Assembly (NCBI RefSeq): GCF_009296025.1
Contig: NZ_CP045178.1
Span: 4,030,001 to 4,094,000, forward strand
Source: Streptomyces tsukubensis
GTDB lineage: Bacteria > Actinomycetota > Actinomycetes > Streptomycetales > Streptomycetaceae
DNA: 64,000 nucleotides
Direction of reading: 5' to 3'
Shown here in pieces: positions 1 to 64,000 of this stretch. How positions within the stretch are numbered: position 1 is the stretch's first letter; each line of letters opens with the position of its first letter. The translations under genes were made by a program, and so were the position numbers. A model generated the notes under the pieces. That model had not been told where the DNA came from and did no database searches. It was given only the letters and a program-made list of their open reading frames with translations.

Positions 1-473
1 TGACCCTGGACTCCTACGAGGGCAAGGTCGACGAGTTGCACGCGGCGGCCGGGCGGATGGGCCGCACCAGCTACCACCGGGCGATCGAGGAGGTCGTCGC
101 CCACTACGACAAGCACTACGCGAAGGGCCACACGACAGGCTCGCCGGAGGGCTCCACGGGCGGCTCCGCCGCGGGCGGGGACCGTGTTCCCGCCCTCGTC
201 GTCTTCCAGACCGACGGCCCGCCCGACGTGCGCACCACCGCCACGCAGGCGCTGGCGGACGCCGCCGCGCTGCCGCTGTTCTGGCAGTTCGTGGCCTTCG
301 GTGAGCACGAAGCGAAGGGCTTCGACTACCTGCGCAAGCTGACCGCCGACAACGCGGCCTTCTTCCACGCGGGCCCGGCCCCGCGCGAGCTGACCGACGC
401 GGAACTGTACGAGGGCGTGCTCGCCGCCGTACCCGCTGCCGTACTGGCCACCGAGCCGGACGACGTGGCCTGA
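1..473 (+). CDS. VWA-domain protein, C-terminal part (5' end outside window)
   Basis: The reading frame is open from position 3, so the gene starts upstream of the window and only about 157 residues are visible. The visible part contains a VLxFxTDG-like strand ([10 protein letters not shown]) followed by alternating helices and strands, which is the C-terminal half of a von Willebrand factor A fold as found in the tellurium-resistance-associated VWA proteins of actinomycetes. A glycine/serine-rich insert ([13 protein letters not shown]) interrupts the domain. The metal-binding DxSxS motif would lie in the missing part, so metal binding cannot be judged. It ends 109 bp before metG and is unlikely to be functionally linked to it. 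Confidence 0.7.
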
Positions 474-582
474 GCAAGCACCACCGTCGTACGACGGGCG
501 GTGGCGGAGCCCCTGCGTGGGGGCCCCGTCACCGCCCGCGATCGAGGTGAATCCGGCTTCCGGGGGCCGATAGGATTTCGGC

Positions 583-2202
583 ATGGCGGCCACTGGAACC
601 GAGAAGCAGGGGTCGGGCACGTACTACGTCTCGACCCCCATCTACTACGTCAACGACGCTCCTCACCTGGGCCACGCCTACACGACCGTCGCAGGCGACG
701 TGCTCACGCGCTGGCACCGTCAGCGCGGCGAGAAGGTGTGGTACCTCACCGGCACGGACGAGCACGGTCAGAAGATCATGCGCACGGCCGAAGCCAACGG
801 GGTCACCCCGCAGGAGTGGTGCGACAAACTGGTCGAGGAGGCGTGGAAGCCGCTCTGGACCCACCTGAACATCGCCAACGACGATTTCATCAGGACGACG
901 GAGAAGCGGCACACGGACCGCGTCCAGGAGTTCGTGCAGGACCTGTACGACAAGGGCGAGATCTACAAGGGCGGCTACGAGGGCCCGTACTGCGTGGGGT
1001 GCGAGGAGTACAAGCTCCCCGGTGACCTGATCGACGGCGAGGACGCCGAAGGCAACACCGTGAAGCTGTGCGCGATCCACAAGAAGCCGGTGGAGATCCT
1101 CAAGGAGGAGAACTACTTCTTCAAGCTCTCCGAGTACGGCCCGAAGCTGCTGGAGTTCTACGAGGCCAACCCCGGCTTCATCCAGCCGGAGTCCGCCCGC
1201 AACGAGGTGCTGAACTTCGTGCGGCAGGGCCTCACCGACCTCTCCATCTCCCGTTCGACCTTCGACTGGGGCGTCCCCGTGCCCTGGGACGAGAAGCACG
1301 TGATCTACGTGTGGGTCGACGCCCTGCTGAACTACGCGACAGCGGTCGGCTACGGCGCCAACCAGGAGAAGTTCGACGCGACCTTCCCCGCCGACGTGCA
1401 CCTCGTCGGCAAGGACATCCTCCGCTTCCACGCGGTGATCTGGCCCGCGATGCTGATGGCCAACGGCCTGCCGCTGCCCGGCAAGGTCGCCGCCAACGGG
1501 TGGCTCATGGTCGGCGGCGAGAAGATGTCGAAGTCCAACCTGACGGGCATCAAGCCGCAGGACCTGACCTCGCACTTCGGCGTGGACGCCTACCGCTGGT
1601 ACTTCCTGCGCGCCATCGCCTTCGGCCAGGACGGCTCGTTCTCGTGGGAGGACTTCTCCGCCCGGTACACCTCCGAGCTGGCCAACGACTACGGCAACCT
1701 CGCCTCGCGCGTGGCCGCCATGGTCGGCAAGTACTTCGGCGGGACACTGCCGGAGGCGACCGCCGTAGGCGACGCCGAACGGGCCGTGCACCAAGGGCTG
1801 ACGAAGGCCGTCGCCGAGGCCGACCGCGCCATCGGTGACGAGCTGGACTTCGCGGGTGGCATCAGCGCCGTCTTCGACTTCGTGAAGCAGGTCAACGGCT
1901 ACCTCACCGAGCAGGAGCCCTGGAAGGTCGCGAAGGACACCAGCGACGAGGGCAGGGCCCGACTCGCGACGATCCTCTACACGGCCGCCGAGGCCCTGCG
2001 TGCCATGGCGGTGCTGCTCAACCCCGTCATGCCGGAGACCTCGCAGAAGCTGTGGGACTCGCTCGGCGCGCAGCCGGCCCTGGGCGGCCTCGCCGACCAG
2101 CGCGTCCAGGACGCGGCCGACTGGGGCAGGCTCCCCGCGGGCGTGACGGTGACCAAGGGCGCGGTGCTCTTCCCGCGCCTGGAGGAGCCGAAGACGGCGT
2201 AA
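583..2202 (+). CDS. metG: Methionyl-tRNA synthetase
   Basis: Class I aminoacyl-tRNA synthetase of 539 residues that charges tRNA(Met) in the cytoplasm. The HIGH signature appears as HLGH near residue 28 and the KMSKS loop appears intact (GGEKMSKSNLTG) near residue 312. A zinc-knuckle insert is visible as CVGC followed about 30 residues later by CAIH. The length matches the short actinobacterial form without a C-terminal tRNA-binding EMAP domain. The ATG at 583 is the first start that precedes the conserved YYVSTPIYYVND strand. The ribosome site is weak. The gene stands alone, with about 270 bp of repeat-rich DNA downstream. Confidence 0.97.
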   Translation: MAATGTEKQGSGTYYVSTPIYYVNDAPHLGHAYTTVAGDVLTRWHRQRGEKVWYLTGTDEHGQKIMRTAEANGVTPQEWCDKLVEEAWKPLWTHLNIANDDFIRTTEKRHTDRVQEFVQDLYDKGEIYKGGYEGPYCVGCEEYKLPGDLIDGEDAEGNTVKLCAIHKKPVEILKEENYFFKLSEYGPKLLEFYEANPGFIQPESARNEVLNFVRQGLTDLSISRSTFDWGVPVPWDEKHVIYVWVDALLNYATAVGYGANQEKFDATFPADVHLVGKDILRFHAVIWPAMLMANGLPLPGKVAANGWLMVGGEKMSKSNLTGIKPQDLTSHFGVDAYRWYFLRAIAFGQDGSFSWEDFSARYTSELANDYGNLASRVAAMVGKYFGGTLPEATAVGDAERAVHQGLTKAVAEADRAIGDELDFAGGISAVFDFVKQVNGYLTEQEPWKVAKDTSDEGRARLATILYTAAEALRAMAVLLNPVMPETSQKLWDSLGAQPALGGLADQRVQDAADWGRLPAGVTVTKGAVLFPRLEEPKTA

Positions 2203-2277
2203 CCCCGCCTCCGCTTCCCGCCTTCTCCCCCAAGGCCCCGGTGCCGGGCCGCCACGCCGAGTCGCGTGACGGTCGGT

Positions 2278-2368
2278 GCCGGGGCCCTGGTGTGTCCAGA
2301 GGCCCGCGCGTCCGGGGCCCTGTGGTCCGGGGCCCTGTGTGTCCGGGGGGCCCGCGCGTCCGGGGGCC
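2278..2368. repeat. GC-rich direct repeats downstream of metG
   Basis: A 17-bp core, GGCCCGCGCGTCCGGGG, occurs at 2301-2317 and again at 2349-2365, a period of 48 bp. Shorter GTCCGGGGCCCTGTG copies lie between them. The stretch between metG and the next gene (2203-2474) holds no convincing ORF. The repeats can fold into short GGGGCCC-type stems, but I cannot identify a classic terminator in them. Confidence 0.6.
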
Positions 2369-2474
2369 TCAGAGGTCGTTGCGACAGGGGGCGCCTCGGT
2401 CGTACACGGAGACGGGTCGGACACCTTGGGGTGTTTCGTGACTGAATGGGCGTCACGTGGGGAAAGTCTGGCTC

Positions 2475-3152
2475 ATGCGCACGCTCCGTACCCTCGCCGC
2501 CGTCACCTCGGCCGTCGCCACCACCGTCGCCCTGACGCTCACCGCGACCGTCACGGCCACCGCGTCCCCGCCCCCGGCCCCGGCCCCGGCCCCGGCCCCG
2601 GTGGCAGGATCGGTGCAGGACGGCAAGATCAAGGTCCCCGGTTTCCTCGCCCCCACCGATCTGCCGCCCCACGCCTCATCGAAGTGGCGGGCGTGGCCCG
2701 TCACCGCGGGCGTACCCGGCCCCGAACCGTACTGCCTGGACAAGGGCGCGATCCCCGCGGGGGCCGGCACGTATCACCGCTTCTTCCGTACGGAGTACGA
2801 CACCGAAGCCGGCCAGACCGCGGTCGTGACGAAGAGCGCGGAGGCGGCGAAGAAGCTCGCGGGATCACTGGGTGCCAGGGTCCTGGCCTGCGCGGACGGG
2901 TGGCTCGACACCGCGCCGGGTGGCAGCTCCGCGGGCTGGCGCGACTACGGCACGGTCGCGGGCGGGGCGCACGTCTACGGCGTGGACTCGTCGGTGCCCG
3001 ACTCCGAGCCCAGCGTGCACCTCTTCGCCATCGGGCGGGACGGCGCCACCGTGACAGCCGTGAACTGGGGGGAGATGGGAAGCCTGAAGCGGGTACCGAT
3101 CGCCGCGTTCAAGAAGACGGCGACCACCGCCGTGGAGAAGCTGTATCCCTGA
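2475..3152 (+). CDS. Small secreted protein of unknown function
   Basis: Encodes 225 residues. The N-terminus is a signal peptide: a basic start (MRTLRT), a hydrophobic Ala/Val/Thr stretch to about residue 30, then a proline-alanine spacer (PPPAPAPAPAP). The mature part has two cysteines about 45 residues apart (EPYCLDKG and VLACADG), consistent with a disulfide outside the cell. I do not recognise a family. I chose the ATG at 2475 over an upstream GTG at 2457 because GGGGAAAG lies about 9 bp upstream of it and because it puts the basic region at the very start. It is followed by a strong hairpin shared with aspS, with which it converges. Confidence 0.75.
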   Translation: MRTLRTLAAVTSAVATTVALTLTATVTATASPPPAPAPAPAPVAGSVQDGKIKVPGFLAPTDLPPHASSKWRAWPVTAGVPGPEPYCLDKGAIPAGAGTYHRFFRTEYDTEAGQTAVVTKSAEAAKKLAGSLGARVLACADGWLDTAPGGSSAGWRDYGTVAGGAHVYGVDSSVPDSEPSVHLFAIGRDGATVTAVNWGEMGSLKRVPIAAFKKTATTAVEKLYP

Positions 3153-3176
3153 CGGGCAGGGCAGCCGGACGACGAC

Positions 3177-3220
3177 AGGTGGGGAGGGACAGGCCGGTGA
3201 CGACCTGTCCCTCCCCACCT
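3177..3220. terminator. Bidirectional terminator between convergent genes
   Basis: The 17-bp arm 3177-3193 (AGGTGGGGAGGGACAGG) is the exact reverse complement of 3204-3220, with a 10-nt loop. It sits between the convergent ends of the secreted-protein gene and aspS. There is no clear T-run, which is usual for high-GC actinobacterial terminators. Confidence 0.85.
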
Positions 3221-3240
3221 GGTGCGCGTACGGTCCCGCT

Positions 3241-3281
3241 GCTTCTCCCGCGTGTTACCGCGCTTCTCCCGCGTGTTACCG
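3241..3281. repeat. Two-copy 21-bp tandem repeat at the end of aspS
   Basis: The 20-mer GCTTCTCCCGCGTGTTACCG occurs at 3241-3260 and again at 3262-3281, directly abutting the aspS stop codon region. It looks like a recent slippage duplication. Confidence 0.85.
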
Positions 3282-5045
3282 CTACTTCGTGACCGGCTTG
3301 CGCAGCTGGATGTTCAGCTCGCGCAGCCGCGACTCGTCCAGCTCGGTGGGCGCGCCCATCATCAGGTCCTGGGCGTTGCCGTTGAGCGGGAAGGTGATCG
3401 TCTCGCGGATGTTCGGCTCGTCGGCGAGGAGCATGACGATGCGGTCGACGCCGGGGGCGATGCCGCCGTGCGGCGGGGCGCCGAGGCGGAACGCGCGGAG
3501 CATGCCGGCGAACTCGTGCTCGACGGTCTCCCTGTCGTAGCCCGCGATCTCGAACGCCTTGAGCATGACCTCGGGTTCGTGGTTGCGGATCGCGCCCGAG
3601 GACAGCTCGATGCCGTTGCAGACGATGTCGTACTGCCACGCCAGAATGGACAGCGGGTCCTTGGACTCCAGGTCGTCCATGCCGCCCTGGGGCATCGAGA
3701 AGGGGTTGTGCGAGAAGTCGATCTTCCCGGTCTCCTCGTCCTTCTCGTACATCGGGAAGTCCACGATCCAGCAGAACCGGAAGACGCCCTCCTCGAAGTG
3801 GCCCGCGCGCTTGGCCGCCTCGACGCGGACCGCCGACATGATCTTCGAGACCTCGTCGAACTCGCCCGCGCCGAAGAAGACCGCGTGACCGGGGGTGAGG
3901 CCGAGGCGGTCGGTGAGCGCCTTGACGTTCTCCTCGGTGAGGAACTTGGCGATCGGTCCCGCCAGTGCCCCGTCCTCGCCGACCCGGACCCAGGCGAGAC
4001 CCTTCGCGCCCTGCTCGACCGCGTAGTCACCGAGGCCGTCGAAGAACTTGCGGGACTGCTTGGCCGTGTCGGGCACCGGCAGCGCGCGGACGTGCTTGCC
4101 CGCGAACGCCTTGAACTCCGAGCCCTCGAAGACATCGGTGATGTCGTGCAGTTCCAGCTTGGCCCGCAGGTCGGGCTTGTCGTTGCCGTACTTCAGCATC
4201 GACTCGCGGAACGGGATGCGCGGGAAGGGCGAGGTGACCTCCCGGCCGCCGCCGAACTCCGTGAACAGCTCCGTCATCAGCTTCTCGATCGGACGGAAGA
4301 CGTCCTCCTGCTCGACGAAGCTCATCTCGACGTCGAGCTGGTAGAACTCGCCGGGCGAACGGTCGGCGCGGGCGTCCTCGTCGCGGAAACACGGCGCGAT
4401 CTGGAAGTACCTGTCGAAGCCGGAGATCATCAGCAGCTGCTTGAACTGCTGCGGGGCCTGCGGCAGCGCGTAGAACCTGCCGGGGTTCAGGCGGGAGGGG
4501 ACCACGAAGTCACGGGCGCCCTCGGGGGAGGTCGCGGTGAGGATCGGGGTCGCCATCTCGTTGAAGCCGAGCGCCACCATCTTGCTGCGGATCGAGGCGA
4601 TCACCGAGGACCGCAGCATGATGTTGCGGTGCATGCGCTCGCGGCGCAGGTCGAGGAAGCGGTACTCAAGGCGCCGCTCCTCGTTGACGCCGTCCTCGGC
4701 GTTGATCGTGAAGGGGAGCGGGCCCGCCTCGCCGAGCACCTCGACCTCGGAGGCCTCGATCTCGATCTCGCCGGTGGGCAGGTCGGGGTTGACGTTGTCG
4801 GCGCCGCGCGAGACGACCTTGCCGTCGACGCGGACCACCGTCTCCTTGGACAGCTTGTCCAGGGTCTCGGCCGCCGCGGTGCCGGGGCGGGCCACGAGCT
4901 GCGTGATGCCGTAGTGGTCGCGCAGATCGATGAAGAGGATGCCACCCAGGTCTCGGCGATTGTGCAGCCAGCCGCTCAGCCGGACGTCGGTGCCGACGTC
5001 AGAGGCGCGGAGCTCGCCGCAGGTGTGGGACCTGTACCGATGCAT
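3282..5045 (-). CDS. aspS: Aspartyl-tRNA synthetase
   Basis: Class IIb synthetase of 587 residues. It opens with the OB-fold anticodon-binding domain (about residues 1-105, including [15 protein letters not shown]). The catalytic domain has motif 2 ([11 protein letters not shown]) and motif 3 ([14 protein letters not shown]). The large bacterial GAD insert lies between them (about residues 290-400, including [12 protein letters not shown]). Length and insert are those of bacterial AspRS; whether it is discriminating or also charges tRNA(Asn) cannot be decided here. The start ATG is at 5045 and the first residues [18 protein letters not shown] are typical of the family. It is divergent from the phosphatase gene at 5336. 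Confidence 0.97.
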
Positions 5046-5335
5046 CGTTCATCCAAGTCTTCGCGGGTACTGATGGGCTTACTGAAGGGGGTACTGAAGG
5101 CGTCCTGATGGCTTACTGAGGCCTACTGGAGGGGCGCGACCTCCCCAGGTTACCGCCCACGCCCCATCGATCGATTTGGCATATCCATGCCAAGAAGTGG
5201 CGGGCTCCGGCAGGGAACGGGCGGGGGCCGCGCCCCCGGAACACCTGGCACGGCACGCCACCCCTTCGAGTACGCCCCGCCCCGCCCGGTGGCGCTCAGT
5301 GGCGGTGCGGCCACAGACATCCATAAAGTGGGGCA
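5046..5335. promoter_or_regulatory. Divergent promoter region with TTGGCAT palindrome
   Basis: This 290-bp gap separates aspS (reverse) and the phosphatase gene (forward) and has no plausible ORF. Near aspS there are short imperfect repeats of TACTGA/GGCTTACTGA (5067-5125). At 5176-5193 there is an 18-bp palindrome, TTGGCATATCCATGCCAA, with 7-bp perfect arms. It is about 145 bp upstream of the phosphatase start. It looks like a dimeric repressor site, but I cannot name the protein. Confidence 0.4.
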
Positions 5336-8080
5336 ATGCGCACCGAGGATTCCCTGCCCGAGGCTGGGGAGGTCCTGGCCGCCCTCGCCACCGGAGTCTG
5401 GCGCTGGGACGGCACCACCCGGAACGTCACGCTCGACGCGGAGGCGGCCCGGCTGCTCGGGCTGCCCGCCGAGCCTTCGACCGCCAGCGCGGCCCGGTTG
5501 CGCTCACGTATCCACCCCGCGGACTGGAGCGAGATCAGGGGCATCGTCAACCTCGCCATCACCGAAGGCACCGTCGCGGAGGCCAGGCTGCGGGTCATGG
5601 ACGGCGAAGAGAACGTACTGAGGGTCGTACGCAGCCGTTCGAGCCCCGTCGTCGGCGCTCCCGCGGCGCCCAGCGACCCCCGCCCCGCCCCGGATCTCCA
5701 CGCCCTCGTCGGCATCCTCCAAGAGGTGACCGAGCCCGCGCCCGGCGAGGCGGCCCGCGCCCCGCTGACCGGCGACTGGCGCCGCTCGCGTGAGGCGTTC
5801 CTGCTGGACGCGGGGCGGGCTCTGGCCGAGGCCAGGTCCACCAGCGAGGTCCTGCGCGTCGCGGAGGGGCTGGCCATGCCCGGCTTCTCACCGAGCGGCC
5901 TCGCCGTCTTCGGGGTCGAGGGCAACCGCCTCACGATCATCGGCCACCGGGGCTACGAGAAGGCGGACGAGACCCCCTTCACCGACCTCCCCCTCGACGC
6001 GGACTACCCGGCGGCCGAGGTGGCCCGCACCGGCCGCGCCATCTACCTCTCCGGCCCCGAGAAGTACGCGGAACGCTATCCGGCCACCTGGGATCTGGTG
6101 CGCGCCTTCAACCGCCGGTCCTGGGCCTTCCTGCCGCTGATCGTCGGCGAACGCGTCATGGGCGCCTGGCTGGCCGCGTTCGCCTACCCGGTCTCCTTCA
6201 CACCCGACGAGCGCGCCGTCCTCTCGACCGTCGCCAGGATGCTCGCGCAGGCCCTCACCCGGGCCGGCATCGCCGACTCCGAGCGCGAACTCACCGAAGG
6301 GCTCCAGAGGTCGCTGCTGCCGACGCTCGGGCCGAAGATCCCCGGGATGACGGTGGCCGCACGCTATGTGCCGACCGGCGGCGGGCTCCAGGTCGGCGGC
6401 GACTGGTACGACATGATCCCGCTGCCCTCGGGAAAGGTCGCCCTGGTCATCGGCGATGTGCAGGGCCACGACGTACGGGCAGCCGGGCTGATGGGCCAGT
6501 TGCGCATCGCCATCCGGGCCTACGCCGCCGAGGGGCACAGACCCGACGCGGTGCTGTCCCGGGCGACCCGGTTCCTCTCGGGGATCAGCGAGGGCGTCAC
6601 CCAGGACTCCGCGGACACGGACGACGACGCCCTCTGCCCCGACCCGCGCTACGCGACCTGCCTCTACGTCGAGACCGACCCGGCGGGCGGCATCCTGGAG
6701 ATCGCCCGCGCGGGCCACCCCGATCCGGTGATCCGGATGGCCGACGGCACCGTGATCCAGCGTCCCGTCGCGGGCGGGCTGCCGCTCGGCGTCGACCCGG
6801 ACGCGGACTATCCGACCACCCGGTTCGCCCTGGAGACCGGCGAGACGCTGATGCTCTGCACGGACGGGCTGATCGAGACCGGCGGCCACGACTTCGACAG
6901 CGGCTGGGGGCGCATCAAGACCGCCCTGGAGCAGAGCGCGGACGGCGACCTCGAACAGCTCGCCGACGACCTGGTGGCCGCCGTCCACGGGCCCGACGCC
7001 ACCGACCGCCCTGGGCCCCGGCCCAAAAGGCACGAGGACGACATCGCCGTCCTGCTGCTGCGCCGGGGCACCGACGGGATCGGCGGCAGGCTGGTCAGGC
7101 CGCCGGGGAGGCGCACCATCCTCTCCATCGCGCAGGCCGAACCGGAGCGTGTGGCGACCGCGCGCCAGCAGATCAGGGAGCTGCTGCACGACTGGCCCGA
7201 GCCCGACCAGGTGGACTCCGCCGTCCTGCTGGCCTCCGAGATGATCACCAACGTCCTGGTGCACACGGACGGCGACGCCCTCCTGGTGGCCGTACTCACG
7301 GGACCGCGCGGCGACCGCAGGATGCGGGTCGACGTCACCGACCCCAGCGACAACCTGCCGCACCGCCGCGACCCGGGCGAACTGGCGTCCTCAGGCCGGG
7401 GCCTGGTCCTGATGGAACTCCTCGCCGACGCCTGGGGCGTGGCACCCAGGGGGGACGGCAAGTCCATCTGGTTCGAGCTGCGGGAGAGCCATGAGGACGA
7501 GGCGGCCGCGGAAGCGGCGGCGGCCGCTGAAACGGCCGCGGGGGCGAAGATGAGGGCGGAGGCCGAGGCGGAGGCGGGGGCGGAGATGAAGGCGGAGGCC
7601 GAGACCGAAGCGGGGGCGGACGCGGAGGCGGAGGCCGGCGGGGGCGAGGACGCGAAGCTGCCGGACAGCGCGGGTGGAGCGGGTGACGCGGGCGGAGCGG
7701 GTGACACGGGCCAGGTGGGCGGGGCGGGCCACGCGGACGGACCGGGTGACAAGGGCCAGGTGGGCGGGCCGGGTGACACGGGCCACGCGCACGGACCGGG
7801 TCACGCGCACGGACCGGGCCACGCGGACGGACCCGGTGACACGGGCCACGCGCACGGGCCCGGTGACACGGGTGACGCGAGTGACACCGACGGACCGGGT
7901 GACACGAGCGGGCCGGACCACGCGGGCGGGACGGGCCACACGGACGGACCGGGTGACACGGGCCAGGTGGACGGACCGGGCGACACCGACGGACCGGGCG
8001 ACGCGGACGGGCCCGGTGACGCGGGTGACACGGACGGACCGGGTGACGCGGACGGACCGGGCCGCGCGGGCCGGTCCTGA
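5336..8080 (+). CDS. PAS-GAF-SpoIIE phosphatase-HATPase signalling protein with repetitive C-terminus
   Basis: A 914-residue regulator. Residues about 10-115 look like a PAS sensor and about 150-320 like a GAF domain. Residues about 330-560 are a SpoIIE-type PP2C serine phosphatase with metal-binding motifs VGGDWYDM and VIGDVQGHD. Residues about 575-720 are an anti-sigma-type HATPase (SAVLLASEMITNVLVHTDGD). Such Streptomyces proteins usually control anti-anti-sigma factors. Residues about 722-775 are Ala/Glu-rich, and from about 780 to the end there are repeats of GPGDTDG, GPGHADG and GHAHGPG. The tail has no assigned role and is probably disordered. The start ATG at 5336 follows AGTGGGG. Confidence 0.9.
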   Translation: MRTEDSLPEAGEVLAALATGVWRWDGTTRNVTLDAEAARLLGLPAEPSTASAARLRSRIHPADWSEIRGIVNLAITEGTVAEARLRVMDGEENVLRVVRSRSSPVVGAPAAPSDPRPAPDLHALVGILQEVTEPAPGEAARAPLTGDWRRSREAFLLDAGRALAEARSTSEVLRVAEGLAMPGFSPSGLAVFGVEGNRLTIIGHRGYEKADETPFTDLPLDADYPAAEVARTGRAIYLSGPEKYAERYPATWDLVRAFNRRSWAFLPLIVGERVMGAWLAAFAYPVSFTPDERAVLSTVARMLAQALTRAGIADSERELTEGLQRSLLPTLGPKIPGMTVAARYVPTGGGLQVGGDWYDMIPLPSGKVALVIGDVQGHDVRAAGLMGQLRIAIRAYAAEGHRPDAVLSRATRFLSGISEGVTQDSADTDDDALCPDPRYATCLYVETDPAGGILEIARAGHPDPVIRMADGTVIQRPVAGGLPLGVDPDADYPTTRFALETGETLMLCTDGLIETGGHDFDSGWGRIKTALEQSADGDLEQLADDLVAAVHGPDATDRPGPRPKRHEDDIAVLLLRRGTDGIGGRLVRPPGRRTILSIAQAEPERVATARQQIRELLHDWPEPDQVDSAVLLASEMITNVLVHTDGDALLVAVLTGPRGDRRMRVDVTDPSDNLPHRRDPGELASSGRGLVLMELLADAWGVAPRGDGKSIWFELRESHEDEAAAEAAAAAETAAGAKMRAEAEAEAGAEMKAEAETEAGADAEAEAGGGEDAKLPDSAGGAGDAGGAGDTGQVGGAGHADGPGDKGQVGGPGDTGHAHGPGHAHGPGHADGPGDTGHAHGPGDTGDASDTDGPGDTSGPDHAGGTGHTDGPGDTGQVDGPGDTDGPGDADGPGDAGDTDGPGDADGPGRAGRS
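7660..8076. repeat. In-frame coding repeats, GPGDTDG type
   Basis: A run of imperfect in-frame repeats built from GGACCGGGTGACACG-like units encodes the last 135 or so residues of the phosphatase. Unit length varies by whole codons, so the frame is kept. The reading frame ends cleanly in TGA at 8078-8080. Confidence 0.85.
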
Positions 8081-8098
8081 CCCCCGCCGACGTCCCGG

Positions 8099-9202
8099 TT
8101 ACGGTGCCGTGGCGGTCGCCCCGCTGTCCTCCACGCCGCCAGCGCCCCCGTGGCCGCCCCCGTTCCCGTACCGGTCCCTGATCTCCGAGAAGACCCCGAA
8201 GGCCGCCGCTGTCACCGGGACCGCGAGCAGCATGCCGAGGATTCCGGCGACCGAGGCGCCCGCGGTGATCGTGATCATCACGATGGCCGGGTGCATCTGG
8301 ACCGTACGGCTCTGGATCATCGGCTGAAGCAGATGGCCTTCGAGCACCTGTACGGCGACGACGACGCCGAGCGCCCACAGCGCGATGATGAACCCCCGGT
8401 CGGCGAGGGCCACCAGGATGGCGACCGCGCCGGAGAGGAACGCCCCCAGGTAGGGGATGTACGCGCCGACGAAGACGAGCGCCCCGAGCCCGACGGCGCC
8501 CGGCACCCCGAGGATCAGCAGTCCGATGGTGATGAACGACGCGTCGATGAGGGCGATGATCGTCGTACCGTGCATGAAGCCGGAGACCGCGCCGTAGGCG
8601 CGTCTGGCCATGGCCTCGACGGTGTCTGCGGTGCCGCCGGGTGAGAGCGAGCGGATGGTGCGCAGCGCGCGGTCGGCGTCGCGCAGGAAGAAGAACATCA
8701 GCAGCAGCGCGAGTACGGCGGCGGTGCCCGTCTGCGCCACGACGCTGAGCCCGCTGAGCACTCCGGAGGCGGCGGAACCGCCGAACTTGCTCAGCAGTTG
8801 TTTGGCGTTGTCCGCCATGTCCCCGGGCGAGACGCCTGAGGTGCCGAGCCGCTTGGCGACATCGTCGGCGGCCTGTTTGACGGAGTCCACGATCTGGTCG
8901 CCGGTGTCGAGGAGCGCGTTCACCACGATGTAGCCCGCGCCTCCGACGACGGCGACGACCGCGGCGCAGGTCACCCCCGCGGCCAGCGAACGCTGCACCT
9001 TCGCCTTGACGAGCAGCAGGTGGAGGGGGCGCAGCAGGGCGGTGCCGAGGAGGGCGAGAAGTACGGGGGTGACCGCGGTCTTGAGTACGACGCAGAGCCA
9101 GATGCCGACGGCGACGACCCCGGTCACCAGCAGCGCGACCGCGCACCAGGCGGCCACACGTCGCACGGGGTCAGGGAGCAGCGCTGCGGTCGGCTTGTAC
9201 AT
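8099..9202 (-). CDS. AI-2E family (PerM/YdiK-type) membrane transporter
   Basis: A 367-residue integral membrane protein of the AI-2 exporter superfamily. Hydrophobic segments flank a soluble loop (about residues 85-160). The C-terminal half has the family signature IPYLGAFLSG and a glycine-rich VAGILGMLLAVPVTA segment. Members export small molecules or ions; the substrate cannot be read from sequence. The ATG at 9202 begins MYKPTAALLPDP. It converges on the phosphatase gene, only 18 bp away. Confidence 0.9.
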   Translation of the reverse strand: MYKPTAALLPDPVRRVAAWCAVALLVTGVVAVGIWLCVVLKTAVTPVLLALLGTALLRPLHLLLVKAKVQRSLAAGVTCAAVVAVVGGAGYIVVNALLDTGDQIVDSVKQAADDVAKRLGTSGVSPGDMADNAKQLLSKFGGSAASGVLSGLSVVAQTGTAAVLALLLMFFFLRDADRALRTIRSLSPGGTADTVEAMARRAYGAVSGFMHGTTIIALIDASFITIGLLILGVPGAVGLGALVFVGAYIPYLGAFLSGAVAILVALADRGFIIALWALGVVVAVQVLEGHLLQPMIQSRTVQMHPAIVMITITAGASVAGILGMLLAVPVTAAAFGVFSEIRDRYGNGGGHGGAGGVEDSGATATAP

Positions 9203-9358
9203 CTGCTCAGCCGATCACGGGCGGACGGCGGAGGCGCGCTGGACGTGGCCGGGCGGGTGACGTGCCGTCATGTCCCGGCTCGGCCCTGCCCCGTGCGGGC
9301 GCGAGCCCCCTGCCCGCTCCGCCCCGCCCCGCCCCGCCCCGGTCTCCACGAGGAAACG

Positions 9359-9401
9359 GAAGACCGGGAGCCCATCGGGGGAGGTGGGCTCCCGGCCTTC
9401 C
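9359..9401 (-). terminator. Terminator for the pirin gene
   Basis: The perfect 11-bp arms CCGGGAGCCCA (9364-9374) and TGGGCTCCCGG (9385-9395) are extended by GGAAG/CTTCC with a mismatch. The hairpin lies about 25 bp past the pirin stop codon on the reverse strand. Confidence 0.8.
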
Positions 9402-9423
9402 GGTCGGGGGGTGCGGACGCATG

Positions 9424-10380
9424 TCACATGCCGTGCACCGCGGGGACGCTGCCGAGCCGGCCGGCCTTGAAGTCGTCGAAGGCCTGCTGGAGTTCGGCCT
9501 GGCTGTTCATCACGAACGGGCCGTAGTGCGCCATCGGCTCCCTGATCGGCCGGCCGCCGAGCAGGACCACTTCGAGGTCGGGGGTGTTGCCGTCCTGCTT
9601 CTCGTCGGCGCGTACGGTCACCGAGCCGCCCGTGCCGAAGACCGCGGTCTGTCCGGTGTGGACGGGCCTGCGGTCGGCGCCGACGGAGCCGCGTCCCGCG
9701 AGGACGTAGACGAGGCCGTTGAAGTCCGCACGCCACGGCAGCGTGGCCTCGGCGCCGGGGCGGACGGTGGCGTGCACCATGCTGATCGGCGTGTGCGTGA
9801 CCCCGGGGCCCTGGTGGCCGTCGAGTTCACCGGCGATGACCCGCAGCAGCGAACCGCCGTCCTCGGTGGTCAGCAGCTGGACCTGGCCGCCCCGGATGTC
9901 CTGGTAGCGCGGCGGGGACATCTTGTCCTTGGCGGGGAGGTTCACCCACAGCTGGAGGCCGTGGAAGAGACCGCCGGACACGACCAGGGACTCCGGAGGC
10001 GTCTCGATGTGGAGCAGCCCGGAACCGGCCGTCATCCACTGGGTGTCCCCGTTGGTTATGGTGCCGCCACCGCCGTTGGAGTCCTGGTGGATGAAGGTGC
10101 CGTCCATGATGTACGTGACGGTCTCGAAGCCTCGGTGCGGGTGCCAGGGGGTCCCTTTCGGCTCCCCAGGCTGATACTCAACCTCACCCATCTGGTCCAT
10201 CATGATGAACGGGTCGAGGTGGCGGTGGTCGACACCGGCGAAGGCGCGGCGCACCGGGAATCCCTCACCCTCGAAACCCTTGGGCGCGGTCGTCACGGTG
10301 AGCACGGGGCGCGGAACGGCACCGGCGGACGCGGCCACACGGGGCAGGGTCAGCGGGTTCTCGACGGTCACAGCGGGCAT
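9424..10380 (-). CDS. Pirin family protein
   Basis: A 318-residue double cupin. The N-terminal cupin has the pirin motif HPHRGFETVTYI, followed by WMTAGSGLLHIE; these supply the metal-binding histidines. The C-terminal cupin is recognisable by the inhibitory lid region ending GPFVMNS. Bacterial pirins are often quercetinase-like or redox-responsive regulators, and the role here is not known. The ATG at 10380 has a near-perfect ribosome site, AAGGAGGT, 6 bp upstream. A palindrome 28 bp from the start suggests MarR-type control. Confidence 0.93.
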   Translation of the reverse strand: MPAVTVENPLTLPRVAASAGAVPRPVLTVTTAPKGFEGEGFPVRRAFAGVDHRHLDPFIMMDQMGEVEYQPGEPKGTPWHPHRGFETVTYIMDGTFIHQDSNGGGGTITNGDTQWMTAGSGLLHIETPPESLVVSGGLFHGLQLWVNLPAKDKMSPPRYQDIRGGQVQLLTTEDGGSLLRVIAGELDGHQGPGVTHTPISMVHATVRPGAEATLPWRADFNGLVYVLAGRGSVGADRRPVHTGQTAVFGTGGSVTVRADEKQDGNTPDLEVVLLGGRPIREPMAHYGPFVMNSQAELQQAFDDFKAGRLGSVPAVHGM

Positions 10381-10407
10381 GTCGGTACCTCCTTGTGATC
10401 CGAGTTT

Positions 10408-10423
10408 AGTTGAATATCGAACT
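10408..10423. promoter_or_regulatory. Candidate MarR-type operator upstream of pirin
   Basis: AGTTGAATATCGAACT is an interrupted palindrome (AGTT, ATAT, AACT conserved in both arms), 28-43 bp upstream of the pirin start. It is an AT-rich island in GC-rich DNA. The match to MarR-family operators is by shape only. Confidence 0.45.
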
Positions 10424-10444
10424 TTCCGCCAGCGACAACGAGAA

Positions 10445-10470
10445 GGGCCCGGGGAACATTCCCCGGGCCC
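10445..10470 (-). terminator. Terminator of the SseB-like gene
   Basis: GGGCCCGGGGAA at 10445-10456 pairs perfectly with TTCCCCGGGCCC at 10459-10470 around a 2-nt centre. It lies about 90 bp beyond the stop codon of the reverse-strand gene at 10556-11035. CATGCCGTG repeats fill the space between. Confidence 0.8.
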
Positions 10471-10555
10471 GAGCCCTGCCAGCCGTACATGCCGTGCATG
10501 CCGTGCATGCCGTACGTGTGCGTAGACCCGTACGTACGCGGGTGACGGGTACGTG

Positions 10556-11035
10556 TCAGCCGTACATCCGCCGCATCGCGAAGTCGACCATCTGCTCCAC
10601 GGCCTTCGCGTCGAAGACCATCCGGTGGTCGCCCTCCATGTCGAGTACGAAGCCGTACCCGGTCGGGAGCAGGTCGATCACCTCGGCGCCGGTGATCACG
10701 AAATACTTGGAGTCCTTGCCCGCGTAGCGACGCAGTTCCTTGAGCGAGGTGAACATCGGGATGACGGGCTGCTGGGTGTTGTGCAGCGCCAGGAACCCCG
10801 GATTGTCACCGCGCGGGCAGTAGACCTTCGACCCCGCGAAGATCTGCTGGAAGTCCTCGGCGGCCATGGAGCCCGTGGTGAAGGCCCGTACCGCGTCGGC
10901 GAGAGAGGGGGGTGACGGCTCCGGATAGAGCGGGGCCTGCTGCTGCCCGTACCCGCCGGGCGCGTGCTGCTGCGGCGGCGGCTGCGGCGGCGCGTAGCTC
11001 TGCCGGGCGCCCGCGTTCTGGTCGTAGCCGTACAT
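10556..11035 (-). CDS. SseB-like protein of unknown function
   Basis: About 159 residues. The first 45 residues are a Gln/Pro/Gly/Tyr-rich low-complexity leader (ARQSYAPPQPPPQQ). A compact domain follows (AVRAFTTGSMAAEDFQQIFAGSKVYCP ... LKELRRYAG), which fits the SseB N-terminal fold common in actinomycetes. I placed the start at the ATG at 11035 (MYGYDQNAG). An in-frame extension to 11086 exists, but neither start has a clear ribosome site. No enzymatic motif is visible. Confidence 0.75.
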   Translation of the reverse strand: MYGYDQNAGARQSYAPPQPPPQQHAPGGYGQQQAPLYPEPSPPSLADAVRAFTTGSMAAEDFQQIFAGSKVYCPRGDNPGFLALHNTQQPVIPMFTSLKELRRYAGKDSKYFVITGAEVIDLLPTGYGFVLDMEGDHRMVFDAKAVEQMVDFAMRRMYG

Positions 11036-11193
11036 GGGGCCAAGAGTAGCCAGTAAGGAGGGGTCCCGGTCGCCCGGACGGCGCAAAGCCGACGCCTCCG
11101 CCCCGCGCCTCCGCCTCCCCCGCCGCCCCGGCCCGCCGACCGGATTCGCGCGGCGGACGTGACCGCTTCCTCATCATCAGGGGTTGCATCTTA

Positions 11194-11233
11194 TTACTGA
11201 CGGGTAGCATCATCATAGCTACTGGCTGGTATC
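11194..11233. promoter_or_regulatory. Tandem TTACTnnnnnGTA-type operator upstream of acyl-CoA dehydrogenase
   Basis: Two related half-palindromic sites occur in an AT-rich island 95-135 bp before the acyl-CoA dehydrogenase start: TTACTGACGGGTAGCA at 11194-11209 and CTACTGGCTGGTATC at 11219-11233. A weaker related stretch (CGCTGGTACTG) lies near 11264-11274. The shape resembles operators of TetR-family regulators of fatty-acid breakdown in actinomycetes. The assignment is by resemblance only. Confidence 0.45.
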
Positions 11234-11327
11234 GCTGGCCCGTATCTCCGAAGAACCAATAACCGCTGGTACTGAAACGTGTGGGGTGGAGGGCAGCCTC
11301 CCCGATCCGTGCAAGGGAGCCGTCACC

Positions 11328-13154
11328 ATGGGGCACTACAAGTCGAATCTCCGCGACATCGAGTTCAACCTCTTCGAGGTTCTCGGCCGGGACAAGGTCT
11401 ACGGCACAGGACCCTTCGCCGAGATGGACACCGATACGGCCAGAAGCATCCTCCAGGAGATGGCCAGGCTGTCCGAGAACGAACTGGCCGAATCCTTCGC
11501 CGACGCCGACCGCAACCCGCCGGTCTTCGACCCGGCGACGAACACGGCCCCCGTCCCCGCCACGTTCAGGAAGTCGTACCAGGCGTTCATGGACTCCGAG
11601 TACTGGCGCCTCGGCCTGCCCGAGGAGATCGGCGGCACCACCGCCCCGCGCTCCCTGATCTGGGCCTACGCCGAGCTGATCCTGGGCGCCAACCCCGCCG
11701 TCTGGATGTACTCCTCGGGCCCCGCCTTCGCGGGCATCCTCTACGAGGAGGGCAACGAGGCGCAGAAGAAGGTCGCCGAGATCGCCGTCGACAAGCAGTG
11801 GGGCTCCACCATGGTCCTCACCGAGCCCGACGCGGGCTCGGACGTCGGCGCGGGCCGTACGAAGGCGGTCGAGCAGGAGGACGGCTCCTGGCACATCGAG
11901 GGCGTGAAGCGCTTCATCACCTCCGGTGAGCACGACATGTCGGAGAACATCCTCCACTACGTACTGGCCCGCCCCGAGGGCGGAAAGCCCGGCACCAAGG
12001 GGCTCTCGCTCTTCCTCGTACCGAAGTTCCACTTCGACTGGGAGACCGGCGAGCTGGGGACGCGCAACGGCGTCCACGCCACCAACGTCGAGCACAAGAT
12101 GGGCCTCAAGGCCTCCAACACCTGCGAGATGACCTTCGGCGACCAGCACCCCGCCAAGGGCTGGCTGATCGGCGACAAGCACGACGGCATCCGCCAGATG
12201 TTCCGCATCATCGAGTTCGCCCGCATGATGGTCGGCACGAAGGCCATCGCCACGCTCTCCACCGGCTACCTCAACGCCCTTGAGTACGCCAAGGAGCGCG
12301 TCCAGGGCCCCGACCTGGCGCAGTTCATGGACAAGACCGCGCCCAAGGTCACCATCACCCACCACCCCGACGTGCGCCGCGCCCTCATGACGCAGAAGGC
12401 GTACGCGGAGGGCATGCGCGCCCTCGTCCTGCACACCGCGGCCGTTCAGGACGAGATCGCCGCGAAGGAGACGGCCGACGAGGACACCACGGAGCTGAAC
12501 GCCCTCAACGACCTGCTGCTGCCCATCGTGAAGGGGTACGGCTCCGAGAAGTCCTACGAGCAGCTCTCGCAGTCCCTCCAGACCTTCGGCGGCTCCGGTT
12601 ACCTCCAGGAGTACCCGCTGGAGCAGTACATCCGGGACGCCAAGATCGACACCCTCTACGAGGGCACCACGGCCATCCAGGGCCAGGACTTCTTCTTCCG
12701 CAAGATCGTCCGCAACCAGGGTGCCGCGCTCAACTCCGTGGCCGAGGAGATCAAGAAGTTCATCGCCGTGGGGCCCGGCGGCGAAGGACTGGCGGGCGCC
12801 CGCGACCGGCTCGCCAAGGCCGCCGTCGACCTGGAGGCCATCGTCGGCGCCATGCTGACCGACCTCGCTGCGACCGAGAAGGACGTCAAGTCCATCTACA
12901 AGGTCGGCCTCAACACCAGCCGTCTGCTGCTGACATCGGGCGACGTGATCGTCGGCTACCTGCTGCTGCGCGGCGCCGCCGTCGCCGCGGAGAAGCTGCC
13001 CACGGCCGCCACCAAGGACAAGGCCTTCTACGAGGGCAAGATCGCCGCGGCGAAGTTCTTCGCCGCCAACGTCCTGCCCGGCGTCTCCGTCCAGCGCGAG
13101 ATCGCGGAAGGCGTCGACCTGGACCTCATGGAGCTGGACGAGGCGGCGTTCTGA
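11328..13154 (+). CDS. Acyl-CoA dehydrogenase (FadE type)
   Basis: A 608-residue FAD-dependent acyl-CoA dehydrogenase of the long subclass used in beta-oxidation. Visible landmarks are [17 protein letters not shown] (FAD/substrate loop), [13 protein letters not shown], and [24 protein letters not shown] with the following [13 protein letters not shown], which is the C-terminal flavin-binding segment. The long form carries an extra C-terminal helical domain (about residues 480-608). I chose the ATG at 11328 over an upstream in-frame codon at 11286 because AAGGGAG precedes it and because [18 protein letters not shown] is the usual start of the family. It looks like flanking core metabolism rather than part of the peptide cluster. 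Confidence 0.92.
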
Positions 13155-13733
13155 GCCTGCCCGCTCGCCGCTGAGCACCGCGCGCTCACGCACGCCGCCG
13201 TGCGGTCGCCCACGGCCGCCATCGTCGCCACACCGCCGCCACACCGCCGCCGTCCCGCACCAGGGGCGGCGGCGGTGGCGTGTCCGGGGCCGGCGCCCGT
13301 GCCGTCGGCCCGACGGCCGTGCGGCGGCATTGCTTGTTTTCCGCCCATGTCTGCGGTGATCCGGCCACATTGACCGCAGCCGTGACGCAGGTGACTCATT
13401 CGAGGGATACACAGTCGTCCGGGGGATACACAGTCATGCGGGGCCCGGCGCCCTCTCACGCGGGAACGCGGGAACGCGGAAACGCCTGAACCACGGCCTC
13501 GGGCAGCGGCGAGGCAGCGGTCCCTCCGCGCCCCGCCCACCCGCCACCGCCCACGCGGCCCCGGCGCGGGCGAAGCCGCGGAGTGGCCCGGCGGAACCCA
13601 GACTTATTTATCGACAGACCCGAGATGCCCGAAGAGGGGGCAGTGTAGATCTTTGGCGGCCACGCCATGAGCGTCGGCAGGCCGTGAACGGCCGGAAACG
13701 GCTGCCTGCACTACAACAACGGGGAGCACAGAA
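13155..13733. other. Long intergenic stretch with terminator and direct repeats
   Basis: About 580 bp without a gene I can support. It holds the terminator of the acyl-CoA dehydrogenase, a pair of GGGATACACAGTC repeats (13404-13416 and 13423-13435, 19-bp spacing), and an AT-rich spot near 13600-13612 (GACTTATTTATCGAC). A stem just upstream of a small ORF pairs GCAGGCCGT with ACGGCTGCCTGC imperfectly (about 13678-13711). This is where the peptide cluster appears to begin. Confidence 0.6.
13229..13282 (+). terminator. Terminator after acyl-CoA dehydrogenase
   Basis: Imperfect inverted repeats pair CACACCGCCGCC (about 13239-13251) with GGCGGCGGCGGTGGCGTGT (13264-13282) around a loop of about 12 nt. 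It is 75-130 bp beyond the stop codon. Confidence 0.65.
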
Positions 13734-13865
13734 ATGACCAGCACGAGCAGATCGTCCGCGAGCACCCTGTCGTGCCCCGCGCCCTGTCGGCGCGAAGTCC
13801 GGGGGCGCGGCGAACGCGATGCCCTCGGCAGGACACCGATCGCCGGTCTCCCCGCTGTGGCCTGA
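13734..13865 (+). CDS. Putative 43-residue small ORF ahead of the regulator
   Basis: An ATG at 13734 lies 8 bp after GGGGAG, one of the better ribosome sites in this part of the window, and opens a 43-codon frame ending in TGA at 13863. The peptide starts MTSTSRSSASTLSCPAPCRR and is rich in Ser, Arg and Ala with two cysteines. I do not recognise it. It could be a translated leader that controls the downstream regulator, because a perfect hairpin (14008-14032) lies between the two genes. It could also be a short protein of its own, or chance. No helix, membrane or RiPP-type leader is evident. Confidence 0.35.
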   Translation: MTSTSRSSASTLSCPAPCRREVRGRGERDALGRTPIAGLPAVA

Positions 13866-14007
13866 GACACCGCTCTCAGCTCCACCTCTTCACGGCCCGC
13901 CCCTTTCGGCGTGCCGATTCATGGGCTCCGCAGACAGTGACCCTGTCGTTGCGGCACCCCACGGCCCTGATGCCCCGACACGCGACGTGCCGACATCCGT
14001 TGTCCGC

Positions 14008-14032
14008 GCCCGCGTGTCCGGCACACGCGGGC
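14008..14032 (+). terminator. Perfect hairpin between small ORF and ArsR-like regulator
   Basis: GCCCGCGTGT (14008-14017) and ACACGCGGGC (14023-14032) form a 10-bp perfect stem with a CCGGC loop. It is 143 bp past the small ORF and 62 bp before the regulator start. It could be a terminator, an attenuator arm or an operator palindrome. Confidence 0.5.
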
Positions 14033-14093
14033 ACGTACTCGTCGCGCTCTGCGCTGGGGCCGCTGTGCGGTCCATCCAGGAAAGGATCAGGAG

Positions 14094-15071
14094 ATGGTTG
14101 CGCCCGAGACCCGGCTGGCTTCCTCGCTTCGACTGCACTTCACCTATGACGACTTGCTGAGGGTCAGTATCAGCGAGGAGGTCCCACCGCACGTCGAGAC
14201 ATTCTTCGCGCTGCGTTCGCTGTCCGGCCCGAGCACCGCGGCGCTGGCGGACTGGACGGCCAGAGTACGGCCGGAACTGGACCCCTTCTGGCGGCTGCTC
14301 ACCTTGCTGGGGCAGTGCGTCCCGCGCCCGTCCACGCTGTTGAGGCTCTTCGCCGGCGCTTCGCAGGAGACCAGAGCCCTGCAATTGAGAACCGGGGCCA
14401 CCGGAGAGCAGTTGCGGGACGCCCTGAGCCACTTCTGGCAGGTGGCGCTGGAACCCTTCTGGAAGCGCATCGTCACGCACGTCCGCGGCCGTCAGACGAA
14501 GCTGCGGAGGCAGCTGGCGGGCGGCGGAGTGGAGGACCTGCTCTCCCACCTCCCGGGCGGCGGCACCTGGCAGCAGCCCGTACTGAGCCTGCCTGACGAC
14601 CTGTCCGCTGATGTCCCGCTCTCCGGACGGGGGCTGCACATCACCTCGTCGGTCTTCCTCCAGCAGCGCAACCGCAGGATCCTGGAGAGCACCAACGGCC
14701 AGGGCCGGCCCACGCTGTACGTGCAGGCCCCGCTGGAGGAGGACGAGGCCGAGTCGGTCTGGGAGGAGGCGGGCGGCGAGGAGCGTTCGCTGGCCGCCCT
14801 CATGGGGGCCGCCAGGGCCAGGGTGCTACAGGCCCTCACCGAGCGGCGGACGACGGGGGAGCTGGCCCAGCTGGCGGGCATCTCGGGACCGGGGGCCAGC
14901 CAGCACACGGCCGTTCTGCGAAAGGCGGGGCTCATCACCACGCGCCGTGAACGGAACCTGGCCTGGCACGAGTTGACGCCGCTCGGAAGGGCGATGCTGA
15001 ACAACCTGGAGGCGTTCGGCAGGACGGACATCGCGGTCCGTCCCCCGTCGGCGCGCGTGCCGATGGGCTAG
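14094..15071 (+). CDS. ArsR-like winged-helix transcriptional regulator
   Basis: A 325-residue protein. The first ~220 residues form an effector-type domain of the kind often annotated DUF5937 (LRLHFTYDDLLRVSIS near the start). The last ~95 residues are a winged helix-turn-helix of ArsR type: RARVLQALTERRTTGELAQ, then GPGASQHTAVLRKAGLITTRR as recognition helix and wing. The metal-binding cysteines of classical ArsR proteins are absent. The ATG at 14094 is preceded by GGATCAGGAG. It is the first sizeable gene of the peptide cluster, convergent with the hydroxylase gene, and is a reasonable candidate for pathway-specific control. Confidence 0.85.
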   Translation: MVAPETRLASSLRLHFTYDDLLRVSISEEVPPHVETFFALRSLSGPSTAALADWTARVRPELDPFWRLLTLLGQCVPRPSTLLRLFAGASQETRALQLRTGATGEQLRDALSHFWQVALEPFWKRIVTHVRGRQTKLRRQLAGGGVEDLLSHLPGGGTWQQPVLSLPDDLSADVPLSGRGLHITSSVFLQQRNRRILESTNGQGRPTLYVQAPLEEDEAESVWEEAGGEERSLAALMGAARARVLQALTERRTTGELAQLAGISGPGASQHTAVLRKAGLITTRRERNLAWHELTPLGRAMLNNLEAFGRTDIAVRPPSARVPMG

Positions 15072-15084
15072 GCCCTGGCGCGGT

Positions 15085-15123
15085 GAAGCCCGTGACGCGG
15101 GGAGATCCTGCGGCACGGGCTTC
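15085..15123. terminator. Bidirectional terminator between regulator and hydroxylase
   Basis: GAAGCCCGTG (15085-15094) is the reverse complement of CACGGGCTTC (15114-15123) with a 19-nt loop. It lies between convergent stop codons at 15071 and 15136. Confidence 0.75.
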
Positions 15124-15135
15124 GTGGTGGCTCGG

Positions 15136-16101
15136 TCAGGCGGGGACCAGCCGGGTGCGGGTGTTGCTCCGCGCGTACAGGCGACGGACGTCCCTGAGCA
15201 GATTGAGCCGCTTCAGCCAGCGGTCCGCTCCGTCGTAGCGGGGGGTGAACGGCGCACGGCCGTGCACCACCTTGTAGTTGTCGATGAACACCAGGTCGCC
15301 CGGGTTCAGCACGACCCTGTCCGGGGACGAGCTGAGGAGTTCGTCGGCGGCGCGCATCGCGTCCCCCGCGCCCGGGTCGGCCGCCTCCATGAAGTCCACG
15401 TCGAAGCGGAGGTACGGCGCCTGCTCGGGCCCGAAGAGGACCCTGTCCGCCTCGGCTTCCCGGTCATCGCCGGAGGTGTGACCCGTGATGGGGCCGGTGT
15501 GCGAGTCGTCGGGAAAGAAGTGGAACCTCGGCTCGGTGAGGGCGTCGCGGCGCTCGGGTGACAGCCGTAGCGCGTCCACGCCCGCCACCGTGGTGGCCAC
15601 CCCGTCGGGGTTGCGCAGGCACAGCAGCGCGACGTAGTCGGCCCGGCAGGGGTGGAAGACGTCCTCGGTGTGCAGCGAGAGCGTCTTCTCGCTGCTGGCG
15701 CTGGTCAGCGAGGTCTCCATCCCCCGCGATGGGGACACGTCGTGGACCAGCCGGCCCTCCTGCTGGCTCTCCCAGCCGAAGGGGTCACCCATGGCGGCCC
15801 CGCACAGCAGCAGGGCTATCTCCTCCCGGCGTCCCGCGGCGGACTTGGCCGCCGCCTCCCAGCCGATGGGGGTGTCCGCCAGCCTCGGGTCGAGGGGCAC
15901 CCCGGAAACCACCGTGATGCCGGACTCGGCGGTCCTGGCGCCGGTGAGGAACTCCCTGAGCCGCAGCGGCAGTCGCTGGGCAGTGGCGGTGGCGGCCTCC
16001 GCCGCGGTGAGCGGGTCCCAGTCGTGCCCCGCGGCGATGAACCGGTCGACCAGGGTGTTGATCTCCGCCTGCTCGGCATCGGTGAGTTGCAGCCTCTGCA
16101 T
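15136..16101 (-). CDS. VioC-like Fe(II)/2-oxoglutarate arginine hydroxylase
   Basis: A 321-residue member of the clavaminate synthase/VioC branch of Fe/2OG oxygenases. The iron facial triad is His144, Glu146 (HTEDVF) and His280 (VVHGRAPF). An RWLKR segment (294-298) supplies the 2-oxoglutarate arginine. From memory, the middle of the protein aligns closely with viomycin VioC: FGW-x-x-QQ-x-GR, HTED-x-F-x-P-x-RADYV, LRNPDGVATT. The two aspartates of VioC that hold the guanidinium (LRxDxDF, here Asp234 and Asp236) are kept, so free L-arginine or a close analogue is the likely substrate. Position 3 is the expected site of attack, but regiochemistry is not certain. It starts 18 bp after mbtH with ribosome site GGGGGAG and is surely co-transcribed. 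Confidence 0.88.
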   Translation of the reverse strand: MQRLQLTDAEQAEINTLVDRFIAAGHDWDPLTAAEAATATAQRLPLRLREFLTGARTAESGITVVSGVPLDPRLADTPIGWEAAAKSAAGRREEIALLLCGAAMGDPFGWESQQEGRLVHDVSPSRGMETSLTSASSEKTLSLHTEDVFHPCRADYVALLCLRNPDGVATTVAGVDALRLSPERRDALTEPRFHFFPDDSHTGPITGHTSGDDREAEADRVLFGPEQAPYLRFDVDFMEAADPGAGDAMRAADELLSSSPDRVVLNPGDLVFIDNYKVVHGRAPFTPRYDGADRWLKRLNLLRDVRRLYARSNTRTRLVPA

Positions 16102-16119
16102 GGTTCTCCCCCTGCGAGC

Positions 16120-16335
16120 TCAGTGCTGGGACGGGCTGGCGGCGGCCAGGGAAGCAGGCCGCATGTCGGTCCAGTGGGTGTCGATGTACGCGACGCAGGC
16201 CTCCCTTCCTGTCGGGCCGTGGACGGTGGCCCACCCGTCGGGGACCTCGACGAAGTCCGGCCAGAGGGAGTGCTGCCCCTCGTCGTTGACCAGGACCTTG
16301 AAGGTGCCGTCCGGGTCGTCGAAGGGATTGGCCAT
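16120..16335 (-). CDS. mbtH: MbtH-like protein
   Basis: A 71-residue MbtH protein, the small chaperone that binds and activates adenylation domains of nonribosomal peptide synthetases. The start [19 protein letters not shown] and the conserved tryptophans ([22 protein letters not shown]) are present. The last 12 residues ([10 protein letters not shown]) run slightly past the family core. It is the only MbtH seen in the window and presumably serves both synthetases. AGGAACCACC precedes the start. A tandem repeat array lies immediately upstream. Confidence 0.95.
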
Positions 16336-16370
16336 GGTGGTTCCTCTCCAGGGTTCACGTACGGGGTGCG

Positions 16371-16580
16371 GCTATGAGGTGTGGCTGTGAGGTGTGGCTG
16401 TGGCATGTGGCTGTGGCATGTGGCTGTGGAGTGCGGCTGTGAGGTGTGTCCGCTCGGTGTGACTGCGAGGTGCGGCCATGAGGTGCGGCCGCCGGTTCGC
16501 GGCCACGAGGTGCGGTCACGACGTGTGTCCGCCGGTTCGCGGCCACGAGGTGCGGCCGTCAGGTGTGTCCGCGAGGTGTA
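16371..16580. repeat. Tandem repeat array between aminotransferase and mbtH
   Basis: A 13-bp unit (core GGCTGTG, at 16383, 16396, 16409, 16422 and 16435) is repeated five times with small changes. A 27-bp sequence starting CCGCCGGTTCGCGGCCACGA then occurs at 16489-16515 and 16529-16555, a 40-bp period, among degenerate GAGGTGCGG copies. The whole 309-bp gap 16336-16644 contains no convincing gene. Because it lies upstream of mbtH and the hydroxylase, copy-number change here could alter expression of those two genes. Confidence 0.85.
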
Positions 16581-16644
16581 CGGGGCTGCCGGGGGTGCGG
16601 CGAGGGGGCCGCCGGGCGCGTCGGCCCCGCCTCGCCCGGGGCCG

Positions 16645-17658
16645 TCAGAGGCCGCGCGCCGTCTCCAGGACCTGGTCGTTGGCTTCGCGGGTTCCGATGG
16701 TCAGCCGGATTCCCTCGCCCGGGTAGAGGCGCACCTGGACGCCCGCCTCGGCACACGCGCGGTGGAAGGACGCGCAGCGCTCCGGCTCCTCCAGCCAGAG
16801 GAAGTTGGCACGGCTCTCGAACACCCGCCAGCCCAGGGCGCGCAGGGCCGCCTGCACGCGGGCCCGTTCTGCGGTGATGGTGGCGATGCGCTCCGCCAGT
16901 TCGGCCTCGGCGGTGATGGACGCGTCCACGGCTACGCGCGCGCTCTCCGTGATGGAGTACGGGACGGACATCTGCCGGATCCTGCGGGACGTCTCCGGAG
17001 TGCTGAGGCCGTACCCGATACGGAGACCGGCCAGGCCGTACGCCTTGGAGAAGGTGCGCAGGACCACGAGGTCCTCGCGCCCCGCCCGCAGGAGGTCGAG
17101 CCCCCGCGGCAGTGTGTCGTCCCGGGCGAACTCCATGTACGCCTCGTCGAGCAGGACGAGGACGCCTTTCGGCAGGGCGTCGAGGAAGTCCTCCAGCGCG
17201 CGCGCCCCGATGGCGGTTCCTGTGGGGTTGTGCGGGTTGCACAGGATCACCACGCGGGTGCGTGCGGTGACCGACCGCAGGATGGCTTCGAGGTCCTGTT
17301 CGCCGTCAGGGGTGAGCGGGACCTCGACGCGGCGCGCGCCGGCCATGTCCGTGATGATCGGATAGGCGTCGAAGGCGCGCCAGCCGTAGACGACCTCGTC
17401 GTCCGGGCCGTCCGTGAACGCTTGCAGAGCCTGGAGGGCGACTCCCACCGAGCCGCTGCCGATGATCACGGACTCCGGCTGGACGCCCCGCCATCGCGCG
17501 ACGGACCTGATGAGGTCGTCGGCGTAGAACTGCGGATAGCGATGCAGCTCGGGAACGCAGTCCGCTACGGCTTTCCGCACGCTCTCCAGGGGCGGGTACG
17601 GCGTCTCATTGAGCGCCAGGGAATGCAGGGTGAGCGGAATCCCGTCGGCCACCGTCAT
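16645..17658 (-). CDS. Class I/II (HisC-like) PLP aminotransferase
   Basis: A 337-residue fold-type I aminotransferase annotated in related genomes as histidinol-phosphate or aromatic aminotransferase. The PLP lysine sits in RTFSKAYGLAGLRIGYG, with the upstream NPHNPTG loop and LLDEAYMEF aspartate intact. It begins directly after the methyltransferase gene (39-bp gap) behind AAGGAAGGAAA. This suggests it converts an alpha-amino acid to its keto acid and back around the methylation step. Substrate is not determined: phenylalanine/tyrosine-type or arginine-type keto acids are both possible. A housekeeping HisC is unlikely because the gene is inside the cluster. Confidence 0.85.
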   Translation of the reverse strand: MTVADGIPLTLHSLALNETPYPPLESVRKAVADCVPELHRYPQFYADDLIRSVARWRGVQPESVIIGSGSVGVALQALQAFTDGPDDEVVYGWRAFDAYPIITDMAGARRVEVPLTPDGEQDLEAILRSVTARTRVVILCNPHNPTGTAIGARALEDFLDALPKGVLVLLDEAYMEFARDDTLPRGLDLLRAGREDLVVLRTFSKAYGLAGLRIGYGLSTPETSRRIRQMSVPYSITESARVAVDASITAEAELAERIATITAERARVQAALRALGWRVFESRANFLWLEEPERCASFHRACAEAGVQVRLYPGEGIRLTIGTREANDQVLETARGL

Positions 17659-17697
17659 GCTTTTCCTTCCTTCTTTCGCGTTCGCCTCCGAGTGCGT

Positions 17698-18702
17698 TCA
17701 CTCACCGTCGGCCCGCTCCAGCTGGAATATGACGGTGTTCGCGGGCGTGCTGTACACGTGCTGCCGCACGCACTTCCAGCCGGACTCCTCGAAGACCGAT
17801 TCCCATTCCGATCGGGTGGGAATGTACTGGCCCATCAGCGCATGCGCGGTTTCGAATCCCATCGTGAAGAGGGGAAGGTCGGACGTCGCATCGTCGGGGT
17901 GCCTGTGGGTATCGCAGAGCAGGAAGTGCTTCAGGTTGGGGAGCTGCTTGCGGAATTGCCGGAACAGCTCGACGCAATTCTCCCGGGGCCAGAAGTCGTG
18001 CCCCATGAGGAAGGACGCCATCAGCTCCACGTCCGCGAACTCCGGGTAATCGCCCAGCTTCCTGGCGTCTCCCTGGACCAGGGTCACGCGGTCCTGGAGG
18101 CCGTTCTCCGCCACGGCTTTGGTGCCGACCTCGATGGCGCCCGCCGCGATGTCGATGCCCACGCACTTCAGCGAGGGATCACGCTTGGCCAGCTGGATGA
18201 GGCGTTCGCCGCTGCCGCAGCCGAGGTCGGCGGCGACGGAGAAGTCCAGGGTCTCCAGGACCGCGGTGAACGCGGCGTCCATGAAGACGTCGTTGGCGTC
18301 CCGGCAGGCGATGCTGACCGCACTGCTGTCCCGCTGGATGAAGTCGCCCGTGCGGTGCTTCTCGTAGACGACGTCACCCATGCGCTGAAAGAGCGAACCG
18401 TATCCCTTGGTCAGCCACTGGAGGAGTCCCTTGGAGCGGGAGAATTCCTCGAAGGTGGCGCCCCTTGTGACCCGGTCGAAGTCGACCTCGACGACATCGG
18501 CGTAGGAAAGAGCACGCAGGAGGGCTCGCAGCGAGGGCTCGTGCATTTCTTCGTTCTTCGCGTACCAGGGGATGTCGATCTGGTCCGCTTCTGTGAGCGC
18601 CCTGAAGATTCCGACATCCCATGCCGCACTGACCGCCCAAGTGGCGATCGAGGAGTTGAAGATCTGTGCCGATCTGTCGAACGCAATGGTTCCGTCGCTC
18701 AT
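17698..18702 (-). CDS. MppJ-like iron-dependent alpha-keto-acid C-methyltransferase
   Basis: A 334-residue SAM methyltransferase. The SAM loop is DLGCGSGERL (159-168), and an N-terminal helical dimerisation domain precedes it. The stretch LMGHDFWPRENCV (from residue 232) and FETAHALMG (from 283) match, as I recall, the iron-binding parts of mannopeptimycin MppJ. The two histidines here, His235 and His287, are 52 residues apart, the same spacing as the iron histidines of MppJ (243 and 295). MppJ puts a methyl on the beta carbon of phenylpyruvate; relatives do so on indolepyruvate, branched-chain keto acids or 5-guanidino-2-oxopentanoate (MrsA). The product should be a beta-methyl amino acid after transamination by the next gene. 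Confidence 0.87.
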   Translation of the reverse strand: MSDGTIAFDRSAQIFNSSIATWAVSAAWDVGIFRALTEADQIDIPWYAKNEEMHEPSLRALLRALSYADVVEVDFDRVTRGATFEEFSRSKGLLQWLTKGYGSLFQRMGDVVYEKHRTGDFIQRDSSAVSIACRDANDVFMDAAFTAVLETLDFSVAADLGCGSGERLIQLAKRDPSLKCVGIDIAAGAIEVGTKAVAENGLQDRVTLVQGDARKLGDYPEFADVELMASFLMGHDFWPRENCVELFRQFRKQLPNLKHFLLCDTHRHPDDATSDLPLFTMGFETAHALMGQYIPTRSEWESVFEESGWKCVRQHVYSTPANTVIFQLERADGE

Positions 18703-18918
18703 GGAGGGGTGACTCCGTTCCCACGTAGAGATACGCCGTTCCCGATGGACGGCTCGCTTTCTGCGGAGCCCGCGGCAGCCTTTTCCGCGGGACCGTAGCG
18801 GATGCCACTGTTACCGGCGCCAGGGACGGCTGCCACCTTCGTAAGCTGACGCGAACACTGCCGCCGTACTCCGGGGCGGCGAACGGCCCGCCCGACGGCA
18901 GGGCGCGCGCGGGGACGT

Positions 18919-20064
18919 CTACCGCCCGCGCGGCTCGTGGACCGGCGGGGGGCTCGCGGCGGTCGTGCCGGGCGGCGCGGACAGTACGCGGGCACCGGCA
19001 CGGTCGGCGGGCACGGGGCCGATGGTGCTGAGCGTGACGTGTTCCACCGCCATGGGCAGGTTCTCCCGCTCCGCGGTGACCCGGCAGGAGAGGCGGTGTT
19101 GGAGCGCGCGCCAGCGCAGAGTGGCCGGTGGGAGGAGGCAGACGGACACCTCGATGCCGAAGGCGGCGGCGAAGTCGGACAGCGCCTGGCGAAGCGTGGT
19201 CGGGCAGGTGTCGATCGGACCGGCCTCCACCACGACGACCAGGCGGTCGGAGCGGGCGTGCAGGCTGCGGCCTTCCTCGGTCCACCAGTGCTGGACGACG
19301 TTGGCGATCAGGACGGCGCTCGCGGCGCCGTCGAAGGGGACGGTGATCCGCCCGGCGCCACTCGGCGCCCGCCGTCTCAGCGTTCCCCGGCCCTCGCACC
19401 CCTCCGGGCAGTCGGCGCCCTGAGGTGGTCCGAGCGCGCTGTCCGAGGAACGGCGGCCGCCCGGGTCCGGTGCGCACGCGACCGCTTCCGCGCCCCGTTC
19501 CGTACGGACCCGGATCGCCGGGTGTCCCGCGTCGGTGAACTCGCGGACGCGCCGGCTCCCGAGGCTGAGCTGCGCCTCTCGCCAACGCGTGCTGCCCCGG
19601 CGGGTGCTGTCGGCGGAGGGCTGGATCCTGAAGCCCTCGGCGCGGAGCAGCGCGGCCACCGTGTCGGGTCCCACCGGGTGGTCGCGTTCGGTGAGCATGC
19701 GGGCGAGTTCACGCAGGGACAGCGTGGTCCACTCCATCACCGATTGGTGTGCGGCGTCCGGCGCGTACCCCCGCATCAGGGAGAGCAGGGCCGGTACGAG
19801 CCCCGGATCGTGCGCGGTGATCGGTTTGCGTCCCGCTCCCCTGCGGCGGATTCGTCCGGGCGGCAGGGGGGAGCCTGAGAGTTCCCTGACGCCTCGGGAG
19901 ACGGTGGCCTCGGCGACCCGGGCAGCCGAGGCCACGGTGCGGATGCCGCCGTCTCCGAGGCCCTCGGCGACGGCGCCCAGCGCCAGTCTTCGTTGGTGTT
20001 CGTTCAGGTTGGGCAGGAGGCGCATGAGCGCCTTGCCGAGGCGTGCTTCGGTTCCCTCCACCAC
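18919..20064 (-). CDS. ISAzo13-transposase-derived protein with lost catalytic triad
   Basis: About 380 residues. The N-terminal half is clearly ISAzo13-like: LNEHQRRLALG, GGIRTVASAARVAEATVSRG (helix-turn-helix), LPPGRIRRRGAGRKPIT, WTTLSLRELARML and VGPDTVAALLRAEGF. The catalytic half aligns too, but the three acidic residues appear replaced, counted from a possible TTG start at 20082: Arg193 where VDT has Asp, Glu286 where ADAGG has Asp, and Gln328 where KIEHR has Glu. The frame is full-length and uninterrupted, so it looks kept by selection as a DNA-binding protein. The start is uncertain: TTG at 20082, GTG at 20064/20061 just after a TATACA box, or ATG at 20025. Confidence 0.75.
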   Translation of the reverse strand: MVEGTEARLGKALMRLLPNLNEHQRRLALGAVAEGLGDGGIRTVASAARVAEATVSRGVRELSGSPLPPGRIRRRGAGRKPITAHDPGLVPALLSLMRGYAPDAAHQSVMEWTTLSLRELARMLTERDHPVGPDTVAALLRAEGFRIQPSADSTRRGSTRWREAQLSLGSRRVREFTDAGHPAIRVRTERGAEAVACAPDPGGRRSSDSALGPPQGADCPEGCEGRGTLRRRAPSGAGRITVPFDGAASAVLIANVVQHWWTEEGRSLHARSDRLVVVVEAGPIDTCPTTLRQALSDFAAAFGIEVSVCLLPPATLRWRALQHRLSCRVTAERENLPMAVEHVTLSTIGPVPADRAGARVLSAPPGTTAASPPPVHEPRGR

Positions 20065-20072
20065 GGTGAGAA

Positions 20073-20078
20073 TGTATA
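20073..20078 (-). promoter_or_regulatory. -10-like TATACA before the transposase-derived gene
   Basis: On the reverse strand GGTATACATTCTCACC precedes GTGGTGGAGG, giving a good -10 hexamer about 9 bp upstream of the GTG start codons. If it is used, the message would be leaderless or nearly so. No strong -35 hexamer is visible. Confidence 0.35.
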
Positions 20079-20137
20079 CCAAGGGGTTACGGCCCCTGCG
20101 GAGATACGGATACCGAGGACTTCACGCACCCGTGTGA

Positions 20138-20240
20138 GCGGGGGCCACCGGGACCTGTCCCGCGCGGTGCGGGGGCCACCGGGTCCGCTCCCGCGCGGTG
20201 CGGGGGCCACCGGGTCCGCTCCCGCGCGGTGCGGGGGCTG
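20138..20240. repeat. 31-bp tandem repeat, about 3.3 copies
   Basis: Units begin at 20138, 20169, 20200 and 20231 (period exactly 31), built on GCGGGGGCCACCGGGTCCGC then TCCCGCGCGGT. Each unit contains small palindromes (CCCGC-GCGGT-GCGGG and GGTG-CGGGGGC-CACC). The array lies 55-160 bp upstream of the transposase-derived gene and just past the end of the lipoprotein gene. It could be a binding array for the neighbouring DNA-binding protein. Confidence 0.9.
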
Positions 20241-20253
20241 CCCCGCCGAGGTG

Positions 20254-21015
20254 TCACTCCTCGCGGTCGATACGGGCGTTGCCGTTCTGGCTGTGCACCT
20301 TGACGGTCCGTTCGGCGCCCTTGGTGTCGGTCACGGAGGAGTTCGCCTGGCCGTTCTCCGCGGTGATGCCGATCCGGTACCGGTCGCTGCCCGGGGGCAG
20401 GGTGACGTTGGCGTTGCCGTTCACCGTCACCGTGCTGACCTTCCGCGGGGGCTTGGCGAAGACGACCTTCAGGCGGCCGTCGCGGGTCTCAGCCGAGAAC
20501 TCGCCCGAGGCGATCCCGGTGGCCTCCGCGTTGCCGCCCCGCACGGTGAGCCGCGCCTTCCCCGAGGCGCCCTCCACCGTCACCGGGGCGTTGGAGGACT
20601 CGATCTCCTGCTCCTGCGCGAGTCCGGTGGAGCGCACCTTCCCGTTGCTGCTGACGAGGTGCACCGCGATGTTCTTCGGGAGGGTCACCGTGTAGCGGGC
20701 GGCGCAGCTCGTCGAGATGCCGTTGCAGTGGGTCTCCAGGCTCAGGGTGGAACCCGTGAGCGACCACCGCGAGTTGTCGTCGTCGCCCGCCTTGCCCTCC
20801 AGCGTGCGGTTCACCCGTACGGTGTCGCCGTCGTCGGCGGACCGCAGAAGGACGTCGGAGTTGCCCGCCCGGATGGTGAGCTTCTCGCCCTTGTACGTGT
20901 ACGACGTGCTCTCCTTCTTCACGGACGACTCGCCCGTCGGGCCGCACGCGGTCAGGGCCACGCATGCCAGTGCGATACCCGTCGTCCAGGAGAAACCTCG
21001 CGCGTTCTTCGGCAT
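20254..21015 (-). CDS. DUF4097-like secreted lipoprotein
   Basis: 253 residues with a lipoprotein signal peptide ending VALTACG (lipobox, Cys about residue 24). The rest is a series of short beta-strand repeats (LTIRAGNSDVLLRSA, KVRSTGLAQEQEIESSNAPVTVEG, LTVRGGNAEATGI, FSAETRDGRLKV) typical of the DUF4097 right-handed beta fold. It would sit on the outer face of the membrane. It is divergent from the MacB-type ABC transporter at 21310, which suggests shared control and perhaps a role in self-protection. No enzymatic motif is present. Confidence 0.85.
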   Translation of the reverse strand: MPKNARGFSWTTGIALACVALTACGPTGESSVKKESTSYTYKGEKLTIRAGNSDVLLRSADDGDTVRVNRTLEGKAGDDDNSRWSLTGSTLSLETHCNGISTSCAARYTVTLPKNIAVHLVSSNGKVRSTGLAQEQEIESSNAPVTVEGASGKARLTVRGGNAEATGIASGEFSAETRDGRLKVVFAKPPRKVSTVTVNGNANVTLPPGSDRYRIGITAENGQANSSVTDTKGAERTVKVHSQNGNARIDREE

Positions 21016-21309
21016 GTCCGTCCTCTCGTGAGCAGCGGGTCCTGTCTTCCCGGCGCCCGGCGGCGGTGGCTGCGGCGGGTCGGCCCTGCTGTCGGTGACT
21101 GTAGACAGGGCCTGTCCGGCTTATCAAGGAACGCGCTTTTCACGGCAGTTACCTCACCCCGTCCAGGGACCGAGGTGGACTTTGCTCCACCCGGACCGGG
21201 CAGCCAACGCCAGTGCCGCGCGACCCCTCCTGTTGTTTTACTTCGAGAGGCCGGGGTGGATGCCCTCGGGCGTACCCAGCGTGCGTGCACCCTCGGAAAA
21301 AGGAGAAAC
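21016..21309. promoter_or_regulatory. Divergent promoter region between lipoprotein and ABC exporter
   Basis: A 294-bp gap between divergent genes, with no plausible ORF. A perfect 13-bp palindrome, GACAGGGCCTGTC, lies at 21104-21116, preceded by GACTGTA. It is well placed to control both directions. A local AT-rich stretch (TGTTGTTTTACTTCGAG, about 21230-21246) is near the ABC start. No matching regulator family could be named. Confidence 0.45.
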
Positions 21310-22050
21310 GTGATCCAAGCCGCCATCGACCAAGCCGTCACACTGCGCGGGGTCGGCAGACTCTACGGCCGAGGTGACGGCCAGGTTACCGCCCTTCGTG
21401 ATGTCCACTGCTCCTTCATCCGGGGCACCTGCACCGCGGTCATGGGCCCCTCGGGGTCGGGCAAGAGCACCCTGTTGCAGTGTGCCGCGGGTCTGGACCG
21501 GCCGAGCTTCGGGCAGGTGATGATCGGGAACACCGACATCAGCTCGCTCAGCGAGAACGAGCTGACCAAGCTGCGGCGCGAGCAGATCGGTTTCATCTTC
21601 CAGTCCTTCAACCTGATGCCCTCGCTCAACGCCCGCAAGAACGTGGCGCTTCCCATGCGGCTGGCCGGCCACCGCCCGAGCCGGGTCCAGGTGGACCAGG
21701 TGCTCCAGCAGGTGGGCCTGGGCGACCGGGGGAAGCACCGCCCCTCGGAGATGTCCGGCGGTCAGCAGCAGCGAGTCGCCATCGCCCGCGCCCTGATCAG
21801 CCAGCCCGATGTGCTCTTCGCCGACGAGCCGACCGGCGCCCTGGACACCAACACCAGCCGCGAGGTCCTGCAACTGCTGCGCTCGCTGGTCGACAACGCG
21901 GGGCAGACCGTGGTGATGGTCACCCACGACCCGGTGGCCGCCGCCTGGGCCGACAGGGTGATCTTCCTGACGGACGGGGCCCTCTACGGCGAGCTGCTGA
22001 ACCCGACCGTGGAGAGCGTCAGCGAGCAGATGGCCCGGCTGGGTGACTGA
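21310..22050 (+). CDS. ABC transporter ATP-binding protein (MacB/LolD type)
   Basis: 246 residues with complete nucleotide-binding motifs: Walker A GPSGSGKST, signature SGGQQQRVAIARAL, Walker B VLFADEPTGALD and the switch histidine in VMVTHDP. The order and the FIFQSFNLMPSL segment are typical of the LolD/MacB subfamily that partners FtsX-like permeases. The GTG at 21310 follows AGGAG closely and removes an upstream extension that lacks homology. The permease starts 3 bp after its stop, so the two are translationally coupled. Likely peptide export or resistance. Confidence 0.95.
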   Translation: MIQAAIDQAVTLRGVGRLYGRGDGQVTALRDVHCSFIRGTCTAVMGPSGSGKSTLLQCAAGLDRPSFGQVMIGNTDISSLSENELTKLRREQIGFIFQSFNLMPSLNARKNVALPMRLAGHRPSRVQVDQVLQQVGLGDRGKHRPSEMSGGQQQRVAIARALISQPDVLFADEPTGALDTNTSREVLQLLRSLVDNAGQTVVMVTHDPVAAAWADRVIFLTDGALYGELLNPTVESVSEQMARLGD

Positions 22051-22053
22051 CCG

Positions 22054-24720
22054 ATGCTGACGATCGCCGTACAGACACTGCGCACCAGATTCACCCTTTT
22101 CATCGGCACGTTCATCGCCCTCTCCCTGGGTGTCGCGCTGATCGCGGGCACCGGCCAGGTGCTGGACGCCACCCGCAAGCAGTCGGGCGCCCCGGCGCCG
22201 GGGCGGTACGACGCGGCGGACGTGGTGGTCCGCGCCCCGCAGTCCTACTCCGTCACCTTCGGCACCGGCGACGGCGCGTACGAGGAGACTCGTACCGGCA
22301 CCCGCCCGCACCGCCTCGGCGACGCCGACAAGGTCGGCCGGGAAGTGGCCGCGGTGGACGGCGTGGAGAAGGCCGTCGTGGACCGGTCGGTGCCCGCCCG
22401 GCTGCTGAGCGAACCCGACGGGGACACTCTCGCCGAGACCGTGGCGCGGGGCTGGACCAACGCGCCACTGGCCCCGTTCCACCTGGACGAGGGGAAGACC
22501 CCCGCGCGCCCCGGCGAGGCCGTGCTGGGCATCACTCCGGGCGCGGAGCCGGTCGCCCGGGTGGGCGAGAAGCTGACGCTGCTCACCGCCCAAGGGCCCC
22601 AAGAGGTACGGGTGGTCGGTCTCGCCGAGCGCTCCGGTGCCAAGAAGGACGCCGACGGGAGCGGCCTGTCCGCCGTCTTCCTCACCGACAGCGCGGTGAC
22701 GCGGCTGAGCCCGGCCCCGGCCCAGGCCGACGCTGTCGCGGTGGTCGCCAAACCCGGCGTCGACGCGGGGACCCTGGCCAAGCGCATCGGGTCCGCGCTG
22801 TCCGACTCCGGCCTCACGGCGTACACAGGCGGGGCCAAGGACAGCGGAACGGCCGGGGCGAGCAAGGCGGACGCCCTCGGCGAGGTCGCCACCCTGCTCG
22901 CCCTGATGGCGCTGATCGGCTGCTTCGTCTCCGTCTTCGTGGTGTCGGGGACCTTCGCCTTCTCCATCGCCCAGCGCCGCAGGGAACTGGCGCTGCTGCG
23001 GACCGTGGGCGCCACCCCCTCCCAGGTCACCCGGATGGTGGTGGCGGAAGCGGCGGTCCTCGGACTGATCGCCTCCGCCGTGGGCTGCGCACTCGGTGTC
23101 CAGGGCAGCGGCCTCATCGTCTCGGTGCTCAAGCACTACGACATGGCACCGGCCGACATGACGGTCCCGATGTCGGTCCCCGTGCTGGTGATCTGCTTCG
23201 TGCTCGGTCTGGTCGTCGCCCTGCTCGGTGTGTTCGCGGCTTCCCGTCGTGCGGCCAAGGTGCGTCCGGTGGAGACGCTGCGCGAGTCCGACGTGGAGAC
23301 GAAGGTGATGACCACCGGTCGGTGGATCACCGGCGGTCTCTTCCTGGCGCTGTCGGTGTTCCTGATACTCCTGTTGCCCCGCGCGGGCGACGACGGGGCC
23401 GTGGTCATCTCCATGGTGCTGACGGAGATCCTGGTCGTCGCGATGGTGGCCTTCGCCCCCGTGCTCGTCCCGCCGCTGGTACGGGTGGCCGCCTGGCCGC
23501 TGTCCGCGCTGACCCGCTTCACCGGGACCCTGGCGGCGGACAGTGCCCGGTCCGCCGTACGCCGCACGGCCTCCTGCGCGGCGCCGATCCTCGTCACCGT
23601 GGCGGTCGCGGGATCGCTGGTCAGCATGAGCAACGCCACCTCGGCCACCTCGATCAACGACGAGCGTGCCCACCTGCGGGCCGGCGTGGTGGTGCAGGCC
23701 GGTGGCGAGGTGGGCGTCCCGTCCGCCGGAGTACGCGAACTGGCCGGGCTGCCCGGCGTGCGGGAGGCCTCACCCACCCTGGTGACCAGCGGCTTCGTGG
23801 TGGGCTACAACGCCCTGATCCCCAACACGATCGGCGCGGTGGACGCCGGTGAGCTGGCCGACGGCTTCACGTTGGACGCGGCCAAGGGCAGCATGGACGC
23901 GCTCAAGGGCGACACCGTCGCGGTCAGCAGCACCGTCGCCGACCAGGCGGGCTGGAGCGCGGGCGAGGAGGTGACCCTGCGGCTCTCGGACACCACGGCG
24001 ATGAAGCTGAAGGTGGCGGCCGTACTGAAGAGCACCGCGGGACTGCCCGGTGTCCTGCTGCCCAGGGACACCCTGCTGCGGGCGTCGCCGGGGCTCGCCC
24101 CCGATCGCGTCTACCTCTCCCTCGCGGACGGCGCCCGGCAGGACACGGTCGCCCAGGCGGCCGGGAAGGTGGCCGGCCGCTACGGGGCCGAGGCCCTCAG
24201 CCGCGACGCGTGGCTGGACCGCAGCGCCGAGGCGGCCGAGCAGGAGGGCCGCGTCCTGGTCCTCGTCCTGCTGGGCATGGCGCTCTTCTACACCGGGATC
24301 GCCATCGCCAACACGCTCGTGATGGCGGCGGAACAGCGGGCAGGCGGCGTACTGCTGCTGCGCCGGCTGGGAGCCACCGGCGGGCAGGTGGTCCGCAGCG
24401 TCCTGTGGGAGACCCTGACCGTGGTCGTGGTGGGCGGTGTGCTGGGCATCGCGGCGGCCGGGGTGACCGTGCTCGGGATGGCCCGTGCGCTGTCCCAGGC
24501 CTCGGGCGACACCGCCGCGTTCCCCATCCCGTGGGCCGAGATGGGCGGGGTACTCGGCGGCTGCCTGGTGGTGGCGATGATCGCCTCGCTCATCCCCACC
24601 GTGCTGCAACTGCGTTCCTCCCGGCCCCCCAAGCCTCCGGCCTCCGCGGCGACGCGGCCAGGTCCGGGGAACGGAGCGGCTCCGCACCAGGTGGAGCCGC
24701 CCGTGTCAAGCCGCTTCTGA
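22054..24720 (+). CDS. ABC transporter permease (FtsX/MacB family)
   Basis: 888 residues with two FtsX units. The N-terminus has a membrane helix (about 15-38) and then an extracellular domain. Three helices with the cytoplasmic link QRRRELALLRTVGATPSQV lie around residues 285-400. A second repeat follows, with an external domain and a final three-helix bundle (VMAAEQRAGGVLLLRRLGATGGQV, about 755-860). Proteins of this build expel peptides and lipids or sense antimicrobial peptides. Partner of the ATPase immediately upstream; together the likely exporter or self-resistance pump of the cluster. Confidence 0.95.
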   Translation: MLTIAVQTLRTRFTLFIGTFIALSLGVALIAGTGQVLDATRKQSGAPAPGRYDAADVVVRAPQSYSVTFGTGDGAYEETRTGTRPHRLGDADKVGREVAAVDGVEKAVVDRSVPARLLSEPDGDTLAETVARGWTNAPLAPFHLDEGKTPARPGEAVLGITPGAEPVARVGEKLTLLTAQGPQEVRVVGLAERSGAKKDADGSGLSAVFLTDSAVTRLSPAPAQADAVAVVAKPGVDAGTLAKRIGSALSDSGLTAYTGGAKDSGTAGASKADALGEVATLLALMALIGCFVSVFVVSGTFAFSIAQRRRELALLRTVGATPSQVTRMVVAEAAVLGLIASAVGCALGVQGSGLIVSVLKHYDMAPADMTVPMSVPVLVICFVLGLVVALLGVFAASRRAAKVRPVETLRESDVETKVMTTGRWITGGLFLALSVFLILLLPRAGDDGAVVISMVLTEILVVAMVAFAPVLVPPLVRVAAWPLSALTRFTGTLAADSARSAVRRTASCAAPILVTVAVAGSLVSMSNATSATSINDERAHLRAGVVVQAGGEVGVPSAGVRELAGLPGVREASPTLVTSGFVVGYNALIPNTIGAVDAGELADGFTLDAAKGSMDALKGDTVAVSSTVADQAGWSAGEEVTLRLSDTTAMKLKVAAVLKSTAGLPGVLLPRDTLLRASPGLAPDRVYLSLADGARQDTVAQAAGKVAGRYGAEALSRDAWLDRSAEAAEQEGRVLVLVLLGMALFYTGIAIANTLVMAAEQRAGGVLLLRRLGATGGQVVRSVLWETLTVVVVGGVLGIAAAGVTVLGMARALSQASGDTAAFPIPWAEMGGVLGGCLVVAMIASLIPTVLQLRSSRPPKPPASAATRPGPGNGAAPHQVEPPVSSRF

Positions 24721-24748
24721 TCACCGGCACATCCCCCGGCCGGTGATC
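24719..24748 (+). terminator. Terminator overlapping the permease stop codon
   Basis: GATCACCGGC (24719-24728) pairs with GCCGGTGATC (24739-24748), a 10-bp perfect stem whose 5' arm includes the last bases of the stop codon. Confidence 0.75.
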
Positions 24749-24761
24749 TGGGCGGCGTGAT

Positions 24762-24801
24762 CCGGCCCGGTCCTCGTACCTCTGGTACAGGACCGGGCCG
24801 G
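24762..24801 (+). terminator. Second strong hairpin after the ABC genes
   Basis: CCGGCCCGGTCCT (24762-24774) is the exact reverse complement of AGGACCGGGCCGG (24789-24801), and an inner GTAC pair extends the stem. Together with the hairpin 14 bp upstream it should end transcription of the ABC operon. The cyclase gene at 25010 therefore probably has its own promoter in 24802-25009, which I cannot pinpoint. Confidence 0.85.
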
Positions 24802-25009
24802 TCGCACATTTGGCGTCAGCTTCCGAAGGTGGCATGTCCTCCGGCGCTGGGTGAGGGTGAGGGCGAGTCGTGCCGGAGGCGGTGCGGGGGCCGGGGAGCC
24901 TCCACCCGCGACACGGAGTGCATCCGTGCGGCGCGCCGATTCCTTGTCGGGAGCCGGTCGGCGGTGAACGTCGTCGCCGCGGCCTCCCGCCTGCGCGGAG
25001 GGGGACACG

Positions 25010-26332
25010 GTGATTCAGGAGGTGCTTTCCGAACGGCTGCCGCGGCTCGCACGCGAGCACGGGGTGCCCGGTGGGCAGTTCGCGCTGCGCCATGAAGGAG
25101 CCACGTACTCCGTGGTCTTCGGTGAGGAGACGACCGGCGGAGAGCCGGTCCGCGAGGACAGCAAGTTCCCGGCCGGGTCGCTCACGAAGGCGTTCACCGC
25201 CGCGCTGGCCATGGTGCTGGTGGACGAGGGCGACCTCGACCTGGACCGGCCCCTGGCCGAGGAACTGCCGGAACTACAGGTGGCCGGCGCGGTGTTCGGC
25301 ACCGAGCAGACGCTGCGCCAGCTCCTCTCCCACAGCAGCGGTCTGCCGCCCGGCCGCGACTCCGAGGACCTGGTGGACGCCACCCGGCGCGGCTATCTCG
25401 CCGACTGCGCCCGGATGCGCCCCATCCCGGTGTGCGGCTCGGCGTTCTCCTATTCCAACGTGGGGTACTGCGTCACCGGGTTCCTCATCGAACACGCCGC
25501 CAGGATGGGCTGGTGGGAGGCGCTGCGTTCGATCGTCCTCGACCCGTTGGACATCGAGGCCGCCTCCATCACGGGTGAGGGCGGGCTCCCGCACGTCACC
25601 GGCCACGCCGTGCGCACGTCGGGCGCGGCGATCCCGGTGCGCCAGACCCTGCCGAGGATCGAGGCCTCCGCCGGGGCCCTGGCGCTGAGCGCGACCGACC
25701 TGGTCGCCTTCGGTCTGCTGCACACCGACGGCTCGCCAGGGGTTCCCGGCCTGCTCGACGCGGGGGCGCTGGCACCGATGCGGGAGCCGGTGCCCGGCGC
25801 CGAACCCTTCGGCCTGGCCGACGGCTGGGGGCTGGGCCTCTCCCGGTACCGGGCCAAGGACGGAACCTGGCGGGTCGGCCACGACGGCACCGCCGACGGC
25901 ACCTCCTGCCACTTGCGGATCGACCCCGCCACCGGCACCACGGCCGCGCTCACCACCAACGCCAACACCGGGATGCCGCTCTGGGAGTCGCTGGTGGCGG
26001 AGCTGGCGGCGAGCGGACTCGACCTTGCGGGCTACTCGTACTCGGGCGCCGACCGCGCGCACCGGCCCCGTATCCCCGCACCGCCCGACTGCGCGGGCCA
26101 CTACGAGAACGGCGACATCTCCTACACCATCGACCTGGGTGCCGAGGGGGACGCGGTGCTGCGCGTGGGCAAGGAGCCCTTCGCCCGGCTCACTGTCCAC
26201 GACGACCTCAGCTTCACCATGCGCGAACTGGCCAGCGGCCAACTGGCCTACCTGGGGCGGTTCCTGCGCGCGCCCGACACGGGCCTGACGGAGCAGATCC
26301 AGGTGACGGGCCGGCGCGCGCAGCGCGTCTGA
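25010..26332 (+). CDS. PBP-type thioesterase (stand-alone peptide cyclase)
   Basis: 440 residues with a serine beta-lactamase/penicillin-binding-protein fold. The three active-site motifs are visible: Ser57-x-x-Lys60 (SLTK), Tyr148-x-Asn150 (YSN) and His291-Asp-Gly (HDG, replacing KTG). A C-terminal beta-rich, lipocalin-like domain follows (about 355-440). There is no signal peptide, so it acts in the cytoplasm. That combination, next to a synthetase without a thioesterase, fits the SurE/MppK/DsaJ/Ulm16 family, which releases and cyclises peptides head-to-tail. Such enzymes favour a D-residue at the C-terminus and an L-residue at the N-terminus, exactly what the module order predicts. GTG at 25010 follows GGAGGGGG. 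A class C esterase or beta-lactamase role is less likely in this setting. Confidence 0.9.
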   Translation: MIQEVLSERLPRLAREHGVPGGQFALRHEGATYSVVFGEETTGGEPVREDSKFPAGSLTKAFTAALAMVLVDEGDLDLDRPLAEELPELQVAGAVFGTEQTLRQLLSHSSGLPPGRDSEDLVDATRRGYLADCARMRPIPVCGSAFSYSNVGYCVTGFLIEHAARMGWWEALRSIVLDPLDIEAASITGEGGLPHVTGHAVRTSGAAIPVRQTLPRIEASAGALALSATDLVAFGLLHTDGSPGVPGLLDAGALAPMREPVPGAEPFGLADGWGLGLSRYRAKDGTWRVGHDGTADGTSCHLRIDPATGTTAALTTNANTGMPLWESLVAELAASGLDLAGYSYSGADRAHRPRIPAPPDCAGHYENGDISYTIDLGAEGDAVLRVGKEPFARLTVHDDLSFTMRELASGQLAYLGRFLRAPDTGLTEQIQVTGRRAQRV

Positions 26333-26479
26333 CCACCCACGGCCGCCGGCCCGCACGAGCGTTCAGGCCCCTTCGGGCCGGCGTGGACCGGGAGGCGGAC
26401 ACCGCGCCGGCCGGGACGCCTTCCACGGCTCCCGGTGCGCTGAACCCGCGGACCGAATTCGGAAGAGGGACTGAGAGAC

Positions 26480-29400
26480 ATGGAACGCGTAATGGCATCC
26501 CGGCGACCGCTGTACCCGTCGGACGGCACCGGCTACCCGTCGGACGCGTGCCTGCACGAGCTGTTTCAGATCCAGGCCGCTCGTCTGCCGGAGGCGACCG
26601 CGCTCGTCTTCCAGGACCGCCGGGTCTCCTACGGTGAGCTGAACGGCCGGGCGAACCGGCTGGCCAGGCACCTCGTGGGGCTCGGGGCCGGTCCCGGCAC
26701 GCTGGTCGGGGTCTGTCTGGAACGCGGGCCGGAACTCGTCATCGCGCTGATGGCGGCCCTCAAGACCGGAGCCGGATACGCGGTCATGGACCCCGCCTTC
26801 CCCGACCGGCGGCTGACGGAGATGGCCAGGCAGGCCGGGACCCGGATGGTGGTGGCCGGGCCGGGGACGGTCGACCGGCCCTTCGCACCCGGGGCCACCG
26901 TGGTGCGGCTCGACACCGCTGAGGCGGCGGGCGGGATCCTGGAGCGGTACGGCAGCGACGACCTGCCGGCCGGCTCGGTACCGGACGACGTGGCGTACGT
27001 GACGTTCACCTCCGGCTCCACCGGACGCCCCAAGGGAGTGCTCTCCCCGCACCGCGCCCCCGTACGGCTCCTCTTCGGCCAGGAATTCCTGGACTTCGAC
27101 CGGCCGAGGGTCTGGCTACAGACCGCGCCGATGTCGTGGGACGCCTTCGCGGTGGAACTGTGGGGGTCACTGCTGCACGGTGGCACCTGCGTCCTGTACG
27201 ACGGCTCCACCCCCGACCCCGAGGTGATCACGGAGCTGGTGGCGGCACACGGCATCACCACCGTGTTCTGGCCGACGAGCCTCTTCAACGCGGTGGCCGA
27301 CGAGTGCCCGCGGCTGCTCGGGGAGCTGGCCGAGGTCATGACGGGCGGCGAGGCGGTCTCGCCGCGCCACATGGCAAAGGCCCGGCTCGCCCACCCTGAC
27401 CTGGACCTCCTGCACGTCTACGGGCCCACCGAGAACGGCATCTACACCACGTGGCACCGTGTGACGCCGGACGACCTCAAGGGTGGCACGGTGCCGATCG
27501 GCCGGGCCGTCGCGCACACCGTCGTGCATGTGCTTGACGACAGGATGCAGCCGGTGCCCGAGGGCGGCACCGGGGAGCTGTGGATCGGCGGCGACGGGCT
27601 GGCCATGGGCTACCTCGGCCGCCCGGGGCTGACCGCCGAGCGGTTCACCGCCTCGCCGTTCGCCCCGGGCGAGCGTCTCTACCGCACCGGCGACCAGGTG
27701 CGCGTCCGGGCCGGGCGGTCCCTGGAGTTCGTCGGGCGCAACGACGATCAGGTCAAGATCCGTGGTTTCCGGATCGAGCCCGAGGAGGTGCGGGCCGCCC
27801 TCGTGGCCCACCCCGCGCTCGCCGAGGCGGCCGTCGTCGCGGTGCGGCACGGCCAAGGGCCCCACAGGCTCGCGGCGTACGTCGTCCCCGGCCCCGGCGA
27901 ACGGGCGCCCGGCGCGGCCGAACTGCGCGCCTTCCTCTCCCGCCGGCTGCCCGCCCACATGGTCCCCAGCGTCTTCACGGCCCTGGACCGGATGCCGCGC
28001 AACTCGGTGGCGAAGGTCGACAAGGGGGCACTGCCCGCGCCCGACTGGACCGCGGCGGCCGAGGATTTCGTCCTGCTGCGCGGACCCGTGCAGGAGACGC
28101 TGGCCCGCATCTGGGCCGAGGTGCTCGAACTGCCCTCGGTGGGCGCCAGGGACGACTTCTTCGACCTGGGCGGAGACTCCATCGCGGCGTTGCGTGTCGC
28201 CTCTCGCGCCGCCGCCGCGCTGGGGATCCGGGTGACACCGCGTGCGCTGTTCCACGCGCCCACCGTCGCCGGGCTGGAACAGCTGCTGGCGGAGGCCGGT
28301 CAGGACGGCACGGCGGCGGACGGCGCCGGTCAGGATCAGGACGCCGCGGGCCCCGACGGGCCCATCCCGCCCGCGCCGCGACGGAACGCGCTGCCGCTCT
28401 CCCACGCCCAACGCCGCCTGTGGTTCCTCCAGGAGAGCGACAGCGCCGCGGCCGAGTACAACACCCCCATCGGCCTGATGCTGCACGGCCCGCTGCGCAC
28501 CGAGGCGTTGAGCCTGTCCCTGGCCGCGCTGTCCGCCCGGCACGAGCCGCTGCGCACGACCTTCGACTCACTGGACGGCATCGGTGTCCAGACCGTGCAC
28601 GAGGTCCTTGAGCCCGGCTGGGAGCTGGTGGACCTGACCGGACTGCCGGACGCCGAACGGGACGCGGCGGCCGAACGCGCGGTCAGGCAGGACGCGGAAC
28701 GCCCCTTCGACCTACGGACCGGCCCTCCCGCGCGGGCCCTGCTGCTCGCGCTCGCCCCCGAGCGCCACCTCCTGGTACTCAACCTCCACCACCTCGTCAC
28801 CGACGGCTGGTCGACCCGGCTGCTGATCGAGGAACTGGGAGTGCTCTACGCCCATCTGTGCGGGCAGCCGGGGCCCTTGACGCCCGACGCCGCCCTGGCC
28901 GGAAGCGCCCTGCCCGAGCTGACGACCCGGTACGCGGACTACGCGGTCTGGCAGCGCAATCGGCTGGACGGCCCCGCCCTGGCCGCCCCCCTGGAGCGGT
29001 GGCGGGCGAAGCTGGCGGGGACGCCGGTACTGGAACTGCCCACCGACAGGCCCCGGCCGCCGGTGCGTGACAGCGCCGGGGCGGTGCACCGCTTCGACCT
29101 GTCGCCGGAACTCACCACCGCCCTGCGCGGGCTGGGCAGGGAGCACGGCGCCACCCTCTTCATGGTGCTGGCCGCCGGGGTACGGGCCCTGCTCGCCCGG
29201 TACACGGGCGAGGAGGACGTGGCGGTGGGCACGGTCTCGTCCGGCCGGTCCCACCCGGAGACGGAGCGCCTGGTGGGCTTCTTCGTCAACACCCTGGTGC
29301 TGCGCGGCCGCGTACGGCTCGACGAGGACTTCGCCACGCTGCTGCGTGCGCTGCGCACCACGGTCCTTGAGGCGTTCGACGACGAGGACGTGCCGTTCGA

Positions 29401-32400
29401 CCGGGTGGTCGAGGCGGTCGCCCCCGAACGCGATCCCAGCCGCCAGCCGCTGGTGCAGACCGTGGTGGCGCTCCAGGAGCGGCTGCCCACGGTGAACGAC
29501 GCGGCGGGGCTGCGGATCGAGCCCCACGACCTTCCGCGCAGACACTCGCGGTTCGACGTGTTCGTGGAGTTCACACCTCGGGGCCAGGGGCTGGCCTGCT
29601 CCCTCGAATACAGCACGGCACTCTTCGACGAGGCATCCGTCGTACGGCTCGGCGACTACCTGCGGACGCTGCTGCGCGGTGCGGTGGCCCGCCCCAGGGT
29701 GGCCCTGGCCGCGCTGCCCCTCACCGAGGAGGAGCGGCGGCCCGCGCTCACCGCCGGGGCCTCCTTCGACAAGCCCTCGCCCGGCGTCTGCCTGCACGAG
29801 GCGTTCGAACTGCGGGCGGCCGACTGCCCCGAGTCGGTGGCGCTCGTCTTCGGTGCGCACAGGACCAGCTACCGGGAGCTCGACGAGGCGGCCAACCGGC
29901 TCGCCCACCATCTGACGGCCAGGGGCGCGGGCCGTGGCCAGGTGGTCGCCGTATGCCTGGAGCGGGGGCCGGAGCTGATCACGGCGCTGCTGGCGATCCT
30001 GAAGACCGGCGCCGCCTACGCCCTGCTCGACCCGGCCTTCCCTGAACGGCGGCTGACCCGGACGCTGGACCAGACCGCCGCGCGGATCGTGGTGACCGAC
30101 GACGCGCTGGCCGGCCGGCTGGCGGGGGCGGCGCGGGTGCGTACGGTCTCGCTGGATCAGGACCGGGCGGCGGTCGCCGCGTGCTCCGCGCTGCCCCCCA
30201 GGTCGGACGTGACACCGCTGGACGCCGCGTGCGTGATGTTCACGTCGGGTTCCACCGGCCGCCCCAAGGGCGTGCTGTCACCGCACCGGGCCGCCGTACG
30301 GGTGGTGCTGGATCAGGAGTTCGCCGAGTTCGGGCCCGACCAGGTGTGGCTCCAGTCCGCTCCCATGTCGTGGGACGCCTTCTCGCTGGAGCTCTGGGGC
30401 GCCCTGCTGCACGGCGGGACCTGCGTGCTGCACCCCGGCTCGACCCCCGACCCCGCCGTGATCGCGGAGCTGGTCCCCGCGCACGGCGTCACCGCGCTCT
30501 GGCTCTCCGCCAGCCTCTTCAACGTCCTGGTGGACGAGGAGACGGAGGTGTTCCGCTCGGTCCGCCAGGTCATCACCGGCGGGGAGGCCGCTTCCAGCGC
30601 CCACGTCGCGAGGGTCCAGCGGGCCTTCCCCGGCCTGTCGCTGGTCAACGGCTACGGGCCGGTGGAGAGCATGGTGTTCGCCACCGCCCGCCGGATCCGC
30701 GCCGAGGACACCAGGAGGAACTCCGTACCGATCGGGGAGGTGCTCGCCCACACCAGGGTCCACCTGCTCGACGACCGTATGGAGCCGGTACCGCCCGGTC
30801 TGACGGGTGAACTGTGGATCGGCGGCGACGGCCTCGCCCTGGGGTACCTGGACCAGCCCGCCATGACGGCGGAACGCTTCATCGCTTCCCCCTTCCACCC
30901 GGGGGAGCGGATATACCGGACCGGGGACCTGGCACGCGAACTCCCCGAGGGCAGCCTTGAGTTCATCGGCCGGGCCGACGAGCAGGTCAAGATCCGTGGC
31001 TTCCGGGTCGAGCCGGGAGAGGTGCGGGCGGCCCTCCTGAGACATCCCGCGCTGGCGGAGGCGGCGGTCGTCGCCGTCCGGCACGGCGAAGGCCCCAAGC
31101 GGCTGGCCGCCTACGTGGTCCCCGCGCCGGACAACGCGGCGCCCACCGCCACCGAGCTGCGCGACTTCCTCAACACCGTGCTGCCTTCCCACATGGTGCC
31201 CGCCGCCTTCACCGCGGTGGACCGGCTCCCGCTCACCCCGTCAGGGAAGCTGGACCGGTCCGCGCTGCCCGACCCCGGCTTCGGGGCCGCGGCCGGCGGC
31301 GCCCACATACCGCCCCGCGACCCGACCGAGCGGACCCTGGCCCGCATCTGGTCCGAGGTGCTGGGGGTGGAACGGGTCGGTGCCGAGGACAACTTCTTCG
31401 AACTGGGCGGGGACTCCATCCTCAGCATGCAGGTCGTCTCCCGTGCGCGGGCCGCCGGGATACCACTCCGTTCCAAGGACGTCTTCCTGCGGCAGACGAT
31501 CGCCTCGCTGGCCGCCGTACAGGCGCGGACGGAGCAGGCGTCGGCCGACGCACCGGAACCGGCCCACGGGGATGTGCCCACCACCCCCGTCCAGCACTGG
31601 TTCCACACCACCCACCCGGTGCGGCCCGACCACTTCGACCAGTACGTCGTCCTCCACCTCGACGCGGACACCGACCGCACCGCGCTGGCCACCTCGGTCG
31701 CCGCGCTGCCCGAGTGGCACGACGCGCTGCGCACCCGGGCCGTCCGTGCGGAGACCGGGTGGCGCCAGCACGTCGAACCGGCCGGGGCGGAGAACGTGCT
31801 GCCGCTGCGCACCGTCGACCTGAGTGCGCGGACCCCGGAGGAACAGGACTCCGCCGTCGCGGCGTGGCCCCACTCCCCGGACGCCAGGTTCCGGCTGGAG
31901 GACCCGGCCAAGTTCGGCGCGGTGCTCTTCGAGCGGGGACAGGGCCGCGGGCCCGCGCTGCTGCTGATCGCGCACCACCTGGTGGTGGACGGCGTCTCCT
32001 GGCGCATCCTGACCGAGGACCTGGAGACCGGCTACCGGCAGGCCGCGGCGGGCCGCGCCGTCGACCTGGGAGCGCGCACCACCTCCTTCCGCGCCTGGGC
32101 ACTGAAGCTCGCCCAGCACACCGCGCGGGGCGGCTTCGCTGACGAGGCCGGCCACTGGGAGGGGGCCGCAGCCCCGAAGACCGCCACCCTGCCGTGCGAC
32201 GCCGACGGTCCCCGCGACGCCGGTTCCGCACGGACCGTACGGGTGGAGCTGGCGGCAGAGGAGACCGAGGCCCTGCTCAGGCGCGCCCCCGCCGCGTACC
32301 ACACGGGGGTGGAGACCCTGCTGGTCGCCGCGTGCGCCCGCTCCGTCGCCCGCTGGACAGGACACCACCGCACACACCTCACCATGGAGGGTCACGGGCG

Positions 32401-35400
32401 CGAGGACATCTTCCCCGACGTCGACCTCACCAGGACCGTGGGCTGGTTCACCTCGCTCTACCCGGTGGCGCTCTCGGTCGATCCCGACGACGGCTGGGAC
32501 ACCGCGCTCCCCTCCGTCAAGGAGCAGCTGCGCGCCGTCCCCGGCAAGGGCGTGGGCTACGGGGCAGGGCGGTACGCGGCGGACGGCGCGCGGGACGCGG
32601 GCGAGCAGGGCCTGCCCGAGGTCAGCTTCAACTACCTGGGCAGGTTCGACTCCGGTTCCGCCGCAGAAGGACGGCTGGTGCGCGGCAGCTCGGGCGTCCA
32701 GCTGACCGAGGACCCCGGGCAGGCCAGGCCCTTCCTCCTTGAGGTGGTGGCCAGGGTGGAGGGCGGTCGCCTCTCGATGGAGTGGGTGTACTCCCCCGGG
32801 GTGCACCGTGCGGAGACCGCTCGGCGGCTCGCTGAGGAGACGGCCGAGGCTCTGCGGGAGATCGTCCGGCACACCGCGGAGCCCTCCGCGGGGCGCGCGA
32901 CCCCCTCGGACTTCCCGCTGGCCGCGCTGGACCAGCCGGCCCTGGACCGGCTGCCGGTCGACGCCCGCGAGGTGGCGGACCTCTATCCGCTCACCGCGAT
33001 GCAGAGCGGCATGCTCTACCACAGCATGACCGACCCCGGCCGGAGCCTGTATCTGGAACAGATCTCCTTCACCGTGGAGGGCGTCGACGGCCCCGAACGG
33101 CTGGAGCGGGCCTGGCGCCAGGCGGTCGCGGACACCCCGGTGCTGCGCACGGCCGTGCTCACCGAGGGCCCGGCCGAGCCGCTCCAGGCGGTGTACAGGA
33201 CGGCCTCGCTCGACGTCACCCACCTGGACTGGCGCGAGCGGACCCACCCGGAGCAGCGGCGCGCCGACTGGGCCGAGGTGATGCGCGAGGACCACGCCCG
33301 GGGCATGGACCTGGGCAGGCCGCCGCTGACACGGGTGACGCTCGCCCGGCTGCCGGGGGGAGCGGTACAGGTCCTGTGGACCTTCCACCACCTGCTGTTC
33401 GACGGCTGGAGCGCTTTCCAGCTGCTGAGCGACGTCCTGGACGGCTGCGGCGCCCCGGTGTCCGGCGGGGGGACCGGCCCGGCGCCGGGGACCGGCTCCC
33501 GGCGTCGGCCCTTCCGTGACTACGTCGCGTGGCTGGCCGAGCAGGACATGGCGGGAGCCGCCCGGTACTGGCGGGGGGCGCTGAGCGGGTTCACCGCCCC
33601 CACCCCGTTGCCGTGGGACCGCCAGCCCCCGGCCAGGTGGCAGAGCCGCTCGACCGGCCGGCTCGGCCTGACGGTCCCCGCGCGGGTCACCGAGGTGCTG
33701 ACCAGGACGGCGCGGGAGCATCGGATCACCCTCAACACCCTTGTCCAGGGCGCCTGGGCGCTGCTGCTCTCGCGCGGCAGCGGCGAGAGGGACATCTGCT
33801 TCGGCTCCACCCGCTCGATCCGGCCGCCGGAGCTTCCGGGGGCCGAGACGATCCTCGGGCTGCTGATCAACACCTTGCCGGTGCGGGTCGCGGTGCCCCA
33901 GGACGCGTCCCTGTTGCCCTGGCTGAACCGGCTCCAGACGGAGCAGAGCGCCGCGCGCGAACACGAGCACCTGCCCCTCACCGACGTGCGGGCGGGCAGC
34001 GAAGTGGCTTCGGGCTCGGGGCTGTTCGACAGTGTGCTGATCTTCGAGAACTATCCCGTGGAGGACCTGGAGGGCCGGGCCGACGGTCTGCGGCTGCGTG
34101 ACGTGGACGGCGACGTGGAGACCACCAACTATCCGCTCGCCGTGACCGTCTACCCCGGCGAGGAGCTGTCCTTCCGCTTCGCCTACGACCCGGAGCTGTT
34201 CGAGGAGGAGACCGTACGCCGACTGGCCGACCGGCTCGGCGAGATACTGGCCTCCGCGGCCCGCCGCCCCGACGCCAGGCTGCGCGACCTGGACTGGCTG
34301 CCCGCCCAGGAGGAGCGGGAGCTGCTCGCGGCCGGCGAGGGAGAACGGCCCCGGGCGGCGGACGACGGCACGGTGCTCGACCTGCTCCACGCGCAGGCGG
34401 CCCGTACGCCGGGCGCTCCTGCGCTGAGTTCGGGGGCCACCACCCTCACCTACCGTGAGCTGGCGGAGCGCTCCGACCGGCTGGCGCACGACCTGGCGGG
34501 TCGCGGTGTCGGCCCCGAGGACGTCGTCGCGGTGGCGGCCCGTCCCTCGGCCGACCTGGTGGTCGCGCTGATCGGCGTACTCAAGGCGGGTGCGGCCTAC
34601 CTGCCGCTCGCCCCCGATCACCCCTCCGAGCGGACCGCGTTGATCCTCCAGGAGGCGTCCCCCGCGCTGGTCCTGTCCGACTCCGCGGGTCTGCGGGCGC
34701 TGCCTGAGGGGCTGAGCCCACTGCCCGTCGAGAACGCGGGGGCCGACGGCGCGGGAGGTCCGCGCCCCGGTCCGCCGACGGACCGGGACCGCACCGCGCC
34801 GCTGCGCCCCGGACACCCCGCCTACATCCTGTACACGTCCGGCTCCACCGGGCGCCCCAAGGGCGTGGTGGTCGAGCACCGGTCGCTCGCCGACTACGTC
34901 CGCTGGGCCGCCCTGGCCTATCCGGGGTCGGCGGGCGGCGCGGTGCTGCACTCACCGCTCACCTTCGACCTGACGGTGACCTCGCTCTACCCGCCCCTGG
35001 CCGGCGGAGGACATGTGCGGATCGCCGAGCTGGAGGACGCGGCGAAGCTGACCGGAGCCGGGGCGGACACGGTCCTGAAGGCCACGCCCGCCCATCTTCC
35101 GCTGCTCGACTCATTCGGCGGCGACCTGCCGGGTGGCGGCCAACTCGTCCTGGGCGGCGAGCAGTTGCTCGGCGAGTCGGTAGCGCGCTGGCGGCAGGGA
35201 CGGCCCCGGGCCACCATCGTCAACGAGTACGGCCCCACCGAGGCGACCGTGGGCTGTATGGAGTACCGGATACCGCCGGGCGCCGAGATCCCTCCGGGGC
35301 CTGTGCCGATCGGCAGGCCCCGGGCCGGCACGCGGCTGCGCGTACTGGACGCGGGGCTGCGGCAGGTGCCCGTGGGTGTCCCGGGGGAGCTGTACGTGGC

Positions 35401-36205
35401 CGGCACCGGACTGGCGCGCGGCTACGTACGGCGACCGGCGCTGACGGCGGAGCGCTTCGTCGCGGACCCCTACGGCCCGTCAGGCAGCAGGATGTACCGG
35501 ACCGGGGACCTGGTGCGCAGGCGCCCCGACGGCGACCTGGAGTTCGTCGGACGCACCGACCACCAGGTGAAGATCCGCGGACACCGCATCGAACTCGGCG
35601 AGGTGGAGGCCGCGTTGGCCGCCCACCCCTCGGTCTCCGAGGCCGCGGCGCTGGCCCTGCCGGTACCGGAGTCCCGGGACGGCGGACCGGGGGCGGACGG
35701 GACCGGCGGGACGAACGGGGCGGACGAGCCGCGCATGCGGCTGGTCGGCTACCTGGTGCCGTCGCCCGGCCACCGGCCGGACCCGGCGGACGTACGCGCG
35801 GCCCTCGGAGGGCAGCTGCCCGCGTACATGGTCCCCGCCGCGGTGGTCGTGGTGGACGCGCTGCCGCTGACCGTCAACGGCAAGCTGGACCGCGCGGCGC
35901 TGCCGGAACCCCCCGCCCAGGAGGGCGGCGCCCACACCGCTCCGCGCACCCCCACCGAGGAGGCGGTCGCCGAACTGTGGGGGGCGCTGCTCGGCGTGGA
36001 ACGGGTCGGCGCGTACGACGACTTCTTCGAACTGGGCGGCGATTCGCTGCTCAGCCTCCAGGCCGTACTGCGCATGAAGGTCGCCTTCGGCCTGGACCTC
36101 TCGCCCCGCGACGTCCTGAACAAGCCGACCGTGGCCGCCCTGGCAGAGCTGATCGAGGATCTCGTCATCGCCGAACTGGAACAAGCCGCCGCCGAGGAGG
36201 CGTGA
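26480..36205 (+). CDS. Nonribosomal peptide synthetase, modules 1-3 (A-T / C-A-T-E / C-A-T)
   Basis: 3241 residues. Approximate domains: A1 24-515, T1 530-595 (phosphopantetheine Ser ~565 in LGGDS); C2 638-1075 (HHLVTDG ~769), A2 1104-1590, T2 (Ser ~1647), E2 1701-2130 ([10 protein letters not shown] ~1832); C3 2165-2600 (HHLLFDGW ~2303), A3 2632-3135, T3 (Ser ~3189). It begins directly with an adenylation domain, so it starts the chain with a free amino acid. My hand-read ten-residue codes are A1 DAVFMGVIYK (aliphatic; nearest to Ile DGFFLGVVYK), A2 DALWIGGVFK (Val) and A3 DLTKVGEVGK (Asn). C2 has the LCL form ([13 protein letters not shown]) and C3 the DCL form ([13 protein letters not shown]), in step with the epimerase. 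The acidic helix at the very C-terminus may dock with the next protein. The ATG at 26480 follows GGAAGAGGGA. Confidence 0.95.
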
Positions 36206-36317
36206 AGGCGTCCCCCAGGAGCCCGCGGGCCGCCCGCGCCCGCCTTCGCCCGGCCCGCCGGGCTCCTGGCCGCCGCCATCCGAGAACCTTCCGCACCACA
36301 GCCCACGGAGACTTCAC

Positions 36318-39300
36318 GTGACCGTCCCTGACCAGCAGAACGACCGCATCGCGACCCTCCCCGCGCACCTTCGGGAACAACTGCGCCGCAGGCTCGCGGG
36401 GGGCGGCGCCCAGCAAGGAACCTCGATCCCCCGCGTACCCAGGGACGGCTCACCGCTGCCGGTCTCCACGGCGCAGCGGCGCCTGTGGATGCTGAGCGAA
36501 CTGGGCCAGGGCGGGGCCGAGTACAACAGCGCGGCGGCGCTGCGGCTCACCGGCCGCCTGGACGTCGACGCGCTCAGTGACTCCCTCGGTGACCTGATCG
36601 CCCGCCACGAGGTGCTGCGGACCACCTTCGCCACGGACGGGGCCGAGCCGGTGCAGCGGGTGACGGAGCCCGCCCCCGCCCGCCTGCCGGTGATCGACCT
36701 GGCGGACCGCGCGGGCGGCACAACGGTCGCGGAACGCCTTGACGCGGTACTGCTCGAAGAGGTCGCCAGCCCCTTCGACCTGCGCGAAGCACCGCCCTTC
36801 CGGCCCCTGCTCGTCCGCGAGTCGGCCGATGTCCATGTGCTGGTGCTGTGCGCCCACCACATCATCACCGACGGCTGGTCCATGGGGGTGCTGCTGAACG
36901 ACCTGGCGGAGCTGTACCGCGCGCGGCTGGCCAAAGAGCCCAGCGGGCTGCCGGAGCTGCGGCTGCAATACGCGGACCTCGCCTCCTGGCAGCGCTCCCA
37001 GGAGGACAGCCCGGCACGGGCCAAGGACCTGGCGTACTGGAAGCGGAAACTGGCGGGCCTGGAACCGCTTGACCTGCCCACCGACAGGCCCCGCCCGCAG
37101 ACCCGCACGGGCTCCGGCGCCACCTGCACCGTCGACCTGCCAGGACCGGTCACCGAAGGGCTGCGCAGGCTGGCCAGGGAGCGGGGCTGCACGCTCTACA
37201 CCGTGCTGGTCGCCGCCTACCAGGTCCTGCTGGCCAGATACATCCGGAGCGAGGACATCGCGGTGGGCACCGTGACCTCGGGACGTGACCGGCCCGAACT
37301 GGAGCGGATGGCCGGGTTCTTCGTCAACACCGTCGTGCTGCGGAGCACCGTGGACGACACCACCCCCTTCACCCAATTCCTCGACCAGGTCAACGAGACG
37401 GTGCTCGACGCCTTCGACCACCAGGCCCTCCCCTTCGACCAGTTGGTCTCCGCCCTCCGGCCCGAGCGCGACCTCGGCCGCACCCCGCTGGCGCAGACCC
37501 TGGTGGTGCTGCAACGCGGCGGGGGCGCCGCGCCCGCGATGCCGGGGCTGGAGGTGGAGCCGTACGCGGTGCCGCGCGCGGCCGCCAACTTCGACGTGAC
37601 CGTGGAGTTCGAGGACCGCGGCGAGTCCTCGCTAAGCTGCACCGTCGAATACGCCACCGACCTGCTGGACGCCGCTACCGCCCGCCGGATGGCGGACCAC
37701 CTGGTGACCCTCGTGAGCGCCGTGGCCGAGACGCCCGACGCCCCCATCGGCCGCCTCCCCCTCCTGGACGCCGTGGGCGAACGGCGCATGCTGCGCCTGG
37801 GCGCGGGCGACACCTCCGCGGAGGCCGCCGCGCGGCCGGCCACGGACACCCTGCCCGTGCTCTTCGAACGCCAGGCCGCACGGACCCCCGACGCCCGAGC
37901 GGTGAGCGACGGCCCGGTGTCCCTCACCTACCGCGAACTCAACGAGCGCGCCAACCGGTGGGCCAGACTGCTGCTCGAACACGGCGTGGGGCCGGAGTCC
38001 CGGGTGGCGGTGTCGCTGCCCCGCGGCGCCGATCTCGTGGTCGCGCTGCTGGCGGTCGTGAAGGCGGGCGGCTGCTATGTGCCGCTCGACCCCGACTACC
38101 CGGCCGACCGGGTGCGCCACATCCTCGACGACTCGGCGCCCGACGCCCTGATGAGCCACACCGACGTCCTGGCCACCCTGCCCGGCGGCGAACTGCCCGT
38201 CCTCGACCTGTCGGACCCGGAGCTGCGCGAGGCCGCCGCCGGGCACTCGCCCGCCGACCTGACCGACGCGGAGCGCCGCGCCCCGCTGAGCCGGGACCAC
38301 CCCGCGTACATCATCTACACTTCCGGGTCGACCGGGCTCCCCAAGGGCGTCGTCGTCCCGCACGGGAACGTGGTCCGGCTGTTCTCCGCGACCGCGTCCG
38401 ACTTCGGATTCGGCGCCGGGGACACATGGACGCTCTTCCACTCCTACGCGTTCGACTTCTCGGTGTGGGAACTGTGGGGGCCCCTGCTGCACGGCGGCCG
38501 GCTGGTCGTCGTGGACCACGCCACCTCCCGTTCCCCGCAGGACTTCCTGCGGCTGCTCTCCCGTGAGCGGGTCACCGTCCTCAACCAGACGCCGTCCGCC
38601 TTCTACCAGCTCATCGAGGCCGACGAGGCGGCGAGGGCGGCGGCCGAGGCCCGCCAGGGAACGATCGCCGAGGCCCACGAGGCAGCGGCGGGGGCGAAGG
38701 ACGACGCCCCGGCGGGGGCCGACGCACCCGACCTGTCCGCGCTGCGCTGGATCGTCTTCGGCGGCGAGGCGCTGGACGTGGACCGCCTCGCCCCCTGGTA
38801 CGCACGACACCCGGCGGGCCCGGTGCTGGTCAACATGTACGGCATCACCGAGACCACCGTGCACGTCACCAGGGTGGCGCTGGACGCCGGCTCCGCGGAC
38901 AGGTTCGCCGGGCGCGGCGTCATCGGCGGCCCGATCCCCGACCTGGCCGCCCGAGTGCTGGACCGGGGGCTGCGCCCCGTCCCCGAGGGCATCACGGGTG
39001 AGCTGTACGTCGCGGGGCCCGGCCTGGCCCGCGGCTACCAGGGCAAGCCGGCCCTGACCGCCGGCCGGTTCGTGGCCGACCCCTTCGGTCCCCCCGGCTC
39101 CCGTATGTACCGCACCGGCGACCTGGTGCGGCTGCGCGCGGACGGCTCCATGGAGTACGCGGGCCGCTCCGACCAGCAGGTCAAGATCCGCGGGTTCCGC
39201 ATCGAACTCGGCGAGATCGAGTCCGTGCTGCACGGGCACCCTGAGGTGGCGAGCGCCGCCGTGGCCGTCCACCGGGACCAGGCGGGACACCGGCGTCTGG

Positions 39301-42300
39301 TCGGCTACGCCGTCCCGGCGCCGGGAAGCGCGCCCGAGCCACGCGCGCTGCGCGAGCACGCCGCCCGCGCGCTGCCCGACTACATGGTCCCTGCCGCCGT
39401 GGTCCTGCTGAACGCGCTGCCGCTCACCCCCAACGGGAAGCTGGACCGGGCGGCGCTGCCCGCCCCCGACTACCCCTCCACGGCCGGTACGGACGGCACC
39501 CCGCCGCGTACGTCCACCGAGAAGGCGCTCGCCGCGATCTGGTGCGAGCTGCTCGGCGTCGAACGCGTCGGGGTGCGCGACAACTTCTTCGACCTCGGCG
39601 GCGACTCCATCCTGAGCATCCAGACCGCCACCAGGGCCCGCGCCGCCGGGCTGAACCTCGCGTCGCGGGACGTCTTCCTGTGGCAGACGGTCGAACAGCT
39701 CGCCGCGGCCTGCGACGCCGCAGCCGAGCCGGGCGGCCCCGCCCCCGACGTGCGGGACGACAGTGCGGGACCGGCTCCGCTGACCCCCATCCAGCACTGG
39801 TTCCTCGACACCTACCGGGTGGCTCCCGACCAGCTGACGATGTCCGTGCACCTCCGGCTCGACCCCGACACGGACGTGTCCGCGCTGCGGGCCGCCGTCC
39901 ACGCGCTGGTGGAACGTCACCCGGCCCTGCGTTCCCGTTTCACCACCCGCGACGGGGAGCACGTCCAGGAGCCCGCGCCGGGAGCGGCCGGAGAATTCTT
40001 CACCCACCTCGACCTGGCCTGGCTGCCCGACTCCGAGCGGCAGGCCGCCAGGGAGAGCGCCGCCGCCCGAATCCGGGAAGGCTTCCGGCTGGACACGGGA
40101 CCGCTCTTCGGCGCCGTCCTGTTCGACGAGGGGCCCGGCACCGGACGCCAACTCCTGCTGACCGCACACCACATGGTGGTGGACGGGGTCAGTCTGCGGC
40201 TGCTGCTCGCCGAACTGGACCGCGCCTACCGGCAGATCACCGCGGGCGGCGCAGCCGATCTCGGGCCCGCCTCCGCGTCCTTCGGGCAGTGGGCGACCGC
40301 TCTGCGCGACCACGTCCGCTCGGGGGCGCTCGACTCGGAGGTCCCCTACTGGTCGCGGGTCTTCGACGGCGGGGGCGACACCGTCCCCGTGGACCGCGAC
40401 GGCCCCAACACCGCGGGCTCGGTGCGCACCGCGCACGCCACGCTCGACGCGGAACGCACCGACGCGCTGCTGCACCGGGTGCCCCCGGTCTACCGCACCC
40501 GCGTCAACGACCTGCTGCTGAGCGCCGTCAGCGCCGTCCTCGGCCGCTGGAGCGGGAAGGAACGCGTCGTCCTCGCCGTGGAGGGGCACGGCCGCGAGGC
40601 AGCCGTGCCCGGTTGCGACCCGGCGGGAACCGTCGGCTGGTTCACCGCCATGCACCCGGTCGCGCTGCGCCCGGACCTGCGGCACGGCTGGCGTTCGGCG
40701 ATCACCTCGGTCAAGGAGCAGCTGCGCGCCGTACCGGGCAACGGCTTCGGCTACGGCGCGCTGCGCTGGCTGAGCGGCGGGGACGCGCCGGGCCTGGCCC
40801 TCGCCCACGACCGGCTCCCGCAGGTCTCGTTCAACTATCACGGCCGGTTCGAGACCGGCGCCGACTCGGCCGGACTGCTGCGGGGCCGGGTCGACGGACT
40901 CGACGACCGCCCCGGTGACGAGGAGATCCGCCCCCACCTGCTGGACGTCGTGGGCGTGGTGGAGGGCGGACGGCTCGCCTTCACCTGGTTCTACTCCGGC
41001 AATGTCCACGAGGACGACACCGTGGAGCGCCTCGCCGACGAGGTCGTCCGGGCGCTCGGCGAGATCGTCGACCACTGCGTCGCGCCGGACGCCGGTGGGC
41101 GCACCCCCTTCGACTTCCCGCTGGCCGCCCTCACGCAGGCGGAGGTGGACCTGGTGGCGGGTGACGGGAGGACGGTGGAGGACATCCTCCGGCTGACCCC
41201 GATGCAGCAGGGCATGCTCTTCCACCGCCTGATGGAACCGGCCTCGGACGCGTACTTCAACCAGCTCGCGCTGCCGGTCGAGGGGGTCGACGACCCGAGG
41301 GCCTTCGCCTCGGCGTGGCAGCGGGTGGTGGACGCGACCCCCGCGCTGCGCACCTCGATCGTCTGGGAAGGGCTGAGCGACCCCGTACAGGTGGTCCACC
41401 GGGAGGCCGAGCTGCCGATCGCGCTGCTCGACTGGCGGACGTACTCCCCGAAGGAGCGCGAGCGTCGGCTGAAGCGGCTCCTGGCGGAGGACCGGGCGCG
41501 CGGCCTGGACCTGGCATCGGCCCCACTGTCCCGGATCACCCTGGCGCGGACGGCCGAGGACGCCGTACTGCTCGTATGGACCTCAAGCCACCTGCTGCTG
41601 GACGGGTGGAGCACGTCGGCGGTCTTCGCCGCCGTGGGCCGGGTGTACGCCGCCGCGCGGGCCGGCCGCGAGACGCCCGAGGTGGCCACCCGGCCGTTCC
41701 GGGACTATGTGGCCTGGCTGGCCGAGCAGGACGGCGGGGCGGCGGACACGTATTGGCGCGAACGGCTGGCGGGGTACGACACACCGACCCCGCTGCCGTA
41801 CGACCGCAGGCCGTCCCAGGCACACCGCGCGCAGTCGTCCGAGCCCGTCTCCTTCACCCTGGACACCCGCGAGTCCCGGCTGCTCGGCGACATGGCACGG
41901 CGCTACCGGGTGACCATGAGCACCGTGGTGCGGGGCGCGTGGGCGCTGCTGCTGTCCCACCACAGCGGCACCGGGGACGTGGTGTTCGGCGCGACGGTCT
42001 CCGGCCGCCCCGACGAACTGCCCGAGGTCGAATCGATGGTCGGCCTGTTCATCAACACCGTCCCCGTGCGGGCCAGGATCGAACCGGGACGGCCGCTCGG
42101 CGAGTGGCTCAGGGGACTCCAGGCCGAGCAGCTCGAAGCAAGACCCTACGAACACGCCGCCCTCTCCCGGATCCAGTCGCTGAGCGGGGTCCCGTCCGGC
42201 ACACCGCTCTTCGAGAGCATCGTCGTCTTCGAGAACTACCCGCTCCAGGACGGCGGAAGCGCCGAGCACGGGCTGCGGATCGGGGAGGGCGAGGCCCTGG

Positions 42301-45300
42301 ACACCAACACCTATCCGCTGACCCTGACCGCCCACCACGACGACCGGCTGCACTGCGAGGTCGGCTACGACCCGCAGCTGTTCGACGCGTCCACGGCGCG
42401 GGCGCTCACCCGCCGCCTGGAGGTGATCCTGACCGGCGCGGCCACCGCCCAGGAACGCCCGCTGTCCCGCGTGCCCTGGCTCCCCGAGGAGGAGCTGGCC
42501 GAGGCCCTCGACCGGGCGAGCGGCCCGGTCCACCGGGCCCCCGCCGCCCGCCCGGTCCACCTGCTCTTCGCCGACCAGGCCCGGCGCACCCCGGACGCTC
42601 CCGCCGTACGCTGCGGTGACACCGTCCTGACCCACAGGGAGTTGGACGAGCGCGCCGGGTTCGTCGCCGGGCGACTGGCCGCCCTAGGGGCCGGGCCCGG
42701 CAGCCTGGTGGGGCTCATGGTGGGCCGGGACGTGGAGATGGCGGTCGGGGTGCTCGGCATCCTCAAGGCCGGAGCGGCCTACGTGCCGCTCGACCCCTCC
42801 CACCCCGCTGAGCGGTTGGCCGGGATCGTGGCCGACACCCGCCCGACGGTGGTGGTGACCCGCACGGGCCACCTCGGCGTGTGGGCCGAGGTGTCCGGCG
42901 GTCCCGAGGCCGACGGCGCCGCGATCCTGGACCTGGACCACGAGGACCGGCGGCAGCCGCGTCCGGTGGCCGAGCCGGTCGCGGCGGACCCACGGGACCT
43001 GGCGTACGTCATCCACACCTCAGGATCGACCGGGCGGCCCAAGGGCGTCATGATCGAACACCGGCAGCTCGCCGCCATCCTGGACTCCTGGGAGCATCGC
43101 TACGGGCTCTCCGCCAAGCGCCTTGACTTCATCTCGGTCACCAGCCTTTCCGTGGACCTGTTCTTCGCCGACCTGCTGCGTTCGCTGCCCTTCGGAGGGT
43201 CGCTGACCATCTGCCCCGACGAGGTGGTCACCGACCCGCCGCGCCTGCTCGACCTCATCGAGGACGTCGGGGGCACCGGCTTGGAACTGGTCCCCGGGCT
43301 GGCCGACGCGCTGGTCGCGGAAGCGGCGGTGCGCGGTCGCGGACTGCCGCCCCTGAAGCTCCTCTCGGTGGGCTCCGAGGGCTGGCGCACCCAGGACTGC
43401 CTGCGGCTGCTTGACCACACCGGCCCCGGCACCGAGGTGGTCAACGCCTACGGCTCGACCGAGGTGACCATCGACGCCACCGTGCTGACCCCGACACCCG
43501 GCGCGCTGGAGGGCGCGGCCTTCGTGCCCGTCGGCGCCCCGCTGGCAGGCGTCCGCGTCCACGTACTGGGCGACGCGCTCACCCCGGTCCCCACCGGAGT
43601 GGAGGGCGAGCTGTACATCGGCGGGAACGGCGTCGGCCGGGGGTACTGGGGGCAGCCGTCCCTGACCGCCGCCCGGTTCGTCGCCGACCCGTTCACCCCC
43701 GGCGCCCGGCTGTACCGCACCGGTGACCGGGCCCGGGTGCGCCGCGACGGCTCCCTGGAGTTCCTCGGGCGGGCGGACGACCAGATCAAGGTGCGCGGAT
43801 TCCGTGTCGAACTCGGCGAGGTGGAGGGCGCGTTGGCGGCCCTGCCCGCGGTCGCACAGGCCGCGGTGAGCATCCACCGCGAAGCCGGCCGGACGCTGCT
43901 GACCGGCCATGTCGTACCGGCCGACGGCTCGGAGCGGGTCACGGGCGGCGAACTGCGCGCCGCCCTGCTCGCCCGCGTGCCCGACTATCTCGTCCCGGCC
44001 AGGTTCGCGGTGACCCGCGCCCTGCCGCTGACCCCCAGCGGCAAGGTGGACCGCAGGGCCCTCGCGGAGGCCGCGGCCCAGGGTGAGCCCGACGGCACCC
44101 ATGTCGCGCCCCGCACGGCGACCGAGGAACTCATCGCCTCCATCTGGGCGGAGACGCTGGGCACCGGACGCGTCGGTGTCCACGACGACTTCTTCGCGTC
44201 GGGCGGGGACTCGATCCTCAGCATCCGGATAACCTCCCGGCTCCGCGCCGCGCTCGACCGTCTCCTGTCGCCCCGGGCCCTCTTCGACCACCCCACGGTG
44301 GCCTCCCTCGCCGCCGCTCTCGACGGGACCGAGGGACAGCCGTCCGCGGATCCGATCCCGACGGTGGCGGGCCACGAGCGGCTGCCCCTCTCCTTCGCGC
44401 AACAGCGGCTGTGGTTCCTGGACGCCTTCGAACCGGGCGGCACCGACTACATCTCACCCACCGGCCTGCGCATGCGCGGACCGCTCGACCCCGGGGCGCT
44501 GCGCGGCGCGCTGGACGACCTGGTGGCGCGACACGCCTCGCTGCGCACGGTGTTCGAGGAGGTGGACGGCCAGGGCACGCAGACCGTCAAGGAGGTCTGC
44601 GAGGTACCGATGCCGCTCACCGACCTGAGCACGCTGCCCGCTCCCGAACGGGAAGCGGCCTTGCACGAGCTGCTCAGCGAACAGACCGGGACCCCCTTCG
44701 ACCTGGGCGAAGGGCCCCTGGTGCGGGCCGCACTGGTACGTCTCGCCGAGGAGGACCACATCCTGGCGCTGTGCGTCCACCACATCGTGACCGACGGCTG
44801 GTCCAGTGCCGTGATCTCCCGTGACCTGCGGGCCATGTACGCGGCCAGGCTCCACGGCGGGAAGGCGGAGCTGCCGCCCCCGTCACTGCGCTACGCCGAC
44901 TTCGCCCAGTGGCAGCGGGACAGGCTCACCGCGGAAGCGGCGGAGGAACAGATCGGCTACTGGCGGGAGCGGCTGGCCGGGCTGGAGCCGCTCGAACTGC
45001 CCACCGACCGGCCGCGCCCGCCGGTGCGGACCACGAACGGCGCCACCCTCGGCTTCCGGGTCCCCGAGGAGGCCACCGACCGGATCAACGAACTGGCCGC
45101 GAGCCGTGGCATCACCCTGTTCACGGTGCTGCTCGCCGCCTGCCAGCTGCTGTTCGCCCGGCACAGCGGCCGGCGGGACATCGCCGTCGGCACGGTGGCG
45201 TCCGGCCGGGAACGGGCCGAACTGGAGGAACTGGTCGGCTTCTTCATCAACACGCTGGTCGTCAGGACCTCCGTCGACGAGCACCTGAGCTTCCACGACC

Positions 45301-48300
45301 TGCTCGCCCGGGTGAAGGAGACGGTGGCCGAGGGGCTCGCCCACCAGGACGTGCCCTTCGAGCGGCTGGTGGACGCCATCGCCCCGGAACGCGACCCGAG
45401 CAGGTCGCCCCTCTTCCAGGCGATGGTGGTGCTCCAGAACATCCCCACCGAGCGCGCCGAACTCGACGGCCTGCGGGTCGAGGAGTTCGCGCTGCCCTCC
45501 ACCTCCACCGCCTTCGACCTGACCATCCAGTTCGAGCAGGTGGACGGGGCGCTCGTCGGCGGTATCCAGTACAACACCGACCTGTTCGACACGGCGACGA
45601 TCCAGCGCATGACCCGGCACCTGCGGACCCTGCTGGAATCCCTGACCGCGGCGCCGCACCGGCCGCTGCACACCGCCACCCTGCTGCCGGACGACGAACG
45701 GGCCGCGCTGGTACGGGAGGGCACGGGCGCGCCGTGCCCGCCACCCGAACACCTGCTGGCGCACGCCCGGTTCACCGACCTGGCCCGCAGGGACCCCGAC
45801 GCGCCCGCCGTCGTCGACGGCACCACCACGCTCAGCTACGCGGAGCTGGACATCAGGTCCAACCGGCTGGCGCACCACCTGCGCTCCCTCGGCGCGGGCC
45901 AGGACACCCTGGTCGGGGTGTGCCTCCCGCGCGGCGCCGACGCCGTGGTCGCGGCCCTGGCGGCGGTCAAGGCGGGCAGCGCCTACGTACCGCTGGACCC
46001 CGACTATCCGGCGGAGCGGCTGACCGCCATGGCCGAGGAGACCCGTATCCCCGTCCTGGTGACGTGGGAGCGGCTGCGGGAGCGGCTGACGTCCGCCCCC
46101 GTACAGGCCGTGCTGCTCGACCGCGACCAGGAGCTGATCGCACGGCATCCCGCCGCCGCGCCGCCCGTCACCGGCGGACCCGACAGCCTCGCCTACGTCG
46201 TCTACACCTCCGGATCGACCGGGCGGCCGAAGGGCGTCATGATCCCGCACCGGTCGCTGTGCCACGCCGTGGCCCGCTTCAACGAGCGGTTCGGGATCGG
46301 GCCCGGCGACCGGCTCCTGCAACACCTCTCCCTCAGCTTCGACGGCGGTGTCTCCGACATCTTCTGCACGCTGATGTCCGGAGCCACTCTCTGCTTCAGC
46401 CAGTCCGAGAACGGCGGCGACCTGGCGGCCGAGGCCAGGCGCCTGGACGCCACCGTGCTGATGACACCGCCCGCGCTGCTGTCCGCGCTTGACCCCTCCG
46501 AGGTGCCTTCCGTCCGGGCGGTCGGGGCGGCCGGCGACGCCTGCCCGCCCGCTCTGGCCCGGACCTGGTCCGAAGGCCGCCGTTTCCACAACATCTACGG
46601 TCCCAGTGAGACCACGCTGGTCGCCACCACGCACTCCGGCGGCTACGAGGGGAGCAGCCCGAGCGTGCCGCTGGGCAGCGCGCTCGGCAATGTGCGGCTG
46701 TACGTGCTCGACGAGTGGCTGCGCCCGGTCCCGTACGGCGGCCGCGGGGAGCTGTACATCGCGGGCCCCGGGCTCGGGCGCGGCTACCTGCGCAAGCCCG
46801 CGCTGACCGCGGAGCGGTTCGTCGCCTCGCCGTTCTGCGCCCCGGGCGAGCGGATGTACCGCACCGGCGACATCGTCCGCCTGCGGGCCGACGGGCAGCT
46901 CGACTTCGCGGGCCGGCAGGACAACCAGGTCAAGATCCGGGGCTTCCGGATCGAGACGGGCGAGGTGGAGGCGGTCCTGCGTGGCCACCCGGACGTCGCG
47001 GAAGCGGTCGTCACGGCCGTCACCGAACCCTCGGGACACAAGCGCCTGGCCGCCTACGCGACCCCGGCGGCCGGGCCCGGCGGTGAACACCCCGACGCCG
47101 CCGCCCTGCGCGCCTTCCTCAGCGACGCGCTTCCCGCCCACATGGTCCCGACCGTGTACGCCGTCCTGGACGAGCTGCCGCTCGGCCCGAACGGCAAGGT
47201 CGACCGCGCCGCGCTGCCCGCCGCCGCCCCGGTGGCGGGGGCCGGTACCGGTCACGTGGAGCCGACGACACCGCTCCAGCGCCTGCTGGCCGACATCTGG
47301 GCGGACGTCCTGAACCTGGAGCGGGTCGGCGTCACCGAGCGCTTCTTCGACATCGGGGGTGACTCCATCCTCAGCATCCAGGCGCTCGCCAGGGCCAGGG
47401 AGGCCGGAGTGCGGATGACCGCCAAGGATCTGTTCCTGCACCAGTCCATCACCGAGCTGTCCCAGGTCGTCACGTGGGACGCGCAGTCCACGGCGCCACT
47501 CGCCGCGGAAGCCCCGGTCACCGGGGACGTCCCGCTCACCCCGTCCCAACGGTGGTTCTTCGCCACCCGCGAGCACACCACCCACTTCAACCAGTCGACG
47601 CTGCTGGAACTCGACGGGCGGGTCGACCGCGACGCGCTCGGCCGGACACTGCTGGCACTGGTGGAGCACCACGACGCGCTGCGCACCCGGTTCGTCCAGG
47701 ACGGTGGGGGGAACTGGCGGCAGACCGTCACGGCCCCCGGCCAGGACTCGGCGGACACCTTGCTGACCGACTGTGACCTGTCGGAGGTGGCCCCGGACGA
47801 GCGGCCGAAGAGGATCGAGCGGCGCGCGGTGGAGACCCAGCGCGGCTTCGACCTCGCCCGAGGCCCACTGCTGCGGGCGGTGCTCTTCACCGGGACGGAC
47901 GGAGCGGACCAGCTCTTCCTCACCGTCCACCACCTGGTGGTGGACGCGGTCTCCTGGCGCATCCTGCTGGACGACCTGGAACGGGGCTACCACCGGGCCC
48001 GTGCCGGCGAGGTGGTCGTACCGGCCGGCCGGACCACCTCCTTCCAGCGGTGGTCCCGGCTGCTCGGCGAGCATGTCGCGGCCGGTGGCTCGGACCACGA
48101 GGTGGCCCACTGGACCGAGGTGCTGCGGGCGGTGGAGCCACTGCCGACCGACGGGCCTGGCCCCAACTCCGCCGAGACCGCCGCCACCGTCGAGACCGGC
48201 CTCGGCCGCGAGGAGACCAGGCAACTGCTGCGCACGGCACCCGGCGTCTTCAGGACCCGGGCCGCCGACGTACTGCTGGGCACGCTGGCCATGGCCCTGG

Positions 48301-48923
48301 GGCGGTGGACCGGCCGGCAGCGGGTCGTCCTTGAGGTGGAGAGCCACGGCCGGGAGGAGATCTTCGACGGTGTCGACCTGTCCCGCACGGTCGGATGGTT
48401 CACCTCGGTCCACCCGGTCGCGTTGACCGTCCCCGACGACACCGCCCCCGCCGACCCCTTCGGCGGCGGCCTGCCGCGACCGGACTGGAGCCGGCTGATG
48501 AAGTCGGTCCGCCGGGACCTGCGCGGGGTCAGGGACAACGGGCTGGGCTACGGCCTGCTGCGTCACCTCGCCCCCGAGGGCACGCCCGGCGCCGCACTGC
48601 GCGAGCTGCTCCAGGCAGAGGTGGTCTTCAACTACCTCGGCCAGTACGAGAGCGAGCAGTCCGCGTCCGGCGCGGGCCGGCTGATCCGCGCGGAACGAGG
48701 AGCACTCGGCGAGGACCAGAGCGCCGAGGAACAGTCGACCCACCTCCTGGAGGTGGTGGGCAGCACGGTGGACGGCCGGCTCGGATTCACCTGGTACTAC
48801 TCCACCGCGGTCTTCCATCCGGCGACCGTGACCAAGGTCGCGCACCTCTTCGACGAACTGCTGCGCGACCTGGCCCAGCACTGCGCCGAGCTGCCCGGCA
48901 CCACCCGGCGGGAGAACCGATGA
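36318..48923 (+). CDS. Nonribosomal peptide synthetase, modules 4-6 (C-A-T-E / C-A-T / C-A-T-E), no thioesterase
   Basis: 4201 residues. A short helix ([20 protein letters not shown]) precedes C4 and is a likely docking element. Domains: C4 47-490, A4 512-1040, T4 (Ser ~1097), E4 1155-1590; C5 1620-2060 (SSHLLLDGW, first His replaced, catalytic His kept), A5 2080-2575, T5 (Ser ~2632, in SGGDS); C6 2689-3120, A6 3150-3630, T6 (Ser ~3683), E6 3740-4190 ([10 protein letters not shown]). Codes read by hand: A4 DFWNVGMVHK (Thr, exact), A5 DLAESGAIDK (acidic at 278 and 331, so a basic residue such as Arg or a derivative), A6 DGSMGAILVK (unfamiliar; perhaps aromatic). C5 is DCL type and C4 and C6 LCL type, consistent with the epimerase pattern. 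The protein ends with an epimerase domain, so release must be in trans. GTG at 36318 follows CGGAG. The stop overlaps the exporter start. Confidence 0.95.
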
Positions 48924-50422
48924 GCGACGACAGGAAGACGGCGCGGGGAGCAGGGGCACCCCCCCGCCCACTGTGGCGCAACCGCGACTACAACCTGCTG
49001 TGGACGGGCCGGGCCTTCACCGAAGCCGGGTTCAACGCCTCACTGCTGGCCTTCCCCCTGCTGGTACTCGCGGTGACCGGCTCCCCGGCCCAGGCCGGAC
49101 TGGTCGCCGGGGTGAACTCGGCGGCCCAGCTGATCGCGGGCGTACCCGCCGGCACCCTGCTCGACCGCTGGAACCGCAAGACGGTCATGCTCTGCTGCGA
49201 GGTCGCACGGGCCGTGTCACTGGCCCTGCTCGTGTGGCTGATCTGGCAGGGCACGGTGGGGTTGTGGCACATGGCCGCGGTCGCCGCCGTGCTGGGTCTG
49301 TGCGCCGCCCTGTACGACCCGGCGGAGGAGGCGTCACTGCCCCACGTGGTCCCCGGCAAGCAGCTGGCCACCGCCGTGGCGATGAACCACGCGCGCAGCA
49401 ACGTCGGCCAATTGCTCGGCATGAGCCTGAGCGGGGTGTTCTTCGGAATCAAGCACCTGCTGCCGTTCGCCGCCAACGCCGTCGCGCATGTGGTGTCGTT
49501 CTTCCTCCTCCTCTTCGTACGGCTGCCCAAGCCGGCCCGCGAACAGGCCGAGGGCGCGACGCGGGGCTTCTGGAAGGAGACCGCGGAGGGGTTGCGCTGG
49601 GTCTGGGCCAACCCGCTGATCCGGGTGACGGCGCTCTGCGCGGTCGGGTTGAACTTCCTCTTCCAGGTCATCTACCTGGTCATCATCATGGGGGCGCAGC
49701 AGGACCGGGTGCCGCCCGGCCAGATCGGTATGACGGCAGCCATGTTCGGCGCCGGGGGGATCCTGGGGGCGCTCGCCGCGCCCAGGCTCTACGGCCGCCT
49801 CGGCGGGCGGCTCTCGGTGCTGATGGTCTTCTGGGCCATGGCACTGCTCGCGCCGCTCTCCCTGATCGCGCACGGCGGTCTCCAGTTGGGGCTGCTCCTC
49901 GCGGGCATGGCCCTCTTCGCGCCGACGGCCAACACAGCGGTCAGCACCTACCAGTTGCTGGCCACACCGGACCGGCTCCGGGGCCGGCTGAGTGGAATCA
50001 TCGGTCTGGTGGCCGGGGTCTCGGCCGCACTCGGCCCGATGGCCGGCGGGCTGGCCATGGAGTGGGCCGGGGCGCGCTGGGCGATCGTCGGCGCCGCCGT
50101 GGGGACCGCGGTGGTGGCCGTCTTCGCCACCCTCAGCGGGACGCTGCGCGGCTTCACACCAGGTCCCGACGACCCCGCGGACACGCCGCTCGACGAAGCC
50201 GACAGCGCGGTGCCCGGCGGGGACGGACCCGGGAACAGGGACGATTCCGTCGACAGGGACGAGTCCGGGAATCGGGACGATCCCCGTTCCGAAAATCGGG
50301 ACGATCCCCGGAACGGAGAGGAGCCCGGGAACGGGGCCGAGCCTCGGAACGGGGCGGTTCTCGGCGAGGAGCACCTCCCGCACATGCCGGAGCGGGCGGG
50401 CGCCCCGCCCGGCGGCGCCTGA
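48920..50422 (+). CDS. MFS exporter with charged repetitive C-terminus
   Basis: 500 residues, major facilitator family, drug-efflux (enterobactin-exporter-like) type: [19 protein letters not shown] at the start, [18 protein letters not shown] as the loop 2-3 motif, and about 12 hydrophobic segments to residue ~410. The last ~85 residues are hydrophilic and repetitive ([28 protein letters not shown]) and presumably a disordered cytoplasmic tail. The ATG overlaps the TGA of the synthetase (ATGA at 48920-48923), so it is translationally coupled to the NRPS and is the likely peptide exporter. The upstream open frame is a shadow of the synthetase. Confidence 0.92.
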
Positions 50423-50566
50423 GAGGCCCGCGGGCCCTGCCAATCGGGGTCGTCCCACCACCGGGTGGGGCGGCCCCTCCCTCGTGCCGCGTACACGCCT
50501 CACACGCACCCCGTACGCGCCCGCTACCCGCCTACGGCCCCCTACCTCCTACCTCCTACCGCCTAC

Positions 50567-51238
50567 CTACGCGTCGCGCAGGTAGGCCAGCACAGCGAGC
50601 ACCCGCCGGTTGCCGTCGTCGGGCGAGAGCCCCAGCTTGCTGAAGATGTTGCCGATGTGTTTGGCGACCGCGCCGTCGCTCAGGTGGAGTTCACCGCAGA
50701 TCATCGCGTTGGAGTGGCCCGCGGCCATGAGCGCGAGCACCTCGGACTCGCGCGAGGAGAGCACCTGCTTGTGGTGGCTGCGGTCGCGTTCCGTCATGAT
50801 GTGCCGCACCACTTGGGAGTCGATCACGATGCCGCCCGCCGCGACCGTCCCGATCGCGGACACGAACTCGCTCAACTCGCCGATCCGGTCCTTGAGCAGG
50901 TAGCCGAGGCTCCCGCCCGGCGCGCTGCCGTCCAGCGCGAACAGCTCCTTGGCGTACGCCTTGGCCACGTACTGGGAGAGCACAAGGACCGGCAGGCCGG
51001 GCCGGGCGCGGCGAAGCCGCAGCGCGGCCCGCAGACCGTCGTCACCGTGGCCCGGCGGCATCTGCACATCGGTGATGACCAGGTCGGGCCCGCACTCCTC
51101 GACGGCCGTGATGAGAGTCTCCGCGTCGCCCACCGACCGCACCACCTGGTGTCCGAACTTGGCCAGCAGCTCCTCGATCCCGGCCCGCACCAGGGCGGAG
51201 TCTTCGGCTAGGACGATTCGGAGCTGTCGCGCTGACAC
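50567..51238 (-). CDS. NarL/LuxR-type response regulator
   Basis: 223 residues. The receiver domain has Asp12/Asp13 region (LAEDSAL), the phospho-acceptor Asp57 (VITDVQM) and the conserved Lys in YLLKDR. The C-terminal LuxR helix-turn-helix reads SSRESEVLALMAAGHSNAMI to VAKHIGNIFSKLGL. It overlaps the kinase gene upstream by about 31 bp, so the pair is translationally coupled. It converges on the MFS gene and may control the peptide cluster, although the placement alone does not prove this. Confidence 0.93.
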   Translation of the reverse strand: MSARQLRIVLAEDSALVRAGIEELLAKFGHQVVRSVGDAETLITAVEECGPDLVITDVQMPPGHGDDGLRAALRLRRARPGLPVLVLSQYVAKAYAKELFALDGSAPGGSLGYLLKDRIGELSEFVSAIGTVAAGGIVIDSQVVRHIMTERDRSHHKQVLSSRESEVLALMAAGHSNAMICGELHLSDGAVAKHIGNIFSKLGLSPDDGNRRVLAVLAYLRDA

Positions 51239-52512
51239 GGAACCTCCAAGGTGAGGGCGGTCGGACCACCGGGCGGACTGGACAGGGCGAGTCTCCCACC
51301 GACCACCGCGGCCCGGTCGACAAGTCCCTGGAGCCCGCTGCCCGAACGGGGCTCAGCACCGCCGCCGCCGTCGTCGCGGACCGTGACCTCCAGTTTCCCC
51401 TCCCGCACACCGCCGCACACCACGGCGCTGTCCGCCCCGCTGTGCTTGGCCACATTGGCGAGCGCTTCACTGACCACGAAGTAGGCCGCGGTCTCGACCT
51501 GCCGGGGGAGCCGTTCGGCCAGGTCGAGCTCGACCCGTACCGGGACGGGGCAGCGGACCGCCACCTCGGAGACGGCCGCTTCCAGCCCGTGGTCGGTGAG
51601 GACCTGCGGATAGATGCCGTGCACGAGGTCGCGGAGTTCGGTCAGTGCCGCCTTGGCCTCGCCGCGCGCCCGGGAGACCAGGTCGGCGCCCTGCCCCACG
51701 GCGTCCTGGCCCGTCTCCCGCCGGGCGGAGTCCAGCTCCAGTTCCGCCAGACCAAGCGTCATCACCAGGGCGACCAGCCGCTGTTGGGCGCCGTCGTGCA
51801 GATCCCGCTGGATGCGGTGGCGTTCCGTCTCGTAGGCGTCCGCCAACCGGGCCCGGGAAGCCGTCAGTTCCACGACCCGCGCGTCCCTTTCCGGCACCGT
51901 ACGGCTGCTCGGGGGGTACAGCAGGAGCTTCGCGAGGCGCGCCTGGAGAGCCGCCACCGAGCCGAAGCCGTAGACCGCCACCGGGATCGCGGGAAGCCCG
52001 ATCCCGGTGAGGATCAGGGCCTCGACCTGTCCGGTGCGGTAGACGACCAAGGGAGGGAAGACGACCAGCATGCCCAGCACCAGAGCCAGGACGAGCAGGG
52101 CCAGGTCCATGATGAGGAAGAGGGTGGCGAGCACCACCACGTAGGCGAACTCCCGCCAGGTGGCCGCCTCACGCAGTCGCACCGCGGCCCACGGACGTAG
52201 CCCCGACCGCGGCACGGGAGCGTGCGGAGCCTCGGTGGGCTCGGGCCCCGGCCCCTCCAGGAGGCGGAGTCTGCGCCGCTCGACCTCGGCCAGGGGGACG
52301 CTGAGCAGGACCGCGCCCACCAGGAGGGCCAGCCCCACACCGAAGACGGACAACAGCAGCCCCAGCGCGATCAGGGTGCCGAGCATCGCCAGCGAGACGG
52401 TACCCATCGCGGCCCCGGACCCGATGTAGGCGATGGCCCGCCACGGTTCCGCCGAGCTCAGATACTGCAACGGTGGCTGCGTCACCCTGCGTTTGAACGG
52501 TGGAGTGCTCAC
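51208..52512 (-). CDS. DesK/NarX-type sensor histidine kinase
   Basis: 434 residues. Six or so hydrophobic segments in the first 190 residues, arranged as two hairpin sensors, are of the kind often annotated as a putative sensor domain. The HisKA_3 dimerisation helix follows, with phospho-acceptor His239 in RDLHDGAQQRLVAL. The HATPase has EALANVAKHSGAD (N box) and DDGGGG, then GLQGLVDRAAVVGG. GTG at 52512 is preceded by TAAGGTATCG. It acts on the response regulator encoded next. The membrane-embedded sensor suggests it reads membrane stress or a hydrophobic ligand. Confidence 0.92.
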   Translation of the reverse strand: MSTPPFKRRVTQPPLQYLSSAEPWRAIAYIGSGAAMGTVSLAMLGTLIALGLLLSVFGVGLALLVGAVLLSVPLAEVERRRLRLLEGPGPEPTEAPHAPVPRSGLRPWAAVRLREAATWREFAYVVVLATLFLIMDLALLVLALVLGMLVVFPPLVVYRTGQVEALILTGIGLPAIPVAVYGFGSVAALQARLAKLLLYPPSSRTVPERDARVVELTASRARLADAYETERHRIQRDLHDGAQQRLVALVMTLGLAELELDSARRETGQDAVGQGADLVSRARGEAKAALTELRDLVHGIYPQVLTDHGLEAAVSEVAVRCPVPVRVELDLAERLPRQVETAAYFVVSEALANVAKHSGADSAVVCGGVREGKLEVTVRDDGGGGAEPRSGSGLQGLVDRAAVVGGRLALSSPPGGPTALTLEVPCQRDSSESS

Positions 52513-52575
52513 CCCGATACCTTACGGACCGCGCGCGACACCGGGCCGCTTTCCAGGACAGACACCGGGACGCCA

Positions 52576-53859
<1,284 letters not shown>

Positions 53860-54230
53860 TTCTTCCCCCTCCAGACCCTTGGGCGCAGTGCTTGCGGGCC
53901 GTGGTGGCTGAAAGAAAACCTGGCAGATCTTGTGTACGTCAAGGGATAAAACCTCAACACGCCCGCGAACGCCGGATGTTGATCGAGGGCCGCGGAAGGT
54001 GTACGTACCGCCGCACCCGGCCCCCGCCGAACAATCCTGCGGCGCGCGGCACCGGCACACCCGACATGAGCGGCGAACCCTCGGTAACCCGGAAAAACGT
54101 CCACCTGCGCGACCGGCCACGCACCCAGCGTGATCTCCGTCGCATTCGGGCCCCCGCACTGTCCACCTGTGAGACACCTGTGCGAGCCCGGCGCGGCCCC
54201 TCGCAGCCCCGCTCTCGTTAGGCTGGCGAT
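53860..54230. other. Divergent gap upstream of binding protein and aminopeptidase
   Basis: 371 bp with no gene I can support. It should hold the promoters of the reverse-strand sugar-binding lipoprotein and the forward aminopeptidase. A TTGACG hexamer on the reverse strand (53937-53942) is -35-like, but no good -10 follows. Near the aminopeptidase there is a pair of ACCTGTG repeats (about 54163-54182). Nothing else stands out. Confidence 0.4.
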
Positions 54231-55532
54231 ATGACCAGCGCACCCGCCCGCTTCGACCGCGGACACACCGACGACCTCATCTCGTTCCTCACCGCGAGCC
54301 CCACGCCGTACCACGCGGTCTCCGTCGCGGCGCAGCGACTGGAGAAGGCGGGGTTCAGGCAGGTCGAGGAGACCGAGGCCTGGGACAGCACCACGGGCGG
54401 GAAGTACGTCCTGCGGGGCGGCGCGATCATCGCCTGGTACGTGCCTGAGGGCGCCTCGCCGCACACCCCGTTCCGTATCGTCGGCGCCCACACCGACTCA
54501 CCCAATCTGCGCGTCAAGCCGCGCCCCGACTTCGCCGCGCACGGCTGGCGCCAGATCGCCGTCGAGGTCTATGGCGGCCCCCTCATGAACTCCTGGCTCG
54601 ACCGGGACCTCGGCCTCGCAGGACGGCTCGCCCTGCGCGACGGCACGACCCGGCTCGTCAACGTCGACCGGCCGCTGCTGCGCGTCCCGCAGCTCGCCGT
54701 CCACCTGGACCGTGCCGTCAGCACCGACGGGCTCAAGCTCGACAAGCAGCGTCACCTCCAGCCCGTCTGGGGCCTCGGCGACAGCGCCCACGAGGGCGAC
54801 CTGATCCGCTTCCTCGAAGAGGAGAACGGGCTGCCCGAGGACTCGGTCACCGGCTGGGACCTCATGACCCACAGCGTCGAGCCGCCCGCCTACCTCGGCC
54901 GCGACCGTGAACTGCTCGCGGGTCCCCGCATGGACAACCTGCTCTCCGTCCACGCGGCCACGTCCGCCCTCGCCGCGGTCTCCGCCTCCTCCGCCGACCT
55001 GCCGTACATCCCGGTCCTCGCCGCCTTCGACCACGAGGAGACCGGCTCGCAGTCCGACACCGGCGCCGACGGCCCGCTGCTCGGCACCGTGCTCGAACGC
55101 TCCGTCGCCGCCCGCGGCGGCGGCTACGAGGACCGGGCGCGCGCCCTCGCGGGCAGTGTCTGTCTCTCCTCCGACACCGGCCACGCCGTGCACCCCAACT
55201 ACGGCGAGCGGCACGACCCGACCCACCACCCGAGGGCGGGCGGCGGTCCGATCCTCAAGGTCAACGTCAACAACCGCTACGCCACCGACGGCGCGGGCCG
55301 GGCCGTCTTCGCCGCCGCGTGCGAGCAGGCGGGCGTGCCGTTCCAGACGTTCGTCTCCAACAACTCGATGCCGTGCGGCACCACCATCGGCCCGATCACC
55401 GCGGCCAGGCACGGCATCAAGACCGTCGACATCGGCGTCGCCATCCTCTCGATGCACAGCGCCCGCGAGCTGTGCGCGGCCGACGACCCCATGCTGCTGG
55501 CCAACGCGCTCGTGGCCTTCCTGAAGGGCTGA
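54231..55532 (+). CDS. M18 family aminopeptidase
   Basis: 433 residues, cytoplasmic dizinc metallopeptidase that removes N-terminal, often acidic, residues from peptides. The metal ligands and catalytic motifs are visible in VGAHTDSPNLRVKP, GPRMDNLLSV, AFDHEETGSQSDTGADGP and the closing IGVAILSMHSARE. The start MTSAPARFDRGHTDDLISFL is typical. Length is normal for bacterial members. It stands alone, next to a small membrane protein. It appears to be right-flank chromosome and not part of the cluster. Confidence 0.95.
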   Translation: MTSAPARFDRGHTDDLISFLTASPTPYHAVSVAAQRLEKAGFRQVEETEAWDSTTGGKYVLRGGAIIAWYVPEGASPHTPFRIVGAHTDSPNLRVKPRPDFAAHGWRQIAVEVYGGPLMNSWLDRDLGLAGRLALRDGTTRLVNVDRPLLRVPQLAVHLDRAVSTDGLKLDKQRHLQPVWGLGDSAHEGDLIRFLEEENGLPEDSVTGWDLMTHSVEPPAYLGRDRELLAGPRMDNLLSVHAATSALAAVSASSADLPYIPVLAAFDHEETGSQSDTGADGPLLGTVLERSVAARGGGYEDRARALAGSVCLSSDTGHAVHPNYGERHDPTHHPRAGGGPILKVNVNNRYATDGAGRAVFAAACEQAGVPFQTFVSNNSMPCGTTIGPITAARHGIKTVDIGVAILSMHSARELCAADDPMLLANALVAFLKG

Positions 55533-55626
55533 GTTCGCGCACACGACAGGCCGTGTGACTTGCGGTGCGGGGGGTACCCGGCTCGAACAGGCAGCCGAGC
55601 TACGGCGGCCAAGGGAGGCGAGATTC

Positions 55627-55881
55627 ATGGGTCTGGGCGGATGCATCGTCCTGATCGCGGCGGGAGCCATCCTCACGTTCGCGACCGACTGGCAGATGAA
55701 GGGCGTCAACCTCGACCTGGTCGGGGTGATCCTCATGGTGGTCGGAATCATCGGTATCGCCACCTTCACCAGCATCGCCCGTAAGCGGCGCATGGTGATG
55801 ACTCAGGGTCAGCCGATGATGACCTCCCAGCCGATGATGACCGAGGAGGAGCGGATCCGTCGCGAGAACGGCGGCTACTGA
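55627..55881 (+). CDS. Small two-helix membrane protein (DUF6458-like)
   Basis: 84 residues. Two hydrophobic segments (about 4-20, GGCIVLIAAGAILTFA, and 30-50, VGVILMVVGIIGIATF) are joined by WQMKGVNLDL, followed by a basic RKRR and a Met/Gln-rich tail ending EERIRRENGGY. This is a common actinobacterial membrane protein of unknown role. GGGAGG lies 8 bp before the ATG. Confidence 0.85.
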   Translation: MGLGGCIVLIAAGAILTFATDWQMKGVNLDLVGVILMVVGIIGIATFTSIARKRRMVMTQGQPMMTSQPMMTEEERIRRENGGY

Positions 55882-55956
55882 GCCTCCGTCCTCTGTCCTC
55901 CGCCGAACTCAGGGCCGGGCCCTCGGCGCAGGGCGGCAGCTCGCCTCACGCCCCGT

Positions 55957-55996
55957 GGAACGCGGCGGCCCCCGAAAGGGGAGCCGCCCCACGTTC
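55957..55996. terminator. Bidirectional terminator
   Basis: GGAACG-GGCGGC-CCC with a GAAA loop and GGGG-GCCGCC-CGTTCC form a long stem. It lies between the convergent ends of the small membrane protein and the NHL-repeat gene. Confidence 0.8.
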
Positions 55997-56030
55997 CCGT
56001 CGGGTCACCCCGCGTCGAGCCGGGTGGCCG

Positions 56031-57941
56031 TCATCCCGCGTCGAGCCCGGCCAGCACCAACGGCAGCCGGCCGGCACCGTCCGCGGTGATCTTCACCGGT
56101 ACGCCCCAGTCCTGCTGGTGCACGTGGCAGGCCGGGTAGGCGTTGTCAGCGTCGTCGTCACAGGAAGCCGCCATCGCGGATACGTGCAGTACGCCCTCGC
56201 CGACCTTCGGGTCGAGTTCCAGTACGCGGGCCAGGTCGGTGCCCGCGCCCTCGCCCGCCACCAGCAGTTCCGGCGGGGTCGCCGAGACGAGCAGCCGCGT
56301 CGAAGGCCCGTAACGGGTGTCCAGCTTCTGACCGGCGGGGGCCTGGAAGATCACGTCGAGGCTCAGCTCGCCCGGCGCGATCTCGGTGGCCGCCCGCTGC
56401 GTGCGGTGGGCCACGGACTCGACACGTACCGCCTCCTCGGGCAGCCGCAGCCGCGTCAACCGGTGCGCCGCCGATTCCACCACCACGATGTCCTCGCCCG
56501 CGACCACGGCCGCGCTCGGCTCCCGCAGGTCGGTGGCGACCGTCGTGACCTCGTTGTTCACCGGGTCGTAGCGGCGCAGGGCGTTGTTGTACGTGTCGCT
56601 GACGGCGACGGAGCCGTCCGGCAGCGCGGTGACCCCGAGCGGGTGCTGGAGCAGCGCCAGCCCCGCGTCGCCGTCCCTGTGCCCGAAGTCGAAGAGTCCC
56701 GTGCCGACGGCGGTGTGCACGGCGCCCTCGGGGTCGATCCAGCGCAGGGCGCTCGTCTCCGAGTCGGCCACCCACAGCCGGTCACCCGCCGCCGCGAGCC
56801 CCGAGGGCTGGGCGAACCACGCCTCGCCCGCCGGGCCGTCGAGCAGCCCCTCGTTGGTCGTACCGGCCGCCACCGCGACCGTGCGGTCCGCCGGGTCGTA
56901 CGTCCACAGCTGGTGGACACCGGCCATGGCGATCCACACCTTGCCGCCGAAGACGGCGACGTCCCACGGCGACGACAGGTCGATCTGCCTGGCGGGCCCG
57001 GTGGTCGGTGACCCCTGCCACCACTGCTTCCCCGTCCCCGCGAGCGTCGTGACCTCGCCGGTCGCCGGGTCCAGCCGGCGCAGCGCGTGGTTGACGGTGT
57101 CCGCGACGACGACGGTCCCGTCATCGAGGAGAGCGAGCCCCTGCGGCTCGTTGAACCGGGCGCCGTGGCGACCGGGGCCGTCGCCGCCCGTACTGTCGCC
57201 GCCCGGACTGTCGCCGCCCGGACTGTCGCTGAAGCCGCGCTCCCCCGTACCGATCCGCCGCACCACGCTCTCGCCGTCGGCGGCCAGCTCCACGAGCGTG
57301 TGCCTGGTGGTGTCGCTGACCAGGAAGTTCCCTGACGGCAGCAGCAGCGCCTTGCCGGGGAAGCGCAGGTCGGTGGCGACGGGCTCCGGCGCCACGTACG
57401 GCCCGTCACCTCGCCGCAGCGTGCCCTTGGCCCCGTGCTCGGCCTCCAGCTCGGCCACCAGTGTCTCGATGGCGTGCGCGTGGCCCTCGCCCGCGTGCTG
57501 GGCCACGATGTACCCCTCGGGGTCCACGACGACCAGCGTGGGCCAGGCGCGTACGGCGTACTGCTTCCAGGTGGCCAGCTCCGGATCGTCCAGCACGGGG
57601 TGGGCCACGCCGTACCGCTCGACCGCGTCCACCACCGCCCGGTGCTCCGCCTCGTGCACGAACTTCGGCGAGTGCACGCCGATGATCACGACGGTGTCCC
57701 TGTGCTTCTCCTCCAGCTCGCGCAGCTCGTCGAGGACATGCAGGCAGTTGATGCAGCAGAACGTCCAGAAATCGAGGACCACTATGCGTCCCCGCAGGTC
57801 AGCGAGGGTGTACTCGGTACCACCCGTATTCAGCCAACCGCCCTTGCCGATGAGCTCGGGGGCACGGACACGGGCACGGCGGGGCGCGGGGGCCGGCGTG
57901 GGCACGGGGGCCGGCGTGGGCACGGGGGCGGGGTCGTTCAT
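56031..57941 (-). CDS. Thioredoxin-like/NHL-repeat protein (NHLRC2 type)
   Basis: 636 residues. An N-terminal proline-rich repeat (VPTPAPVPTPAPAP) is followed by a TlpA-like thioredoxin domain, residues about 25-165, with the redox pair in FCCINCLHVL. The middle (about 175-495) is an NHL beta-propeller (GLALLDDGTVVVADTVNHALRRLD, DRLWVADSETSALRWID, GSVAVSDTYNNALRRYD). A C-terminal beta domain ends the protein. The architecture is that of NHLRC2 homologues; function in bacteria is unsettled, perhaps redox or stress related. No signal peptide is evident. Confidence 0.9.
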   Translation of the reverse strand: MNDPAPVPTPAPVPTPAPAPRRARVRAPELIGKGGWLNTGGTEYTLADLRGRIVVLDFWTFCCINCLHVLDELRELEEKHRDTVVIIGVHSPKFVHEAEHRAVVDAVERYGVAHPVLDDPELATWKQYAVRAWPTLVVVDPEGYIVAQHAGEGHAHAIETLVAELEAEHGAKGTLRRGDGPYVAPEPVATDLRFPGKALLLPSGNFLVSDTTRHTLVELAADGESVVRRIGTGERGFSDSPGGDSPGGDSTGGDGPGRHGARFNEPQGLALLDDGTVVVADTVNHALRRLDPATGEVTTLAGTGKQWWQGSPTTGPARQIDLSSPWDVAVFGGKVWIAMAGVHQLWTYDPADRTVAVAAGTTNEGLLDGPAGEAWFAQPSGLAAAGDRLWVADSETSALRWIDPEGAVHTAVGTGLFDFGHRDGDAGLALLQHPLGVTALPDGSVAVSDTYNNALRRYDPVNNEVTTVATDLREPSAAVVAGEDIVVVESAAHRLTRLRLPEEAVRVESVAHRTQRAATEIAPGELSLDVIFQAPAGQKLDTRYGPSTRLLVSATPPELLVAGEGAGTDLARVLELDPKVGEGVLHVSAMAASCDDDADNAYPACHVHQQDWGVPVKITADGAGRLPLVLAGLDAG

Positions 57942-58102
57942 GGTTCAAGGGTGCCACTCGGACGTGAATGGCCGGTCACGGCCGTACGACGGGGGGGCAC
58001 GGCCGTACGGCGGGAGCCACAGCCGTACGGCGGCGGGCAGCGGCCGGCCTCCCGCGCCGGTGGGGGGGCGGCCCGGCTCCCGGCCTCCGGTTCCCGGCGG
58101 GG

Positions 58103-58930
58103 TCAGCTCCGGAGGAATTCCAGGAGGTCCCTGTTGAACTTCTCCTTGTCGCCGGGGGCCAGCGCGATGCCGTGCGAGCCGCCCTCGTAGACCTTGAGTT
58201 CCGCGCCGGGTACGAGCTTCGCGGTCTTGCGGCCGGTGGCGTCGATCGGCACCACCTGGTCGTCGTCGCCGTGCACGACCAGCGTCGGGATGTCGAACTT
58301 CTTCAAGTCCTCGTGGAAGTCGGTCGCGGCGAAGGCGTCGACACAGGCCACACCGCCCTCGATGGTCGCCTGCATGGCCATGTACCAGAAGGCGTCCTTG
58401 TTGCCCTGCGTGACCCTGGTCCCCTCACGGTTGGCGGAGAAGAACCCCACCGCCGTGTCCTTCCAGAACTGCGAGCGCTCCTCAAGGATGCCGCTCTTGA
58501 TCCCGTCGAACACGGACTGCGGCACGCCCTCGGGGTTGTCGGTCCCCTGGAGCATCAGCGGCGGGATCGCGGAGAGCAGTACCGCCGACTTGATTCTGTC
58601 CGTACCGTGCCGGCCGATGTAGCGGGCCAGTTCGCCACCGCCCATGGAGTGCGCGACCAGCGTCACGTCCCTGAGGTCGAGCCGGGTGATCAGGTCGTGC
58701 AGGTCGTCGGCGAAGGTGTCGAAGTCGTAGCCGTCGAAGACCGGGGTGGAGCGGCCGTGGCCGCGACGGTCATGGGCGATGCCACGGAAACCGCCGTCCA
58801 CCACCGCTTTGAGCTGGTCCTGCCAGGCGTCGCCGTTGAGCGGCCAGCCGTGGATGAAGACGACGGGCCTGCCCGTGCCCCAGTCCTTGTAGAAGATCTC
58901 GACGTCGTCCCGCGTCTTGCAGATCGGCAT
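58103..58930 (-). CDS. Alpha/beta hydrolase (non-haem chloroperoxidase-like)
   Basis: 275 residues. Catalytic features: oxyanion strand FIHGWPLNG, nucleophile Ser in VAHSMGGGE, acid in VVHGDDDQVVP and His in EGGSHGIALAPG. This is the pattern of the non-haem haloperoxidase/arylesterase group (cofactor-free perhydrolases). The real substrate is probably an ester. I chose the ATG at 58930 (MPICKTRDDVEIFYKDWG) because the family starts there and AAGGGA precedes it; longer upstream frames cover repeats. It stands alone on the reverse strand. Confidence 0.92.
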   Translation of the reverse strand: MPICKTRDDVEIFYKDWGTGRPVVFIHGWPLNGDAWQDQLKAVVDGGFRGIAHDRRGHGRSTPVFDGYDFDTFADDLHDLITRLDLRDVTLVAHSMGGGELARYIGRHGTDRIKSAVLLSAIPPLMLQGTDNPEGVPQSVFDGIKSGILEERSQFWKDTAVGFFSANREGTRVTQGNKDAFWYMAMQATIEGGVACVDAFAATDFHEDLKKFDIPTLVVHGDDDQVVPIDATGRKTAKLVPGAELKVYEGGSHGIALAPGDKEKFNRDLLEFLRS

Positions 58931-59046
58931 GTCAGGTCCCTTGCCTCGGATGTTCTCGGGGTGTCGGCGGGGTCGCGAGGCCGCTCCGGCTCGGGTGCCT
59001 GATCCACCGGGCGGGGCGCACCGGGGAAGCGGGGCGGATCCGCGAT

Positions 59047-59150
59047 CCGGCATACCCCCGGTAAGCGCCTGACCGGCATACGCCCGGTAAGCGCCTAATA
59101 GGTGCCCGGTAAGTGCCCGGTGAGTGCCCAGTAGGTGCCCGGCGAACGTC
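59047..59150. repeat. Imperfect GTGCCCGGTAAG repeats upstream of the hydrolase
   Basis: Two 26-bp units beginning CCGGCATAC (59047 and 59073) are followed by four 10-11-bp units of the type GTGCCCGGTA. They lie 117-220 bp upstream of the hydrolase start. They may be a slippage tract or an operator array. Confidence 0.75.
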
Positions 59151-59277
59151 CGGCAGGGCTCGGAACGGCGCTTGTGGCCGACGACCGACAACAGCTCCCA
59201 TTAGGACATATGACCGCACATCTCGCTCGTCACCGTACGGCCGTTCGGGTGAACGGGGGACCCGTGCCAGGGCGGCC

Positions 59278-60564
59278 CTAACCCTGCCGCCCCCGCTTAC
59301 GCTGCGTGATCGCCAGATTCGTGGTGAGAGTCGCCGCCACGGACAGCCCCATCCCGAGCACCGCGCCTCCCAGCGACAGCGGCCCCGCGAGTACGGCGAA
59401 GAGGAGGGTGAGCGCCGCGCCCGCGACCACCACCGCGGGGTGGCCGACAGCCCCGGAGCGGCTGAGCATGTGCAGCGGCGCCAGCGCGAGCAGGTACAGG
59501 ACGACCGGCACGGCCACCGTCAGCGCGGCGGCGACCGGCGGGAGTTCCGTACGGTGCTCCGCGGTCTCGACGGCGACCTCAAGCCCCGCCCCGAGCGCGG
59601 CGACGGAGGCGAAGACGAGGTAGTGCCCATAACCCCAGGTCAGAGCGGTCTTGAGGTTCGGCAGCCGACTCTCGGGCCCGCTGAAGTAGATCCACCACAT
59701 GCCGAAGACGAGCAGCAGACCACCGGCGGCGATGAGCAGTACGGAGGTGGAGAGGCCGTGTGCGGAGACGGCGGCCCTGATGCCGGTGAGCGCGGCCAGG
59801 ATCACCTCGCCCAGCACGATGATGGTGAAGAGCCCGTAGCGCTCGGCGATGTGCCCGGGGTGCCAGAGGGTGCGGCGATCGTGGGACTCGGCCCACGCGG
59901 GGACGGCCACCTCGGCGACGACCAGGACGCCGAAGGCGATGTAGTCCGCGGGGTGGGGCAGGGCGAGCCGTACCACCCAGCCCACCTGGACCAGGGCGAC
60001 CCCGACGGCGTAGCGCAGGGCCGCGGGCCTGCCCGAGGGGTGCGCGGCGGCGGCGCGCAGCCACTGGGCGATCATCGCGAGGCGCATGACGACGTAGCCC
60101 GCCGTGATCAGCGCGAAGTCCTCGTGCGCGACGGCCTCGGGGACCCCGGAGGCCAGCACGAGCACCCCGCCCATCTGCAACAGCGTCAGCAGCCGGTAGG
60201 GCACGTCGTCCGTGTCGTACGACGAGGCGAACCAGGTGAAGTTCATCCAGGCCCACCAGATCGCGAAGAAGACCATCACGTAGCCGATGACGCCCTGGCC
60301 CGTATGGCCCTCCGCCAGTTCGTGCCGGAGCCCCACGGCCGCCTGGGAGACCGCCACCACGAAACAGAGGTCGAAGAGCAGTTCGAGCGGGGTGCTGGCC
60401 CGGTGGGTCTCCGCCGGGTCCCGCCCGACCATCGGCCTGCGCCAGGAGTACGCCCGTAGGCCCTGCTGAGCCTGTTGAGCCTGTTGAGCCTGCTGGCCAT
60501 GCTGGGCCTGTTGCCCATGCTGGGCCTGCTGGGCCTGGCCGCCCTGCCCTTGCTCTGCGCTCAC
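59278..60564 (-). CDS. LtrA-like (low temperature requirement A) membrane protein
   Basis: About 428 residues. The signature segment STPLELLFDLCFVVAVSQ precedes a dozen hydrophobic helices; WWAWMNFTWFASSYDTDD and IIVLGEVILA, the LtrA hallmarks, are present. The role in bacteria is unknown beyond a link to cold growth in Listeria. The N-terminus is a run of QAQ repeats (HGQQAQHGQQAQQAQQAQQG) encoded by GCCTGTTGA-type DNA repeats. I place the start at the GTG at 60564, 9 bp after GAGGA, but an ATG at 60663 would add 33 residues. Confidence 0.88.
   Translation of the reverse strand: MSAEQGQGGQAQQAQHGQQAQHGQQAQQAQQAQQGLRAYSWRRPMVGRDPAETHRASTPLELLFDLCFVVAVSQAAVGLRHELAEGHTGQGVIGYVMVFFAIWWAWMNFTWFASSYDTDDVPYRLLTLLQMGGVLVLASGVPEAVAHEDFALITAGYVVMRLAMIAQWLRAAAAHPSGRPAALRYAVGVALVQVGWVVRLALPHPADYIAFGVLVVAEVAVPAWAESHDRRTLWHPGHIAERYGLFTIIVLGEVILAALTGIRAAVSAHGLSTSVLLIAAGGLLLVFGMWWIYFSGPESRLPNLKTALTWGYGHYLVFASVAALGAGLEVAVETAEHRTELPPVAAALTVAVPVVLYLLALAPLHMLSRSGAVGHPAVVVAGAALTLLFAVLAGPLSLGGAVLGMGLSVAATLTTNLAITQRKRGRQG
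60470..60545. repeat. 9-bp repeats encoding a QAQ tract
   Basis: Repeated GAGCCTGTT/GGGCCTGCT units on the plus strand encode the glutamine-alanine tract at the N-terminus of the LtrA-like protein on the other strand. Period is 9 bp, so the frame is preserved. Confidence 0.75.
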
Positions 60565-60870
60565 CGCGCCCCGTCCTCTCTCTCCCTGACCGGGCGGCGC
60601 CCGCGAGGCGCTGGACGCGCGGCCGTCCGATGGTCCGATGGTCCGTAGGGCATTCTCCGCCACGGCGGGGCCGCCGCTCCTGGACGGTGGGCGGGAACGG
60701 GGCGGGGGCGTGTCGCGGCCGACGGCGGGAACGCGACCGGGGTCGGGTCCGGAGTCGGGGGGCCGAGCCGGGCCGTTCGCGCGCGGGGCGGGGTGCGACC
60801 GCCCGAGCCCCGTTCGCCCGCACGGCGTCCGTCACGCATCCCGGGGCGCGGAGCGGGGAACCCGTGCCCC
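60565..60870. other. Divergent gap between the ltrA-like gene and the LURP-one-like gene
   Basis: 306 bp without a supported gene. It must hold both promoters. It shows a GATGGTCC doublet near 60628-60643 and otherwise GC-rich sequence with no clear operator. Confidence 0.35.
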
Positions 60871-61365
60871 ATGAGATTCCTTGTGCGGGAGCGCATGTTC
60901 GCCGTGGGCGACGACTACTGGATCGAGGACGACCATGGCCGCAAGGTCTACCTCGTGGACGGCAAGGCGATGCGGCTGCGCCGGACCTTCGAGCTGAAGG
61001 ACACTCAGGGGCAGGTGCTGATCGACATCCACGAGAAGATGATCAGCCTGCGGGACACGATGGTCATCGAGCGTCAGGGCGAGCGACTCGCCACCATCAA
61101 GCACAAGCGGTTCTCGCTGCTGCGCAACCACTACCGCGTCTCCCTCGTGGACGGCACGGAACTGGACGTGAGCGGCAAGATCCTGGACCGCGAGTTCGGT
61201 GTCGACTACGACGGTGAGCTGCTGGCCCAGATCTCACGGCGCTGGCTCAGCGTGCGGGACACCTACGGCGTGGACGTCGTACGCGACGACGCCGACCCCG
61301 CGTTGATCATCGCGGTGGCGGTCTGTGTCATCACGATGGCGGAGAAGGAGCGCGAGGAGGACTGA
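60871..61365 (+). CDS. LURP-one-related (Tubby-like fold) protein
   Basis: 164 residues matching the LURP-one/DUF567 family: MRFLVRERMFAVGDDYWIED, then repeating beta hairpins (GRKVYLVDGKAMRLRRTFELKD, GQVLIDIHEKMISLRDTMVIE, ERLATIKHKRF) and a C-terminal hydrophobic helix (ALIIAVAVCVITMAEKE). The fold is a 12-stranded barrel around a helix. In plants members aid defence; in bacteria the function is unknown. I placed the start at the ATG at 60871 because the family begins there, though the frame is open further upstream. Confidence 0.88.
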   Translation: MRFLVRERMFAVGDDYWIEDDHGRKVYLVDGKAMRLRRTFELKDTQGQVLIDIHEKMISLRDTMVIERQGERLATIKHKRFSLLRNHYRVSLVDGTELDVSGKILDREFGVDYDGELLAQISRRWLSVRDTYGVDVVRDDADPALIIAVAVCVITMAEKEREED

Positions 61366-61895
61366 CGGGCGGGGAGGACCGACGAACGGGGAGGGGAGGG
61401 CGGGGAGGACCGACGGACGGGGAGGGGGCAACGGGGTCCGCCCTGTGGCCGCTCGCGGGCAGCCGGGTGGCCGACGAGGCCGAGGGTCCGACCTACGGCC
61501 ACCCGCGGGCAGCCGGGGCAACCGGGGGCCCGACGGGCCCGGCCTACGGCCGCCCGGGGGCTTCCCCACGGGGTCCGACCGCTTCGTCCTCTTCTACGCC
61601 GGTCTGGCGGAGGGAAGCGGGCACAGTACCACCGTCCTGGCATTCAGGCCGTCAACTCGGGGCCTACCATCGTCATACGAAAGCACTGCCGGGGCGTCAC
61701 GCGCAGCGTACTGTGCTCTTCCGGGGGAGAGCCCCCGGCCCCCGGAGCCATGCACCGTCCATGCCGTCCCGGCGGCCATGGCGGCCCGGCCCACCGCGGC
61801 CTTCGGCCGTCCCGGCCGCCGCAGCCGTACACCGTCAGTCGTCCTGATGTCCGCCCGCGGCGCCGCCGCGACGTACCGACCGCACGAGGGGTCCC
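61366..61895. other. Intergenic region with a 31-bp direct duplication
   Basis: 530 bp with no gene I can support; overlapping frames of unrelated composition are all shadows. At 61367-61427 a G-rich unit beginning GGGCGGGGAGGACCGACG is present twice with a 31-bp period. Further down there are short inverted repeats only. The last part carries the ribosome site (GAGGGG) of the next gene. Confidence 0.45.
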
Positions 61896-62720
61896 GTGAG
61901 TCTCCATCCCAGTCTCCAGTCCTACGCCGAAGCCTGGACGCAATCCGTGGAGGCGATATCCGAGTTGGTGTCGCCACTCGTCGAGGGTGAGTGGAACCGG
62001 GCGACCCCCTGCCCGAACTGGTCGGTGCGGGACATCGTCTCCCATGTCATCGGCCTGGACTGCGAGATCCTGGGCGACCCCCGGCCGATCCACACGCTGC
62101 CGCGCGACCTCTACCACGTGAAGACCGAGAGCCAGCGGTACATGGAGATGCAGGTCGACGTGCGCCGTCACCACACGGCGCCGGAGATGACGTCGGAGCT
62201 TGAGTACACGATCATCCGCCGCACGCGTCAGCTGCGTAACGAGACGCGGGAGCCCTCCGCGATGATCCGCGGTCCGTTCGGGACGGAACAGACGCTGGAA
62301 CACGCCATGCTCCAGCGGGCTTTCGACGTGTGGGTGCACGAGCAGGACCTGCGGACCGCGCTCGGCAGACCCGGAGACCTCGACTCCCCCGGCGCCCATG
62401 TGACACGGGACGTACTGCTCAGCGCCCTGCCGAAGGTCGTCGCCAAGAAGGCGGGCGCCCCGGCGAGCACCGCCGTCGTCTTCGACGTCAGCGGCCCCGT
62501 CGAGTTCCTGCGCACCGTACGGGTCGACGCCGACGGCCGGGGCTCGGTGGACGGCTCGCCCTCACTCGGGCCGATCGTCACGATCAGCACGGACTGGGAG
62601 ACGTACGTACGGCTGGCCTGCGGGCGGGTGCAGGCGGAGCAGGTGCGGGACAAGGTGAAGACGGAGGGCGACCTCGAACTCGCCGAGGCGATCCTCCGCG
62701 AGTTCGCGGTCACCCCCTGA
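61896..62720 (+). CDS. Maleylpyruvate isomerase-family, mycothiol-dependent-type enzyme
   Basis: 274 residues of the DinB/MDMPI superfamily common in actinomycetes. The N-terminal four-helix bundle (residues ~5-155) carries the metal-site pattern NWSVRDIVSHVIGLDCE and FDVWVHEQDLRTALGRPG, with histidines from the usual positions. A C-terminal SCP2-like domain follows (~165-265). The catalytic role is probably a thiol-dependent transferase or isomerase using mycothiol; the substrate is unknown. GTG at 61896 sits 6 bp after GAGGGG. Confidence 0.85.
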   Translation: MSLHPSLQSYAEAWTQSVEAISELVSPLVEGEWNRATPCPNWSVRDIVSHVIGLDCEILGDPRPIHTLPRDLYHVKTESQRYMEMQVDVRRHHTAPEMTSELEYTIIRRTRQLRNETREPSAMIRGPFGTEQTLEHAMLQRAFDVWVHEQDLRTALGRPGDLDSPGAHVTRDVLLSALPKVVAKKAGAPASTAVVFDVSGPVEFLRTVRVDADGRGSVDGSPSLGPIVTISTDWETYVRLACGRVQAEQVRDKVKTEGDLELAEAILREFAVTP

Positions 62721-63028
62721 CACAGCGGTCACTCCCTGACACAGCGGTCACCCCCTGACGCGGGGAAGCCGCCGCGCGCGGGACGGACCGCCGCGCCCCT
62801 GGTGACGGGGACCTGTTGCCGGGTTGCCTGACAGCAGGTGGCGGCCGACGGCTGACGGCTGACGGCTGACGGCTGACGGCTGACGGCTGACCAACGGCGG
62901 CGGACGAGTGGCGAGTGGCGAGTGGCGAGTGGCGGTCAACGAAGCCCGCCAGACCACGCCCACCAGCCCCCTGGCGCCCCGCAGGTCCTCGCGCCCCTCA
63001 GACCCCGTGCCCATCGGGCCCTCGCCCC
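62721..63028. repeat. Gap with heptanucleotide tandem arrays
   Basis: Two different 7-bp tandem repeats lie almost side by side: TGACGGC from 62846 to 62887 (six units, the first CGACGGC) and GAGTGGC from 62906 to 62933 (four units). A CCTGACACAGCGGTCAC doublet lies at the start of the gap, after the previous stop codon. No gene is supported here. Confidence 0.85.
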
Positions 63029-64000
63029 TCAGGCCTCCGCGGGCACGTGTACGGCCTCCACCCGGCTGGCGACCGGCCGTTCGCGTTCGCGCCGTACCGT
63101 GCGCCCGCGAAGGCGCAGTACCTGTGAGACGCCCACCGCCTGAAGTACGAAGATGCTGACGAACGCGATCCGGAAGTTGTCGCCCGTCGCGTCCAGCAGG
63201 AGGCCCACAGCCAGCAAGGTGGTCATGGAGGCGATGAAGCCTCCCATGTTGACGATGCCGGAGGCGGTGCCCTGCCGTTCGGGCGGGTTGGCGGGCCTCG
63301 CGAAGTCGAAGCCGATCATCGACGCGGGGCCGCAGGCGCCGAGCACCACGCAGAGCAGGACCAGCAGCCACATCGGGTCGTGCCCGCCGGGCCAGGTCAG
63401 CACGGCCACCCACAGTGCGGCGGTGACGCCGACGGTGGTGAGGACCATGGGGATCCTCGCGTTGTGGTGGCGGGCGACGATCTGACCGTAGACGAGGCCG
63501 ACCGCCATGTTCGACAGGACGACGAGGGTGAGCAGTTCGCCGGCGGTCCCGCGGCTGAGCCCCTGCGCCTCGACCAGGAACGGCAGGCCCCACAGCAGCA
63601 GGAAGACGGTCGAGGGGAACTGGGTCGTGAAGTGCACCCAGAGGCCGAGCCGGGTGCCGGGCTCACGCCACGTCTCGCGGATCTGCCTGCGGATGTGGGC
63701 CGCGCCCCGGTGTGTGGAGGCGGGTGGCGGAGGTTCGTGGCCCTCCGGGTGGTCCTTGAGGAAGACCAGCATCAGTACGAGGACAACGACACCGGCGAGG
63801 GCGCTGCCGGCGAAGGCGCCCGTCCAGCCGACGCCGTGCAGCATCCGCGCGATGACCAGGGTGGAGACGAGGTTGCCCGCCATCCCGACGAGCCCGGCGA
63901 GCTGCGCGACGAGCGGGCCGCGGCGGGCGGGGAACCAGCGGGTGCCGAGCCGCAGCACGCTGATGAACGTCATCGCGTCACCGCAGCCGAGCATGGCGCG
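63029..64000 (-). CDS. MFS transporter, C-terminal part (5' end outside window)
   Basis: At least 323 residues; the frame runs off the window, so the N-terminus is missing. Visible are about nine hydrophobic segments, the central cytoplasmic loop (DHPEGHEPPPPASTHRG, about a third of the way in) and PASMIGFDFARPANPPERQGTASGIVNMGG near a late helix. This type of permease (nitrate/sialic-acid-like, ACS clade) moves anions or organic acids, but the substrate is not clear. The gene faces away from the previous one and ends past the heptamer arrays. Confidence 0.85.
   Translation of the reverse strand, partial: RAMLGCGDAMTFISVLRLGTRWFPARRGPLVAQLAGLVGMAGNLVSTLVIARMLHGVGWTGAFAGSALAGVVVLVLMLVFLKDHPEGHEPPPPASTHRGAAHIRRQIRETWREPGTRLGLWVHFTTQFPSTVFLLLWGLPFLVEAQGLSRGTAGELLTLVVLSNMAVGLVYGQIVARHHNARIPMVLTTVGVTAALWVAVLTWPGGHDPMWLLVLLCVVLGACGPASMIGFDFARPANPPERQGTASGIVNMGGFIASMTTLLAVGLLLDATGDNFRIAFVSIFVLQAVGVSQVLRLRGRTVRRERERPVASRVEAVHVPAEA

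What the first reader, a model, noticed from the sequence alone, without database searches (positions are those of the whole stretch)
25010..48923. Six-module NRPS with trans PBP-type cyclase predicts a strictly alternating L-D-L-D-L-D cyclic hexapeptide
The two synthetases read A-T, C-A-T-E, C-A-T, C-A-T-E, C-A-T, C-A-T-E. Epimerases are in modules 2, 4 and 6. The condensation subtypes agree independently: C3 and C5 have the DCL form, C2, C4 and C6 the LCL form. There is no thioesterase, and a stand-alone PBP-type cyclase lies just upstream. Such enzymes join an L N-terminus to a D C-terminus, exactly the ends predicted. Full D,L alternation is rare in natural rings; synthetic alternating D,L-cyclic peptides stack into tubes, so the product could have unusual membrane or assembly behaviour.
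Basis: partly seen in the sequence, partly recalled or inferred. Interest (0 to 1): 0.85.

Follow-up and report, generated by a model that had tools for sequence, protein, structure and literature searches.

The report
Alternating D,L cyclic hexapeptide gene cluster
A Streptomyces-type gene cluster very probably makes a six-residue ring peptide whose building blocks alternate in handedness; the layout matches that of a ring peptide already isolated, so what is new is mainly the predicted set of building blocks.

Summary
Two synthetases (26480-36205, 36318-48923) read A-T, C-A-T-E, C-A-T | C-A-T-E, C-A-T, C-A-T-E, without a thioesterase, beside a SurE/Ulm16-type stand-alone cyclase. In a tree of 112 C-family domains labelled by position only, C3 and C5 fall in the D-accepting clade, C2/C4/C6 in the L-accepting clade, and the three E domains in the E clade. 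An L-D-L-D-L-D ring is the best prediction. It is not new chemistry: cyclofaulknamycin (Streptomyces albus, 2021) has the identical string, a PBP-type cyclase and residues assigned L,D,L,D,L,D. Of 50 other PBP-cyclase loci surveyed, 4 have this string behind an extra N-terminal C domain, 1 has it in broken frames and 3 are mannopeptimycin-like (no E in module 2). The cluster extends beyond the finding: MppJ-type methyltransferase, aminotransferase, MbtH and VioC-type hydroxylase genes (15136-18702) belong to it, by synteny in S. monomycini. A-domain codes and a tree suggest cyclo(L-Ile/Val - D-Val - L-Asn - D-Thr - L-capreomycidine or OH-Arg - D-beta-methyl-Phe-like), a third branch beside faulknamycin and mannopeptimycin. 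The nanotube idea has no support here.

The parts
25010..26332 (+). stand-alone PBP-type (SurE family) cyclase, 440 aa
   Evidence: SurE 6ksu 262.6 bits, Ulm16 8fek 224.9 bits; SLTK, YSN, HDG motifs
26480..36205 (+). NRPS1, modules 1-3: A-T, C-A-T-E, C-A-T
36318..48923 (+). NRPS2, modules 4-6: C-A-T-E, C-A-T, C-A-T-E; no room for a thioesterase
26552..28042 (+). A1, code DAVFMGVIYK, Ile/Val-like (recalled codes)
28385..29749 (+). C2, L-accepting (LCL) clade
29792..31276 (+). A2, code DALWIGGVFK, Val-like (published FlkP A3 Val code DAFWLGGTFK)
31568..32914 (+). E2, epimerization domain, motifs intact
32975..34327 (+). C3, D-accepting (DCL) clade
34373..35911 (+). A3, code DLTKVGEVGK, Asn (recalled code)
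36456..37787 (+). C4, LCL clade
37851..39467 (+). A4, code DFWNVGMVHK, Thr-like (published Flk Thr code DFWSVGMVHK)
39771..41087 (+). E4, epimerization domain, motifs intact
41178..42497 (+). C5, DCL clade; SHLLLDG in place of HHxxxDG, second His kept
42555..44072 (+). A5, code DLAESGAIDK; sister to flk-type A4 (published code DLAESGAVDK, capreomycidine module)
44379..45713 (+). C6, LCL clade
45759..47225 (+). A6, code DGSMGAILVK; sister to mannopeptimycin-type A3 (DGWTGAILSK, taken as the beta-methyl-Phe module)
47523..48890 (+). E6, terminal epimerization domain; HHLVVDA, His pair and Glu of E(S)HGRE kept
17698..18702 (-). MppJ-type alpha-keto acid C-methyltransferase
   Evidence: MppJ 4kib 301.6 bits; syntenic in S. 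monomycini
16645..17658 (-). HisC-like aminotransferase, nearest solved chain a putative Phe aminotransferase
16120..16335 (-). MbtH protein, 71 aa
15136..16101 (-). VioC/GntD-type Fe(II)/2-oxoglutarate Arg beta-hydroxylase
14094..15071 (+). ArsR-like regulator, relatives of it in the two named orthologous clusters
21394..21834 (+). ABC ATPase region of the ORF ending at 22050 (partner of the FtsX permease)
22054..24720 (+). FtsX-type ABC permease, 888 aa; export or self-protection is inferred
50567..51238 (-). LuxR-family response regulator
51208..52512 (-). sensor histidine kinase

Best explanation
This is a six-module nonribosomal peptide cluster for a head-to-tail cyclic hexapeptide of strict L-D-L-D-L-D configuration. 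NRPS1 starts with an A-T module (shown: no C domain before A1), so residue 1 is taken to be a free L residue, and adds residues 2 and 3; NRPS2 adds residues 4 to 6. E2, E4 and E6 turn residues 2, 4 and 6 into D (inferred from intact domains). The linear peptide on the last carrier protein, with L first and D last, is taken by the stand-alone PBP-type cyclase and closed to a ring (inferred from the family). Tailoring genes at 15136-18702 supply building blocks: an MppJ-type methyltransferase and an aminotransferase make a beta-methylated aromatic amino acid, most likely used by A6; a VioC-type hydroxylase makes 3-hydroxyarginine, used as such or as capreomycidine by A5 (all inferred from homology). 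Predicted product: cyclo(L-Ile/Val - D-Val - L-Asn - D-Thr - L-capreomycidine or OH-Arg - D-beta-methyl-Phe-like). Confidence 0.8 is for ring size plus alternation; for residue 6 being beta-methylated about 0.65, residue 5 Arg-derived about 0.85, the full sequence about 0.3.
For: Domain string. C subtypes by tree: 12 of 12 non-window post-E C domains in the D clade, 8 of 8 after also dropping the two orthologous clusters. E motifs. Cyclase kinship to SurE and Ulm16 and the family's L-to-D rule (PMC11735501 passages). Identical string in S. monomycini and S. cacaoi. Same string, a PBP-type cyclase and a VioC homolog in the cyclofaulknamycin cluster, whose residues were assigned L, D, L, D, L, D (PMC8399532). 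A6 sister to mannopeptimycin-type A3 with 100/99 support, A5 sister to flk-type A4 with 99/97, in a tree of 62 A domains from 11 clusters. MppJ-type methyltransferase gene near the cyclase and syntenic in S. monomycini.
Against: No product is known. Post-T position fails to predict the C clade in 4 of 41 cases, and one of 16 E-labelled domains fell outside the E clade. C5 lacks the first His of HHxxxDG and E6 has DA for DG; both deviations recur in the orthologs, and in the 25 E-clade rows that last letter is G in 15, A in 4, another letter in 4 and not found in 2. A1 and A6 have codes for which I recall no exact published match. No capreomycidine cyclase (VioD) passes its cut-off in the genome, so residue 5 may stay 3-hydroxyarginine. 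The tailoring genes are separated from the cyclase by a transposase-like ORF. The related linear faulknamycin was reported with D-phenylserine at the residue that the flk study found to be L.
Confidence: 0.8

Rival explanations
1. The assembly line works as read, but one of the atypical domains (C5 with SHxxxDG or E6 with HHxxxDA) is impaired, so that the product is not fully alternating or is partly released as a linear peptide.
For: Non-canonical motif residues. Cyclofaulknamycin was isolated together with a linear isomer, though that isomer starts at a Thr, not at the residue of module 1.
Against: Both deviations recur in the two orthologous clusters (C5 Ser in 3 of 3; E6 DA or DT in 3 of 3), and the second His and the Glu of E(G/S)HGRE are kept.
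Confidence: 0.12
2. The cluster is a mannopeptimycin variant: glycosylated, with enduracididine in place of capreomycidine.
For: MppJ-type methyltransferase, A6 kin to mannopeptimycin-type A3, A4 kin to mannopeptimycin-type A1.
Against: A5 groups with flk-type A4 before mannopeptimycin-type A5; the VioC-like protein is 48-52% identical to flk-like and 41-42% to mannopeptimycin-like homologs; no glycosyltransferase or MppP/MppR-like domain was seen in the 24 window ORFs run on Pfam; several other ORFs of the window were not run.
Confidence: 0.06
3. The upstream genes at 15136-18702 are a neighbour, not part of the cluster; the product has only unmodified residues.
For: A transposase-like ORF at 18919-20082 separates them.
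Against: The four genes lie directly beside the ABC, kinase, regulator, cyclase and NRPS genes in S. monomycini and are present in the S. cacaoi locus; they include an MbtH gene.
Confidence: 0.05

Closest known systems
Cyclofaulknamycin (flk cluster, FlkP/FlkS/FlkO/FlkT, Streptomyces albus; PMC8399532)
   Same: Identical published domain string, no thioesterase domain, PBP-type cyclase, VioC-type hydroxylase, MbtH, near-identical Arg-type A code (DLAESGAVDK vs DLAESGAIDK), residues assigned as alternating L,D (Marfey analysis on the linear isomer, place of the two Thr from module order).
   Different: Arg-derived residue at position 4 (D) there, 5 (L) here; other A codes; the flk-like loci fetched here show no match to the MppJ-type methyltransferase at E 1e-12; their cyclases are 40-44% identical to the window's. 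FlkO itself was not compared.
   Same: Six modules, PBP-type cyclase (MppK), MppJ-type methyltransferase, related A domain for the beta-methyl-Phe slot, VioC-family hydroxylase, D,L pattern apart from Gly at 2 (module reading plus recalled structure).
   Different: No E in module 2 and no A in module 6 there; the beta-methyl-Phe slot is module 3 there and module 6 here; no mannose gene among the 24 window ORFs run on Pfam.
Desotamide/surugamide/ulleungmycin family (SurE, WolJ, Ulm16)
   Same: Same stand-alone cyclase family, L start and D end (passages).
   Different: The surugamide-like string, 34 of 50 surveyed loci (the label surugamide is recalled), has E domains in successive modules and so is not alternating; for desotamide and ulleungmycin this is recalled.
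Orthologous clusters in S. monomycini NRRL B-24309 and S. cacaoi NBRC 12748
   Same: Same string, same tailoring genes, cyclase 68% and 76% identical.
   Different: S. monomycini A4 has the Asn code; order around the ABC and two-component genes differs; the S. cacaoi NRPS1 frame changes within A1.

Membership tests
PBP-type thioesterase (SurE family) | SxxK, YxN and HDG active-site motifs | tested here: met
   SLTK, YSN, HDG aligned to SurE 6ksu
PBP-type thioesterase (SurE family) | full-length match including the C-terminal lipocalin-like domain | tested here: met
   residues 11-439 of 440 aligned to SurE; by sequence only, no fold was predicted
PBP-type thioesterase (SurE family) | acts beside a TE-less NRPS ending in an E domain | tested here: met
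PBP-type thioesterase (SurE family) | closes L N-terminus onto D C-terminus | not testable with these tools
   needs enzyme assay; known for the family (passages)
cyclofaulknamycin-type hexapeptide line | string A-T-C-A-T-E-C-A-T / C-A-T-E-C-A-T-C-A-T-E | tested here: met
   published string
cyclofaulknamycin-type hexapeptide line | VioC-type Arg hydroxylase and Arg-type A domain | tested here: met
cyclofaulknamycin-type hexapeptide line | same residue order (Phe-Leu-Val-Arg*-Thr-Thr codes) | tested here: not met
   codes differ; the Arg-type code is in module 5
mannopeptimycin-type line | no E in module 2, no A in module 6 | tested here: not met
   both present here; absent in 3 of 3 mannopeptimycin-like loci
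mannopeptimycin-type line | MppJ-type methyltransferase | tested here: met
   301.6 bits to MppJ 4kib
mannopeptimycin-type line | enduracididine genes MppP/MppR and mannosyltransferases | tested here: inconclusive
   none among the 24 window ORFs run on Pfam; other ORFs and the rest of the genome were not searched for them
strictly alternating D,L cyclic hexapeptide | E domains in modules 2, 4, 6 and matching C subtypes | tested here: met
strictly alternating D,L cyclic hexapeptide | isolated product with D at 2, 4, 6 | not testable with these tools
   needs culture, MS and Marfey analysis

The most novel reading that the evidence does not exclude
A third branch of the faulknamycin/mannopeptimycin group: an alternating cyclic hexapeptide that closes its ring through a D-configured beta-methyl aromatic residue at position 6 and carries an L-capreomycidine or 3-hydroxyarginine at position 5, a combination that no title or abstract start in the listings showed.
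Probability: 0.5. Interest if true: 0.45.

Novelty: new member of a known kind. Interest (0 to 1): 0.35.

Why it matters
It gives a concrete, testable product: predicted [M+H]+ 743.420 (Ile, capreomycidine), 761.430 (Ile, hydroxyarginine), or 14.016 less with Val at residue 1. It shows that one alternating scaffold has been filled with different residues in at least three lineages, with A domains related across different module positions, which is useful for NRPS engineering and for testing what alternation does to a natural ring. It would also add a PBP-type cyclase that probably closes on a bulky D-beta-methyl residue.

Tried and rejected
Rejected: that alternation itself is new (cyclofaulknamycin). 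Rejected: that the finding is a chance reading; the eight C-family domains score 197-377 bits against a cut-off of 30.6 and the string recurs in two orthologous clusters. Considered and left as minor rivals: impaired C5 or E6, a mannopeptimycin variant, unrelated upstream genes.

Led nowhere: a search for a capreomycidine cyclase in the own genome gave 19 aminotransferase hits, none over the cut-off, and the control genomes gave hits in 14 of 14, none over the cut-off. The plasmid collection held no cyclase match of 60% identity or more. Two further genome searches with P0004 added no ortholog: 2 of 395 and 2 of 392 genomes matched, these being the own genome or S. cacaoi and the S. lydicus-type locus; their lists look largely like the same genomes as, so they are not independent draws. 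The genomic context of the 77% homolog that a source names S. albidoflavus (P0003) and of P0002 and P0004 was not seen, so I cannot say whether one of them lies in a described cluster. The literature search for natural alternating rings (listing) gave mostly synthetic nanotube papers and lugdunin. One search (mannopeptimycin, cyclic hexapeptide, alternating) found 0 papers; that mannopeptimycin alternates apart from Gly is read from its modules here with a recalled structure, and the order Gly-betaMePhe-Tyr is recalled.

Limits: the C tree used the quick method with a midpoint root; rows under 350 residues were dropped; only part of the NRPS loci of the three genomes was fetched. Of 64 cyclase places, 1 is the window and 50 were fetched; 13 were not (4 near contig starts, 9 for lack of calls). 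A-domain codes were cut out by motif anchors recalled from memory; the rule gives, in the flk-like locus G145, exactly the published flk A1, A2 and A4 codes, while A3 differs by one letter and the Thr code by more, with one position missing. Literature: PMC8399532 sections 3.1, 3.4, 3.7 and tables plus passages; passages of PMC11735501, PMC7459860, PMC13285481, PMC5238550, PMC11496134, PMC5357945, PMC11389392; all else listings only.
Full report
What was checked. The window lies at 4030001-4094000 of contig C2 of an 8.63 Mb, two-contig genome. Pfam PF00668 places eight condensation-family domains in the finding's interval. With A and T domains the two synthetases read A-T-C-A-T-E-C-A-T (26480-36205, 3241 aa) and C-A-T-E-C-A-T-C-A-T-E (36318-48923, 4201 aa). 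The E6 match reaches to about ten residues before the stop, so no thioesterase can follow. The gene at 25010-26332 is a PF00144 protein whose best solved relatives are SurE (6ksu, 262.6 bits, residues 11-439 of 440) and Ulm16 (8fek, 224.9 bits), with the SxxK, YSN and HDG motifs aligned. Its residue aligned to SurE Gly235, the pocket residue named in PMC11735501 (passages), is also Gly by my count on the alignment.

C-domain subtypes. I collected condensation-family domains from the window, six further NRPS loci of the same genome, six loci of S. monomycini (G392) and ten of S. cacaoi (G393), their clusters orthologous to the window included, kept those of at least 350 residues (112 rows), and labelled them by position only: E if followed directly by another C-family domain, post-E, post-T, first, or last. 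The tree (IQ-TREE quick, SH-aLRT) has an E clade (25 rows, 100), a clade of 26 rows (96) and one of 55 rows (92), plus six N-terminal rows. All 14 post-E domains lie in the 26-row clade (12 of 12 without the window; 8 of 8 without the window and its two orthologous clusters); of 41 post-T domains, 37 lie in the 55-row clade and 4 in the 26-row clade; 15 of 16 E-labelled rows lie in the E clade and one lies in the 55-row clade. Window C3 and C5 fall in the 26-row (D-accepting) clade, C2, C4 and C6 in the 55-row (L-accepting) clade, E2, E4 and E6 in the E clade.

Catalytic motifs. E2, E4 and E6 keep the HH motif, E(G/S)HGRE, TVGWFT, GxGYG and FNYxG. Two oddities: E6 reads HHLVVDA (DA in S. monomycini, DT in S. 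cacaoi), where the last letter is G in 15 of 25 E-clade rows, A in 4, T, S, E or V in one each, and not found in 2; and C5 reads SHLLLDG, with Ser before the second His in 3 of 3 orthologs. The second His and the Glu, recalled as the catalytic residues, are kept.

The cluster is larger than the finding. On the minus strand at 15136-18702 lie a VioC/GntD-type hydroxylase (VioC 206.5 bits; NCBIfam GntD 331.7 and VioC 281.5 bits, both under their cut-offs), an MbtH protein, a HisC-like aminotransferase (nearest solved chain a putative phenylalanine aminotransferase, 258.2 bits) and a methyltransferase whose best solved relative is MppJ (301.6 bits); the two His and one Asp recalled as MppJ's iron ligands are conserved in that alignment. 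A transposase-like ORF separates them from the cyclase. In S. monomycini the same four genes lie directly beside the ABC pair, histidine kinase, response regulator, cyclase and NRPS genes (the four: 61-78% identity); in S. cacaoi the four are present in the locus too (74-83%). They therefore very probably belong to the cluster, as do the two-component genes at 50567-52512, whose relatives lie downstream of NRPS2 in S. cacaoi.

Which residues. A-domain codes: A1 DAVFMGVIYK, A2 DALWIGGVFK, A3 DLTKVGEVGK, A4 DFWNVGMVHK, A5 DLAESGAIDK, A6 DGSMGAILVK. In the flk-like locus G145 the extraction rule gives exactly the published flk codes for A1, A2 and A4; A3 differs by one letter and the Thr code by more. 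A5 differs by one residue from the published code of the capreomycidine module of FlkS and groups with flk-type A4 domains (bootstrap/SH-aLRT 99/97, 62 A domains from 11 clusters). A6 groups with A3 of mannopeptimycin-type clusters (100/99; code DGWTGAILSK), which by collinearity is the beta-methyl-Phe module (order of Gly, beta-methyl-Phe and Tyr recalled; MppJ makes beta-methyl-Phe from phenylpyruvate with a transaminase, passages of PMC11496134). A3 (Asn) and A1 (Ile-like) rest on recalled codes; A2 and A4 resemble published Val and Thr codes. Predicted masses are; the same sum gives 731.397 for cyclofaulknamycin, against 731.39 published.

Is it new? Cyclofaulknamycin from S. albus has FlkP A-PCP-C-A-PCP-E-C-A-PCP and FlkS C-A-PCP-E-C-A-PCP-C-A-PCP-E, the stand-alone cyclase FlkO, and the VioC homolog FlkT (PMC8399532, passages); FlkO is listed among five PBP-type enzymes studied in vitro (PMC11735501, passages). 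The residues were determined as L-threo-beta-phenylserine, D-Leu, L-Val, D-capreomycidine, L-Thr and D-allo-Thr, by Marfey analysis of the linear isomer, with the authors noting agreement with the domain order; which Thr is which follows the modules, and the related faulknamycin of another group was reported with D-phenylserine (section 3.4). That is the very string and the very alternation claimed here. Of 392 Streptomyces genomes, own included, 63 hold a cyclase relative at E 1e-60. I read 27 to 75 kb around 50 of the 63 non-window places: 34 are surugamide-like (33 by the script plus G180, where one T domain was missed; the name is recalled), 4 have the flk-like alternating string, each with an extra N-terminal C domain, 1 more has it in broken frames (G145), 3 are mannopeptimycin-like (no E in module 2 but a D-type C3; no A in module 6), 8 are other or truncated. 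So strict alternation is a minority pattern with precedent. The window's own type is rarer: only the own genome among the 392 has a cyclase above 48% identity, and 9 of 94 listed cyclase homologs, the window included, are 64% identical or more, the next being at 51% or less.

Function and behaviour. Mannopeptimycins act on Gram-positive bacteria (passages); cyclofaulknamycin showed no activity at 0.03-64 ug/mL against the tested panel, and both it and its linear isomer dissolved poorly. Lugdunin, a natural cycloheptapeptide, is reported to form stacked channels reminiscent of alternating D,L designs (passages of PMC11389392), so stacking is not absurd, but nothing in the window speaks for it.

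Verdict. Observation confirmed; interpretation partly supported; new member of a known kind, with a predicted residue set that the listings did not show.

Noticed in passing
window 18919-20082 (-); S. cacaoi L002:3919-4920: ISAzo13-like transposase ORF between the tailoring genes and the cyclase; a 54% identical relative lies on the corresponding side in S. cacaoi, none matched in the 21 kb S. monomycini stretch L001.
   Followed up: partly
S. monomycini L034 (NRPS2 A4): A4 has the Asn code DLTKVGEVGK and groups with A3 of the same cluster (92/75, below the star), unlike A4 (Thr-like) of the window and S. cacaoi: perhaps an exchange of A domains between modules.
   Followed up: partly
window A1 (26552-28042) and A2 (29792-31276): A1 and A2 of all three clusters form one clade apart from the other 56 A domains of the tree (100/100), so the A domains of modules 1 and 2 look like products of duplication.
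   Followed up: no
G137, G175, G311b (mannopeptimycin-type loci): Module 3 carries a D-type C domain although module 2 has no E domain, which suggests a lost E2 beside the Gly module.
   Followed up: no
S. cacaoi L002 near 12690: The NRPS1 reading frame changes within A1, either a sequencing fault or a real break.
   Followed up: no
G000 C2, about 7.04, 7.46, 7.56 and 7.69-7.72 Mb: The genome holds several further large NRPS loci (53 PF00668 matches in all).
   Followed up: no
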